Positions 1 through 64,000 of a stretch of 64,000 bases of DNA are shown here, piece by piece. The translations under genes were made by a program, and so were the position numbers. This DNA comes from Bolinopsis microptera (Eukaryota > Ctenophora > Tentaculata > Lobata > Bolinopsidae), in contig NC_087083.1 of assembly GCF_026151205.1 (NCBI RefSeq), forward strand, positions 12,522,944 to 12,586,943. Reading direction: 5' to 3'. Below the pieces are notes generated by a model. It did no database searches and was not told the DNA's origin. It saw nothing but the letters and a program-made list of their open reading frames with translations. Numbering within the stretch: position 1 is the stretch's first letter; each line of letters begins with the position of its first letter.

Positions 1-1390
1 TATGTCCCAGCGAGGACGGAGAACATTCTCGTAGACTCCCTTGGAAGCCAAAAGCCAGACAAGCAGACGTTGAACTGTACCTCAGAACCTGCAGACAGAA
101 GTTTTTAGGGTACCAACTGGAAGGTGATAGTACAACTATGGTGGGGTTACCTGACTCTATACAGGAGGGGGTGAAGATCCTTCAGCAGCATTTGTATGTT
201 AGTCATGGTGATCTGGCAATGAGACATGAGGAGAAAATGTGCAATACTCCTAAGAGGAATAGAAAAATATTGTTTTTCCACCCTCCAGCGGAAGATCTCT
301 ACAGAGCAATGCTACCTAAAATGGAGGATTATATAATTGCTCTGTTAAAAGTTCTGTTAGCTTCCGCTAGTACCCCTCTATCATAGCTAAAAAAAAAGGT
401 GGCAATCTCATAAAACGTTTTTAGTGTTTGTTTTGCCAGAAGATCCAAACCCGATCGAGCCACAAAGACTCCAAAAGGATCTGAACCGACACAAGGAAAT
501 CATCACCAAAGCGGTTTCTGCATCTTTGCTACTCCTTCTTAAACATTTCCGGTTAAACCACGTGTATCAGTTTGAGTTTATCAGCCAGTGCATGTTTTAC
601 GCTAATTGCATTCCACTGGTCCTTAAATTCCTCAACCAGGACATGAACATGTATGTTACTGCTGACAATTCTATCCCTAGTTTGGTTTTCCCTAACTCTG
701 TTTATTTCTTTCATACACCTCCAAATTGGGATTTACTATTATTGAACCCCACGACACCTTGCCAGATGATATCTCACCAAAGGGTATGTGTTGGAGAAAC
801 CTATTTTCGACAGTCAACATGCTAAGAATCATCCAGAAACTAACTAAATGGCGTCCTCCTAGAACCATGATGCTGAATGTATTCAAATCTCCGCCAATTC
901 TGAAGAAAACCTTGAAAATATCACACTGGCTTGTCCATCTCTACGTCTTGAAACTCTTCAAACTGCAAGCAAAATATCTCGGTAAAAACTGGCGAAAAGC
1001 CAACATGAAGATCCTCAGTTCAATCTACCAACACGTTCGACACAGACTCCTCGACGACTGGGCCTACGGTAGTGACCTAGACACCCGACAATGGGAGGCA
1101 CCCACTGATGACAAGATGAATTCACCTGCACAATGTACCATGCTATGTGGTACCGTGACCTGCTCCCTGATACATCACAACTCCCTGATCTACCAAGTCA
1201 TATTGATGACGAGAGTACAACGGATGATGTTCAGAAGTTTATTGATGATTGCCAGGTTGAGCTGCCCAAGGACTTTGAGAGTAATTATAAGGTTTGGTTA
1301 GAAAGAGAGGTTTATGATAAGGAACATGATTGGGATGCTATGTTGGATCGGTTTAATTATAACTTTAATTGTGATGATTCTAGTACTTGA
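1..1390 (+). CDS. STRIP1: STRIP1/2 (FAM40) C-terminal part, reading frame broken, 5' end outside window
   Basis: The translation matches the C-terminal half of the striatin-interacting protein STRIP1/2, a scaffold of the STRIPAK phosphatase-kinase complex. Recognisable blocks are KFLGY (about 99-113), MVGLPDSIQEGVKILQQH (about 138-191), NRHKEIITKAVSASLLLLLK (about 484-543), CWRNLF, TKWRPPRTMML, KYLGKNWRKANMK, YQHVRHRLLDDWAYG and, at the end, LPKDFESNYKVWLEREV. TGA stops it at 1388-1390. The match moves through three frames: 1-369 in one, 425 to about 700 in a second, about 705-1105 in a third, and about 1112-1390 in the second-to-last possible frame. The first change could be a 55-nt intron (370-424, GT...AG). 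The other two fall inside conserved sequence and no intron explains them. It is therefore either a pseudogene (intronless over 1.3 kb, perhaps processed) or a live gene with base errors. STRIP1 versus STRIP2 cannot be told apart in an invertebrate. Confidence 0.82.
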
Positions 1391-1958
1391 ATTTGCCTAT
1401 GTTTTGTTCCCTTGGTTTGTTAAAGTTGTTGGCTGACGCAGACGTCTATGCCCCCTTCTTTAAGAGCGTTCTTTCAGAAACCTGGGTTTTGTGGGGATTT
1501 TTAACCTCTTGTCTTGGATATTTTGTGTTTTTGGTATTTAATATATGCTCCAGCCTAGCTTAGCCTTCTCTAGATATGTGTGAATGACCGTCTTACATGA
1601 TACTAAATTGATAACAGAAGAGGATATCGTTTAAATATTGAATTGACCCTGATGCTCTGATGTGGCCTTTAACCACTATACTATTAAACTGGTTTAAATA
1701 ATTCAAATTTATTGACAGTTAAAATTGTTTTGTGTACTTTTGAGTGAAGTTATTTGTACAATGTACATATTATATTATTTTAGTTTTAATTATCAACGTG
1801 GACAATTTTCATTATATCGACTCACTGTGCTTTTAACTAAAATGATAGATATAATTAAAAGTACATTCCTGATCGCCAACTAAATACTCCCTCCATTTTT
1901 ACAAGATTAATTATCTAGAAATTAGATAAGTAATTAGATAATTAATTAACTCCAAGGT
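1391..1958. other. Spacer between STRIP-like and PINCH genes
   Basis: AT-rich sequence with no open frame of note. It should hold the 3' UTR of the STRIP-like gene and the 5' UTR or promoter of PINCH. I see no clear TATA box or polyadenylation signal that decides a boundary. Both genes point the same way. Confidence 0.5.
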
Positions 1959-4900
1959 ATGACCTCATATTCTTCGTTATGTGCTATATGCCGTGAAGGG
2001 TTTGCTCCTAATGAGAGTGTTGTGAACGCAAACGGAGTTCACTGGCACCAGGCTTGCTTTGTGTGTGTTCAGGTAAGTTATTAGTTAAGTAATTTAATGA
2101 GTTATTAGTTAATTAATAATAAGTTATTAGTTAAGTAATTTAATGAGTTAATTGATTTAACTGATTTAATTGAGAAGCCGAGTAATTCGTTGGTTGATAC
2201 AGATGGGATTTGAACACTGATGTAAAAGCATGAATTTAAAGTGGGTTATAGGGTTAATCTGTTTAAAATTAGGCCTTGGCCTTGCATAATGATACATAGA
2301 TATTTTCAGTATTTGATGGGTATTAAACATTATGATCCCATAAATTGTCAGTTTAATATAGACTATATAGTAATAGTATTGACATGGAGATCATATCGCC
2401 CTTCGCCATTTATCCAAAAAAATTTCAATTTTCGCCCCGGCGAAGGTTCCCAGAAGCCAATAGTTCAGATTTATCTGACGATTTGACAGACATATGTTAC
2501 GCATATGGTGTAGAAATGTAAATTCGTTCTATATTGTAAGACGCAAGTGCGTGGGCACTGGTCACCGGAATGTGAGAATATCTCGACTTATCGCAAAGGC
2601 ATCCAATTTAAATTTGTCTACTATACGCATTCAGGTGAAAGAATTCATATAAGTTGTACGTTTTAATCTTGAAATTAATGATTTCCCGAAGGGTTCATTT
2701 TCATTAATCAGAAGTCCGTAGAATGCTGCAGGTAGCATTTCACATTTGACATAGCTCTGAAAGATTGAATTGGGGGCTAAGAATTTAAAAGGAATTTAAA
2801 CCCTTGGCCTTGTTGGCTAGGTTATTGATTTAATATATTATTATATAAGTTGGTTAATGTTGGTTAATTAATTTAAAAGTAACATCACCTAGTATCACAA
2901 TATTCCACAGTATGTATCATGTTATATCATGTTATATCATGTTATATCATGTTATATCATGTGTATATTATTTTATTATTTGTTCTATTACCGCAGTGCT
3001 TACAGCCATTTCCAGATGGTCTCTTCTTTGAGCACGAGGGTAGGAAATACTGTCAAGAAGATTACGAGCTCCTCTTCGCTCCCATCTGCTCTGGCTGTGG
3101 ACAGTACATTATAGGTCAGTGTTTAAAAGTACATTATAGGTCAGTGTTTAAAAGTACATCATAGGTCAGTGTTTAAAAGTACATTATAGGTCAGTGTTTA
3201 AAAGTACATCATAGGTCAGTGTTTAAAAGTACATTATAGGTCAGTGTTTAAAAGTACATCATAGGTCAGTGTTTAAAAGTACATTATAGGTCAGTGTTTA
3301 AAAGTACATTATAGGTCAGTGTTTAAAAGTACATTATAGGTCAGTGTTTAAAAGTACATTATAGGTCAGTGTTTAAAAGTACATTATAGGTCAGTGTTTA
3401 AAAGTACATCATAGGTCAGTGTTTAAAAGTACATTATAGGTCAGTGTTTAAAAGTACATTATAGGTCAGTGTTTAAAAGTACATCATAGGTCAGTGTTTA
3501 AAAGTACATTATAGGTCAGTGTTTAAAAGTACATTATAGGTCAGTGTTTAAAAGTACATTATAGGTCAGTGTTTAAAAGTACATTATAGGTCAGTGTTTA
3601 AAAGTACATCATAGGTCAGTGTTTAAAAGTACATTATAGGTCAGTGTTTAAAAGTACATTATAGGTCAGTGTTTAAAAGTACATTATAGGTCAGTGTTTA
3701 AAAGTACATTATAGGTCAGTGTTTAAAAGTACATCATAGGTCAGTGTTTAAAAGTACATTATAGGTCAGTGTTTAAAAGTACATTATAGGTCAGTGTTTA
3801 AAAGTACATTATAGGTCAGTGTTTAAAAGTACATCATAGGTCAGTGTTTAAAAGTACATTATAGGTCAGTGTTTAAAAGTACATTATAGGTCAGTGTTTA
3901 AAAGTACATTATAGGTCAGTGTTTAAAAGTACATTATAGGTCAGTGTTTAAAAGTACATTATAGGTCAGTGTTTAAAAGTACATTATAGGTCAGTGTTTA
4001 AAAGTACATTATAGGTCAGTGTTTAAAAGTACATTATAGGCCTAGGTCAGTGTTTAAAAGTACATTATAGGTCAGTGTTTAAAAGATCGTTCACATATTA
4101 CGTAAACACATTTTGGCAATTTTTAACCCCCCCTCCTCCTCTGAAATCAGTTTTGCGCATAGCTATTATGTTAAAATTACACTAGAACCCCCGCCCCCCC
4201 CCCTCCCCCCGGCCCCCTCCTTGGTGAATACGACCCCTTACTTAGTTTACTAGACATCTTACTTTGCAGGGGGTTGTTGAGTCGTTGACCCTGAGCGCTC
4301 ACTGGTACCTGCAAAGCCCATTTTTGATTTGTTGCCTATCAATTCCAATTTATGTCCAAAACCAAACTTGTGGGTGGTACACTTGGAAATACTTATCTTC
4401 TGAGTTCGTAAATAGAATTTCATTACAATATAACTAAAAATGGCTGAGCTATGAGCTTATCTGGTTATAAGTTTACTCTCCAAGTGGTTGATAATTTTTT
4501 ACCTTCAATAGCTTCAATACTAATAGCTTAAAATGTTTCAAACGAGAGTTGCTTCTGCTTTGCTGTAAACTGTGTTGTGTCTTTTACCGTATCAGAGCAT
4601 TATATAATGTAATATTATTATATAATTTAATATTATTATATAATGTAATATTATTATATAATGTAATAATCGTTACGTTAAGCTGAGAGAAGAACTAGAT
4701 TGGCCCGTATTCATATTATATTTTACAGTAGTAAACTATAGTATTATCATTATAGTTGTATTACAGGATTATTCTATTATACCTTTATACGTCACGTGGT
4801 CCTGACGTCACGACCCACGTGGGTGTGACATCACGTGGGTGTGACGTCACGAGGGTGTGACGTCACGTGGGTGTGGTCCTTGACGTAAGTCATGTTGACA

Positions 4901-7900
4901 GGGCCAATAACGTCAGGCGCTTCTGTGTTCAGTTATTATGATATTTAACGTTGTTCAATACAATTGTTAGTTTTCAGTCGATTAATGGGGTGTTTAACAG
5001 TGATTTACTATTGGGCTGGTGTTGTCATTGTTGTGTGGTGTTGTCATTGTTGTACGTGACTTGTCATTACGTGACTTGTCATTGATTTTAGTGCAGCGCG
5101 ATGAGAGAGGCCGGGAGGGGGGAGGGATTGGGGCCGGGGGGCAACTTACGGTAAGTAAGCTGCTGGTAAGTAACTTTGCAGCATAATGCTGCAAAGTGAA
5201 AGTGCAAACTGAACTTAAAGCTTCTTCCTCCCGCAGATAACACGTTTAATTATCACTTATTATCAGTAAAAACAAATTGTGAATAAATGTAATAGTTTAC
5301 TAATTTCCATCAAGTTTATTGTGAATAAAGTTAATGAGATCATGTTATTATAATACTATTAATATTAAGTAAGTTATTAACAAATATTACAACTTAGTTT
5401 AGTCAAAAAGTTATCAATAAGTGAATAGTAGTTACGATGCTAGTACGTAAGCTGCCATATCGCTGATAACGTTACACGAACTTTGGTTTGTTACACAGCT
5501 ACTAACAATATTATATACATTACACGGAGTGTTATCGGTAGTACACAAATCACTGTAATATGGTATTAGTAATAAAGTTGGGATATATTGTAATGTTATG
5601 CGGTATTAGTAATAAAGTTGGGATATATTGTAATAGGAGTGGTGATATTTTATTAATATTGCTGACATTTTATTAATATTACTGATGTTTTACTAATATT
5701 ACTGATATATTATTAATATTATTAATATTACTGATATATTATTAATATTATGAATATTACTGTGGTACGACTTCTTTAACCAAACAGTCGCTGTGAAACA
5801 CGGTGTTATTTTGTTCTTCACTCATCATTAGTCATGAGATATGACAGTGAGACAGTGATACAGTGTTGTGACAGTGCAAGTGTGATGTGACAGTGTGTTG
5901 TGACAGTGCAAGTGTGTTGTGACAGTGTGTTGTGACAGTGCAAGTGTGATGTGGCAGTGCGATGTGACAGTGCGATGTGACAGTGCGATGTGACAGTGTG
6001 ATGTGACAGTGTGATGTGACAGTGTGATGTGACAGTGCAAGTGTGATGTGACAGTGCGATGTGACAGTGCAAGTGTGATGTGACAGTGCGATGTGACAGT
6101 GCGATGTGACAGTGTGTGATGACACTGTGACGAAGAAGAGTGGCTACCCCGGCCCTCTGAATATGCAGCTCTGTTTATTTTGTGATACCACCAGCTCCAA
6201 AAAAAAGTAGAGCAATCAATGGCGAAGAATGTACATGTATTGTAGATAAGAGGTGGTAAAATGTTAGAATAAGAGATCCCTAAAACTGAAAGTTTATTTT
6301 TTGCATTGCATGAACTCAGTCAGTATTAAATGTACTGATCACAAATTCGAATTCTTATATTTTGCTAATCACATTATCGCACAGGTAGAATTTTCACGCA
6401 CAAGAATTCCAAGTGGCATCCTAAATGTTTCACATGTTACATTTGTGGGGACGAACTCAACGGTGGCTTCGTCAAATACCAGGTACAGCTCTCTGATTGG
6501 TCAGTTTGTGTCATGTGACTTAAAATATCAAGTTTATAATTGGTTAGTTTGTGTCATGTGACTAAAACACATGTAATTTCCGGATCGGAACGTATTGTTT
6601 ATTAGTCGCATTTTTTAGAAGATAATAATATTATGTAGTTAGTTATTTGTCGCAACAACGTGATTGTCATAAATTACGAACATTCAACACTTGAATGCAA
6701 CTCACTGATTCGATAGTTTGTTATATTTTACTTGAATGTAGCTGCCTAATTGGATAATGGATATTGTGTGAATAATCAAACAATTTAGTCATAAATTGAT
6801 CAAACTGCACTGTTTGACAAAACTGTTTTTATTTGTCACATGGCTCTACAATTTCCAATCTTTATTATATTATATAATAATAATATTATATTATTACATC
6901 TACTCATACTTTTAAATGTAACATGTATTTAAGATATAATGTATAAAATATGCAAAATATGTTAAACATGTTGAACAAGTGAAACTTATTAAATATATGA
7001 ATTATATTCAAACATTGCAGGGTAACCCCACGTGTAAGCCGTGTGCGGCTCGAGCACGTGCTGCAGCAGACAGCAAGTATTTATGCGCGCGGTGTAACCA
7101 CATCATAGATACAGACCATCTCACTTTCAAGGTAAGTTACTTTATTGTAGTAATATAAAGGAACGATAATTTCTGTGACCACTGAGTTTGTCAACTGATA
7201 GGTTATCCTGTGTTAAAAGTAATTATTCGTTATAAAATATGTTACAATAAGCTAGGTGCCATTTTAATATTGTTTTATAATCAAACGCAATGAAACTTTC
7301 GGACCACGATGTATGGGGACGTGGACTTGCCACCTAATGGCAACATTTATATATCGACTCTGTTACATTTGAATAACGGATTAATAATTTGACCAAAACC
7401 CATAATCATGGGTAGAGTGGACCGCTGCCAGTGTTTCTCTTTCCCAAACAAAAGGAAATTATCATTATCGGTATCATTTTGCATTTGCGGACGGTTATTC
7501 AAATTAATATCATTTCATTTTGTTTGGGAAAGAGAAACACTGGCAGCGGTCCACTCTAACCATGATTATAGGTTTTGGTCAAATATCATCTCTTTTTGAT
7601 TATAATTTCAGGGTACTTTACAAAGTCGAAATGTAAACTCATAACTTCATTAATAAGGAGGTAATTTCAATGATTTCGAAATTTTACCTTTGAAAACATT
7701 TCTTTGTGTTTAAGTAAGCATATGTGTCGATCATTGACTGAATATGCCACTTTATATTCATTCAAGTTAGCATTAAATTCAAATATAATGCCATTTAACT
7801 GTCGTGGGAAAGCAAAATTTGTTCGAAATCACGAATGAGCAAAATTCTCACCTTTCGCACGTGCAAATTTTGAGTGGACGTTGCGTGCGCAAACAATATT

Positions 7901-10900
7901 GAATCACCGTAAATGCCTGAAAAACAGTGAACTTCACTGTTTTTCAGGCATTTACGGTGATTCAATATTGTGAAGGAGGTATAATAGTATAGGGGGTAAA
8001 TAGTATAGTGACTATAATGTCAACGGTCATGCTTGCCAGCACTGTGACCTGTTATAATATTTTGAATATTTCAAATATTTACCGATAAAGTGCTGTAAAC
8101 ATTTTTACTTCATTTATTTAACTCCTTACACTCCCACAGGGTGAACCGTACCACCCTCACCATTTCGATTGTTTCGACTGTCACCGGCCTCTGACTCACC
8201 GGGCTAAAGAACTCCATTCTCATCTCTTCTGCTTACCCTGTTACGACACTAAGGAGATCAGGTGATTAAATGCGAGCTCTGATTGGTTTGTTCTTGTCAC
8301 GTGTCTAGAATTAAGCAACAATTAGATACAGGATAATCACTGTCACTTCTCTAGCATTTATCTAGTTTAGTAGTTTGTAAAATCACGTACAAAACTTATA
8401 TAATAAGGTGGTAACTGGTAATCTGATACCCTTCGAAGTCCAGTTACTCAATTTCCATTTAATTCATTAATTTTTCTATTTCGGTCTGAAAACCTCGCCA
8501 CCAAAAAATAACACCACTTTTAAAACATGACTTCTACCGTACTAATACCAGGCTCTAATATCTTTATATGTTTGGAATATAGCTTTATATTATAATAAAT
8601 AATAATAAATACAACATTTATAAACCGCCTAACAGCCCAGTTCCACGGCTCAGTTATGCGACCAGATTTGACACAAAACTCCGCGAAAAGAGTTTTGAAA
8701 GGCAAAACTCCGCGAAGGCAGTTTTGTTTACAATGTACGTTCCCACGGTTGGTATTTTTGCACGCAGATTTGCGCGCGCACGTGGGCGCATTATAATGTT
8801 TACATTGTAAACAAAACTGCTTTCACGGAGTTTTGGGTCATATCAAAAATATTTCTCCGTGCGGAGAAATATTTTTGAATTTCATTTCCTGTCGCAAAAA
8901 TGTGAGAAAAAATGTGAGCAAATCTGGTTGCAAAACTGAGCCGTGGAACTGCAGGGTAATTCCGGTAATAGCTAAATCATATAACTCGATATATAATTTA
9001 ATCCTGGAGATAAACTCCAGTGCTTTCTAAAGCGGCTCTTACATTAACTGAGCTTAGTTTATGACTTGGTCAGTCTCCTAAGTGTACTCTAGATGTCTCC
9101 TAAGTGTACTCTAGATGTCTCCTAAGTGTACTCTAGATGTCTCCCAAGTGTACTCTAGATGTCTCCTAAGTGTAATCTAGATGTCTCCTAAGTGTACTCT
9201 AGATGTCTCCTAAGTGTAATCTAGATGTCTCCTAAGTGTACTCTAGATGTCTCCCAAGTGTACTCTAGATGTCTCCTAAGTGTAATCTAGATGTCTCCTA
9301 AGTGTACTCTAGATGTCTCCTAAGTGTAATCTAGATGTCTCCTAAGTGTACTCTAGATGTCTCCTAAGAGCCTCTTAGGTGTCTCCTAGTGTACTCTAGA
9401 TGTCTCCTAAGTGTACTCTAGATGTCTCCTAAGTGTACTCTAGATGTCTCCTAAGTGCCTCTCAGGTGTCTCCTAAGTGTACTCTAGATGTCTCCTAAGT
9501 GTACTCTAGATGTCTCCTAAGTGTACTCTAGATGTCTCCTAAGTGTACTCTAGATGTCTCCTAAGTGTACTCTAGATGTCTCCTAAGTGTACTCTAGATG
9601 TCTCCTAAGTGTACTCTAGATGTCTCCTAAGTGTACTCTAGATGTCTCCTAAGTGTACTCTAGATGTCTCCTAAGAGCCTCTTAGGTGTCTCCTAGTGGA
9701 CTCCAGTAAGATGTTATTATATAAAAAGTGTGTACTCCTACAAACCACACTATTTTAATAAGCCTACATCCGGCCAAATACACCCACTTCTGTTGAGTTT
9801 TACTCGTACATTTATTATATGTTTACCTCAACCAACACTCCAACAACCAATGAAAACCAAGGTCTTCGCCACGTGGTGATTTCAACCAACCAAAAGTGGG
9901 GATTCAATCACGTAACAGATCGAGCCTATGAAACAGTTGAACTATGTTTGTCTACACTTCGTCTTCCTATTAACAGCATCAAACTAACTTACATACACTT
10001 AAACACTATGATGTTTGGGAAAAACGATTCCCACGATTGAGGGCGTAGACCTGGCCGCTAAACCTACTGTACTTACTTAACCTACAGTACTTACTAAGCT
10101 AAACCTACAGTACTTACTAAGCTAAACCTACAGTTCTTACTAAGCTAAACCTACAGTACTTACTAAGCTAAACCTACAGTACTTACTAAGCTAAACCTAC
10201 AGTACTTGCTAAGCTAAACCTACAGTACTTGCTAAGCTAAACCTACAGTTCTTACTAAGCTAAACCTACAGTTCTTACTAAGCTAAACCTACAGTACTTA
10301 CTAAGCTAAACCTACAGTACTTACTAAGCTAAACCTACAGTACTTGCTAAGCTAAACCTACAGTACTTGCTAAGCTAAACCTACAGTACTTACTAAGCTA
10401 AACCTACAGTACTTACTAAGCTAAACCTACAGTACTTACTAAGCTAAACCTACAGTACTTACTAAGCTAAACCTACAGTACTTACCAAGCTAAACCTACA
10501 GTACTTACTAAGCTAAACCTACAGTACTTGCTAAGCTAAACCTACAGTACTTACTAAGCTAAACCTACAGTACTTACTAAGCTAAACCTACAGTACTTAC
10601 TAAGCTAAACCTACAGTACTTACTAAGCTAAACCTACAGTACTTGCTAAGCTAAACCTACAGTACTTACTAAGCTAAACCTACAGTACTTACTAAGCTAA
10701 ACCTACAGTACTTACTAAGTAATGGGAGGAGGGTGCAAATATTCAAGTTACATTACCAGACACCGTGTCACCCTGTCACGTGTCACGTGTCACGTGTCAG
10801 TATGACCACACAACTGCAGACATCCACGACAAAATCATTGGTTCTCGTAGCAGCCGAAACCTGTCATCTTACTCTGATTGGCAGTAAAATGATTTGGGAA

Positions 10901-13900
10901 GTCTTTAGCAGCATTGTCCTTCTTCACAGTGTATTCAGTGGTACCAGCATGCGAGAAAATATGAGACTATATTATATAGTCTGATCACGTGACTAAATAT
11001 ATAGACTATGTAGTCTGATCACGTGCTGGTTGTACTGTAATTGGTTAATCAGCGATCATGTGGTGTAATTACCGGCTTTTGGTTGGTCTATAATATGATT
11101 GACCGGGTTGACTGTTGACGCTCAAATATGCAGCATATCTAAATTAAGACTGTTAAACTGATAGTAATACAGGTATCGAACGATTCTGTTAACGTTTTAA
11201 ATGAGTGGAGAAATTTAATGTAACTGATTAACTAATTAATAAATTAAATTTAACTGACGTTTCTTGATAAAATTTATCGGCTTGATACGATGCTAGTGAA
11301 CATGTTCTATTTCAAATGTTCAATCTAAATATATAATTTTAATTAATTCCTATCTGACATATTAATATTACCTGATATTTTAATATTATAATGATTAAAG
11401 GTCAGCAAAGTCTATGACGTACGAGACATGATTTGATTTTATATAAAAAGTTAAGTTAGCACTCAAACACTTTCTACGCTGAAATAACGCTGAATAAGGT
11501 GCTTCTCAGCTATATGATTGGTTAGTCTAAACCACATGACTAGAATACAGCTTTCTGATTGGTTAGTCTAAACCACGTGACTAGAATACAGCTCTCTGAT
11601 TGGTTAGTTTAAACCACATGATCAAAATACAGCTCTCTGATTGGTTAGTTTAAACCACGTGACCAGAATACAGCTCTCTGATTAGATATACCCTGCAAAG
11701 CACACAGTACACGAAAAGCTCACAACATAATACGGAATATACATGTGCTTCTCAGCTGTCATCACTCATCACTCCGTCTCTCTCTTTGAAGCATTGGGAG
11801 AGTTGTATAGTGTGTATAGTGTGTTGTCACGCTGCGGTGCAACTCTTACAACTGGTGTTAATGTACGCGCTTTTTGCACGTGTAAGTGTGTGATTTTTGC
11901 ACGTGCACACTTACAAGTGCAGTGTGTGTGTGTGTGTGTGTTTGTCGATGTGCGGTAAATAGTTGTACACTTCTCAGTGCTGTGAAATGTAGCTAACACA
12001 ATATTACTTAAATCTGTTGTGTTTCAGTAAATAATAAATCCAGTAATTAACAGTTAATTTACTCAACTTTCCCCTGTACTTGATTCAGTCGAGTGATTAC
12101 ATGCGCTTGAACAGAACACCTCACATTATATTATACCTTGTGTACTTCTTGCTGTTATAAATGAAGATTATATGAATTCTATTTATAACTGCACTGAGCT
12201 GCTGCTGAGTATATATATATACTAGCTGTACTGCAGAGATGCAGAGTGTATCGTGTACATTTACTCAAGGTTCATAATCAGTATTTCCCGCAGTCAGACA
12301 ACGAATGAGTTTCAAAAAGCTTCAATTAAATCTTTACAGAATATTTACGTTTATCATCAGTAACTAATAAACTATAAAGATAAGATGAGTACTCCAATAG
12401 ATTAAATTTACTCTAGGTTTACTGTAGATTATAGAGTACTGTACTCTATTATAGAGTACAGTACTCTATAATAGAGTACTGTACTCTATTATAGAGTACT
12501 GTACTCTATTATAGAGTACTGTACTCTATTATAGAGTACTGTACTCTATTATAGAGTACTGTACTCTATTATAGAGTACTGTACTCTATTATAGAGTACT
12601 GTACTCTATTATAGAGTACTGTACTCTATTATAGAGTACTGTACTCTATTATAGAGTACTGTACTAGTGAGTAGTGTGAACTGTGATGGTACCTTGCACG
12701 TTTTACTTATGAAGCAATTATCCATATTATAATGTTGTCAGGAACGAATTATTGAATGTCGGGAATGTCTCCCAGAACTTAAATAATTTCATTTATAGTT
12801 TCCTTGTAAACCTGTCACATCTGAAATAGAAACCTGCACCAAAATCACCTTCAAATAATCTACGTTCATGAATATCGAAAAATAAAGCAAACTGCAATAT
12901 ATAATAATATAGATTTAAATTTAGTTTAATTTGAATTTTAAATATAGATATATATCTCACTTGAATGTAATAAATGTTAGAATTTATTTATTTATTTTTA
13001 TATTCAAACTTTGAAATTATGTATATTTATAACCATTATTAACAGTATAATGCCTCAGTGTATGTGCAGCCTGTAAGAAGCCTATTGAAGGGCGTGCTGT
13101 TTCTGCTATTGAAAAGAAGTGGCACCCTGAGCATTTTGTCTGCGCTCACTGTGAAAAACCGTTCGCTGGAGAGAGGTTCTACGAAAACAAGGGTGAGTGT
13201 TCTGGTTACTGGTAACTGGTAACTGGTTACTGGTTACTGGTTACTGGTTACTGGTTACTGGTTACTGGTTACTGGTTACTGGTTACTGGTTACTGGTTAC
13301 TGGTTACTGGTTACTGGTTACTGGTTACTGTACTTGTTTTGGTTTAAGAACTGCTTAAAGTGTTACATATTATATAATATATTATTCATTAGTAAGATCT
13401 GAGGCATTCATAGCTAAAATTTGACTAAACCAAAAACTAAATACTTAATTAGCTAATTAAACTATTGCAGGGATGGCGTATTGTGAGCCTCACTACAAAA
13501 AACTGTTCGGTGATCCATGCTTTTACTGTTGTCAGAGTACACATAACGCTGCTGAGGTAAACAAATATTAATTATCTAATTGTAAATAATCTTAAATAAT
13601 AATCTCAGAATAATCTCAGAATAATCTTATAGACTGTCGCAAAACCTGCAACATTTACCGATAAATTGAGTTGCATATTACGGGTTATCATATTAAATTT
13701 AAATAGAGACTTTTTTGGAGATTTTCCTTCCACAAAGTTGTTGGCATTTAAAGATTTCAACTTGTCATCAAGAAATGTGCTCTTTAAAGTATAAATAACT
13801 TAAGTATTTATAAATTTATAAATAACTCTGAAGTTAAACTATAAATAACTCTGAATTTGTTGATCGCCAAAATGAGAATACTGTTATCAGCTGTTTGGTT

Positions 13901-14523
13901 CAACTTCAAGCTCACTCCCATACATGATTCACTTTCACCTTCACACGTTTGTTTCACTTTCACTTTCACCTGATTTCTCACAGGTATCTCAGTTTGGAAA
14001 GACGTGGTGTGAAGAACATTTCCTGTGCCACGGATGTGATGGAATCCTTAAAACTAGTAGTGTCAAATTCTTGGAAGTAGACTTGCAGTAAGTTGTCAGT
14101 TAATTGATAATTAGTAATCAGTTAATTATTAATTAGTTAATTGATGATTAGTAATTAGTTAATTAGTAATTAGTTAATTGATGATTAGTAATCAGTTAAT
14201 CAGGGGCAATCTAGCTAATAGCTGGGAGTAGATAGATTAGAGATGGTCCCCAAGAAATGGCCACAAGTTTAATTAACTTCATATCACACTTCAACTTTGG
14301 CACTAAACTAACATTGATAACTACCATTATATAATGTAAATATTTGAGACTGTCAAAATATTTAATTTGATTAAAATCCTTTCATATTTGGAACATTCCA
14401 GAACAATGTTTCAGGCCGTTCTGTAAGAAATGTTATGGTAAACTACCGGAGGAGTACAAGAAACGGTTGAAGAAGTTGTACGAGCTAGTGGAGAAGAGGA
14501 AGGAGAAGGGCTCTAAGAAGTAA
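1959..14523 (+). CDS. LIMS1: PINCH/LIMS adaptor, five LIM domains, nine coding exons
   Basis: Exons: 1959-2072, 2997-3114, 6385-6482, 7021-7131, 8140-8261, 13059-13192, 13471-13556, 13984-14087, 14415-14523. All junctions are GT-AG and keep phase. The sum is 996 nt, giving 331 residues, close to the 325 of vertebrate PINCH1. The protein is five consecutive LIM domains (C-x2-C...H-x2-C...C-x2-C...C-x2-C/H/D zinc ligands), beginning [19 protein letters not shown] and ending in a basic tail with many lysines. Recognisable PINCH landmarks are [20 protein letters not shown] in LIM1, the IIG junction to LIM2, [20 protein letters not shown] in LIM4 and the [14 protein letters not shown] tail. PINCH binds integrin-linked kinase through LIM1 and joins parvin in the IPP complex at integrin adhesions. 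The start is the only ATG ahead of the first zinc ligands. Introns 2 and 5 are swollen by tandem repeats. A final GT-AG intron (14520-15331) is possible and would leave the protein unchanged. Vertebrate LIMS1 and LIMS2 are co-orthologues, so the symbol is approximate. Confidence 0.95.
3104..4085 (+). repeat. 25-bp minisatellite, about 39 copies, built from the PINCH exon 2 donor site
   Basis: The unit consists of the last bases of exon 2 (GTACATTATAG) followed by the donor and first intron bases (GTCAGTGTTTAAAA). The true exon-intron boundary at 3114/3115 is the first copy. Copies are almost identical, mostly with ATTATAG or ATCATAG variants, and one is interrupted near 4040 by CCTA. Each copy repeats the same candidate 5' splice site. 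Confidence 0.97.
4120..4240. repeat. C-rich low-complexity tract in PINCH intron 2
   Basis: Runs of C (about 4130-4138 and 4189-4215) follow the end of the 25-bp minisatellite. No coding potential is seen. Confidence 0.6.
4788..4890. promoter_or_regulatory. Cluster of CRE-like TGACGTCA and E-box CACGTG motifs
   Basis: Within about 100 bp the sequence alternates TGACGTCAC (three or four copies, one of them TGACATCAC) and CACGTGG or CACGTGGG (four copies), arranged as a degenerate 16-18 bp tandem repeat. These match textbook bZIP (CREB/ATF) and bHLH recognition sequences. The site is in PINCH intron 2. Whether it is an enhancer or merely a repeat made of such motifs cannot be told from sequence. 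Confidence 0.4.
5841..6130 (+). repeat. TGTGACAGTGCGA-type satellite in PINCH intron 2
   Basis: Degenerate 10-15 bp units (TGTGACAGTG plus CGA, TGA or CAAG), about 25 copies. They create His/Thr-rich antisense open frames that are not genes. Confidence 0.9.
7387..7584. mobile_element. Inverted-repeat (MITE-like) element with arms of about 70 bp
   Basis: The left arm (7387-about 7458, beginning ATTTGACCAAAACCCATAAT) is the near-perfect reverse complement of the right arm (about 7512-7584, ending GGTTTTGGTCAAAT). The loop is about 55 bp. It lies in PINCH intron 4. Flanking target duplication is not clear. Confidence 0.75.
7893..7971. repeat. Perfect 79-bp palindrome
   Basis: 39-bp arms around a single central C at 7932. 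The left half ends AAAACAGTGAA and the right half begins TTCACTGTTTT. No mismatch was seen by eye. It lies in PINCH intron 4 and could be a fold-back element remnant. Confidence 0.9.
8638..8951. mobile_element. Nested inverted-repeat element, about 314 bp
   Basis: The ends are inverted: CAGTTCCACGGCTCAG at 8638 and CTGAGCCGTGGAACTG ending at 8951, with the homology running on through a GACCAGATTT-like stretch. Inside is a second inverted pair (about 8705-8740 and 8788-8834) containing CAAAACTCCG and TTTGTTTACAATGTA. The structure is typical of a non-autonomous DNA transposon. It lies in PINCH intron 5, and no target duplication is obvious. Confidence 0.7.
9073..9698 (+). repeat. 22-bp minisatellite, about 28 copies (PINCH intron 5)
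   Basis: The unit is GTCTCCTAAGTG followed by TACTCTAGAT. Some copies carry AATCTAGAT or GCCTCTTAGG variants. Confidence 0.97.
10058..10720 (+). repeat. 23-bp minisatellite, about 28 copies (PINCH intron 5)
   Basis: The unit is AAGCTAAACC followed by TACAGTACTTACT. Variants are CTTGCT and GTTCTT. Confidence 0.97.
11505..11690 (+). repeat. About 41-bp repeat with CCAAT and E-box cores, four copies
   Basis: Each unit contains GATTGGTTAGT (an inverted CCAAT box), then AAACCACGTGAC or AAACCACATGAC, then AATACAGCTCTCT. Related single copies occur elsewhere, at about 6484, 8273 and 63650. Confidence 0.85.
12431..12665. repeat. 20-bp self-complementary satellite, about 12 copies
   Basis: The unit AGAGTACTGTACTCTATTAT contains AGAGTACTGTACTCT, which is close to palindromic, so the array can fold into serial hairpins. 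It lies in PINCH intron 5. Confidence 0.95.
13201..13333 (+). repeat. 7-bp TTACTGG microsatellite next to PINCH exon 6 donor
   Basis: About 17 copies of TTACTGG begin within 10 nt of the exon 6 donor (GTGAGT at 13193). Confidence 0.95.
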
Positions 14524-14531
14524 GTTTGGGG

Positions 14532-14532
<1 letters not shown>

Positions 14533-14567
<35 letters not shown>
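14533..14567 (+). repeat. Poly-G run after the PINCH stop codon
   Basis: An uninterrupted run of about 30 G follows GGCC, 10 nt after the TAA at 14521. Its exact length is likely unreliable in sequencing data. It makes poly-proline antisense frames that are not genes. Confidence 0.9.
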
Positions 14568-14569
<2 letters not shown>

Positions 14570-15331
14570 CAGGAAATTTTTTGTCTTGACCTGACGGTAC
14601 CCTAAATCTGACTGCCACCTTACCCCAAACCTGGTTACATAGCTCATTTTCTGCTCTGCCGAATTCCTGGGTGATTTAAACAAATCACGTTCACGTCCTG
14701 TTACCACAATTTATTAGACTTTACTGCGTGTTTCCCAATTTCTCACGTCCTATTTCCAAATCTGGAAGTATTTGGGTTTTACTGCGTGTTTCCTAATTTT
14801 TCACGTCTTATTTCCAAATCTGGAATTATTTGGATTTTACTGGTTGTTTTTGAATCAGGGATGATCAGGATCATGAGTATCCAATGTAATGATTATCATT
14901 TAACTGTCGTAAGTGTACCACATAGATTACAACATTTGATAAACAGAGATTCTTTAAATTCCACTGCAGGCCTCATTGCTTGCCTGATGAATAATTAAGA
15001 TTTCGCATAGTGTAAAATTTTGAGATTCCAATCAAGAGCACTTAAAAAAGCACTCCCAAGTTTATATAAATGAAATGCCACGAAATATTCGCAGTGTTCA
15101 AATGCGATTGTTTATTTTGACACTTGATCACAGCTTAGTTCAATTGTCAGACACGTCACGGATAATTCTAGTCACGGTTCAAAACACAAAAAAAGCTTTA
15201 TCCAGAGAAGCAGCAGCGAAAATCCTAATTGATTTACTCTTCCCAATTATTTGTTCATATATGATATCCTACTACACTTTGTTTTGTCCCTGAACGCAAA
15301 CTCATCAATTCTAAACTACCTTCTCTTTTCA

Positions 15332-15420
15332 GATGACGGAAATAAACTTAAGGAAAATGCCCTCTGGAAGTGCGTACATAATCCAGCCCTTATACTGTAA
15401 TCGATTAAGACATTCCATTG
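15332..15420 (+). other. Possible last, non-coding exon of PINCH (3' UTR)
   Basis: A strong acceptor (TTCTCTTTTCAG) ends at 15331. If it is joined to the donor GTAAGT at 14520, the codon AAA is completed and TGA follows at once, giving the same protein as the unspliced TAA. The 3' end of the transcript is not determined. Confidence 0.45.
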
Positions 15421-17390
15421 AATTGTGATATATTATAGGTTTTGTTAATTTTAAAAATTCGTTTTAAATTGTTTTATTTAGTTTATATATATGTTTTGAT
15501 GCCAGCATGCATCTGTTTATAAATATAAAGATTGGTAGATGTAAATGATAAACGTATGCCACGATGGTGAGCTTAGTTTTGAGGTTGGTGGTAAATTCAG
15601 TTTGCAGGGCCTGTTGTGATATCACGTGACCGTGAGCCTGAGGTCACGTGACTATGACCTCACCAGAGCTGATGCTTTGTTTCCCGTCCAGTTTGGTTCG
15701 TTCACAGTCAAACCCCCATTTACTGGACCTATTGGGGGAGGGCAATAATGCATGGTAAATTGAGGCAAGGTAAGTTGCGGTTTGACTGTGTTTTGTTCAG
15801 CGCGATTGTGCACGCTGTATCGTGTGTCTTGTTAAGTTCCTAGAAGTAGGAATCTTCACGGTGATCACGTGACTATGACGTCACAAGATCACGTGATGAG
15901 CGGACATGTCACGTGATGTGCACTTAATTGTGCAATTGTTCTGAAGCAAATACCGTCCTGGTACTTTTACAGGAGGATGCCCAACTCTCAAACAGTCAAC
16001 TAGAGTGTCATACGTTCTTCAGAGCAGTAATAATCCAAACTTAATTACTTCACAGTGCATAATTACTTTTTACTATAAAATATGATTTCAGGTATGTTAT
16101 GTGGTTTTTAGGGGCGTGCCGTGTAAAACTTCTGACTTCTGTCACAAGTTTGTCGCAGTAATCTTAAATTAATGCAATTGATTGATACAAATGTGTCTTT
16201 AAATTGATTAGCTTTGATTTTAATCCACTCATATATATATTTCTGGAAAATTTACCGATTGCGCTGGAATCAATATTTTTGACGTTATTTAAGGTTGCGC
16301 TCAAAAAGTTTGCCCCCTTCATTTCTGTTTCTTCTTTCAGCAAAAAATTGTTTACTATGCACATTCCCTGATCTTAGCCTGACACTGACATTGATATTAG
16401 AACAAATGCATGGTTTCATGTTATGTGAAATATGTGATATGAAATTGTGCGAGGTAAGGTTAGTTAGTTTTAAGAGGAGCTCTAGATTAAGGGGCAAGCT
16501 GCGCTAATAGTTCCGGTGCATTATTTGCAGAAAATTAATTTTAGTGTTTAACCTCTTTACAATCAACCGTTACTCAATTAACCTTGAAAGGGGATTTTGA
16601 AACATTATGAGTTTTCGTGTTTAAAGAATTTGTATCATTAATTAATTAGGTCGTTAATTTTAAAGTTTCAAGTTATTTTTGGAGGCAAGTTAGTTTTGAT
16701 GTGCAAGTTTTCCTTGCGGGCATTCCAAAATTACGTTAAAGGAATCGAGTGAATATTGAATAAGAATATATATTATCTACATCTCAGCGAATTCCACGCA
16801 CATTTTATAATAATATTTTGTCATAAATACCATAATATAGGTCTGTGTAAAAATATAAACGATTAAACCTCACACTTACAATTCTACACTCTAATTAAGT
16901 CCTCCGTAACATGGACCCTGTAATTCTGCGGTATTTGGAGTAATTATCGGTTTGTGGTGTCGGAATGCGTCATTCAGGTCGCATTGTATTCTGGTCATCA
17001 AATTCCAGTGAAGGAGTTTTAAATTTGGAACAAATATTTTGCGTTTAGTTTGAAGTGCGTAAAGATTCTTTATTTCTGAGCCTCGTATGATTGTGGTATT
17101 TTACAGTTTTTATTTCATGGCTGCATGTTTATACTTAGCGAATTTATACACTCAATTAAAACCCGTTTTTCATTTTTACTTAAAGGCGTCAATACGGGAC
17201 ATATTTGCGAGAAACACCAAAGAACTAGCAAATTTGTATTCTTCACTGTAAAAAGTTTTCTTGTTTTCGCGCAACATATTGTCGGTACGTGCGCGCGCGC
17301 ATGCATGCGCGCTGCGCTCCCTTGACCTCCGCTCAGCTCAATCGATCTAATATGACAAACCTGGTCGAATATTGTATTCGAACGTAACTG

Positions 17391-17472
17391 TTACCTGGGG
17401 GCTATTATGTTCATAAACATATGAAATAGAGATTCGGCGGAATGACAGGCTGAGCGCCGCCCTACCCAGTAA
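17391..17472 (+). mobile_element. Hairpin MITE copy 1 (82 bp, 9-bp target duplication)
   Basis: The element begins TTACCTGGGG and ends CCCAGTAA. It is flanked on both sides by ACGTAACTG (17382-17390 and 17473-17481). Internal landmarks are GCTATTATGTTCATAAACAT, ATTCGGCGGAATGACAGG and GAGCGCCGCC. It is non-coding. Confidence 0.85.
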
Positions 17473-18644
17473 ACGTAACTGTTGATATGAGTCGTTATGG
17501 GCTCTGCCGGATGACGATAAATTGGGCTATTATAACGTGACCAAGTTCAACACGCCCTCTGGATAGCTCGGGCGGACAATCTTAAACTTAAACCCTATCG
17601 AGGAATCACTTACTTCCTTTTATTATATGGCCGGGCCATGTGAAGGGATCTAAACATTTTTTCTACGATCAAATTTTAGGGAAGCATTGAAACCGCATGT
17701 TAGCGTACTGCTGATTTGGTATCGGTGTTAAAAAATACACCGATTCCAGCTAGTTTTGGTTTCAGCGTCTAGAGTGGTTCAGCAGCTCACGACTTGTTTA
17801 TATTATAGGAGATCCATTATCACAGCGATCGTCAAACACCCTTCTAATTAGGAGATCTCGTATGTCGTACATTACTGACCACGCTCGATACAATTGCCAC
17901 TCATAATTTACAGCTTACGATTTATTCCCATTCGTATCCGATTGATTACGATATTTTCAAATCTTACCACCTTTCGGAACTTCAGAACACAGAGCCCACA
18001 AATCCACAGAGCCCACAAATCCAGAGTCGATATTTATGTCGATGATCGGCACATATGACGTACATGCATACTTGGCCTAGGCGCCTTGCGCGCGCACACA
18101 TTTGCGCTACTACGTCTACAAATTTTATCTCCACCTCCCAGTTTTTATAATACAGTAGAACTACTTCCGCAGAGGACCAGAGGGCAGCTGTAATAGTCTC
18201 CCTCCTAATAAATTCAGCAAAGGAAACAAATCATCGTGTACAAAATCAATCACTCTGAAGTACGGGTTACTTTTCCCACTCCTTTAGAATCTGAGTTTCA
18301 CACGCAGTACATTATGGGGGAATTTCTCACGAGAGGTCGAACAGCAGGGTTTTATGATGAAATCAATATTTTTCAAGAGGTCATAACTTAACAATTATGA
18401 CACCCTGCTGTAGATCCAGCACTAAAGACTGTCTTCATCAATATGCAATATAATCAGTAATCACATTATTTAGGCCATCATCGACCTTAATTCTTCAATC
18501 GTTTGAATATAATAATTTGAATTACACGGACCACATGGTGTATGGAATGAACATAACAAATAACTACTTGTAGGACGTATAATATAATGTGCGCACTACT
18601 AGAAAACAGTTCGTGTTGCTGTGTTAAACCCCTGTCCCTAGAGG

Positions 18645-18897
18645 ACCAGGATACTGCGTGCTTCGACCAATGAGCGCCCTGCAACTGCGTGATTCGACCA
18701 ATGAGCGCACTGCAACTGCGTGCTTCGACCAATGAGCGCCCTGCAACTGCGTGCTTCGACCAATGAGCGCCCTGCAACTGCGTGCTTCGACCAATGAGCG
18801 CCCTGCAACTGCGTGCTTCGACCAATGAGTGCCCTGCAACTGCGTGCTTCGACCAATGAGTGCCCTGCAACTGCATGCTTCGACCAATGAGCGCCCT
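18645..18897 (+). repeat. 31-bp minisatellite containing CCAAT, about 8 copies
   Basis: The unit contains GCTTCGACCAATGAGCGCC followed by CTGCAACTGCGT. The antisense strand is open in all frames through the array, which is a by-product of the repeat. Confidence 0.95.
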
Positions 18898-19602
18898 GCA
18901 TTACAAATAAAAAACTGTTTCGGCTGTTGTCACGTATTTATCTCATCCATCGAGAAATATGGATAGTTTTTTCTTCTGATCACCAGGGGTGCTGCTATGG
19001 ATTGGAGCGAGATTTGACAGAAAATTAAATTATAATGTATATCATATGCAATCAGTGATTATAACGAGTAATTGATAATTAAGGTAATTATCACGAACTT
19101 AACTAAGCCCAATATTATTGGTGGTTCCCAAAATAACCGCCATAAATTTTATTTGCCAATTTTACCCTTCGCAGGATGTTAAAATAAATATGGGCACATT
19201 CATATCACAGCAATAGTTAATATATTGCACAAGTGTACATGGAATTTTCCAATATATATGAGTATTACTGGTATAAACTTAATAAAATGTACTGTGTACC
19301 GGAAACTGGTTTTACTCTTTTAGCCTTGATATGTTTCACCTGTGTGTTGTGTAGGATGTGTTACACTTGTAGTGCTTAGAATAAGCGCACAAAAAACTTT
19401 AGATTTGGATACTGGAGGGGTTAACCAAATTTTTCTGAAATGTCACAGCGATTAACCTATCAGCTTCCAGCATTAACCGATCAAAACCTAAAATAATTGC
19501 CACGAGCCAAAGCAAATAGTGATTACGTAATAATATGTGAACGACCCCAAAATACAGAAGATGTTGACGATCTCTGAAAAAGACTCAGTTTATCGGGGTC
19601 CT

Positions 19603-20963
19603 GGTAAATCGGGACACGAAAAATTGTGCTTTGGCTGAACACTATCTTCTGATGACACTCTAAGACTCTAGTAGGAATCACAAAGTGACCACACCCCTGC
19701 ATGGTAGTCATTCTTAAATGTACAATCCCATTAAAAACTCATGAAGATTAGTGACTGGAGATTACTCCATGAGCAAATATCCTCACCATTATCTAGGTAC
19801 ACGATTGTTATGATTACCATTTCTCCTCTAAATGATTTCTCCACTATAAATGTAATAAATAATATATATTTTGTGTCTATAGTAAAGAGCCAAGCGATGA
19901 ACCATTGGCAGCGAATTAGAACTCATTCCTAGCAATAGTAAAGTGAGCTTGATATGTGAATGTCACGTGATAGCATTGCATTCTCGGATCGTTGTGAATT
20001 GCAGTAATGTTAGATATTAGAAGTATGACAAACATGCAGTGTGGTATTAACGCTGTGACAAATATTATAATAATCTCCTAAATCGAACAAATAAAAAACT
20101 TTTGACATTGCAAAACACCTCTTTACATTTAGTATAAAGTATTACAACAGTTTTTATGGACACTTATCGTTCAGAGGCCAGAGGGGCAGATGAAAAGTTA
20201 TTACTGACACAGTTTAATAGCTCAGTTGTCAAGTAGTATTAAGTAGTAGAGTTCTATAAATAGAACATGGTAATATCATCATCTCATATAATATTCCGCT
20301 CGTTTCAAATCAGCGTTACTTTCTCGAGTTAGACACTAAAACTCTCGTGCCAACACTCGTGAGAATGACTCACATATTATATCACAATATCATATTCTTA
20401 TATTTGATCCTTCGAACAGCTGTTGAGCAATGAAACGCAAACATAATCTTAGCAAAATATCATATTATTATACTGAAAACTTTAAAATACAGTTCTTGAA
20501 GGTGGTGTCTGTACATGCTGCTGCGTCTGACAAATGTTTATTTAATGGCTCATCCTTAGCTAGCCAGACCACAATTTAGATCAAGAGCAAAACTAGTTAC
20601 TTCTACAGCTAGTACAATCTATACCAGACCCACACAGACCTACACAGATCCACACAGATCACCACAGATCCACACAGCTCACCACAGTTTTCACTGCTGT
20701 GCTCGCATATTTTCAATACATTGTCTATCTAAAGTCTAAACTGTGTGTTTACTTCATATTGTGTAACTTGAACTGGCATTACTTATCTTCCATACTCATG
20801 GAGTAATCTCCAGTCACTAATCTTCATGAGTTTTTACTGGGATTATACATTTAAGAATGAGTACCATGCAAATTGCAAGGGTGTGGTTACTTTATGATTC
20901 CTACTAGAGTGTGATCAGAAGATAGTGTTTAGCCAAAGCACAATTTTTCGAGTCCCGATTTAC
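19603..20963. mobile_element. 1.36-kb element with inverted arms of about 170 bp
   Basis: The left arm (19603-19773, containing TAAATCGGGACACGAAAAAT) and right arm (20795-20963, containing ATTTTTCGAGTCCCGATTTA) are diverged reverse complements over about 170 bp. The interior shows no transposase. A similar terminal motif (GATAAATCGGGACTT) lies near 38751. It looks like an old non-autonomous DNA transposon. Confidence 0.7.
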
Positions 20964-22737
20964 AGTGAAACTGTAGCGTGTACAAGTAATGTTTATATTT
21001 AATATAATTGTACACAGTACACTTTGCTCTGTGCAAAGTTATGTGTAAACAAAGCGATGATACAGATACAATGTGTTTTAGTGTGTTTCTCACTACAGTT
21101 ATCATAACAACTGGCAGTGCATTAGTATGATGGAATGTTGATATTCAAGAAGGAATGTTGTTATTCAATAGGCCACTAGATTGAGATAGTGAATTATTGG
21201 TTTAATTAACAGTGGAATCAACAGCTCTCAAATGGTATGTTTCATATTTCTGGGATAGTTAATTAAACGGCCCATGAGAATGCGCACATGGTGCTACACA
21301 TTGTAGAGCTACACAATTTGGCACTTGGTGCTACACATTGTGACCACCAGAGCAACATGAAAATAAGTGCCATGTTCAGCTCCTGATGCACTCAACGCTA
21401 GATAAACACTGTAAATAGCGCATTATTAGCTGCTGTAGTAGCACTGCAGCTAGCACACTAGACTGCAACAGCTCACCACACTGTAGCAACATTAAGTGAG
21501 CACATTAATGGGTGAATAACGTAGTTCCCCCTGCGCATACCTCCAGTTGAAACCAGCATTCCTTAGCTAACTGCATGTATTATTAGCAAGTACCCAGCTA
21601 ATTGTCGAGTTGGTAAGTGTGAGTTTCAACACTACTAGGTACAGAGTTATGTTGATGTGGGGTTATCTGTAGAAACGTCTAGATAATATAAAGCCGTGAG
21701 TAAAGTTTTATTAATTATGTTTTTTAAGTCGCTCGAATGTAGAAACATAATAAATATCCGTGTGTTATATTAATTATTGGTTAATGTCATGCTCTGTTAC
21801 AGAGGGTGACATGTTGTAACGTTTAGATGTTGAGTTGACAACATCTGCAATGTGTATATCCAACACCGGAGGATAACTCCAGAGCTGATGTTAAATATTT
21901 CAAGTATTTAGACGGTATTTGGTCATATTTCTGAGATTGTAATTTTGTGCTGTATTATGGTTATCTAACTAGAAGAAATGTCAAGTTTGTGACTCACCAA
22001 ATACATTCCTTCAATTGTAGCGCTAGACATTGCGATGAGATCATTCATCATTGTAATAGCGGGTAAAAGAGATGGTTTCTACAGTGTAATACATAATGAT
22101 CTACATTGTTGTGTGGATTTGGCGCATGATGTCACTAAAATTACATTCTACTCTTTTTTTAAATGTGTCCTTTGATTGCAGCAAGTTAGGGTTTATTATA
22201 TAGTGCTGAGTTTCAGTGATGTTAGTATATAAAGCGCTGATTTCATCTGAATACGCTTAAGTAAATTAAATTGCATTGGTACGTTTTCAATATTTCTATA
22301 CATTATTTCGTAGTGCGTACTACATGTATAAATTGAAGACGAAAAATTGAAACTCAATAATCATTAAATGAAAACTGAAATGTATTAATAGTTTAATATT
22401 TTATTATTATGTGAAAATATCTCACAGCTTCATTGTTAAAGGATGAGAATTGAATAAATAAATCAATCCGATGGAAATAAATACAAAATTATAAAGGGGT
22501 CACTGTCACATTTTATGGCAAGCTTTTAACTTGCATATTATAATGATAAACTGTCATGCAAAAAACATCAAAATATTGAATAAGTAAATTAAAAATAAGC
22601 AATTATCTCAACAAGTAAAGAAAAGCCATTAATCTCCATCAAGCATACTGTTAACTGTTCAAAGTTATCTGAATGACAAAGGGATATTAATGCCATTTAA
22701 TGACTGCACAAAAGTACAAGATAACAAAAAGCTAAGT

Positions 22738-24216
22738 TCATTTCTTCTCTTTATAATTATTATACTTGGCAATGTATTTTTCAATATCAAACTTTCTCTT
22801 ACAACCGTTGTAATTCATGAACCGTATTTTCCCGAACACAGCCCGCTCCCCCCATCCCTGGTCGTGTATGCCACAAATAGACCACATGCACCCAACAAAC
22901 CCATTAGCATCATTCCCGTCCAGAGAGAAATGATCATTGAGGAACAGTGCTTCTTCCAGTGCTTGCTCCGGACTCTCCGTCCATTCTAGTATCTTCTTGG
23001 CCCAGTACATTCTCATGAACCCGTGCATTTTTCCCTCCTTCACCAACTGCCTCTGGGCAGCATTCCAGAGATTATCGTGGGTTTTAGCTTCTTCAAATTC
23101 CTTTCTCGTGTACACAAACTCTCGTTTATCTTCCTTGTGAGTCTCCAGTGTTTCCTGCGCCCACTTGCTAGCCCCCTTAACACTGTCGTAGTGAGGGTTG
23201 TAAAAGCAAAAGTTATCAGACAGTTCCCGGCGCACAACTGACTCTTCTATAAAGGAAGCGCTGTACGAGCTAGCGTGTTTCTTAACGTACAGTACAGCGC
23301 GCTGCGCAGATAGGTTCCCCATGTGAAACCAGGGAGATAAATTAGAGAGCGCATTTTCTGTGGGGTCGTTTCTTTTGTCGGTGTAGATCTTTATCCGCTT
23401 CTTAACAAAAGCTTCGAGACAAGCAAGACCTGCTTTAGTTCCACCTTGAAACAACTCGCTGGGCTTCACTGAGAAGTCCAGTTTTAGACTTTGTAACACT
23501 GAGTCCCAGTCTTCTTTCATCTCTTTTGATAATCCGGTTTTGTCAGCAAAATGTCGAGTTGTTGTTGAAGCATCACCGAAAGCATGTCGTGTAACTTTGG
23601 GAAATTCAGTGAGAAACGTTCCTAACTGAGATGTGATTTTCTTGCGGATAGTGCGCGCAGCGTATTCCTGTTTCTCTGAAGTAACCTCTACCGGGACAAT
23701 GTTGTGTGCGTCTACCTGATACACTGTGGTGTTGTCTGGAAGCGCACTGGTCAGTTGTTTTAGAATACCTCTGTGCTGTCGGAGTGGACTGAAATCTGTA
23801 ATTAGACAATTAACATCACACTGTTTCATCCACTCCGCAATCTTCCCGTCGCCAGCGCCTTGGCCTATCAGTAAGTGGAATGGAATGTTTAGTTCGGCTA
23901 GTTCCTCTGAAACCTCCTTCAAACCATCAAAACAGAACCTGAGATGTCTGAGAGTTGCGCCGGGTTCAGTGGGGTGGATCGTAGTTATTAGGGTGACTAC
24001 GTGGAGAGGTGCGTTGTGGCGCGTCGCGAGACTCTGCGCGTATATCATCGCCCAGTTGTCTTGCACGCGCTGGTCTCTATGCATGTAGTACGCAACCCCG
24101 GTTACATTTGTTGGAGCGCCCTTTGCTCCGTGTAGTTGCTTTAGTCTGCTCATGTTGAATTTTATTTCTTCCGTTTGTTTCAGCTTTTTTGCGGGTGGTT
24201 CTGTGTCGGAAGTCAT
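22738..24216 (-). CDS. phr: Class II CPD photolyase, single exon
   Basis: A 492-residue flavoprotein that uses near-UV/blue light to split cyclobutane pyrimidine dimers. The length fits metazoan class II enzymes. Residues about 35-165 form the antenna-binding photolyase domain (VTGVAYYMHRDQRVQDNWAM, TDFSPLRQHRG). The FAD domain follows, with LSPWFHMGNLSAQRAVLYV, the RRELSDNFCFYNPHYD block, and the MHGFMRMYWAKKILEWT block. The class II signature GWGERAVFGKIRFMNYNGC is near the C-terminus. The basic, lysine-rich N-terminus (PPAKKLKQ) could be a nuclear localisation signal. The frame is intact, with no intron and no frameshift. CACGTG/CCAAT motifs lie about 550 bp upstream (24770-24845). The start is the first ATG of the frame. 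Confidence 0.97.
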   Translation of the reverse strand: MTSDTEPPAKKLKQTEEIKFNMSRLKQLHGAKGAPTNVTGVAYYMHRDQRVQDNWAMIYAQSLATRHNAPLHVVTLITTIHPTEPGATLRHLRFCFDGLKEVSEELAELNIPFHLLIGQGAGDGKIAEWMKQCDVNCLITDFSPLRQHRGILKQLTSALPDNTTVYQVDAHNIVPVEVTSEKQEYAARTIRKKITSQLGTFLTEFPKVTRHAFGDASTTTRHFADKTGLSKEMKEDWDSVLQSLKLDFSVKPSELFQGGTKAGLACLEAFVKKRIKIYTDKRNDPTENALSNLSPWFHMGNLSAQRAVLYVKKHASSYSASFIEESVVRRELSDNFCFYNPHYDSVKGASKWAQETLETHKEDKREFVYTRKEFEEAKTHDNLWNAAQRQLVKEGKMHGFMRMYWAKKILEWTESPEQALEEALFLNDHFSLDGNDANGFVGCMWSICGIHDQGWGERAVFGKIRFMNYNGCKRKFDIEKYIAKYNNYKEKK

Positions 24217-24769
24217 TGTTTCTTCTTCGATGATTCCTTGAAAGGTGCAGTTGTTATCGCAAAAATATTTTTAATGAACGTTTAACAAGGAATTAACTAT
24301 TTTGAATTCATTTTGATAGATAATTTTCATGGGAATTGATTATGATACAATTTGAATTCATTGATAAGGATTCTTCACTACGACTTAAAGGTGACTAATG
24401 ACTATACTTAATTTTACTGTAAAATTTAGATGCAATTGTCATAAAATATATAGAATAAAACATATATTTTATGTGCCCAAATGAAACTCTATTAATGGTA
24501 GGAAAAATGATTATTAAATAATTATATATTTTACTTTAAAGTGAACAAAGGAATTATTAAACAACAATAAGTCTAATCTAAAGAAGAGTAAGCAAGAATT
24601 TATAATTGTTTAATTATATATACAGTAACATACTCTGCAAGCCTACCATTCCAAACAACAACCAATATCATATGGACAATATGGTAGCAAAATTATCTAA
24701 TTAAATTTGTCTACACTAATATAACCCGTGCTATGCGTAGTTCTTACAGTGCAGGACAATAATTGACAC

Positions 24770-24850
24770 GTGGAGTTCACCCTAGTAACACTGGTCCAAT
24801 CACAAGCTAGCATTCACATCACGTGTCTTGTGTCATCCAATCACAGCTCA
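24770..24850. promoter_or_regulatory. Two CCAAT plus two CACGTG motifs upstream of the photolyase
   Basis: ACACGTGG, GGTCCAATCACAAGC, ATCACGTGTC and CATCCAATCACAGC lie within 80 bp, about 550-630 bp upstream of the photolyase ATG on its sense side. The pairing resembles the dispersed CCAAT/E-box repeat found elsewhere in the window, so it may be repeat-derived rather than a dedicated promoter. Confidence 0.35.
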
Positions 24851-25009
24851 GGAATATTTAAACACAATTCGTGCAGAAATAATTCTTTTTCCAAGATATA
24901 ACCCAATTTTTATAAGGATACAATAAAATAGTCCAATTGAAAACACGACATTATTTAAAAATTTCACACGTCGTGACAAACATTCTTATCTTATCATTGA
25001 TATCCACAA

Positions 25010-25335
25010 CAATATCATTAGTACTATATTATCATTACAACAATATCATAACAATATCATTACAATATCATTACGTTAATAACAATATCATTACGTTCCT
25101 AGGATACCCCTTCAGTGCATACTGTAAACATAGTACTATTACTATTATTACTATTACAACAATATCATTATGTTCCTAGGATACCCCTTCAGTGCATACT
25201 GTAAACATAGTACTATTACTATTATTACTATTACAACAATATCATTATGTTCCTAGGATACCCCTTCAGTGCATACTGTAAACATAGTACTATTACTATT
25301 ATTGTACTATTACAACAATATCATTATGTTCGATT
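25010..25335 (+). repeat. About 72-bp tandem repeat, roughly four copies
   Basis: Units carry ACAACAATATCATTA, GTTCCTAGGATACCCCTTCA and CATAGTACTATTACTATTA. The first copy is diverged. Confidence 0.9.
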
Positions 25336-25861
25336 AAAAAACTCGAAATTTCCCTTATCAAAAGAGTAGAAAAATTATAAGATCAGATCTGATAATTTAG
25401 TATTTGCTAATAAGAATAGTATAACATTGTGCTGATTAAGGTAATACCAATTAGTACATAATTAGTCGCTGATTGTCTCGTATATATAATAATCAGCTAT
25501 AATCCGACAAGAAACAGGCTGAGAATATTTCATGATTAACTTCTAAGAATTTTAATATATTGATAATAGTTGTCAAAATACGATATGTAATTGTATTTTT
25601 ACAACTATCGATCAAAATAATCACTTTTCAAAAACAAATCAAAGCTAAAATTAACTTCACAATATTATTTATGGCATAATCATCAAATATCAAATATACG
25701 ATTTACGCCAAAGAGGTGGTTTACTCCCTATTTACAAAACACGATTATCTGATAAAACCACATGCCGACATTCCAATAATACTCTCTGAATTATTATCAC
25801 TTCGAGATGGCCAGGCCTACTCTCATGATGTCTATATGTGATGATTAATTCTGAAAAACTA

Positions 25862-25933
25862 GGGACAACTGGGGAATGATCCCAGAACCTCGAGATTTCG
25901 CGTCTCTTGCTCTACCAATTGAGCTACTGACCC
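25862..25933 (-). tRNA. tRNA-like sequence, 72 nt, probably a pseudogene or tRNA-derived element
   Basis: On the minus strand the sequence folds as a full cloverleaf. Acceptor GGGTCAG pairs with TTGTCCC (one T-T mismatch). T8 A9 are followed by a D arm GCTC...GAGC with the A-box TAGCTCAATTGGTAGAGC. The anticodon stem AGAGA pairs with TCTCG around the loop CGCGAAA. The T arm CTGGG pairs with CCCAG around ATCATTC. A TTTTT run follows about 4 nt downstream, as for Pol III. However, position 33 is G instead of the near-invariant U, and the T loop lacks TTCGA, so a functional tRNA is doubtful. The nominal anticodon would be CGA, yet the short variable arm does not fit tRNA-Ser. Confidence 0.55.
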
Positions 25934-26490
25934 TGATTCTCAGAGCGAAATCACCACTCATATACAGCACAATTTCATGCTTTGTGTGGAATATCCAATA
26001 ATACAATAATACTCTCTGAATTGGTTGAGATGCGGGTATGCTGGACGGGGTGGGCCAGAATTAAAGCAATGTGGTCAGCAGATCTTGTGAACTCTCTGTT
26101 AAGTTAATTGTTGCCCACATTGCAGGAGGAGAAATGTTGTTTTAGCAAGTGACAACAATAGACCAATCAGCTTGCAGTTGCTGTCACGTGTCAGAACAAA
26201 GAGGTTGCACCTTCAAAAAGTGCAGACTAGCTAAAAGTTAACTACAACATTATGTTAAATCTTCACTACAAACAACTAGTTTGGGTGGTAGGTCTAGGTA
26301 TGTGGATTCTAATTTTGTTCAAGCTAATAGATCATGATGACCGTTCTCAAAACAACCAATCGAGAATAGATTAGAAGATTCCTTATACTCTTATATAAAG
26401 GCACAAGTAAGTTCAATTCTTATGAACATCTGAGAATGTTTTGGCAACCTTATGTGGTACCCATGATTACAAATTTAACGCAGAACATCA

Positions 26491-28756
26491 TCATGGCAAA
26501 CTAGGTGTCCTGGCTGGAACGTCTGTGCGCGCGTTTGTGTACGCACGTGTCTCAAACTCACTACCGTTTCCCTTGGCTGTAAAGACAGGAAGAACCCAAA
26601 GCTGTGGCTGGTCTCCGAATATCTGTTTGAAGTTGTCGTACCCACCGAGATCGTAGTGTTTTGAGTCTGCAAACCCTCCTGTCAAGGAGAGCAGAGGATT
26701 TAATTAATTAATAAATTGATAAATTTCGACATGAAATAAAATGTGAAAACTTGTCAGAGTTGGGTTTTAGAAGTTGCAGGGATGCTATTTACATATTTCC
26801 CATAGAAAGTAAAACATATTTATTCATCCTGTTTCGTGAAACATGTAAGAGGTCGGAACATAAATACACTATTGAGTAGATAAAGATGACAAAAATATGC
26901 ATCATATAGCAAAAAATGGGAACAATTTAGCATCAATTTCAAAGCAGAACAATTCAATGAAAAAATTTGAAAAATGTAACTACGAACCTCTAAAGCATGG
27001 AGCTCTAGAACTTTCGAGGGTAGTTTTATTGTGTAGGAGAAGGTAAATGTGGAAACTGAAGAGCCCGAATACAGTTAGGAAGAACACTAAACTTATCAGG
27101 AACATTATTAACACGTGGAAATTCAGCCTGTAAAAGAGGGGTTGTAAAAGAGGGGTTTATGAGGGGTTGTAAAAGAGGGGTGAATTCAACATTATTTAGG
27201 AGCACAAACCAATACAAGAAGATGTTGAATTTACATATTTCTTGTTAATACAAAGATACTGTAAAAGGAAGCTTTATTAAAAGTTTTTTGCCCCTACAAA
27301 AGCTAGCCCTAATGAAAAATAACATTTAAAAAATAAACAAGTGAACTCACGGGTCATCGCTGCGATGTCTCCAGACATTAGTTATATATGGTATACAACA
27401 GAGAGTGATAAATAAAGTGTAAAGACATGTGTAGAAGAGGAAGAGGACAAAGTACTTGTAGTTGGTGAACCCAACACAGTTTCCAACCCAAGGGCAATGG
27501 TGATCCATCTTTAATACGCACTGTAGTGTTAACATGTTGGATTAAGAGAGTTGTTACAAGAATTTTAAATTTTAAAGAGCTTTTAAAGCATAAGACACAG
27601 TCCTGAATCAGGGTGTTGAAGATGTTTTTCAAACGTTTGAACTAATTGAGTTATAACACAGTTAGTTCATTAGAAATCTTGCAAAACAAATCAGGTTATG
27701 TTTAAATACCCACCAACCTGCATGCACATTGAGCAGTGGTGGGCCCTATCTGGTTTGATACATTTACAAATATCACAGTATCTCATGGCGCCAGTGCTGG
27801 TACGCTCCTGCACGGTTACCCTTGCGCTTACTGTTTGTAGAATCTCCCTGCCGCGATCTGTAGCGCGCATATTCAGATGCTCATCCTCTGGAATAACATC
27901 ATATTTATAATACTACTACTGTAAGTTTAAAAAACAAAGAATACCAATACCAGTACATATTTGTACAAATATTTGTACATATTTGTACATAATTGTACAT
28001 ATTTGTACACGTCTTATAAATTACACTTCTATTTTTGTAAAATTTCATTATACAACACTATTGATAACGACTTTATTAGAAAACTGTTACAGGGCCATAA
28101 ATCTGCACAAGAATTATTATCATCTAAAATACTTAATGATACATTTGAGGAAGATAAATTTGTAAAGTTACCAGTTAGATAGTACTGAGGAGGAGGACGT
28201 CCAGGACGGGTAAATATTGCCATCAAATAACTCCAAAGGAACAGTACCAATATTATGTGATAGAGGATGGACACTATTATCCGTGTTGTTAGATTCTCTA
28301 TTCTACCACCATAGGCTATTATGAATGCGTAGTACGACCAACCAATCTGATAAGGAAAATGTTGATCTAGGATTGATCAATGTAACTATGTAAAGTAAAT
28401 AATATAGCAAAAATATGCAAGCTCCTAAAGCAGTATAATTTTGGAACATCAAAAAGATAAGCATTATGCTTATAAGTAACTTAACTTTAAGTGATTTCAT
28501 CAAAAAAATACACAAAATGTATCAGCATAAATATTTGTCCAGTCAGTTGCAGTTGACAGTTGGAGTTTCTTAATATTGTTTTTGGACTTCTTTATTGAAG
28601 TTATGATAAGACATTGTGACCGCTATATGGACTATAGAGCCAGGACATTATCCTCTAGAGTAAAAAGTAACTTACCAACGCCAGTACAAACAGAACAGGT
28701 ATAAACATACTGCATCTCTGGCAGTGATAGCTGCACCCTTTCTTGTGTTCCTGCAT
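26491..28756 (-). CDS. DHHC palmitoyltransferase of the ZDHHC2/15/20 type, six exons
   Basis: Exons in transcript order: 28756-28676, 28346-28172, 27887-27718, 27520-27351, 27127-26988, 26678-26491. All are GT-AG with consistent phases. The total is 924 nt, 307 residues. The enzyme attaches palmitate to cysteines of membrane proteins at Golgi or plasma membrane. TM1-TM2 include [16 protein letters not shown] and [20 protein letters not shown]. The cysteine-rich domain runs [20 protein letters not shown], then [20 protein letters not shown] with the catalytic DHHC. TM3-TM4 follow, then the TTxE-like NKTTLES and a C-terminal block [20 protein letters not shown] typical of this subfamily. The start MQEHKKGC is tentative: the frame is open farther upstream to a TAG, so another 5' exon is possible. 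The polypyrimidine tract before exon 5 is a tandem repeat. Confidence 0.9.
27128..27182 (-). repeat. 14-bp repeat forming the polypyrimidine tract of the DHHC exon 5 acceptor
   Basis: On the minus strand CCCTCTTTTACAA-type units occur three to four times, the last one ending TTTTACAG at the acceptor itself. Confidence 0.75.
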
Positions 28757-29838
28757 GTCATTGACTGATGTCACGGGGCTCAAATCAGCACTGTTTTCTT
28801 TCACATCTTCTCTGGAGCGCTATGTCATAATCTTAACAGGAAATATTAAAGATTAATTTTACCCATTTTAGGCACACAAGTACAGGCAATGTACAACATC
28901 ACCTCAAGCATGACGACTAAATTGCAGCCAAACAATCCTTATTTTATTAGCATTGTTATAGCACTTGATAGTAGATTACAGTAGACTGCAGCACCTACTG
29001 TTGGCCGATCGCTATTTACACAGCTGTGGAACAGGGGGCCTAAAGATCGAGCTACAATGAAATCATTACATTATAGAAATCTTAGCATATCAACTTAGCA
29101 TTATATTATATATGCAATGCAAAAGTTGTTATGCTGAGAGTTTAGCAGCTGCGTTAATAAACTTGTCACTGGATCAAACTAGACAACCTTATTCCTTTTA
29201 GTCTAACACCATTATCATTACCGGTGTTCCTGACTAAAAAAACATGAACATAATAACCTAGGCCATGGGACTAACTTAAGTAATTTAATCAAAATGGATT
29301 CACCAAAAAAATGTTGAAAATCGAATGGAAAAAATTGCAGCCACCTAAATTCCTTGTGAGCACAGTGTGATTAAGCTTCCTATTCTTTACTGTTACGTTT
29401 ATGTGTCATGTTATATATATAACTGTCATATGCTATTAAATTGTATTGTTGGCTTTTGTAATTTAGCGTTGATGATTCCTTAACTTTAAGTTAAGCACAA
29501 CAGTTAAAACTGTTGTGCATGTTGACAACATAGGTTGCCGTTTGGTGTAAGCAAAAGCGAACAGCACACACACTCCTTTGCTCCGTCAACCTATATCTAA
29601 TCTATTTAAAGAGTGACGACCATACTACACATTGAATTAGGATTCCTTTAAATATCAAATTGATTTATTGTAAACTTGTTTACTCTGTAATATGGCATAA
29701 AATTGAAATTTTTGTTTAACTGAAATTTTTATTTTTTGTTTCACTGACTGAACAGCGCGGTGATGTCCATACTTATATTGACTGAAATAAGTTATTGATG
29801 GGATGAAATGTATTTGAATTCTTAATTGTCCTGCATGC

Positions 29839-29901
<63 letters not shown>

Positions 29902-30600
29902 AAACCACGTCAAGTTGAACAAAAACTTCAAGCCTTTTCATTGAATTATGCCAACGCAATGAAGAACTCAATAAACATAGCAAATTTTATTATACGGGGT
30001 ACCAAATTACTTTCATATTAACTCTGTCCAGTATCACTGATAAAATAAACTTGCTCGGCCTCGGATTTTCAAAATTTTTGTACCATTGTTTTCTAGATTC
30101 ACATAGCCATGTGTCTACGCGTACTGCTGGTTAGAGCAATTTTCTAGAGACTGTGAGAATTTTCACAGTACCAAATTTGTCATACCATTTTGGAATGATC
30201 AGTGAGTTTCGCCTAAAAGCTTTATTAATTATATTTGATGGTGCGCGGCTTTTGTGTTTTGGAGCAAAATTAGGTGTAAAAGTCGCGTAATTTGACGAAA
30301 TTCGTTGATTTTTGTCGTATTATGTTGTCATATTTTCGGTTCCTAAACATGAATCATACTGAAAATTTGTCAGAACCTTCCAATCATACTTAACTACCGA
30401 ACCTAATTTAGTTGGGAGAGATTAGCCCTGATTCATGATTGAGAGGTCTAAAAATGACAAAATAGGTATAAATTCGTTGATAACTCAAATTCTGACCATC
30501 GAAATTGCTCAAACTAATTTAGGTTTAGTAAAACATAAGTGTTTACCTACAAGCTGACCAAATTTCAACAAAATTGTTATATGGGAAGTATTATAACTTT
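28757..30600. other. Non-coding stretch with (TA)n microsatellite
   Basis: No gene is recognised. It contains a (TA)n run at about 29841-29898. The sequence just upstream of the DHHC start should include that gene's promoter or a further 5' exon. Confidence 0.5.
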
Positions 30601-30616
30601 TGATTGTTTCTTGATC

Positions 30617-30989
30617 GCTCCTACTAAATCGCTCGCCCAAATTTTAAGAAAATTCTTGTGAAAAGGCCCTTTAGGCATGAAAGTGATCTGAATCGGTGTA
30701 TTTTTGGACGCTGATTCCGAATCACCCCCCATGACGTAGGGTTAAAATGCTTCCCTGGAGAGTTATGGGCAAAAAACCGTTTTGGTCACGTGACAGGCTA
30801 GTAAAACGTGAATTCGATTATTTAGGGCTCGGGTTAGGGTTAGGGTTGTGGTTAAGATTATTGATAGCTTCGGGGTTATGGTTAGGGTTAGGGTTGGGAT
30901 TAGGGTTTATGTAAAACCGTTTTGTACGGCTGCAAAACCAAAAAAACCAAAGTCACGTGAAATTTTTGGGCGAGCGATTTAGTAAGAGC
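30617..30989. mobile_element. Inverted-repeat element enclosing TTAGGG-like repeats
   Basis: 29-bp ends are inverted: left CTACTAAATCGCTCGCCCAA (about 30621-30640) and right TTGGGCGAGCGATTTAGTAA (about 30966-30985). The interior (30835-30905) contains several TTAGGG units mixed with variants. Confidence 0.65.
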
Positions 30990-31216
30990 CTTTCTTGGTA
31001 CATGTTACGTATCCCATTCGGCGGCGGCGCTTCGCGCGCGAAAAGTGGCATGCAACGTATGTCAAATTGTTTCCGAAATAATGTGCTGGCCAAAATACGA
31101 GCTAAAAAACCATTCATATGGTCAGCGTACGCGTCTTATGGTCGACATGGCACACGGCCTACTTTACACTCGACTGTCACGTGACTTTTTCAAACCGTTC
31201 TCTAGCTGGTCCTGAA

Positions 31217-31288
31217 TTACTGGGCGGCGCTCAGCCTGTCATTCCGCCAAATCTGAACATAATAGCTTGGGGTCCGATCCCCAGGTAA
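31217..31288 (-). mobile_element. Hairpin MITE copy 2 (inverted, 8-bp target duplication)
   Basis: TTACTGGG...CCAGGTAA, the reverse orientation of copy 1. It is flanked by GTCCTGAA at 31209-31216 and 31289-31296. Confidence 0.85.
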
Positions 31289-31337
31289 GTCCTGAATTAA
31301 CGGGTGATACTCGTAAAATATTTGATCCAAGTATTTG

Positions 31338-31426
31338 TTACCTGGGGACCCCAGGCTATTATGTTCATAAACATAACGCCGAATAAAGATTCGGCGGAAT
31401 GACTGCTGCTGAGCGCCGCCCAGTAA
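31338..31426 (+). mobile_element. Hairpin MITE copy 3 (89 bp)
   Basis: TTACCTGGGGACCCCAGG at the left and GAGCGCCGCCCAGTAA at the right. It contains the internal hairpin GCCGAATAAAGATTCGGC. No matching target duplication is seen, so one flank may have been rearranged. Confidence 0.85.
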
Positions 31427-31625
31427 AATATTAGGAACCGTCGAGTGTCGACGAGTCCAACTCGGCGCGCGTCCTGGTAGGTTATAAACCTACAAGTCCT
31501 GAATGACTATTCGAAACCCTAAATACCCTCTAATCTGATCCCAACCCTAAATTTAGGGTTTATAAACCTAACCCAATCCTTAATATAATATAACAAAAGC
31601 ATATGCTGAAAACCCTAACCATAAC

Positions 31626-31685
31626 TTACCTGGGGACCTCAGGCTATCATCATGTTCATAAACATAAGAGAGCGCGGCCCAGTAA
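31626..31685 (+). mobile_element. Hairpin MITE copy 4 (60 bp, shortened)
   Basis: TTACCTGGGGACCTCAGG to GCGCGGCCCAGTAA. The middle section with the ATTCGGCGGAATGA motif is deleted. Flanks ACCATAAC and ACAATAAC differ at one base, consistent with an 8-bp target duplication. Confidence 0.75.
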
Positions 31686-31805
31686 ACAATAACGAGAAAT
31701 TAGACTAACGTCCTTATACGGTCATATATATCACGTGATCGAGACAGTTTTTCGCCAATATCTTGTCAGGGGAGTATTTTAACCATATGCATGCTGCATA
31801 TGCTA

Positions 31806-31968
31806 ACTGCTGCATGAGCAGCAGTTAGCAGCAGTTAGCAGTAGTTAGCAGTAGCTTGAGCAGCAGTGAGCAGCAGTGAGCAGCAGTGAGCAGCAGTGAG
31901 CAGCAGTGAGCAGCAGTGAGCAGCAGTGAGCAGCAGTGAGCAGCAGTGAGCAGCAGTTAGCAGCAACG
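31806..31968 (+). repeat. CAGCAGTGAG satellite (10 bp)
   Basis: About 16 units of CAGCAGTGAG or CAGCAGTTAG. Confidence 0.95.
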
Positions 31969-32731
31969 TTTCTTTGCACTATAGTCCTCCTGTGGGGGTG
32001 ATTCGGAATCAGCGTCCGAAAATACATCGATTGAAGTTGGTTTCAACTGTCGGGGGCCCTTTTAGAACAATCTCGAAGATCGACTGTAGAGTGATTTAGC
32101 ACGCTCGCAGTAAGACTGGGACACTTACTAGCACAATAATCATGCATCGGTTGTCACACTCGACTGATGTACGTGCCATTCTTCTGGGGCCACCCTGGTC
32201 CAACCTCTCTTTGAAAAATAATAGAAAAGAACCGAGCTCACTTGTCAGTGGTACTTTGCCAAGTAGCTTTTGTTCAACAAAAGTTTTGTTGTTTCTTTCA
32301 AAGCCTTAAATTAGCAACTTTAGTAAGGTACAGTTATTTTTGATCCTCAAACTTTAGCTTCAATTCAAATTTTAGCTTCAATTCAACAATTCAACCTTCT
32401 TCATTTTTTGTTTCTTTCTTTTCCAAAATTGTATTAAAATTACAACTAATAGAAAGTAAATATATACGATGTCGCAAAATTCACCTTTGTCAAGGATGTT
32501 GCAGAATTCACCTTTGTCAACGATTCTTTTGTTAGGATACTTAAAATTTTCTTTGTAGTATCAACAAAAACAGCACGATCATTAGAAGTAGATCGCTAAG
32601 CAAATTGCAGCGGGCGTCTGAGTCACGTGACAGTGCGTATTATATTGATCCAGGGCAAGTCGTAAAAATCAACTAAGACACAAAAACGTCCGTTACGTGG
32701 CAGCATCCATCTTCATTTGCATTTTGCGTTG

Positions 32732-32829
32732 TTACCTGGGGACCCCAGTCTATAATGTTCATTGTTCTTAAACATATATTCTGCCGAATAGAGATTTGGC
32801 GGAATGAAAGGCTGAGCACCGCCCAGTAA
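32732..32829 (+). mobile_element. Hairpin MITE copy 5 (98 bp)
   Basis: TTACCTGGGGACCCCAG to GAGCACCGCCCAGTAA, flanked by TTTGCGTTG and TTTGCGTTA (8 of 9 identical). It has a small insertion after ATGTTCATTG compared with the other copies. Confidence 0.85.
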
Positions 32830-33455
32830 TTTGCGTTAGTGCAATCTATTTTGTGGGGTTATATCATTACCATGATAAAGATGGTATCTGTATCCAGGAT
32901 AACGCCCGCCCGGTGCCCAAGGTACGCCCTGATAGGCCCCGAAATAGAATCTTTTATTTTCGAAACATCTGCTGAGCAGACAATCTAAGCAAATAATCGG
33001 ATCACATTCAACTTCTATTGACCTGACAGTTAGTGTCACAAGTTAGTTCTCTCAGTTTTAGTGCATCACAAAATTTCGATAATGGGATGAAATTGAGTGA
33101 TTTTCCATATTAATCGGAACGTCAATTAAATTTATGCTTTTTCTTTAATCTAGCTTAGATCTGACAATGGACAACTGTTTTCGGAATTTCATTGATAACA
33201 ATAGTGATAACCTAGTTATTCCAAAACCTTGTGCGTTGTATTTGCCTAAAAAACCTGAATTGATTGCGGTTATTTATAAATATAAAGACTAAAATATAGC
33301 AGGAACCCGTTTAAATCTAAAGTGATGTCAAGAGACAACATTATTTATTAATTTTGCGATTTTGATACGAATTTGCACCTAATTCTTGCTGGCTGACGGA
33401 CGGAAAAATAACTAGCTCTCTTTTTACGTTAATAAAATATCCCTAGACGGTCAAA

Positions 33456-34638
33456 ATGACAAACCTAGACCTTTATAAAGAAATTCTCTCCAAAATCGAA
33501 CCGGGAGATTTCGTAAACGAAGGAGTTCCAGAAAAGATGGACTTATGGATCGAGATGGATGGAGTAATGATCCAACATTGGGTAAATGGCAAATTTCATC
33601 TTATCTACAATGTATGAAATGAAATGAGGTATTTATATCCCGCTCATATGATTAACCAACAACACAAGGAAGGTGGTTAAACATGTCAGAGCGGCTGACT
33701 GTGAGTGATGTGAGCAAATGTGTAAAAGTGAACAAAGTATAACTCATCATATTAAGGCAAATACATAATTAAAACATCTTTTATTGTAAACCACACTAAA
33801 CTAAATAGAAGCAGAAACCATACAATACATGTACTTGTAGGTATAATAAAGGTAAGTACAGTGACATAATCAATCAAGAAAGAGACAGATCCTAGAAAGT
33901 TAGAGATCAAGACATAAAATGGAGTGCGGTAAAAAATAAAAGCCAACGTGTCTTGCAAAGTGAAGACAATGGAAAGAAAAAACATCAGAACTGATTATAT
34001 TAATGATTCTTTAACATTCGCTTGAAACAGTTGGTATCAGTAATACTTCTCAACATCAGCGGAAGAGAGTTCCATGCAACCGGAACGGTTGGAACAAGCC
34101 ATGCACCGGTTAAACCGGTGCATGGCTTGAGAAACGTCTGTCATCAACTTTGGACTTTTTATTATTTGGTATCTTGAGCATGAGATGGTCATCCGGTCTC
34201 GTCGACCTGGTCACAGATAAGAGTTTAAGAGTTCTATATCCACTACATCCACATCCAGTAATGCTTTGAGGTAACCAGATGCAGTACCGTGAACTGATTT
34301 TTGGGTTAATAGACAAACTTTGAAGAAGATTCGCTGGTCTATAGGGAGTATGTGGGCAAGTACATCTTCAAAAAATGATAGCAATGTTGTAGAAGAAAAT
34401 TGTATTCGCCTGAAATGTGTATCTTTTTAGTAAGGTAACAACTCCTGTCCGACAGCGACATCTATCCGACTCAGGGTACCAGAAAAAAAAAACCGACATC
34501 TGTCCGAAATTGTGATCTGATTTCAATACGACACATTTCCAATTAGAGACATGATCTGAACTGTTACTTGCTAATTTGTACACGTAACATTTACAATTTG
34601 AGATATGATCTGAGCTGAACTCTATCATAGTTTATTTT

Positions 34639-34710
<72 letters not shown>

Positions 34711-37700
34711 GAGGAACCTGCCAAACCCCAGGACACCAGGAGGATACCACCGGCAAAGCGGCTAATAGTACCCTCCGGTCTGTGTTGTACCGAAGAAGCT
34801 GAGTTAATCGATCAAGACTCGGCTTACCAGCCAAGAGGCAAAATCTGAGCGGCACCAAGGGTTCAGAGAGTGTCATTTCAGCTTCTCCGGTGCTGGATGC
34901 CCTGGGGTTTCACATGCGCCGTAGCAAAATAAATATAAAAACACACGCACACAATTTTTTTTGTTCTTTTAGATAATACGTCGAATAAAGTCATTGGATA
35001 TAGAGTAATAAAATGCACATAAGATGGAGAGAAAAAGGAGAGATACTACTGGTTTTAAATATGACTCTATATCAATACTAGTAGTGGAGATAACTCCACT
35101 GGCTACAACTTGTGAAATAAAGGGTAAAGGTAAGGCACGGCTGTAATTTCGAGAGAATAAATAAACAAGAGTGTATAGTGGATCCAGAACTTTGGGTATA
35201 AAATGGTCATCAAGGTATAACGTCTTTAAGGCACCGTATAATATCCGGTTTTTCACCTAATAAGAAAAGCTTAAGATGTTTAAGATATCGCTCCCAGAAT
35301 AGGGGTTCCTTGTTCTGGAAACTCCTTCCAATAAACCAACAGCAAACCGAATTTATGAAGTTAACACTTTTATCTCTGTGATTTAAGCAAATCAAATAGT
35401 GGCGATATGGGTCGTCATAATTTGCGTCAATATTCGATCTAATAAACAGATTTACTCCCTGTAGGAAAGAGCTTGTGGCTGGACAGTCAATAAATATGTG
35501 AGAGATAGTTTCGAGGTTGTGATTACATAACGAGCAATTTGGACTATCTTTTTCAATCTTCATTTTATATCTCATGTACCGACAAGTACTAATCCGGTGA
35601 AGGAGCTTATATTGGTACTGAATAAGTTTGAAGTTATTTGAGAACGAAGTAAAAATATCCGTAAAAATACTAATCCAATCAATATCCGTTAAGGAGAGGT
35701 TAGCACTCCAGTTCCTCATTGGAGGAAGGGTGCTGGGATCTAAACGCTTAGACATGGTATCTCTAATGTTTCTACCTTTGATAGTGAGAGGAGTATCTCT
35801 AGAGTTGGGGGTATTCCTACCTCCCCAAAAGCGAAGTGAAAGTTGGGTATCGATAAATGTAATGTTACTTGTAAACGTATCGGTATTATTAAATCGACGT
35901 ATTCCCAATTTTATACTCGCATATTGAGTCGAAGAGATTATACTACTTGTTTGGCCCCACTTTCTCAGAAATTGCTGAAAACTTAAGAGGTTACCTTCCT
36001 CTGAAACGAAATCAGAAAGATAGATGATATTTCTATCAATAAGAATATCGTTCCAGAGCTTGGAGCCAATGTCGGTTATTACGTCGCTTCCCCACACACA
36101 GTGGTTGACTGTACTCTTACTTGACTGTGAAGAAATAGACTTCCAAAGCTTATAATGGCGAAGAAGGTTAAAGGTAAAACCAGTATTCTTTAATGTGAGA
36201 CAGTTTTCTATACACACAGTTGGTATATTTGGGTGTAAAAGCTGATTGATGATAATATTTTTCCAGGCATGTTGGAAATTAGGATCGATAACTTTTCCTA
36301 TAAGTGACACTTTTAAACCTATAATAAAATTGTTAGTATAGAAGAGACCTAGACCCCCACATTCACGAGGAGAAGTAACAATATCACGTTTCAACTTATC
36401 CCTCTTACAACCCCACAAGAAGTGAAAAATCATAGTGTCTATTTTACTGATGGTGTTAGTATCAGGAGTTTCTAGTGGTATGATAAGGTTTATTTTCATT
36501 TGATGTCGATAAATTGGACAATAGTTTAAATGTAATATAAATGTTATATAAATTAATTCAATAAAATACAATATCAAATCAAAAGCATAGTCAACTGTGT
36601 AAGGTACAGTTTTGATTTTTGAAAGTTGTTTTGTGATTTTCCAACGTTGATTTTCTCAGGACTTGACTGACTGGCTACATGAGCATGGAATGGCTCGAAT
36701 ACACTACGAAAACGAATCGTTGAACGTTAACATGGTGCTACAATTCTCCAACAACAATCTAAGGGAGAAGTTCAAAGACGATCCATCATGGAAGAAGCTG
36801 CAAACGTTGGTAAACTACTCCGAGATCCGATTGAACAGCACCACCGAATATGAGGTACTCTACGAAGAAGATTTATTCTATTGGACCATGATAATCGCAG
36901 TCTTCTTCATCATCATCGGACTAGTTGGACTAACAGTCAAACTGAAGAAAAAATATTACAATTCGGTGGTTAAGATAACCAAATGTTCATCTTCAATATG
37001 GATAGTTGTGGTAGGAACCTTGTTCGCTCTCTCTGAAGGAACCTACTTCGTGGCTAGTAAGGAGATGGGAAAGAGCGCCTTGCTGTACATGACGGTAGCT
37101 GGTGCGATGTCCAGTTTGATTAGAGTCGCCATCATTGATTACAAGATATTCACCACGATTCTCTACTCCTTCCAGAACGTCATGATCTTTCGGCCCTTCT
37201 TCTTCCGGCGACACAAGGTTGGCTTTTCCAAGTGGCTACTTAGAACAACGCTGGGACAGTGGGTTATGACCACTACTTTATTCCTGTCTGGCACTATGTT
37301 TCTCGTTAACTTCAAGCCGAGGGAGGGCGGATGTGAGGAAGTATTCAAATGGGAGGATATCTGGAGGGTGACAGTTATAGGGTCCACATATCTGTCTTTT
37401 ATCCTGTCCCTCATTCTCAGCTGCATCTATGTGGTGGGCTACTCCAAATCCACGGCAACCATCACTAATCTGTCACAAACCCGCCGAGTGGAGATGAGAC
37501 AGACGTTAGTGAGCTGCTCTGTTGAGATCCTCTTCGACGCAAGTGTCCTGCTTTACATTGGCCTCATCGCACAAAACTGCATAATGAATGATGAAATGGT
37601 TCGGCCCTACCTCCGAGCCAAGAACTGCACTGAGGTAGCACCGAGACTGCAGTCTCTGGAGATGGGTGTTGGCAAGTGTGCAGCTCCCGTTTTGGCGTCC

Positions 37701-37769
37701 CAGCCGCTCTGTCAAGAGTTTGCCTTGCTGGTTTTGGAGCTCATCACTTGGTCTCTGGACAAATTTTGA
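33456..37769 (+). CDS. Putative seven-pass membrane receptor-like protein, two exons
   Basis: Exons 33456-33581 and 36660-37769 join in phase 0 across a GT-AG intron, giving 411 residues. No family is recognised with certainty. There is no obvious signal peptide. The first ~110 residues are hydrophilic (MTNLDLYKEILSKIEPGDF...). Hydrophobic segments follow: FYWTMIIAVFFIIIGLVGL, SSIWIVVVGTLFALSEGTY, ALLYMTVAGAMSSLIRVAII, LGQWVMTTTLFLSGTMFLV, VIGSTYLSFILSLILSCIYV, LFDASVLLYIGLIAQNCI, and a weaker one in the last ~30 residues (FALLVLELITWSL). IDYKIF after the third resembles the position of the GPCR DRY motif, so a divergent rhodopsin-class receptor is possible. Another multi-pass family is not excluded. 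The last 19 codons and stop are the first unit of a 59-bp minisatellite, so the native C-terminus may have been replaced. Confidence 0.7.
34010..34390 (-). mobile_element. Degenerate LINE 3' fragment (CR1/L2-like C-terminus)
   Basis: Minus-strand frames, broken once, read as a LINE reverse-transcriptase C-terminal tail. RTLKLLSVTRSTRPDDHLML is followed, after a frame change at a palindrome, by PTVPVAWNSLPLMLRSITDT and a final FKRMLKNH stop. The WNSLP...FK..LK pattern is characteristic of non-LTR elements. The palindrome CATGCACCGGTTAAACCGG (about 34098-34122) sits at the break. It lies in the intron of the seven-pass gene. Confidence 0.7.
34641..36487 (-). mobile_element. 5'-truncated L1/Tx1-type LINE with A tail and 14-bp target duplication
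   Basis: The minus-strand frame (the LINE part of 35210-36577) encodes the C-terminal third of an L1/Tx1-like ORF2. It has the post-RT motif IFHFLWGCKRDKLKRD, then PRECGGLGL, and a zf-RVT zinc finger CSLCNHNLETISHIFIDCPA. About 500 bp of 3' UTR follow, then an A tail (the T run 34641-34706 on the + strand). GTTTATTTTCATTT occurs at both ends (34630-34643 and 36488-36501), as expected for target-primed insertion with 5' truncation. The 365-plus codons are uninterrupted, so the insertion is fairly young. It is antisense within the intron of the seven-pass gene. Confidence 0.88.
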
Positions 37770-38309
37770 GTTAAGAGTTTGCCTCGCTGGTTTTGGAGCT
37801 CATCACTTGGTCTCTGGACAAATTTTGAGTTAAGAGTTTGCCTCGCTGGTTTTGGAGCTCATCACTTGGTCTCTGTAAAAATTTTGAGTTAAGAGTTTGC
37901 CTCGCTGGTTTTGGAGCTCATCACTTGGTCTCTGGAAAAATTTTGAGTTAAGAGTTTGCCTTGCTGGTTTTGGAGCTCATCACTTGGTCTCTGGACAAAT
38001 TTTGAGTTAAGAGTTTGCCTCGCTGGTTTTGGAGCTCATCACTTGGTCTCTGGAAAAATTTTGAGTTAAGAGTTTGCCTTGCTGGTTTTGGAGCTAGTCA
38101 TCACTTGGTCTCTGGAAAAATTTTGAGTTAAGAGTTTGCCTTGCTGGTTTTGGAGCTCATCACTTGGTCTCTGGAAAAATTTTGAGTTAAGAGTTTGCCT
38201 CGCTGGTTTTGGAGCTCATCACTTGGTCTCTGGAAAAATTTTGAGTTAAGAGTTTGCCTTGCTGGTTTTGGAGCTCATCACTTGGTCTCTGGACAAATTT
38301 TGAGTTAAA
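37713..38309 (+). repeat. 59-bp minisatellite, about 10 copies, containing the 3' coding end and stop of the seven-pass gene
   Basis: The unit begins GTTAAGAGTTTGCCTCGCTG and ends AAATTTTGA. The first copy (37713-37769) is the end of the open frame, including TGA. Nine more copies follow in tandem with few changes (GGACAAAT or GGAAAAAT), one with a GTCA insertion near 38097. Confidence 0.95.
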
Positions 38310-39126
38310 ACATTTAGAGAGACTGGTTTAAAACTATTTTGATTTCGATAAGTATTTATTTCTTTGAAAGTGTAACAAATAACCTGGTGCCGAGTTCTAA
38401 CGAAAGAGCAACCGCACTTTTGACAATTGATATATATTATTATAAGTCATGCCGTTTCTGTGTTCTGAGGTTTGATAGTATATCTTTGCCATCCCGGCTA
38501 GCTAAGACATAGAACTAATTTTATTGAGAGCTTTTATATGTATGCTGGCTGCTGTTTTGAGTGCATTCGCTGATTTCGATTTATTATACACCGTGACCGA
38601 ATTAATTGCGAATTTAATTTAAATTATATTTACATTTTCAAGAAAACTACGGATTCTAATAATTTTAAAGATATTACTACCGAGTTGTACAACACTGATA
38701 TTTACTAGTACCATTGGGTCACCGAACTTAAATTTCCATGAGAGTTCCGATAAATCGGGACTTAAAAATTAATAAAAAGCATTTCTGAAACCAATAAAAT
38801 ATTTTATGTAAAAATTTGATCTCCTGAAAATCAAAATATTATTCTGTTCAAAGATATCAAAGATAAAAGAAAAAAGTAGAAGAGGCAATCAAACTCAAAC
38901 TTCATGCAGCATGTGCCCGTGCATTTTATCTGACGTCAATTTAATATCATACAATATTAAACAATATTTAACTTAAGCTTTGATTGAACCCTAAAAGTTT
39001 GTATCTAGACATTTTCTGGCGTATATTTGAAACACATCATATCAGATAAGTTGAATCGGAGAATTGTGAGAAAGGGGTCAACGTCTGATGGTGTGTACAC
39101 TTTTCATGTAGTGAGAAATGTTGCGT
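38310..39126. other. Convergent intergenic spacer
   Basis: The spacer between the 3' ends of the seven-pass gene (+) and the claudin-like gene (-). AT-rich, with no gene seen. Confidence 0.5.
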
Positions 39127-42100
39127 TCAGCCTAGGTTTCGGGCCAACTCTGAAAAGAGAAGTTTTAAAATTTACCGCCGGGCGCCGAATCTTTCTTTAT
39201 TATAAAGAGGTTTAAGAAAATGGATTTTAGAGAACAGTGGATGATGATAATGTCAACTCAAACTCTTGAAGAATTGTGTCGTTTTTATGTCGTATTACAT
39301 TATTTAAATATCATTTAATCATTGATTCATAACAATATGTACAATGTATTATAAACATAATGTATTAATGTAACATGCATATTGTATGATGATATAAATA
39401 TAAAATGTTGTCTCGTAACTTACCAGCAAGTATAGTTGAAATAAGCATGACAAAACAACCCCCAACAATGAACACGAAACAAACTCCGGGCGTAAATTTT
39501 ATCAAGTCAGCTTTTTGCAGGTTGATACCCATCTCGAGGAAATTCAGGTCAAACTGCGATGAAGTTGGTGATAACATGAGTTGAAGCTCTTTGAGCAAAT
39601 TCGGAACAGGTATCCCTTTTATTGGCGGAGCGAATCATATAAATCCTCATACACAAAGAGGTAAAGGGAGTAATAAATCAGTATATGTTGAAAACCAAGT
39701 GAAAAGAAACTGACCTCTTCAGAAAGCATTTTGGCCAGAGTTCTGCTCATTGCTTCGTTGAAATATTGCTGAGCATGACCCTTAGTAGCTACACGCAGTC
39801 CAATTGCTGTACCAAGGGACGCGGCTAAAAAGTACAGGTTAGGTATTTGAGGACACATTTTAATTGGAGGACACATTTTAGCGGACACATTCGATTAAAT
39901 TCTTATGAAGCAGGACTGATGACTATACGGGTTGACATTTTCATCCTTCACTTGAAAACCTAGAATAGAAACATACAAAAATAAAAAAATAAGTCCGCAT
40001 ACCTGCCAGAAAACATAGGATAAGAAGGAGAAGCTTAAGGCAAGACAAGCGTGTTATCAGTACCAGAATGCCGATAAGGAAAGCTAGAATACACGTCACT
40101 GTACCGATAATCAGCATGGCTTTTGTTACTGCCAATTTTTGTCTCAAATGGTATGGCATTTTCCAGGGTTTAGGAACTGAAAGTTAGAATGTAAATTGTT
40201 AGAGATTATAATGTTTTATAAGAAACGACAGTTCAAGCTATGTTTTCAACCGGTTTATATAATATATTGAAAGATGTGATCAAAAGGAAAAAAAGGATTG
40301 TCTTTTCAAGAAGAAGTCATGAAATCGTCGCAATCATAATAACGGACTTAACAGTTTAAAAGCAATAATAATTAAGTTGAGTACTGACGGGGATGGCATC
40401 TGATAGAAATGTCGCCTTCCCTCACGACTTGTCTTTTCTCAACGGCGTGCATCTCCTCCTCCTCATTATCAGCTGACCTTCTCCTGCGTCCTGTCAGCAA
40501 TTAGCAACTAATTAACGATTATTAAGCAGTAGTGAATTAGATCAAATTATTGGGATTAGATTGCATTAAAATGTCAAAGTCATAAAAGTTTCAGGTCGAG
40601 AATAAATCTAAAACCGAAAAATATCTTATATAGGATTATCAAGTTCAAATTTAGACATTTTTCAGATAAAACCAAAAAAAACGAACCAAGCATGGAGAAC
40701 TGAGGATTTGTTACTTCAATGAGATCGTAAAACTGATCGTCGTAACAGTACCTCCACATGCCAACATTAACTAATGTTATCCTGAATAAATCAAGTTAGT
40801 TTCTAAAAGGGACAATCAAATCTCATTTTTAGTCATATATTATTCGTGAGACTTGTTCATGACAAAGTGAGACATATTCACGACAAAGTGAGACTTGTTC
40901 ATGACAAAGTGAGACGTGTTCACGTAAAAAGTGAGACGTGTTCACGACAAAGTGAGACGTGTTCATGACAAAGTGAGACATGTTCATGACAAAGTGAGAC
41001 GTGTTCATGACAAAGTGAGACGTGTTCATGACAAAGTGAGACGTATTCATGACAAAGTGAGACATGTTCATGACAAAGTGAGGCATGTTCACGACAAACC
41101 AACCTGTCTTTAATGAGCCAGCCCTGTGTTTTTACAGACGCCTGAATAATTCCCCTCCAAGGTCTCATGTCAATCTCTGCACGGTACATCTCCGGGTAGA
41201 GTGTACCAAACAACACACAAACTGAAGGGGTAGAGATTGTAATTTTAATTAATTAATTAATTAATGTCAGGGTAGAGTGTACCAAACAACACACAAACTG
41301 AAGGGGTAGAGATTGTAATTTTAATTAGTTAATTAATTAATGTCAGGGTAGAGTGTACCAAACAACACACAAACTGAAGGGGTAGAGATTGTAATTATAA
41401 TTAATTAATGAATTAATGTCAGGGTAGAGTGTACCGAACAACACACAAACTGAAGGGGTAGAGATTGTAATTATAATTAGTTAATTAATTAATGTCAGGG
41501 TAGAGTGTACCAAACAACACACAAACTGAAGGGATAGAGATTGTAATTATAATTAGTTAATCAATTAATGTGAGGGTAGAGTGCACCAAACAACACACAA
41601 ACTGAAGGAGTAATTATTCTGTTATTATTACTTTATGAATAATTATTACTTATAATTATTGTTACGTAATCATGATACCTATTATTACTATTATCAGTGT
41701 CATTTTTATTACAATATTAATTACTCTTATTGTTATTACTTCATCACAGTATATATCATTATCATCAATCATCATGTCATCATAGTATTTATAATTACTA
41801 GCTGACTAGCAGGAACCCTTATAATTTCCAATGTATATGTGTAAATGTATATATGTTTTTAAACATTGATGATTGCATTAACAATAATAGCATGGAACTT
41901 TAAGTTTGTTAACCCGTTGTTTCAATTTGTATAATATACATATACATTATATATGATAAGATTATTATAAAGTCACTACAGTATTTCATACTGTACTTAT
42001 AACTTATGTTAAGCTACAAAACATATCGATTCCAGGAAAGCAAAGAAAACTTAAAGCAAGAAAACAAGAAAGACTGAAAGTGATAAAAATAAGAACATGT

Positions 42101-42849
42101 GTAAAGTACCGGAAGCTAAGAATGATAAGACGATAAGAGATATAGCTATCCTCTTATCTTTACCCTTGTTTCTTCTCTCCTTTTCATCGTCACGTTCACT
42201 AAACCGGATTGGCTGAAATTGAGGACGTTAATATGATAGGCTAATCTAAAATGTTGGTTAAGTTTCCGGAAAGAGAGCAACTAGTAAATTATCTAACTCA
42301 AACTATATTCAATTTGTTAAAAAGATGTCTCATGATATGTCGATACTTTAATTTTTGAAGTTTTAATAATAGTTGTACTATACGTACATAATATCCAGTA
42401 AAAATCGAAGCTCCAAACATGACCACGGCGAAACTTTTGTAATGCCGAAAAATAAGTTAACAAACCTTATAGTTACACTTTCCAGCAATATTCAGGACTA
42501 GCGGTAACTGATACAGGTAAGTCATCGTAAAATTGTGAGCCAAATGAAAGCTAAAAGCTTACTGCACTAAACCTCCCGATTTACAGCGCCTAGAATTACG
42601 CGGCTATTTCCTTTCAATTTCACTTAATTCCGCGGAAAATCGAGATTTTACTATAATAACAATATTATCAACAATTTTGGATCGGCCAGAAGTTTCCATA
42701 AATTTAAACCCTCCACTTTCTAAATCATCCAGAATATTCTTAATAAATTATAAATAACTTTGAAAAGGTATTACCTTAAGTGGAGGTTTATGAGATTGGA
42801 TTGGATTGAAGGTGTAGAACTCAGTCTCCTGATTAAGTTCAACAACCAT
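39127..42849 (-). CDS. Claudin/PMP22/CACNG-like tetraspan protein, nine exons
   Basis: Exons in transcript order: 42849-42775, 42212-42110, 41221-41104, 40781-40687, 40490-40389, 40176-40003, 39824-39715, 39553-39424, 39149-39127. All are GT-AG with matching phases. The sum is 930 nt, 309 residues. Order: cytoplasmic N-terminus (MVVELNQETEFYTFNPIQSH), TM1 IAISLIVLSFLASVCVLFGT, first extracellular loop with NVGMWRYC (compare the GLW-x2-C signature of claudin-like loops) and a C, a basic/acidic insert RRRRSADNEEEEMHAVEKRQ, TM2 AMLIIGTVTCILAFLIGILV, TM3 LKLLLLILCFLAAASLGTAI, second loop, TM4 FTPGVCFVFIVGGCFVMLIS. Exon 9 (23 nt, ELARNLG then stop) rests on a strong acceptor only. RRRRSAD could be a proprotein-convertase site. 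Claudins seal junctions and CACNG subunits modulate channels; which role applies here is not known. Exon 3 is flanked on both sides by minisatellites. Confidence 0.78.
40846..41098 (-). repeat. 21-bp minisatellite just inside the donor of claudin-like exon 3
   Basis: On the minus strand about 11 units of GTGAACATGTCTCACTTTGTC begin within about 10 nt of the donor GTTGG of exon 3 (41103). The Met/His-rich antisense and sense frames in it are by-products. Confidence 0.95.
41195..41615 (-). repeat. About 75-bp minisatellite built from the acceptor of claudin-like exon 3, about 6 copies
   Basis: Each unit contains, on the minus strand, a T/A-rich tract, CTCTACCCCTTCAG (the acceptor) and then the first ~28 nt of exon 3 (TTTGTGTGTTGTTTGGTACA...). 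The genuine boundary is at 41221/41222, in the copy nearest the exon. Five further copies run to 41615 with AATTAATTAATT length variants. Confidence 0.95.
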
Positions 42850-44955
42850 CTGTCCGGATATCACGATCGCCTATAACCTTGATTATACGTGATGTAATTA
42901 TTAGTCTATCACGTGTGATCGGAGCTTACCTCTCAATAAGGTCTCGACAAAGGTTTGCACAGAGTTTTAACAAATATAATTATAAGTACAATTTAAGGAA
43001 AGTTATTATATTTCAATTACCCACACTCAGGGCGGTTAACCGAGTGGTTACCCGAGTTAGAATATTCGCCATGTTCTGTACTGCAGGAACAAAAGCCCTG
43101 CCCTGCAGATGATCTTATATTATGTGCATGGCTACTTAATCAGTAAATCGTATCGGTAGACGTAGTTCGACAAACCCTAAAGTTCGACAAACCCTAAAGT
43201 TCGACAAACCCTAAAGTTCGACAAACCCTAAAGTTCGACAAACCCTAAAGTTCGACAAACCCTAAAGTTCGACAAACCCTAAAGTTCGACAAACCCTAAA
43301 GTTCGACAAACCCTAAAGTTCGACAAACCCTAAAGTTCGACAAACCCTAAAGTTCGACAAACCCTAAAGTTCGACAAACCCTAAAGTTCGACAAACCCTA
43401 AAGTTCGACAAACCCTAAAGTTCGACAAACCCTAAAGTTCGACAAACCCTAAAGTTCGACAAACCCTAAAGTTCGACAAACCCTAAAGTTCGACAAACCC
43501 TAAAGTTCGACAAACCCTAAAGTTCGACAAACCCTAAAGTTCGACAAACCCTAAAGTTCGACAAACCCTAAAGTTCGACAAACCCTAAAGTTCGACAAAC
43601 CCTAAAGTTCGACAAACCCTAAAGTTCGACAAACCCTAAAGTTCGACAAACCCTAAAGTTCGACAAACCCTAAAGTTCGACAAACCCTAAAGTTCGACAA
43701 ACCCTAAAGTTCGACAAACCCTAAAGTTCGACAAACCCTAAAGTTCGACAAACCCTAAAGTTCGACAAACCCTGAAGTTCGACAAACCCTGAATTTCGAC
43801 AAACCCTGAAGTTCGACAAACCCTGAAGTTCGACAAACCCTGAAGTTCGACAAACCCTAAAGTTCGACAAACCCTAAAGTTCGACAAACCCTAAAGTTCG
43901 ACAAACCCTAAAGTTCGACAAACCCTAAAGTTCGACAAACCCTAAAGTTCGACAAACCCTAAAGTTCGACAAACCCTAAAGTTCGACAAACCCTAAAGTT
44001 CGACAGTCGTGTCGAACTTTAGTGCGCTACTTGGACTGAAGTTCGACAGGCACTGAAGTTCGACTAACCTTAAAGTTCGACAGTCGTGTCGAACTTTAGT
44101 GCGCTACTTGGACTGAAGTTCGACACGACTGTTAAACCTCAGTTCGCTACTAGTACGTGAATCTAGCGTATACTGTATCGGTAATTGATATAGCTAAATG
44201 TTCATAACTGTTAGTGCTATAGAACTTATTTCTATGGTTACCTGCTATGATCCACCATAAATTAAAGAGATATTCTAAAATCAGATAATATCAATGATTA
44301 AGAAAATAAGAACGAATGAAGGCGCTTAAACTTTAAACAGAGAACTTCAAATAAACAATTTGTTGGGATTGGGAGAAAGATTGGGAGAAATCGTTGTTCT
44401 TGAAGCACAGCTAAAACTCAGTGCTTAACACTAATTCGTCGTTTTATTCAAGTAGAATGTTACATTAATAAATCAAGATAGTTTATAAAACTCAGCAACC
44501 AAAGAAATCCGAGCAACTTGAGACTTGAGTATCTGCCGATAGACACTGAATACCTACATTCGGTTGACGAAGGATTAGTACGTACACGCAAGGTGATTAG
44601 TCTGATAAGTCTCATTATAAACATTATAAAGTTATTTATATGAAATTAGGCGCAATCGTATCGTGTAGATATAATGCGATTGTCTCTTGGTGGTCTCGGC
44701 ATACAAAAAGCCTGATAAATCAGATCAAATCAAATCAAAACATAATGATACATAAGATCATCACAAATATTCATAAAAATATCTTAATAATTTAAATTAT
44801 ACCCAAACGACCTAGTTCAGGTTCTGGAGGGGGATATTTAAAACATATAAGTGATACGATTAGTTTGTTTTTAGCAGGAGCTTTCAAAATACATGTGTAA
44901 ATCGTCTTCAGCTCTAAAAGTCTAATAAACTTCTTCTTTGCTACCAAACACTTTC
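42850..44955. other. Spacer with the 17-bp satellite, no gene seen
   Basis: Upstream of the claudin-like gene start. Apart from the satellite array and its inverted tail I see no coding homology. Confidence 0.5.
43163..44004 (+). repeat. 17-bp satellite AGTTCGACAAACCCTAA, about 49 copies
   Basis: Very homogeneous; a block near 43770-43850 has CCCTGAA in place of CCCTAAA. After 44004 the motif degenerates into an inverted arrangement (GTTCGACAGTCGTGTCGAACTT, about 44000-44130). CCCTAAA resembles a telomeric heptamer. Confidence 0.97.
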
Positions 44956-45770
44956 CAGTGATGATGATCACAATACATTCCTTTTTAATGCAGTCCTTTT
45001 TAAAATATTCAAGATGTATCTTTAAATTATTTACACTATAAGAATTCTTGACATCCATTGGTTGGGCATTTCAATAAGGTATAACTCTCTCAGAGAAAAA
45101 AGCTTTACGAAGAATTCTTAATTTAGAGCTTTTAATATTGCACTTTATCTTTAAAACAATATTCATACCCGATCTACTAATATTGAAAATATCTGAGCCA
45201 TATTCTACTAAACCACTGACTATTTAAAGGTTTCTATAAGATCCCAACGGATTCCTCTTTCAGCTAATGTAGTTAAATTCAGAGTTACCAACCTGCTGCT
45301 GTATGGCAGTGTGCCAATACCCTCGATTAACCGGGTGAACCGGCGTTGGACAGCTTCCAACTCAAGGATGATTCGCCAACTACCATGAGCAGCAGATGGA
45401 TTCCACAACTGTACACAGTATTCAAGAATTGTGGTCTTATCAAAGATTTATAAATTGCTAAAATCACAGTTTATCTCAAATAATCAAATTCCTGACTATC
45501 CAACATATCATATGGATAGCCTTAGATATAGATGCTTTTATCTGCTCATCCCATTTCAATGACATATGTGTTGTAACAACACCCAAATCCTTCTCCTGTT
45601 CTGAGATTTCTAAAATAAAACCATCCAGAGAATTATTTAAATAAGGAGTATATCATTAAGATCAATATGCATTACTTTACATTTAGATGGGTTAAATCTA
45701 CGTAACCAAATACTTTCCCAGATTTGTAATTCATGTAAATCCTCAGCAACACCTTTACTGTCACAGTGTC
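44956..45770 (-). mobile_element. Decayed LINE (CR1/L2/Rex-like) reverse-transcriptase 3' part
   Basis: Read on the minus strand through several frame breaks: a motif like FNPSKCKVMHI (about 45700), then VQLWNPSAAH, LEAVQRRFTRLI, LVTLNLTTLAERGIRWDLI and FSERVIPYWNAQP, then an FKK tail. These are the standard C-terminal landmarks of non-LTR reverse transcriptases. Stops and shifts show that it is dead. Confidence 0.82.
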
Positions 45771-47545
45771 ACTTTAACTGATGATATCAAAGCTGTAATC
45801 AAGCAATTTAACAAATGTGTTTCAGAAGCAAAGTCACTGAATTAAGTTAAGAAGCTAAGAAATAAACACGCAACAAAAGAACGACTTGATACTAAACAAA
45901 ACGAACGTTAAACTATAGTTACTGAATACTGAGCCTTTCATCTTTACATGGACATGGAGCCAGTTTGGTCATCATTATCGAATTACGCACAAAGTAAAGG
46001 CAAATGAGTGGCAGTGTAGCATAATATATAAAAGCAGAAAATAAAGAGCTCCTGTGTGGAGTGTGGACACGGACTCACACTACATATTTTAATTTTATGC
46101 GTTTATGAATATGCACACTACATTATAATTCAGTGAGGAATGAGTGAAGAATGTGAGGTAATACGACGGGAATAAGAGTTAAGTCGTGCTTTATACTGCT
46201 CAGTAAGAGAGCTGAGCTTGTAAACAAAACATCATCGCATTCCTATGCCAGACTATATTACATGCCAGTGTACAGTGACGTAGCCTTATAATCTCCCTCA
46301 ACCAATTTCATAATTTCTTTTGTTTTAGCGTCCGCGGTTGCTTTTTGGCGCCCCCTATTATAAATAGCTATTTGAGAGCACACATATTTTTCGCGGTGAG
46401 CGAACGCTGAGAAGAGAACGATATTGGGATCGATGTTGCCAAGATAAAGGACTCTTCAAATGTCAATAAGTTGGCCAAATTCGACAAAAGGATGGCAACT
46501 CTAACGGCACCCTGACCCCTCATCAAACCATTAACGTTACGCCGCTGCTTGTATCCTATATATCATTCCTTTTGAATAACAGCTGCGTGCTTATTTACTA
46601 GTGTCTAAAACTTCCAGTAAGGCTTTGTTCGGATATGATTTTGACGTGATCATTATGAATTGATGTTGCCTAATGCCCAAAATATAGCAGGCATCATTGT
46701 TTTGGTGAAGGAAAAATGTGAAACACTAGTGTCGAGGAAAGATTTTGTTTGAATACATCTCTTCTAAAAAACTGAATTTTTATCCTGAGATAATTAGGAG
46801 TAGACACTGAATAACTAAACCTTGCTCGTGCTTTTTTGTGTGCTTATTTGTGTGCTTATTTGTGTGCTTATTTGTGTGCTTATTTGTGTGCTTATTTGTG
46901 CAATGATACAATTTATCTTTTTACGATTCAAATTATTTCATAAGATTTAGTGATGATATATTTTGTACTCTTTGTCATTTGCTCAAATTTGTAGAGTTCA
47001 ACGATGGACTCTCATTAGGGTCAACCCCTATTGGAAGCTTTCTTACGAATGAGAATTGGGCCATGAAAAATGAGAATTCATTATTAGTCAATTTAAATCA
47101 TTTACTAAAAGCATTTCGAATTAAAATTAATTAAAATCAATGTGTAACACTAACAGTTTCTTGAAAACAGAAAATAAAAGTAATCTCAGCTTTATTTCTG
47201 GGTGTGAAATAAAAACTCTAAAAGACTCTAAAAGATTCTAAAAGACTCTAAAAGACTCTAAAAGACTCTAAAAGACTCTAAAAGACCAGACGGTCGTCGG
47301 TCTATACCCATGCCTTTCAATTACGTCGACTTCGAGAAAAGTGAGCCAGTTCACATATCCACGTACTAAAGAAATACATATCTAATCGATCTTTAATATG
47401 CAATAAACTGAGGAAAAGCGGAAAAAATGTAACAATGCAACTCAAACAGAACCAAGCAGTACGTATCATTTCATTTTCAAACACGTGTCATTGTCAAGTG
47501 TTATTTTATGTCACGTGTCATTTCATGTCCAATAAAAAGTCTAAA
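45771..47545. other. Intergenic stretch with short satellites
   Basis: No gene is recognised. It holds TGTGTGCTTATTT x5 (about 46838-46903) and AAAAGACTCT x7 (about 47213-47286). The end near 47.5 kb should hold the 3' UTR of the LDLa GPCR. Confidence 0.5.
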
Positions 47546-50500
47546 TTAGTCCTCCGCTGACATTTGTGCTTCGCTACCTTCACTTTTAAATGATCGCGAT
47601 TCTTTGTCCCCCTCGGCGGGTTCATCAGAATATTGGATAACATCTTCTATTTCATTGTGTATCGTAACATTATGCAGTACAACACTCGATTCTTCAGTAC
47701 CCTGTCTTGTGATTGTCTCTCCTTGAATTTCCTTCATTTCTATGGTAATACCCTCTATCTCTACAGTTCCTGGTTCTTGGTCGGAGCTCCATTTTTTGGA
47801 CATCACGTGACCAATTCTCCGCAACATCTTCCTGTAAATAGGCTTGACCTTCTCTAACACTATACTACTGTACAGAAAAGGGTTAAGAACAGAGTTTATT
47901 GGAAGTAGGATAATGGAGAATAGCCCGTACTGTGGGCTGGCGTCCAGCACTTGACAATAATGCAGGAAACACACCACCACAAATGGGACCCAGCACAGGA
48001 AATCAGTTATGATAATGGTAGCTACCTTACGTTGTAACCGCTGGTTCCTCTTGTTCACCATGTCAGCGGTGGGTCCGTTGTCTTTTGTCAGGGAGCGGGA
48101 TGAGCTGATGGTGGAGATGTTGATGAAGATGTAGGCACCAGTGACCACCATGAAACAGACTATGTCGATGATGAGCGCTATTGCGGTGAATACCCATTGT
48201 GGGTCAGTGTGGGTTACAAAGTATTTGAAAAGGCATACTCCGTCATTACCAAAGAAATCGACTCTTCTGATGTTCTCGTCAATATTGTTATAGTCCTTTG
48301 AAAACATGGACTTCACGAGACTTTTTATCAGTTTCCATTTGAGTGTCCGTTTCTTTGACCGACCGTAATAGCTCTGGATAACGTCAAAATGCTTTGCTTT
48401 CTCAATTTGACCATGAAATAATCTGATGGACTGATCATAAACCAATCCGTTGACAAAGAAGTCCTCGAAGACTCGAAACAGGGAAACTACTGCTATACCT
48501 GATGCAGAAATCAGGATAAGTGAAATAAGCGCCAAGATTTTTATTTTTGATTTGCAACTAATGTCATTGTTTTGACCTTGTTGATGCAGCTTGTTTCTAC
48601 GGACTCCAATAGCCCGAATGGTACTAAGTACTGTCAGAGCAAAGAGAGACACTTGATGTCCAAACGTGCTGATAACACCCATAAAATTGCAGTAAAAACT
48701 AGTCAGCCAATGAAACTGTGACCTGCAATAGCCTTTGCTTTCATACACAGAATCCGCGATAGCTACAGAGAAAAGGTAAATTCCTACTAGAAAGTCCCCT
48801 AGTCCAATTAACATGACAAGAATTTTGTTTGCGAAGACTTCGGATGATTTGGATGAACCGAAATTACGTCCACTATCATAGAGAACGAGAAAATTGGATA
48901 CCACTGCAAGAAGACCAATGATCCAGGCAGAAATCTTTAAGCCATACCCGTTTATAATTTCCTTGCCACATTCTTTGTTGCATTCATCAGACATATCTCC
49001 ACAATCAACGACTCCATCACATTTCTTATTAAGAGGGATTATCTCGGAGTTATCCTCGCACTTAAAATTATTCGTGCAAACACTTTCATCCGAACCATCA
49101 CCACAATCATCCCACAGATTGCAGACTTTATCATAGTCCACACACACTCCATTCGCACACGCAAAGTAGTCGTTGTGGTAATCGTTAGCTCTCCTAGTTA
49201 CAAAAGTGAGATGCCGGTTATCCACCACCGTGTAGATCCGGCTTGCGTACTGGAATGGGCAGTCTTGGGAGTTAATAGGTCTGGCGAGGGGACAAGCCGA
49301 ATTTTTGCACTTTCCAATGCAGCTTAAAATTACATAGGCTTCGCCGTAGATAAAGTTACAGTCTGTTTTCTCGTCCGGAGAGGTGACGACAGTTCTGATG
49401 GTCATACCATAAACTGTTTCTGCAAAAGGATTGAATTCTTGGGAAACGCATGGACTAAGTTTCTTTATGATATCTTGCATTCCTTTAAGGCAGTATTTCA
49501 GATTTTTAGTGTTTCCAGCTGTGTAAACTGCAGTAGATGTGCTCGCTGAACCAATTCCTATTGTACACATTACATTTTCGTTGCCGCACCCATCCATTCC
49601 TGTACAGAGCTCTTCCAAGGCTATGAAGTTGTGCGCTCCATAATTGCAAAGGAAAACATCTTCACAGGCAGTATCTACTTGTTTCCTCCTGGTTATGCCA
49701 CTTCCACAATTTCTATCCCAAGTTTCATCAATCCCATTTGAGCAATCCTCCAAACCATCCACCAGCCATGAAGCTGGAATACGTAGTTTTCTGTTGGTAA
49801 TATAATGCCTGTAGCATCTCTGCTGAGTTAAGATCCGACATGAAGGATGGGTCTCATCAGCACCGCGTACACAGTCCCAGGTCTCGTCACAGAGTTGGTG
49901 TTTGTGTACGGTGCAGGATGGTGTGACCTCAATACACGCTATGTCCATATCATTCTCACAAAACCCTCTGTTAAACTTGCCACAGACCATTGTTTTAGAA
50001 ATGGTACTGATACCGTATCCAGGAATGTGGCATTTAACAGCAACCCTTGCCTTGTCCGTACAGTTGGTCTGATCTATGTAGTCTAGGCAGTATGGGGTCC
50101 CAGTCTTGATTACTTCTTCCATGTTTTGAGTATACCGGATGTAATAATCTAACGTGGAACTTGAATCTATTGCTGCACAACGTGTGTAGTTAAAAATGGG
50201 TATTCTTCGTTTTATGGAGTTTAGTCTGTACAGCTCCCCACTCATGCAGCTTGGTATTTTAGGGTGGATGGTGGAACAGATCTTATGGTCATCAAAATGT
50301 GTGAGAGATTGGGCACAATCAATCTTACCATCACATATTTCGTAGTAGGGGACATATTTTAAATAAACATTTTTTCCAGTTGCAGTATCAATCGATCGGC
50401 ATGTGCTACCATAGAAGTAACCATTGCATTCACTCTCGTCTATACAATTACTTTCATCACAAATTGTGTCGCACGTTTTCTTTACCTTTGATGTTTCGTG

Positions 50501-51060
50501 ATCTGTTTGTCCAGCTTGTGGATTCCTCTCCGGTCCTAAATCTATGTCGTCACCCAAAGTTTCATCACACTTTAGGTTGTCCGTTTGAACCTGATTGATA
50601 TTCCAGCATGTATTTTGGCATAGTTCCTCTCTGGAATTTTGTAAAGTACTCGTTACTAGACTGCAAGGGAGATAGCCACAAAGTGACCAGTTTGTGGTGG
50701 CTAGAGTGTGTCCTGGTTTACTCCCGCACATCTGAAATTGTTAAATAGAGTGATCTTCCTCTTGATTTAGTACTTAAACATTACTTATAAGTCTCTCAAA
50801 AACTCAATCGACACCTCAAAACATCATATATTTTTTGTTAACCTGATAACCATATGTATCATTGGAGCAGGACATGTTGAAGATTTGTCTGTTGCTGTAA
50901 GCAAGGAGTGGTGGAATAATCCTGTAATACTCCTCTGAATAAGCACACTTGTAAGTGGGCATGTAGATATCCAGCTGAGATCCCGAGTGGCATTTGTTTT
51001 TTAGGTATCCTCTAACTTCTTGTACTTCACACCACTCTGAGGTAATTATTGGTGGTGAAA
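47546..51060 (-). CDS. GPCR with LDL-receptor class A repeats (GRL101/LGR-like), 5' end missing
   Basis: Exons 51060-50843 and 50731-47546 join in phase 0 (Q|M). The open frame starts at an internal Met after an acceptor, so the signal peptide lies in a 5' exon I could not find. The large extracellular part (over 650 residues) has several LDLa modules, with clear calcium-site motifs DDCGDGSDESVC and DCGDMSDEC next to the membrane and weaker ones (CDETWDCVRGADETHPSC, DCSNGIDETWDRNC). The 7TM domain starts at ISAWIIGLLAVVSNFLVLYD. It has TM2 MLIGLGDFLVGIYLF, an EL1 Cys, TM6 TDFLCWVPFVVVCF (CWxP) and TM7 INSVLNPFLYSS (NPxxY-like). The acidic residue of DRY after TM3 is not evident (LSTIRAIG). 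An acidic tail of about 100 residues follows. It resembles the snail receptor GRL101 and relaxin-type LGRs, but I see no leucine-rich repeats. The ligand is unknown. Confidence 0.88.
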
Positions 51061-51735
51061 CTAAAATACGCGGGTTCTCATGAGTTATAAACCATTGGCA
51101 TTATATGATACAAGCTGAAGTAATGTAAAACACTGTGTTCTGTGATTATAATCTATAATATGGGTAAAGGTGTTATATCAGATTCTTGACGACTATTCTT
51201 ATAGCCGTTATTATTAAGTTCAATTGAAGATAGCACTTTTGCAAAGAGTCTAAATAAAAAACTGATAGGAACTCAGTTTCCTTTTATTAAATCACTTAAA
51301 CCCATGTTATCAACATATCATCGGTTACCTTTTGAAATTTCGACCAGTGTCAGCAGTTGAATTGCGTATCTGATGAGGAATCGATCCGAAGGTCTAATTA
51401 AGGGCGTCATTCCTTTTTAAATGAGAGGTCATAGATTTTGGGGGAAAAGTCGATTTGGCACCCGAATCATTGAGCTCATTTGACATAATGCTGATTGACA
51501 GACGAAACAAAAAGTATAGTGACGGCAAAAGGCTGAAGAAAGCGACAAAATCTGTATACTAGAAGCGGAAAAAAAGGAATGCGTTCACCGCCAATGCGCT
51601 GGCGAGATTTTATATTTTACACGTAGATTTTATCATTGTTAATTGTGGCCAATAGAATTTTAGGGATTCAACCTTTATCCTATACATAATATATGAATTG
51701 TGTCACACATAGTATCATTTGTCAAGAGCTATTTT

Positions 51736-52362
51736 TATGATCTGGGGATAAATTCTGGGGATAAATTCTGGGGATAAATTCTGGGGATAAATTCTGGGAA
51801 TATGATCTGGGTATATAAACTGGTGATATGATCTGGGAATATAAACTGGTGATATGATCTGGGAATATAAACTGGGATATAAACTGGTGATATAAACTGG
51901 TGATATAAACTGGGATATAAACTGGGAATATACGATCTGGGTATATAAACTGGGAATATAAACTGGTGATATGATCTGGGAATATAAACTGGGATATAAA
52001 CTGGTGATATAAACTGGGAATATAAACTGGGATATAAACTGGGAATATACGATCTGGGTATATAAACTGGGAATATAAACTGGTGATATAAACTGGGAAT
52101 ATAAACTGGGATATAAACTGGGAATATACGATCTGGGTATATAAACTGGGAATATAAACTGGTGATATGATCTGGGAATATAAACTGGTGATATGATCTG
52201 GGAATATAAACTGGTGATATAAACTGGTGATATAAACTGGTGATATAAACTGGTGATATGATCTGGTGATATGATCTGGGAATATAATCTGGTGATATGA
52301 TCTGGGAATATAAACTGGTGATGTAAACTGGGAATATAAACTGGTGATATAAACTGGGGATA
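51736..52362 (+). repeat. 12-13 bp satellite (ATATAAACTGG / ATATGATCTGG), about 48 copies
   Basis: Mixed units GGGATATAAACT, GGTGATATAAACT, GGAATATGATCT. It lies upstream of the LDLa GPCR. Confidence 0.95.
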
Positions 52363-52734
52363 GTAATGATATTTGATTATTAATTATCTGGACATTGCAA
52401 ACTTCAAAATACTGAGGAGTGAGGAGAGAGCTGTTGTGAACGCTTTTTATAGGTAAATATGCTCAGCATATTCTTTTGTTTCAGAAGCAACGCAATTTTT
52501 GTACGTTTTAAGAAATAATTTTATATCTCAATAGAAATTTTTATTTTCGAAGCATGTTTCTCGCATCCTAGCCTTTCAAAAATGACAATCACAAAGGAAG
52601 ATTTTAGAAGCTTCTGTAGCTAAAATTTTTAAATATATTTGTGTAAAGCTATATGTTTGAAATAAAAACAATTTTTAAGTTAAAGTACAGTAAGGGCAAA
52701 ATTATGGAACTTCAAATTTAAGGAGCCGTAACCG

Positions 52735-52895
52735 GCAGTGCTGCACGCCGCCGCCGAACGCCGGCGCCGGCGCCGATGATTTTCCGGCCGCCGGCGTTTT
52801 TAAATACTGGTATACCAATTATTGCTACACGTTGTATACCTCTCGTGCACGCGAAGCGTGCACGCCGGCCGGCCGGCCGGCGCGCGATCAAAAGG
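52735..52895. other. GC-rich CpG-dense island in AT-rich surroundings
   Basis: Two GC-rich blocks, GCCGCCGCCGAACGCCGGCG... and GCCGGCCGGCCGGCCGGCGC, surround an AT segment. GTGCACGCGAAGCGTGCAC is a near-perfect palindrome. No gene starts immediately next to it. Confidence 0.7.
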
Positions 52896-52960
52896 GGTTG
52901 CAGCGTGTGTCAAACCAATTAGTATTACTTGTGGTTTAATTGTAAAACATAGCAAATGCA

Positions 52961-54660
52961 ATTAATCTCAGCACACAGGCGTACACAGTGTTATATTTAT
53001 ACTCTATAGTGTAAAAAACACTAACTATATTAACACGATTTCATTACATGAGTGATTCTCAAATGATAACAGCTGCTATTGTACTGGTCACGTGTACGAT
53101 CACGTGACTGTTTTCACGGTTAATTGCTCTCTGCCGTATCCTGATGTGAATATGCTAGTAAGAGAGGGAGGAACAAATTGGGGTCATTTTAGCTGTTAAT
53201 GTATTAAACTCAGCACACAGGCGCACATATTGCTTACTAACTATTGACCCGATTTCATTATGAGTACTATAAACTCAATAAAGTAGTACTAAGTACTGAT
53301 TCTTAAATGATAACAGTTTCTATTGTGCTTATCACGTGTACGATCACGTGACTGTTTTCACGGTTAATTCAAGAAAACAACAAATTTCAAGAAAACAACA
53401 AATTTTTATTTAAATCAATTATAGCAACAATTTGAAAAACTTTAAAGCTCTTCTATTACCATGGAATATACTACGGGTATGGTGACTTGGGCTATTGAGT
53501 TGTTAAGTAGATTAAGATTAGTAAACCTGCACTTGCATTGTATATTTTATAAAAACTAGAAATTAGGCTTCACGGTAAAATGGAGAAGCAGGCTGATCTT
53601 GGAGAGAGCAGACCGTAAAGTTTACGCACCCACCAGGGCTACCTACCTACCCCAGTTGTTCTTTTTGGTTTATCAGCTTGTATTGTTATATTTATGGACC
53701 CCAAGTCACCACACTAAGAAGGAGTATGTAAAAAAAAATAATAATAATAATAATAATAAATTAAGTTAACATCATCATATCTGTTTAAAACAGTAAAAGT
53801 CAAGTTGAGGATTGACTTTCCTAGTTAATTTAAAGGTTCAAACGTTTGGGAATATAATAATGTTGGTATTTGTATCTGCTGCAGCAATAATATCGAAATA
53901 TCATTTGTCTAGAAAATTTTCGCCACTTCAATAGATATTGGGTCGGCAATTTGGTGAGTGAGTGATGAAATGGTTTGGTCTGTGATTGAGTGAGGGGCGA
54001 TGTGAAAGTTGTGGTAAGTCCAGGTGTTATTATTGTTGATGGATTGAGATCCCAGGATGATACTTTTACAGCGTAATTTAACCAAAGCTACAGAAGTAGT
54101 GAGGATTTCCCCATTCTCATTTAGAATCCGTTTATGTATGCTATTCCACAATTTGGAGGCTATATAAAGAAAAGTGTTGGTTTTTCTTGGGAGGATTATG
54201 ACATTGCTTGTATCACGTTTTGATGAGTTTATAGTACAATACAACGAGTATGGAGTGCGAAATTTCATAATTCGAAATATCTCAGATATACAGTGGTATT
54301 TGTACAAGTTTTGAACAGTAAGCAATTTTAGTCGATTAAAAATGGGCTTGGTGTGCTCTCTGCCGTATCCTGATGTGAATATGCTAGTAAGAGAGGGAGG
54401 AACAAATTGGGGTCATTTTAGCTGTTAATGTATTAAACTCAGCACACATGCGCACATATTGCTTATTAACTATTAACCCGATTTCATTATGAGTACTAAA
54501 GTAGTACTAAGTACTGATTCTTAAATGATAACAGCTTCTATTGTGCTGGTCACGTGACTGTTTTCACGGTTAATTGCTCTCTGCCGTATTTTGATGTGGA
54601 TATGATAATTGATAGTTAAGGGGGTGAGGAACAAATTTGAGTCATTTTAGCTGTTAGTGC
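52961..54660. repeat. About 240-bp direct repeats, three copies, the middle one split by a LINE remnant
   Basis: Blocks starting at CTCAGCACACAGG (52967 and 53208) and again at about 54437 share TTTTCACGGTTAATTGCTC, CTCTGCCGTATCCTGATGTG, and GGTCATTTTAGCTGTTAATG. The second copy stops after CACGGTTAATT at about 53370 and resumes with GCTCTCTGCCG at about 54354. The last copy ends about 70 nt before the lectin ATG, so it may supply that gene's promoter. Confidence 0.8.
53371..54353 (-). mobile_element. LINE 3' remnant inserted in a 240-bp repeat
   Basis: Minus-strand frame 54325-53909 (138 residues) reads LYKYHCISEIFRIMKFRTP...ILPRKTNTFLYIASKLWNSI, the typical C-terminal region of non-LTR reverse transcriptases (KLWNS). 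The sequence interrupts a repeat unit at TTAATT|GCTCTC, which defines the insertion at about 980 bp. It is 5'-truncated. Confidence 0.75.
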
Positions 54661-54727
54661 AGTATCAGTTCTTTGCGTGTTGGTGACTGGTGAGTTGGAT
54701 AGTATTGCGGAGGCAAATCTTATCAAA

Positions 54728-56309
54728 ATGAAAAGGTTACTTCTACTGATTGCAATGATATGGTATGTAGACGGAAAGAAGAAACTCAAGCCCACTCTCG
54801 AGGATATACACGAATACAGCACTGATGAGTCAGTAGTATTTGCTAAACCAGTTGTTATCAACGCCAGGAAGATGCACAAAGCTTTAAAAAACCCAGATGT
54901 GGTATCCACATGCCGTTACATTCTCTTTAAAACATACAAGACATTCCACAAAGCTAAAGAATCCTGCGAAAAGCTCCAAATGCCTCTAACCCACACCAAC
55001 TCTTCAATAGCTGTTATCAAAACAAGGGAAGACAACAAGGACATAACCCATCTTCTGCAGCTAGCGTATGGGGTGAAACAGGTCGGAAGGAGGTTTGATA
55101 GGCGGAATTGGGTGTGGGTTGGGTTAAAGAAAGTACATAACACCGGCAAGGTCCTGAAGAAGAATAAGCGAGGACCTAAGAATTTCAACGCTTCAGAGTG
55201 GAGATGGGATGATGGTTCAATCCCGGAGTACGTGCGGTGGTTGAGGGATATGCCGGATCAGGAGAAAGCAGGAAAAAATTATCAAGATCACGTTTCAGTC
55301 AGCAAACGAGGAAGATGGGACGATACATTTCCCTACAAGAAAATGCCCTACGCCTGCAACTATTGTGGAAAATACATTGTTTTAGCCCAACATGTCACAT
55401 GGTCACACGCCAAGTTCCTGTGTAAATCTTACGGTTTAACCATGGCGATGGTTAACAGCAAACGGGACAACGACGATCTAGCGATGGCTGTGAAAATGGA
55501 GTTCGGGGAAGATACTGAGAAAAAGAGGTGGGATGATAATAATTGGATCTGGCTTGGAAGTCAAGAAATTATGCAAAATGGCACGGGGACAAGTAAGTGA
55601 TTTAAACTACCTTACGAGACATACTTATGTTCGACCTAAATGTTTTGGGAACGAAAATATGGGAATTTTACCGAAAACCGCCAAATTTCGTAATCCAAAT
55701 TAAATCATGGTATTTGGGAATTTTTTCCCCCAGAAAATTACATACAAAGATCTTCTCTGATCAGCTGTTTCATCTTGTAAACAGTTTCTCCAGTGTCCAG
55801 AGCCTTTGAAATTGAAAGTATTAGCCTTAAATTAAGTTAACTTTTAAACTAGGAGACCGACGGTGTCTGTTAGACTTAGTGTCATCTTCCACTACTCCCG
55901 ATTTTGCCTTTTTGAAATATCATGCACGATTGATTTAAAAAAATGTTTATCATAGAATGATTTAAAGTAATTTTCATCACTGATCGGTTATATAAATATA
56001 ATTATAAATCATCATTGAAGAAAAATGAATAAATATCAGTCATCAGATTATTATTAAATCATGCTAAGAAATTTCATATTCCCAGAAATATGGCAACATC
56101 ACGACGGTTCCCCCTTGCTGTGGGTGTCCCCGAAATGGGACACGAAGAGGCAACCAGACAACTGGAGTAAACAGAGATGGGGTGAAGAGCGGGTGGTTGC
56201 CTTCTCTCGGATCAACCACAAGTGGGATGATTCGTATCCTGAAAGGAAACGCCCGTTTGCATGCATGTGTCCGCACATGTCTTGTGAATCAAATGTTTAC
56301 CATCATTAA
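54728..56309 (+). CDS. Secreted protein with two C-type lectin-like domains
   Basis: Exons 54728-55592 and 56086-56309 join in phase 1, giving 362 residues. A signal peptide is evident (MKRLLLLIAMIWYVDG). CTLD1 (about residues 60-215) has ESCEKL, WVWVGLKK, WRWDDGSIPEYVRW and RWDDTF...YACNYC. CTLD2 (about 220-362) has AKFLCKSYGLTMAMV, NWIWLGS, WQHHDGSPLLW, RQPDNWS and KWDDSYP...FACMC. In CTLD2 a QPD triplet sits where sugar-binding lectins carry EPN/QPD, with WDD at the WND position, which would suggest a galactose-type, calcium-dependent site. CTLD1 lacks EPN/QPD. The upstream ATG at 54677 would put 17 polar residues before the signal, so 54728 is preferred. Confidence 0.85.
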
Positions 56310-56612
56310 CGAGAACTTGGTTGTTTATATGATTATGAGTGAACATTTGTTTAATTAGTTAATTTGATTGATGCCGTGACAAAATGTTTTGTGCGAAAAA
56401 TAACAATTTGCTTCATCATTATTTCTTTATCATTTATCAGAGATATTGTTTTCATGTTTCCCGCGTGCGTTGAATGACAAATATTTCCCACTAGGGTCAT
56501 TTTGTGAGGCATATTTCAAATACGATTACATTTTTCAATCATACAGAATTACAGTCCCATTACAGTGTAAAATCCAAAATTCTTCATTCACATTCTTAAT
56601 CTGATTACAAAC

Positions 56613-56687
56613 TTACCTGGGGACCTCAGGCTATCATGTTCATAAATAGAGATTAGGCGGAATGACAGGCTGAGCACGGCCCAGTAA
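56613..56687 (+). mobile_element. Hairpin MITE copy 6 (75 bp, 9-bp target duplication)
   Basis: TTACCTGGGGACCTCAGG to GCACGGCCCAGTAA, flanked by ATTACAAAC at 56604-56612 and 56688-56696. It has the GGCGGAATGACAGGCTGAGC core shared with copies 1 and 2. Confidence 0.87.
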
Positions 56688-56793
56688 ATTACAAACCTAA
56701 TTTGTATTCCCTGCAGGAACAGTAGACTTCATTTCTTTGTCCGTCTTGTTTTCTTCTTAAAAAGTCAACGTAGGGATCTGACATTAGAACACG

Positions 56794-57132
56794 ATGGTCC
56801 GTTGTCGACTTTACCTGATCACTATACTGTGGACGCTGTTTATTGTTAGTTGTTGGAGTGCCGATTGTGAGAAAGGAGATGGTCGGTGTGTTAGAACCCC
56901 TTGTAAAGACCGGGAGCCCCACGCTATGGAAAACGCTTGTAGCTGGTGGATGTTCAACAACTATCACGTGGTCATGACCTCTGAGAACTGGGTACCCTGC
57001 CCTCAGTTCAGCTATTCCGCCAAGAAAAGCTGCGGTTATTGGATTGCAAAGTGTAAGAGATCCGGGAGAAACTTTCATTGCTGTGCTTCCGTACACTGTA
57101 TGGCAACGCGACGTGGTGGTGTGGGCCGGTGA
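56794..57132 (+). CDS. Small secreted cysteine-rich protein, unknown family
   Basis: 112 residues in one exon. The signal peptide MVRCRLYLITILWTLFIVSC is followed by about 11 cysteines in the mature part (DCEKGDGRC, VRTPC, NAC, VPCPQ, KSCGYWIAKC, NFHCC, VHC). I do not recognise the family. The last 15 residues and the TGA come from the first unit of the 52-bp minisatellite, so the original C-terminus may be different. An unseen intron or other 3' end is possible. It follows the lectin gene in the same direction at about 480 bp. Confidence 0.6.
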   Translation: MVRCRLYLITILWTLFIVSCWSADCEKGDGRCVRTPCKDREPHAMENACSWWMFNNYHVVMTSENWVPCPQFSYSAKKSCGYWIAKCKRSGRNFHCCASVHCMATRRGGVGR

Positions 57133-57812
57133 GGTTGCTTCCGTGCACTGTATGGCAACGCGACGTGGTGGGGTGGGCCGGTGAGGTTGCTTCCGTGCAC
57201 TGTATGGCAACGCGACGTGGTGGAGTGGGCCGGTGAGGTTGATTCCGTGCACTGTATGGCAACGCGACGTGGTGGGGTGGGCTGGTGAGGTTGCTTCCGT
57301 GCACTGTATGGCAACGCGACGTGGTGGGGTGGGCCGGTGAGGTTGCTTCCGTGCACTGTATGGCAACGCGACGTGGTGGGGTGGGCCGGTGAGGTTGCTT
57401 CCGTGCACTGTATGGCAACGCGACGTGGTGGGGTGGGCCGGTGAGGTTGCTTCCGTGCACTGTATGGCAACGCGACGTGGTGGGGTGGGCCGGTGAGGTT
57501 GCTTCCGTGCACTGTATGGCAACGCGACGTGGTGGGGTGGGCCGGTGAGGTTGCTTCCGTGCACTGTATGGCAACGCGACGTGGTGGGGTGGGCCGGTGA
57601 GGTTGCTTCCGTGCACTGTATGGCAACGCGGCGTGGTGGGGTGGGCCGGTGAGGTTGCTTCCGTGCACTGTATGGCAACGCGACGTGGTGGAGTGGGCCG
57701 GTGAGGTTGCTTCCGTGCACTGTATGGCAACGCGACGTGGTGGGGTGGGCCGGTGAGGTTGCTTCCGTGCAATGTATGGCAACGCGACGTGGTGGGGTGG
57801 GCCGGTGAGGAT
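57085..57812 (+). repeat. 52-bp minisatellite, 14 copies, containing the 3' coding end of the cysteine-rich gene
   Basis: The unit starts GCTTCCGTGCACTGTATGGC, continues AACGCGACGTGGTGGGGTGG and ends GCCGGTGAGGTT. The unit is GC-rich, unlike its surroundings. Because 52 is not a multiple of 3 and the antisense unit has no stop in any frame, all three minus frames are open through the array (up to 343 codons). Confidence 0.97.
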
Positions 57813-59125
57813 GCTTTTGATATTTTTGGTGGTGTGGAGTGTGGACTTAGTAATTTTGTGGTTTAACCGTCGTGACATATTAAAACAATCCGCATCAATA
57901 TGAACACTTCTATAAGTGGCCCAATTTGGTACAATTTCAGTCTGGTGTCACGCGAAGGAATGGTTTCTAACGTTTCATTGCTGTAAACTAATGACGACAT
58001 CAGTAATTAAGGCATACTGCCATTGAAACCGATGGTATATTGGTATAATAAGGTGCCATGATTCAATAAAGCCTTTGGTGGGGCGGTTATGAATTATCAA
58101 ACACCTTGTGAAACTCACTGTTAATTTGATTCAACTAAATGAATTATAATGATTAAATAATCGTCAAACTATCTCTCGAATTACAATTTACCCAATGATT
58201 ATTTGTATACTGTTTTTAACATTAACATAACTGTACACATTAATTGGTTTTATTTTCTCGAATTCGTTAAGTATATTTAAACTTTTTTGGTTTGAGCATT
58301 AGGCAGAAAAATAAGCGAAAATGAACCAAACAACTAACAAAAGTAATAATACAAAAATGTATTGTCCGATACAATTCACAATTAATTAAGTGAGCGTAAT
58401 ACTATAACGTGAATAAAAGAGATATGCATTCTTTGAGAGGAGATCAGAATTGTACTAATTTATGTTCTAGCTAGAGCATACAGATCCGCAATCCGCATTT
58501 TGCATATATACCTAATGCTCTTGTCAGTTAACAACAGCTCAGCAAGCGTGTACTTGAAATTTCCCTGGACCAAAATTTCACAGTTTTGACTGAAATTTTC
58601 TCTAGTTACCAATTATTCAGTCAACTATGAATGGCATAAGACACAATTGAGCCACCGGAAGTTTAATTCAGACCAAAGAAATTTCTGTCCTATTTTCAAA
58701 CATGAACGAAAGAGAGTCATGTATTAAAGAGACATGACATCTACATTCTACATCACTTATTCGCTTGACTTGATATACAATGCCATACATTGTGATGCAA
58801 TGCAAACAAGCAAGCATATAATTTGTTAACATTTACATTTTAACATGCAACTGCAAGTATTGAAAAATACTATCTTCTCAATCTCTCTTCATCATTTGAA
58901 CTTTCGAATCAAAGTAATATTGACCACTTATTGTTTATTTGCGAGAATGTCTCAATTGCTTCCAATCAAGGCCAAATATGACATAACCCCTCCTTAGTCA
59001 TTATATCCCTGTCCCGCAGGCCGCATCGGGGTTTGCAGTTCCTCTTCGTCCCAACTTCCTTCAGTAACATAGACGAATAGCTTAATTTTTCTTTAATGAA
59101 AACTAAATAATATCTTGGTAGGATC
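57813..59125. other. Intergenic stretch upstream of the innexin
   Basis: AT-rich, with no gene recognised. The innexin promoter should be near its right end. Confidence 0.5.
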
Positions 59126-62100
59126 ATGGGTGTTGAAATTCTATACCCCATCATTAACAGAGCGACAGCTCCTATAAAATCAGTGAACATTGACGATCTC
59201 AGCAGTCAACTTAACAGAACCTTTATGTTCTATTTATCACTTGTCTTTGCTGTCACTATCACTATCAGGTTAGTTTCTGTTTCATTATCAGGTTGGTTTC
59301 TGTTTCACTACCAATTTTGGTCCTTTGTTCAATTTGATCTTCAAGTTCAATCGTACGTCGCATCTAAAATGATTCGAATTTTATGTAATTATCAGGTTCA
59401 TGATAAAAATCGCCCCTAGTCCCTACCCTTTCAAATAAAAATTTATTCCACTTTCGCTATCGTCTTAACTTTGCTTTCACTTTCACTTTCTCACGACTCA
59501 CATTCCCTTTCACCTCTACAGACAACAGCTAGGTGGATCGGTTATAGCGTGTGATGGCTTCCAACGAGACGAAGACTACGAAAGGTTTGCGGAGGACTGG
59601 TGCTGGAGTTCTGGGATCTACACTATTAAAGAGGCGTACGAAATGCGGGACAGGGCCAGTCCTTATCCTGGTGGGTTTGCATCATAACATTGTGTCAGAT
59701 AACATGACATTGTGTCATTAAATATTGTGTCAGATAACATGACATTGTGTCATTAAATATTGTGTCATAAGACATTGTGTCATAAAACATTGTGTCGCAA
59801 AAAACATTGTGTCATAAAACATTGTGTCGCATAAAACATTGTATCGCATAAAACATTGTGTCGCATAAAACATTGTGTCGCATAAAACATTGTGTCATAA
59901 AAATATTGTGTCATAAAACATTATGTCATAAAACATTGTGTCATAAAACATTGTGTCATAGAACATTGTGTCACTCTGTCTTAATTTCAGTACTCCTTTC
60001 GTGTTACAGCTTTAATTGTTCACACTAAATTATCCATTGTTTCTGGTATTTTGTCATGACGTCACAGTGATTAATCCTATTAATGTTGTCAGGTATAGTT
60101 CCCGAGGACCTGCCAGCATGTGTTGAGTTTGAGCTGAAATCAGGTGGAAGGATAGAGTGTCCAGACGAGAAAGATGTCAAACCTCTTACTAGAATATATC
60201 AAACTTGGTATGTAAATAAATAAATAATCTGTTAAAGACATGTTTCAAGTATCAGATAGGAATATTAAGTTGAGTCGTGTTTAGACTGTTGACGAACTGG
60301 ATATTGAGACAAGTTCGCTGCTGAGAATACTAAAATCGCGTCCTCAACCAGTATTTCAAAATCATTGAAATATCTCAAAAGACAAGAGTGACACATTCAC
60401 TTTCACTTTCACTTTTATTTTGTAGTCCCTCTAATGCTTCACTGACGAACAATAACCCAAGGTATCCGTTTGTTATGTTCTACTACTGGCTTACTGCACT
60501 GATGTTCTTCCTCCCCTACCAATTATACAAATTGTTTGGTTTCGACAAGGTCAAAGCAGTTGTGTCTATGTTGCAAAATCCGGTGAGTGTTTCAGTTTTG
60601 TTATACAGTATACATTTGTTCTTATCAGAGATTCGACTTGATCACTGAAGGGGAAAATGAGCGTAATTATTTTTCCTGACATGTAACACGTGACAGCTAT
60701 CAACCAATGAGCTTCCAGCAGCGATCACGGATCAATCATATCGCAAAATAACCGTCACGTGTCCGAGAAAGTATGGCTCTAATTCTCGTTAACAACTAAC
60801 GTGAACCTAAGTGCGTAGATACGACTGTTGTTCATTTAATTAAACGCGAAAGTCTGATACTGTGAGTAATGACAGTAACTTGTTAACTGAACCTGCTGAG
60901 CTGTGAATATCAATGTAATTCTGGTCCACTCTCTCTGGTAACACAAGTAACAACTTTAAGGTAGAGGACGGTTCTTTGAAGAAAATTTCTGTTTTTTTAA
61001 ATAGACTCAGCGATTACAATGTTCTAATAAAGGTAAATGAATAAATCACATATTGATCAAATGAGACTCAATAACACTTATACATAACTTTAAGGTAGAG
61101 GACGGGTTTGAAAAGAAAGAGATGATAAAGAGGGGTTCAGTTTGGCTCTATCTCCAATCAACCATGTCTCTCTCACACCAATCTTTATACTCTTCATTTG
61201 TGGTGAAACATAGTCTTGCTTTCTACGCTTTGCTTGTAAAGGTTTGTGCAGTATTTTAGTTCTGTGATATGTGTGACGTCCTAAGGTTAAATTGCAAGCT
61301 TTTATTTTGAATCTACTAGAGTTAAGTAGGACATTGGGAGTTGTAAATTGTAATAATAATTAAATTTTCAAATTCTTTACAATAATTTGACTGAAGGATT
61401 TTGATACATTCTCAGATTATGTTCCTGGGTAACACGATTATGATGTACTGGCTGACTCACAAAATGTTCAAGTTCGGATCGTTTGCGGAGTATGGGTTGC
61501 TGTGGGAGATGAACACGCCAGTTGACAATGTTAACAGCTTGATTCAAGAAAAACTCTTTCCTAAAGTCGCCGCTTGTGAAGTCAAGCGGTTTGGGGCTAC
61601 GGGTTAGTTTTTCGTTTAATCACGTAAGAGTAGAATAAGTCCATGATTTTTATAGTTCTATCACCAAAACACACAAACCATCTTTGTGTTTTCAAAATCT
61701 ACAATCTTAGTGTTTGAAAAATGGATAAATCATCATAATGACCTCAAATAACCTCAAATAACCTCAAATAACCTTACATAACCTCCTCAGGTATGGATGA
61801 GGATCAGGGTATGTGTATGCTAACCCTCAACGTTCTCAACCAATACCTATTTCTCGCGTTCTGGTTCTGTCTCATCATCATTACTATCATTAACTGTTTC
61901 TCCCTCCTTTTTACCCTTATAAACATCCTCTTCCCCTCCCTTATGCTCAAACAGTTCCTCGTCTCATCCTCACTTGATAGAAGTCCGGCAGTCGGGGTCA
62001 TTTCTAAACTCTACCTAGATTCTGGGTCTTCGATGAGGTTTATGATGGACATTTTCGCGCGTAACGTTGACCCCAAGCTGTTCGGGGAGATATTAGTCCA

Positions 62101-62833
62101 GCTCTATTCTCTGTTGGGTGACGATTCGAAAACCGAGGGGGTGCAAGTGTTTCATAGACGGCCTCAGAAACAGAAAGTAAACCTGCTGTCTAAGAGCAAG
62201 GTGGATAATAAGTTGGGGAAGTTTTTACCCAAAATGGTTGCTCAGAAGAAAAGACCAACAAACATAAACACAAAAGTTACGCGATTTAACCGAACAGTGG
62301 ATGAACTGAAAGAATATAACCTTACGATGAGAAGTAAACAGCATTTAAGGCAGGAAAATGTTACTGATGAGGTGAGAGAGTTGGAAAAAGAGACGGATTG
62401 TCTTCTTCCTTCAAACCAGATAGACATCAGTGACTTGACGAATATTAAGTCACGTGATGAAGATAAAATTCCAGAGCCTCAACATCCCACATGTGAATCG
62501 GAAGGTGAAATCACTGATACAGATGATGAACAGCAAGTAATGGGGGACCCGTTAATAATCACACATGACATTCACGATTCTGATGACAAAGTAGAGGTAA
62601 TGTCAGAGGAACCTTTGGAAATCAGGGAGGAACTTGAAATAACTGACGAAGAGGACTTAGAAGAATCTCCTCTAACGGAAGAATATTTTGAAAGTAGCTC
62701 GACAGTGAAAAGAGCTGATATTGATCCATCAGAGTCTGAAGAAGAGGGTGATATGAAGAGTACGCTGCCTCTTCAAATACCAATCGTTATGTTGAACGAT
62801 GATGTGCTCTCTCTTAAGTCAGTGAATCTATAA
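59126..62833 (+). CDS. Innexin (gap-junction channel protein), seven exons
   Basis: Exons 59126-59268, 59522-59670, 60093-60207, 60426-60582, 61095-61241, 61416-61602, 61791-62833. All are GT-AG and in phase; 1941 nt, 646 residues. Innexins form intercellular channels and hemichannels. TM1 FMFYLSLVFAVTITI is followed by the innexin-type start of loop 1, GGSVIACDGF, and several loop cysteines (DWCWSS, ACVEF, ECPDE, QTCPSN). TM2 YPFVMFYYWLTALMFFLPYQ occupies the place of the usual YYQWVP motif, which is altered. The region around LAFYALLVKIMFLGNTIMMY is TM3. The second loop has AACEVKRFGATG and CMLTLNVLNQYLFLAFWF leading into TM4. The C-terminal tail of about 260 residues is highly acidic and serine-rich, longer than in most innexins. 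MGVEILYPIINRAT is the expected short cytoplasmic N-terminus. Confidence 0.93.
59686..59975 (+). repeat. 15-bp CATAAAACATTGTGT repeat in innexin intron 2
   Basis: About 18 imperfect copies, with CGCATAAAACATTGTGT variants. Confidence 0.93.
60950..60995 (+). repeat. Partial copy of the innexin exon 5 acceptor region
   Basis: AACTTTAAGGTAGAGGACGG at about 60953-60972 repeats the true exon 5 boundary (AACTTTAAG|GTAGAGGACGG, 61086-61105). The copy soon leaves the coding sequence. Confidence 0.85.
61738..61790 (+). repeat. 10-bp AATAACCTCA repeat in front of the innexin exon 7 acceptor
   Basis: Four copies run into the acceptor ACCTCCTCAG at 61790. Confidence 0.9.
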
Positions 62834-62836
62834 TGA

Positions 62837-62842
62837 AATAAA
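62837..62842 (+). promoter_or_regulatory. Candidate polyadenylation signal AATAAA
   Basis: It begins three bases after the innexin stop codon, which would make a very short 3' UTR. No other clear AATAAA follows closely. Confidence 0.4.
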
Positions 62843-64000
62843 TTCTACGCACACTTGAAACACAAGAAAAAGTTTTCGAAATCTTAGAGGACCGTTTGAC
62901 GCGAAATGCGAATCCTGTCACCTGTTTAAGATAGTTTAGTTTTTGTCGGGTATTCAAGTGAAGGCTGACAGTGACGGGAATGCGAAAGTGAAAGCAAAAG
63001 TGATCGCCGATGGGCTGCAATGTGTACAGATTAAGAGATTACGATGTTCTTTGTAGCGTACTGAACTGCAGTCCGAGGGCTGAGCTCTAGTCACTTTATT
63101 ACGTGACTAACACAGACCAGTTTACTTTTTACCTTATGCTACGATCACTACAAACATCCACACAATATTCTTCACAGCACCTATATCGAGCAAAGGAAAA
63201 TATTGTCTCTACGAATTTTAAAAAATTACTTGTTTCAAATAATATGAACCGCTTGTTTCAATGATGATTCGAATTTTTATGAATATATGACACAAATCGT
63301 TCAAATTTTTGGAAAAATTCAAGTCAGATATTAGAAAACTTTCTCAATGCGTACAAATTGACATACCTTTCAGCCATGAATATCACAAAATTAAATGGTC
63401 TGATCTTTACAGTATGGGTGTATGAATGTTGTATTTTCTAACATTCATAGAAACGGGTTCCATATTTGGTTGAAACGGTAGCAGGATTTGATTGGTTAAA
63501 ACGGATCACAAGATCCTACTTTACAGTACTCCGAATCAGCATTTGGTCTTTGTCCCCAACGTGCTTTGTTCAACATCAACTTTATAGAGAATTAGATTAT
63601 GTAAGATCCACGGTTTGTAGTTTCTCACCAGCTCAAACAAGAGCAGAAGCACCAATCAGAGAGCAGTATTCTAGTCAGGTGACTCACACTATCCAACCAA
63701 AGCGCTGTATTTTAGGTACTTACTTTTAAGTTTGGTCGATCCTCGCTCGAAATACCGTTCATTATGCTCCGTGCAGAACTTCATGATCAAAGCTGTTCGG
63801 ATAGCATCCAGTTCTAAACCCGTTGCATTTTCAAATGATGACTTATTTGACTTACTTGACTTAAGGCGGCTTCAGCGTCCGAGTATTGATGCGCTGTCTC
63901 AATAAAACTCTATCCGCCATAAGTCCGCCCATTTCTCCAGTGTCGTTGAGACCCGTGTCAGCTCGTAGGCTATCAACATAGGTCATGGCTGGTCTCCCCC
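62843..64000. other. 3' end of window, no gene recognised
   Basis: AT-rich sequence. One inverted copy of the dispersed CCAAT/E-box repeat is at about 63640-63690 (CCAATCAGAGAGCAG...GTGAC). Confidence 0.5.

Follow-up and report, generated by a model that had tools for sequence, protein, structure and literature searches.

Intronic minisatellites and VNTRs are formed by local tandem duplication. The arrays of the ctenophore Bolinopsis microptera resemble them in their head-to-tail units of 7-100 bp, but differ in where they end, lying by splice junctions at 2-3 times the frequency expected of blind placement. In the tandem-duplication model of intron gain, introns are made from duplicated exon; by contrast, Bolinopsis arrays sampled outside the locus first studied are intronic and mostly carry no exon letters. 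The potato RdRp gene is presented as a case of intron gain by tandem genomic duplication (PMC4974935), and the Bolinopsis arrays share with it tandem duplication beside or across a splice site. Human segmental duplications reportedly include tandem repeats that alter gene structure (PMC2812944); the likeness, going by that source's title, is the pairing of tandem repeats with the exon-intron structure of duplicated genes. Tetris of Drosophila virilis is a Foldback-like DNA transposon with tandem repeats (~220 bp) in its inverted ends (PMC4079207). A literature search (mostly narrow term combinations, with few subscription papers) yielded no title dealing with ctenophore minisatellites beside exons.

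The window, that is, the whole stretch of 64,000 nt of B. microptera DNA analyzed (GCF_026151205.1, NC_087083.1, 12,522,944-12,586,943, forward strand), is 12.7% minisatellite, as against 2.7-11.6% in five random 40-kb blocks. The Bolinopsis genome is minisatellite-rich, and the arrays of the window, head-to-tail copies of one unit, are tentatively taken as ordinary minisatellites. A first-pass annotation had named nine contacts between arrays and exon boundaries, and seven of the nine hold up. The PINCH (LIMS-like) gene, all of whose features given here lie on the plus strand, was identified by tblastn with human PINCH1 (53% identity). Its exon 2 (2997..3114, placed by tblastn and sequence reading) has the donor GTCAGT at 3115, and the adjoining array of 39 copies (3103..4085) has a 25-bp unit composed of 12 exon bases, the donor, and intron bases, much as had been claimed. 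Elsewhere in the genome this array finds weak second places at 66-72% identity, in a search that skipped very common words. The contact at the exon 6 donor is genuine as a matter of neighborhood, with a 7-bp array (13202..13330) starting 9 bp beyond the donor (exon end 13192) and no exon bases in its unit. Contacts that the first pass had missed are found at the PINCH exon 1 donor (exon end 2072; array 2074..2170, copies of intron bases without exon bases), at the PINCH donor at 14087 (a 37-bp array, 14098..14200, 10 bp beyond), and at innexin donor 59268, which is spanned by a 23-bp array of 2.3 copies (59259..59310, plus strand) whose unit includes 10 exon bases.

At the remaining sites, the innexin exon 7 acceptor is confirmed, with a 10-bp array (61725..61785, also given as 61737-61785, plus strand) ending 5 bp short of the final innexin exon's acceptor; this exon starts at 61791 and has a Pfam Innexin match. 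The supposed contact at the innexin exon 5 acceptor was misplaced: the 15-20-bp array (59683..59973, plus strand, start 59683 or 59707) lies 12-36 bp beyond the donor belonging to exon 59522-59670, and the next acceptor (60093) is 119 bp away. The contact at the DHHC exon 5 acceptor is present but small, four 14-bp copies forming a pyrimidine-rich array (27129..27181, minus strand) that is itself the pyrimidine tract, 1 bp away from exon 26988-27127 at its acceptor end (the exon start was set at 27126 in our counts, one base short of 27127). A 59-bp array of 10 copies (37714..38308, plus strand) starts within the coding sequence that closes the seven-pass open frame (end 37769) and covers the frame's final 56 bp including the stop, as described; the frame has no Pfam match, so its status as a gene rests on its coding look. 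For the cysteine-rich gene, a 52-bp array of 14 copies (57084..57816, plus strand) does follow the exon, while the exon end there is putative, a donor-like GTAAGA (read from the sequence, unscored) standing at 57053, 31 bp ahead of the array. The claudin-like exon (41104..41221, minus strand) keeps its first-pass name, its 38-aa peptide having no Pfam match; a paralogous exon on C13 is 82% identical. Both contacts claimed for it are real. At the acceptor, a 76-bp array of 5.5 copies (41194..41612, minus strand) has the acceptor and 28 exon bases within its unit, and at the donor, whose position is backed by the paralog, a 21-bp array of 12 copies (40846..41098, minus strand) begins 5 bp beyond the donor, without exon bases. 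The 76-bp unit is present in one copy only in the paralog, the sole other place found for it in a genome search that skipped very common words. The corresponding donor of the paralog carries another array, with a 28-bp unit that includes exon bases.

Two origins are shown in single cases: the 76-bp claudin-like unit arose by local tandem duplication, and the arrays at another locus, L033, were delivered inside a DNA transposon. The L033 insertion (932 bp) has 47-bp terminal inverted repeats (100% identical), an 8-bp target duplication (compatible with hAT or P), and two minisatellites inside; it is missing from the paralog L034, which retains the empty site between flanks 98-99.9% identical, and related copies occur elsewhere in the genome. 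With inverted ends, target duplication, empty site, and dispersed copies, this is a DNA transposon that delivers minisatellites. It accounts for the L033 arrays, not for the edge contacts. It is like Tetris in being dispersed and in having tandem repeats as part of its inverted ends, and unlike it in its TRF periods of 88 and 33 rather than ~220 bp (PMC4079207).

The window suggested the hypothesis of arrays seeded at exon edges, so its own test is post hoc: across 22 annotated introns, 10 of 23 arrays cross an exon edge or come within 20 bp of one, against 2.63 expected. The general claim was tested outside the window in 165 introns, 74 from myosin and kinesin genes (edges from profile hits and a splice matrix) and 91 from random blocks (edges from a home-made gene finder, with an exon score of at least 6 and exons of more than 30% array overlap dropped), excluding the kinesin paralog L034 and unclear exons of L037, L038, and L040. 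The independent set comprises 68 arrays at a TRF score of at least 60 (80 at a score of at least 50). Here 23 of 68 arrays have an exon edge no more than 20 bp away (10.0 expected), a count reached in none of 20,000 simulations, which treat arrays of the same gene (L035, the polymerase gene, the ABC gene) as independent though they are not fully so. Adjacent arrays (gap of at most 15 bp on the intron side) number 20 against 6.3-7.9 expected; the count varies from 19 to 20 of 68 with TRF strand and the extension of array ends, and is 19 without the kinesin L035 intron (donor 3168), which was added after its array was known. The excess is marked for arrays of at least 200 bp (8/15 within 15 bp of an edge, 2.2 expected) and for those with fewer than three copies (9/33 near edges, 3.3 expected), and absent for those of 60-199 bp (4/23, 3.1 expected). 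By gap, observed and expected counts are 7 and 3.5 at -2 to 5 bp, 3 and 2.2 at 6 to 10, 9 and 2.2 at 11 to 15, 4 and 2.2 at 16 to 20, and 13 and 18.8 at 21 to 80. Edge arrays occur at 11 of 165 donors and 8 of 165 acceptors, so neither intron end is singled out. In the sampled genes, then, intronic arrays adjoin exons at some 2-3 times the chance rate, and the idea that array ends might be no nearer to edges than expected is not borne out in independent loci.

Chance combined with choice (many arrays, short introns, contacts picked by a reader) is an improbable account of this excess, although it can claim the blind-placement share and gains when the null is made more generous. If seeds may cross junctions freely, 20 contacts stand against 13.3 expected (P=0.017), a weaker excess that fades at TRF scores of at least 80 (15 against 10.6, P=0.07) and at least 100 (11 against 8.7, P=0.22). 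Sets taken singly often fall short of significance, as do kinesin (3/9 against 2.15, P=0.36), the random blocks (9/30 against 6.1, P=0.13), and myosin at a score of at least 100 (1/10 against 0.38, P=0.33). Against chance stand the simulations above and a relocation control, in which arrays were moved with exons barred and gene prediction was repeated; it left a mean of 1.9 adjacent arrays among 18.3 intronic ones (95th percentile 4), whereas the real figure is 10 of 30. The same control argues against a gene-finder artefact, as do the conserved domains of genes with edge-abutting arrays, which include RNA polymerase largest subunit (presumably Pol III), ABC transporter, AAA ATPase, VWD, and kinesin. 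General clumping is ruled out as a cause, since array-to-array gaps are unclumped (2/70 against 2.0 expected). Splice-signal sequence alone was rejected as the cause at donors, where true sites (11/165) exceed decoys (2/214, P=0.0026); at acceptors the difference (8/165 against 6/288, P=0.09) is not significant. Long introns filled by transposons, with arrays left at old edges, were discarded too, the excess persisting in introns of 200-500 unique bases (5/11 against 1.2), and no arrays filling whole introns were seen. GTAAC/GTTAC and ACTAAT/ATTAGT are over-represented in array units, but a shared motif does not serve as a cause, GTAAC/GTTAC being not clearly commoner at edges (7/33 against 10/58). 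A strand preference of intronic units was sought and none was found.

The first pass had noted further that several units contain exon bases, which suggested arrays growing from exons or from the ends of transcripts, for example by reintegration of cDNA ends. Within the window, exon bases are indeed present in several units (PINCH exon 2, claudin-like acceptor, innexin donor 59268), and further points in favor are the array at the donor in the claudin-like paralog and, in kinesin L035, a partial exon 3 copy adjoining an array. Even so, crossing of junctions in the window (3/23 arrays, 1.7 expected, P=0.24) is not above chance. Outside it, none of the 68 arrays crosses a junction, against 6.9 expected under blind placement (1/80 at a TRF score of at least 50; 1/30 in random blocks with the opposite strand read). 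Local copies of junction 20-mers are found for 3 of 320 junctions as compared with 83/924, 39/249, and 98/608 intronic 20-mers, a comparison that leans on the array cover of introns, and of 23 edge-near arrays, only 2 are matched by the adjoining exon letters more closely than by 95% of other exons. At 17 arrays on the donor side, 4 of them from the window and 13 from outside it, the junction agrees with the best copy at 0.71-0.94 from +5 to +15 (control 0.48-0.64), which is partly built in since the array occupies those positions, and over 12 exon columns at a mean of 0.28 (control 0.26). Intron ends made from a duplicated neighboring exon, as intron gain by tandem duplication would give, are not supported, with junction copies at 3 of 320 junctions and exon letters matching the arrays at control level on average. 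Arrays derived from exons should carry exon bases and few do; seeding from exons or transcript ends, with cDNA reintegration, is therefore unsupported in general, and we regard it as very improbable. As a general rule in the Bolinopsis genome, an exon-grown origin fails the test. Proximity to exon edges thus survives from the original claim, and exon content of the units does not.

An edge excess with scarce exon letters is what intron repeats ending at a splice site would look like, and in the sampled arrays that abut exons, the repeated letters are intron, ending at or near the splice junction. We tentatively favor, at somewhat short of even odds, an explanation in which arrays arise by ordinary duplication or are carried in by transposons, and conserved splice sites act as walls, against which crossing arrays are lost and beside which adjacent ones are sheltered. 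Exons and splice sites would be walls kept up by selection; a duplication that includes a whole splice site or enters an exon would mostly be removed, and arrays directly at the wall would persist longer because deleting the array would usually take the splice site too. Short introns and shelter together could then make arrays look as if seeded at exon edges. Blind placement would supply 10 of the independent contacts (23 at a gap of up to 20 bp), and shelter is proposed for the remainder. Longer survival predicts that the excess should rise with divergence among copies, as it does outside the window, on 28, 28, and 12 arrays: 7/28 against 3.5 expected at a copy match of at least 95%, 6/28 against 2.4 at 85-94%, and 6/12 against 1.9 below 85%. 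The trend is absent in the window (3/9 against 0.49, 4/12 against 1.31, and 2/2 against 0.25, respectively).

Other observations go against shelter. Young arrays are also in excess (copy match of at least 95%, P=0.04), as are those of fewer than three copies, and both would also be expected if exon-intron junctions were mutational hot spots for tandem duplication, acting from the intron side, a possibility that we rate as real but rather unlikely. Copies of donors are not always purged, as in kinesin L035, where ~22 units of GTGAGGTTAATTA run from the first intron base onward, and in the 7 of 17 donor-side arrays whose best copy keeps GT (it is absent in 10; loss of the splice dinucleotide as a mark of selection was dropped, being not beyond control). 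This and the trend missing from the window lower the odds of shelter slightly and raise those of a hot spot. No array that comes within 15 bp of one edge reaches to within 40 bp of the opposite one. The hot-spot reading would further suit the concentration of array ends at gaps of -2 to 20 bp rather than 21 to 80, the contrast between true and decoy donors, the 8 of 15 large arrays that abut an edge, and the claudin-like paralogs with different arrays at the same donor (one pair). It sits poorly with the youngest arrays outside the window being the least enriched, with the acceptor result, and with the lack of excess at 60-199 bp. Its cause could possibly be the ends of R-loops formed by intron RNA, or possibly recombination or repair passing from conserved exon into allele-divergent intron, where a polymerase template switch duplicates the first intron bases. 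Taken in full, such a hot spot would act at both intron ends, with about half of large intronic minisatellites anchored at a splice site and carrying copies of its intron half, which we consider doubtful though worth entertaining.

If junctions are duplication hot spots, then splicing or exon conservation would steer where repeats arise, and transcription or recombination would be tied to the birth of minisatellites. If the preferred reading, that of selective walls and shelter, is correct, array positions would mark intron stretches that cannot be deleted and so provide a simple constraint map. On either reading, anyone modeling genes or calling splice sites in ctenophores must handle places with tens of consecutive donor copies.

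To measure where minisatellite arrays sit, we picked 165 introns of at least 30 bp (41 + 33 + 91) without regard to arrays, from six myosin loci (Pfam myosin head matches), kinesin loci (Pfam kinesin matches) and five random 40-kb blocks of the genome. Under the null, every array is reduced to one unit and placed uniformly in its own intron, which allows for short introns. The first-pass annotation had proposed that arrays are seeded at exon edges, and their nearness to edges is a real spatial pattern: 23 of 68 arrays (TRF score at least 60) lie within 20 bp of one, against 10.0 expected. On the intron side, 20 of the 68 arrays are adjacent, with a gap of at most 15 bp, against 7.9 expected with crossing of the junction forbidden and 6.3 with crossing allowed (both P<0.0001). 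Not one array crosses a junction (6.9 expected), and adjacent and crossing arrays combined still exceed expectation (20 vs 13.3, P=0.017). The excess persists in homology-defined introns alone (11/38 within 20 bp, 3.65 expected; at score 100, 4/17 adjacent vs 1.1, P=0.018) and, under the stricter null, at score thresholds of 50 (22/80 adjacent vs 9.3) and 100 (11/36 vs 5.1, P=0.004). It is strongest for arrays of at least 200 bp (8/15 at an edge vs 2.2), present below 60 bp (7/30 vs 2.5) and absent from 60 to 199 bp (4/23 vs 3.1).

By source, a first analytic test (score 60, 15 bp) gives a clear excess for myosin (6/28 vs 1.27, P=0.0008), and no significant one for kinesin (3/9 vs 2.15, P=0.36), for the random blocks (9/30 vs 6.1, P=0.13) or for myosin arrays scoring at least 100 (1/10 vs 0.38, P=0.33). 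A later retest, with array ends refined, one kinesin intron added and a null allowing crossing, yields 4 against 1.3 expected for kinesin (P=0.027) and 10 against 4.0 for the blocks (P=0.003). As a control, all arrays in the blocks were moved at random, never onto exons, and the gene finder was re-run, 60 times over; relocated arrays average 1.9 adjacent and 1.15 crossing per 18.3 intronic (95th percentile for adjacent, 4), while the real blocks in this comparison have 10 adjacent and 1 crossing among 30. True donors have an array within 15 bp in 11 of 165 cases, against 2 of 214 donor-like decoys in the same introns; the corresponding difference for acceptors (8/165 vs 6/288 decoys) is not significant. 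Neighbouring arrays do not clump beyond chance (2 of 70 gaps of at most 15 bp, 2.0 expected). Predicted genes with edge arrays bear conserved domains (RNA polymerase largest subunit, ABC transporter, AAA ATPase, VWD).

In the window, each contact named at first pass was inspected in sequence, with exons placed by homology and by a small gene finder that had been trained on the same genome. Seven of the nine hold; the innexin "exon 5 acceptor" was misplaced, and the contact at the cysteine-rich gene is unproven. Several arrays lie within the intron at 1-10 bp from the exon, and one covers the closing stretch of the seven-pass open frame. Three have exon bases at the splice junction: those at the PINCH exon 2 donor, the claudin-like acceptor and the innexin donor at 59268, the last being absent from the original list.

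That units contain exon bases as a general rule was an over-reading, given the lack of crossing arrays and the rarity of copied junctions. Counting as a copy any match of at least 16/20 in nearby intron to a 20-mer spanning the junction, 3 of 320 independent junctions are copied (donors 2/160, acceptors 1/160), as are 3 of 44 in the window; purely intronic 20-mers are copied in 83/924, 39/249 and 98/608 cases, a share that reflects array cover and makes comparison with junctions rough. When the junctions of 17 donor-side arrays (13 outside the window) are aligned with their best copy in the array, agreement is high from +5 inward, the exon part is on average at control level, and the GT is kept in 7 and absent in 10. 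The 13 acceptor-side arrays match the junction more weakly, stopping some bases short of the AG. Outside the window, exon letters match their own edge-near array better than 95% of other exons do in 2 of 23 cases (kinesin locus L036 and item B1-35 of a random block). Kinesin locus L035 has about 22 units of GTGAGGTTAATTA beginning at the first intron base. Exon letters in units are a feature of a few window arrays; on the sample, the excess is intron-side and stops at or near the junction, with exon letters nearly absent.

Minisatellites (score at least 100) make up 12.7% of the sequence in the window and 2.7-11.6% in the five random blocks. The assembly totals 264.65 Mb in 232 contigs, eleven of C1-C13 being 15-26 Mb each; the Bolinopsis microptera genome is described as 265 Mb, 13 chromosomes and 346 scaffolds (PMC11797021). 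Among 158 array units from the window, blocks and loci, short words recur that resemble a minisatellite core (GTAAC/GTTAC in 24 units, 6.1 expected; ACTAAT/ATTAGT in 16, 2.0 expected), and no strand preference of units within introns is seen. A degenerate TTAGGG-like stretch (window 30822-30907) and repeated pieces carrying the GTCCCCAGGTAA motif (31260-31480) look like an old mobile element. An open frame matching zf-RVT (35210-36655, minus strand), adjoining the seven-pass frame, is a LINE-like remnant. Of the 81 relatives of the large LDLa-GPCR open frame (47546-50740), six carry a species name, and all six are from Mnemiopsis leidyi.

Two routes of origin for arrays are seen in single cases. 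Two recent kinesin paralogs are distinguished by one 932-bp insertion in intron 3 (L033:839-1770, C13:5068739-5069670), with 47-bp inverted ends that are 100% identical and an 8-bp target duplication. Two minisatellites facing opposite ways occupy its interior, and it is a DNA transposon, non-autonomous in appearance, with minisatellite-bearing inverted ends. Further copies exist in the genome (208 matches; 40 of 124 candidates scored), and paired end matches some 3.8-4.1 kb apart suggest longer relatives on C4, C11 and C12. From the difference between paralogs and these further copies, it follows that some arrays arrive by transposition, in this case 47 bp from a donor. In kinesin locus L035 (1499-2611, gene orientation), an incomplete second copy of exon 3, made up of its acceptor and 57 exon bases, is followed by a short array of about four 21-mers and then by the full exon; the 21-mer is the unit of a large 30-copy array two introns on. 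Break repair with copied filler may have left this arrangement. On C13 lies a paralog of the claudin-like exon, 82% identical to it; its acceptor is without an array and its donor has a different one, with a 28-bp unit holding 9 exon bases. At this donor, arrays recur or units turn over in place. The paralog's donor-side array (L041:513-662) is broken by a short element whose inverted ends read CAGGGACAAAAGGATTTCGCG.

The lack of crossing arrays would follow from selection against duplication of an entire splice site. A mutational hot spot at exon-intron junctions is a possible source of the edge excess, less likely than longer survival of arrays there. Arrays beside sites that cannot be deleted would survive longer, leaving an excess at edges, and we favor this reading because enrichment grows with copy divergence outside the window (2.0, 2.5 and 3.1-fold, on few arrays); no such rise is seen in the window. 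With slightly less than an even chance, longer survival next to undeletable sites is the best explanation of why arrays gather at exon edges in this genome.
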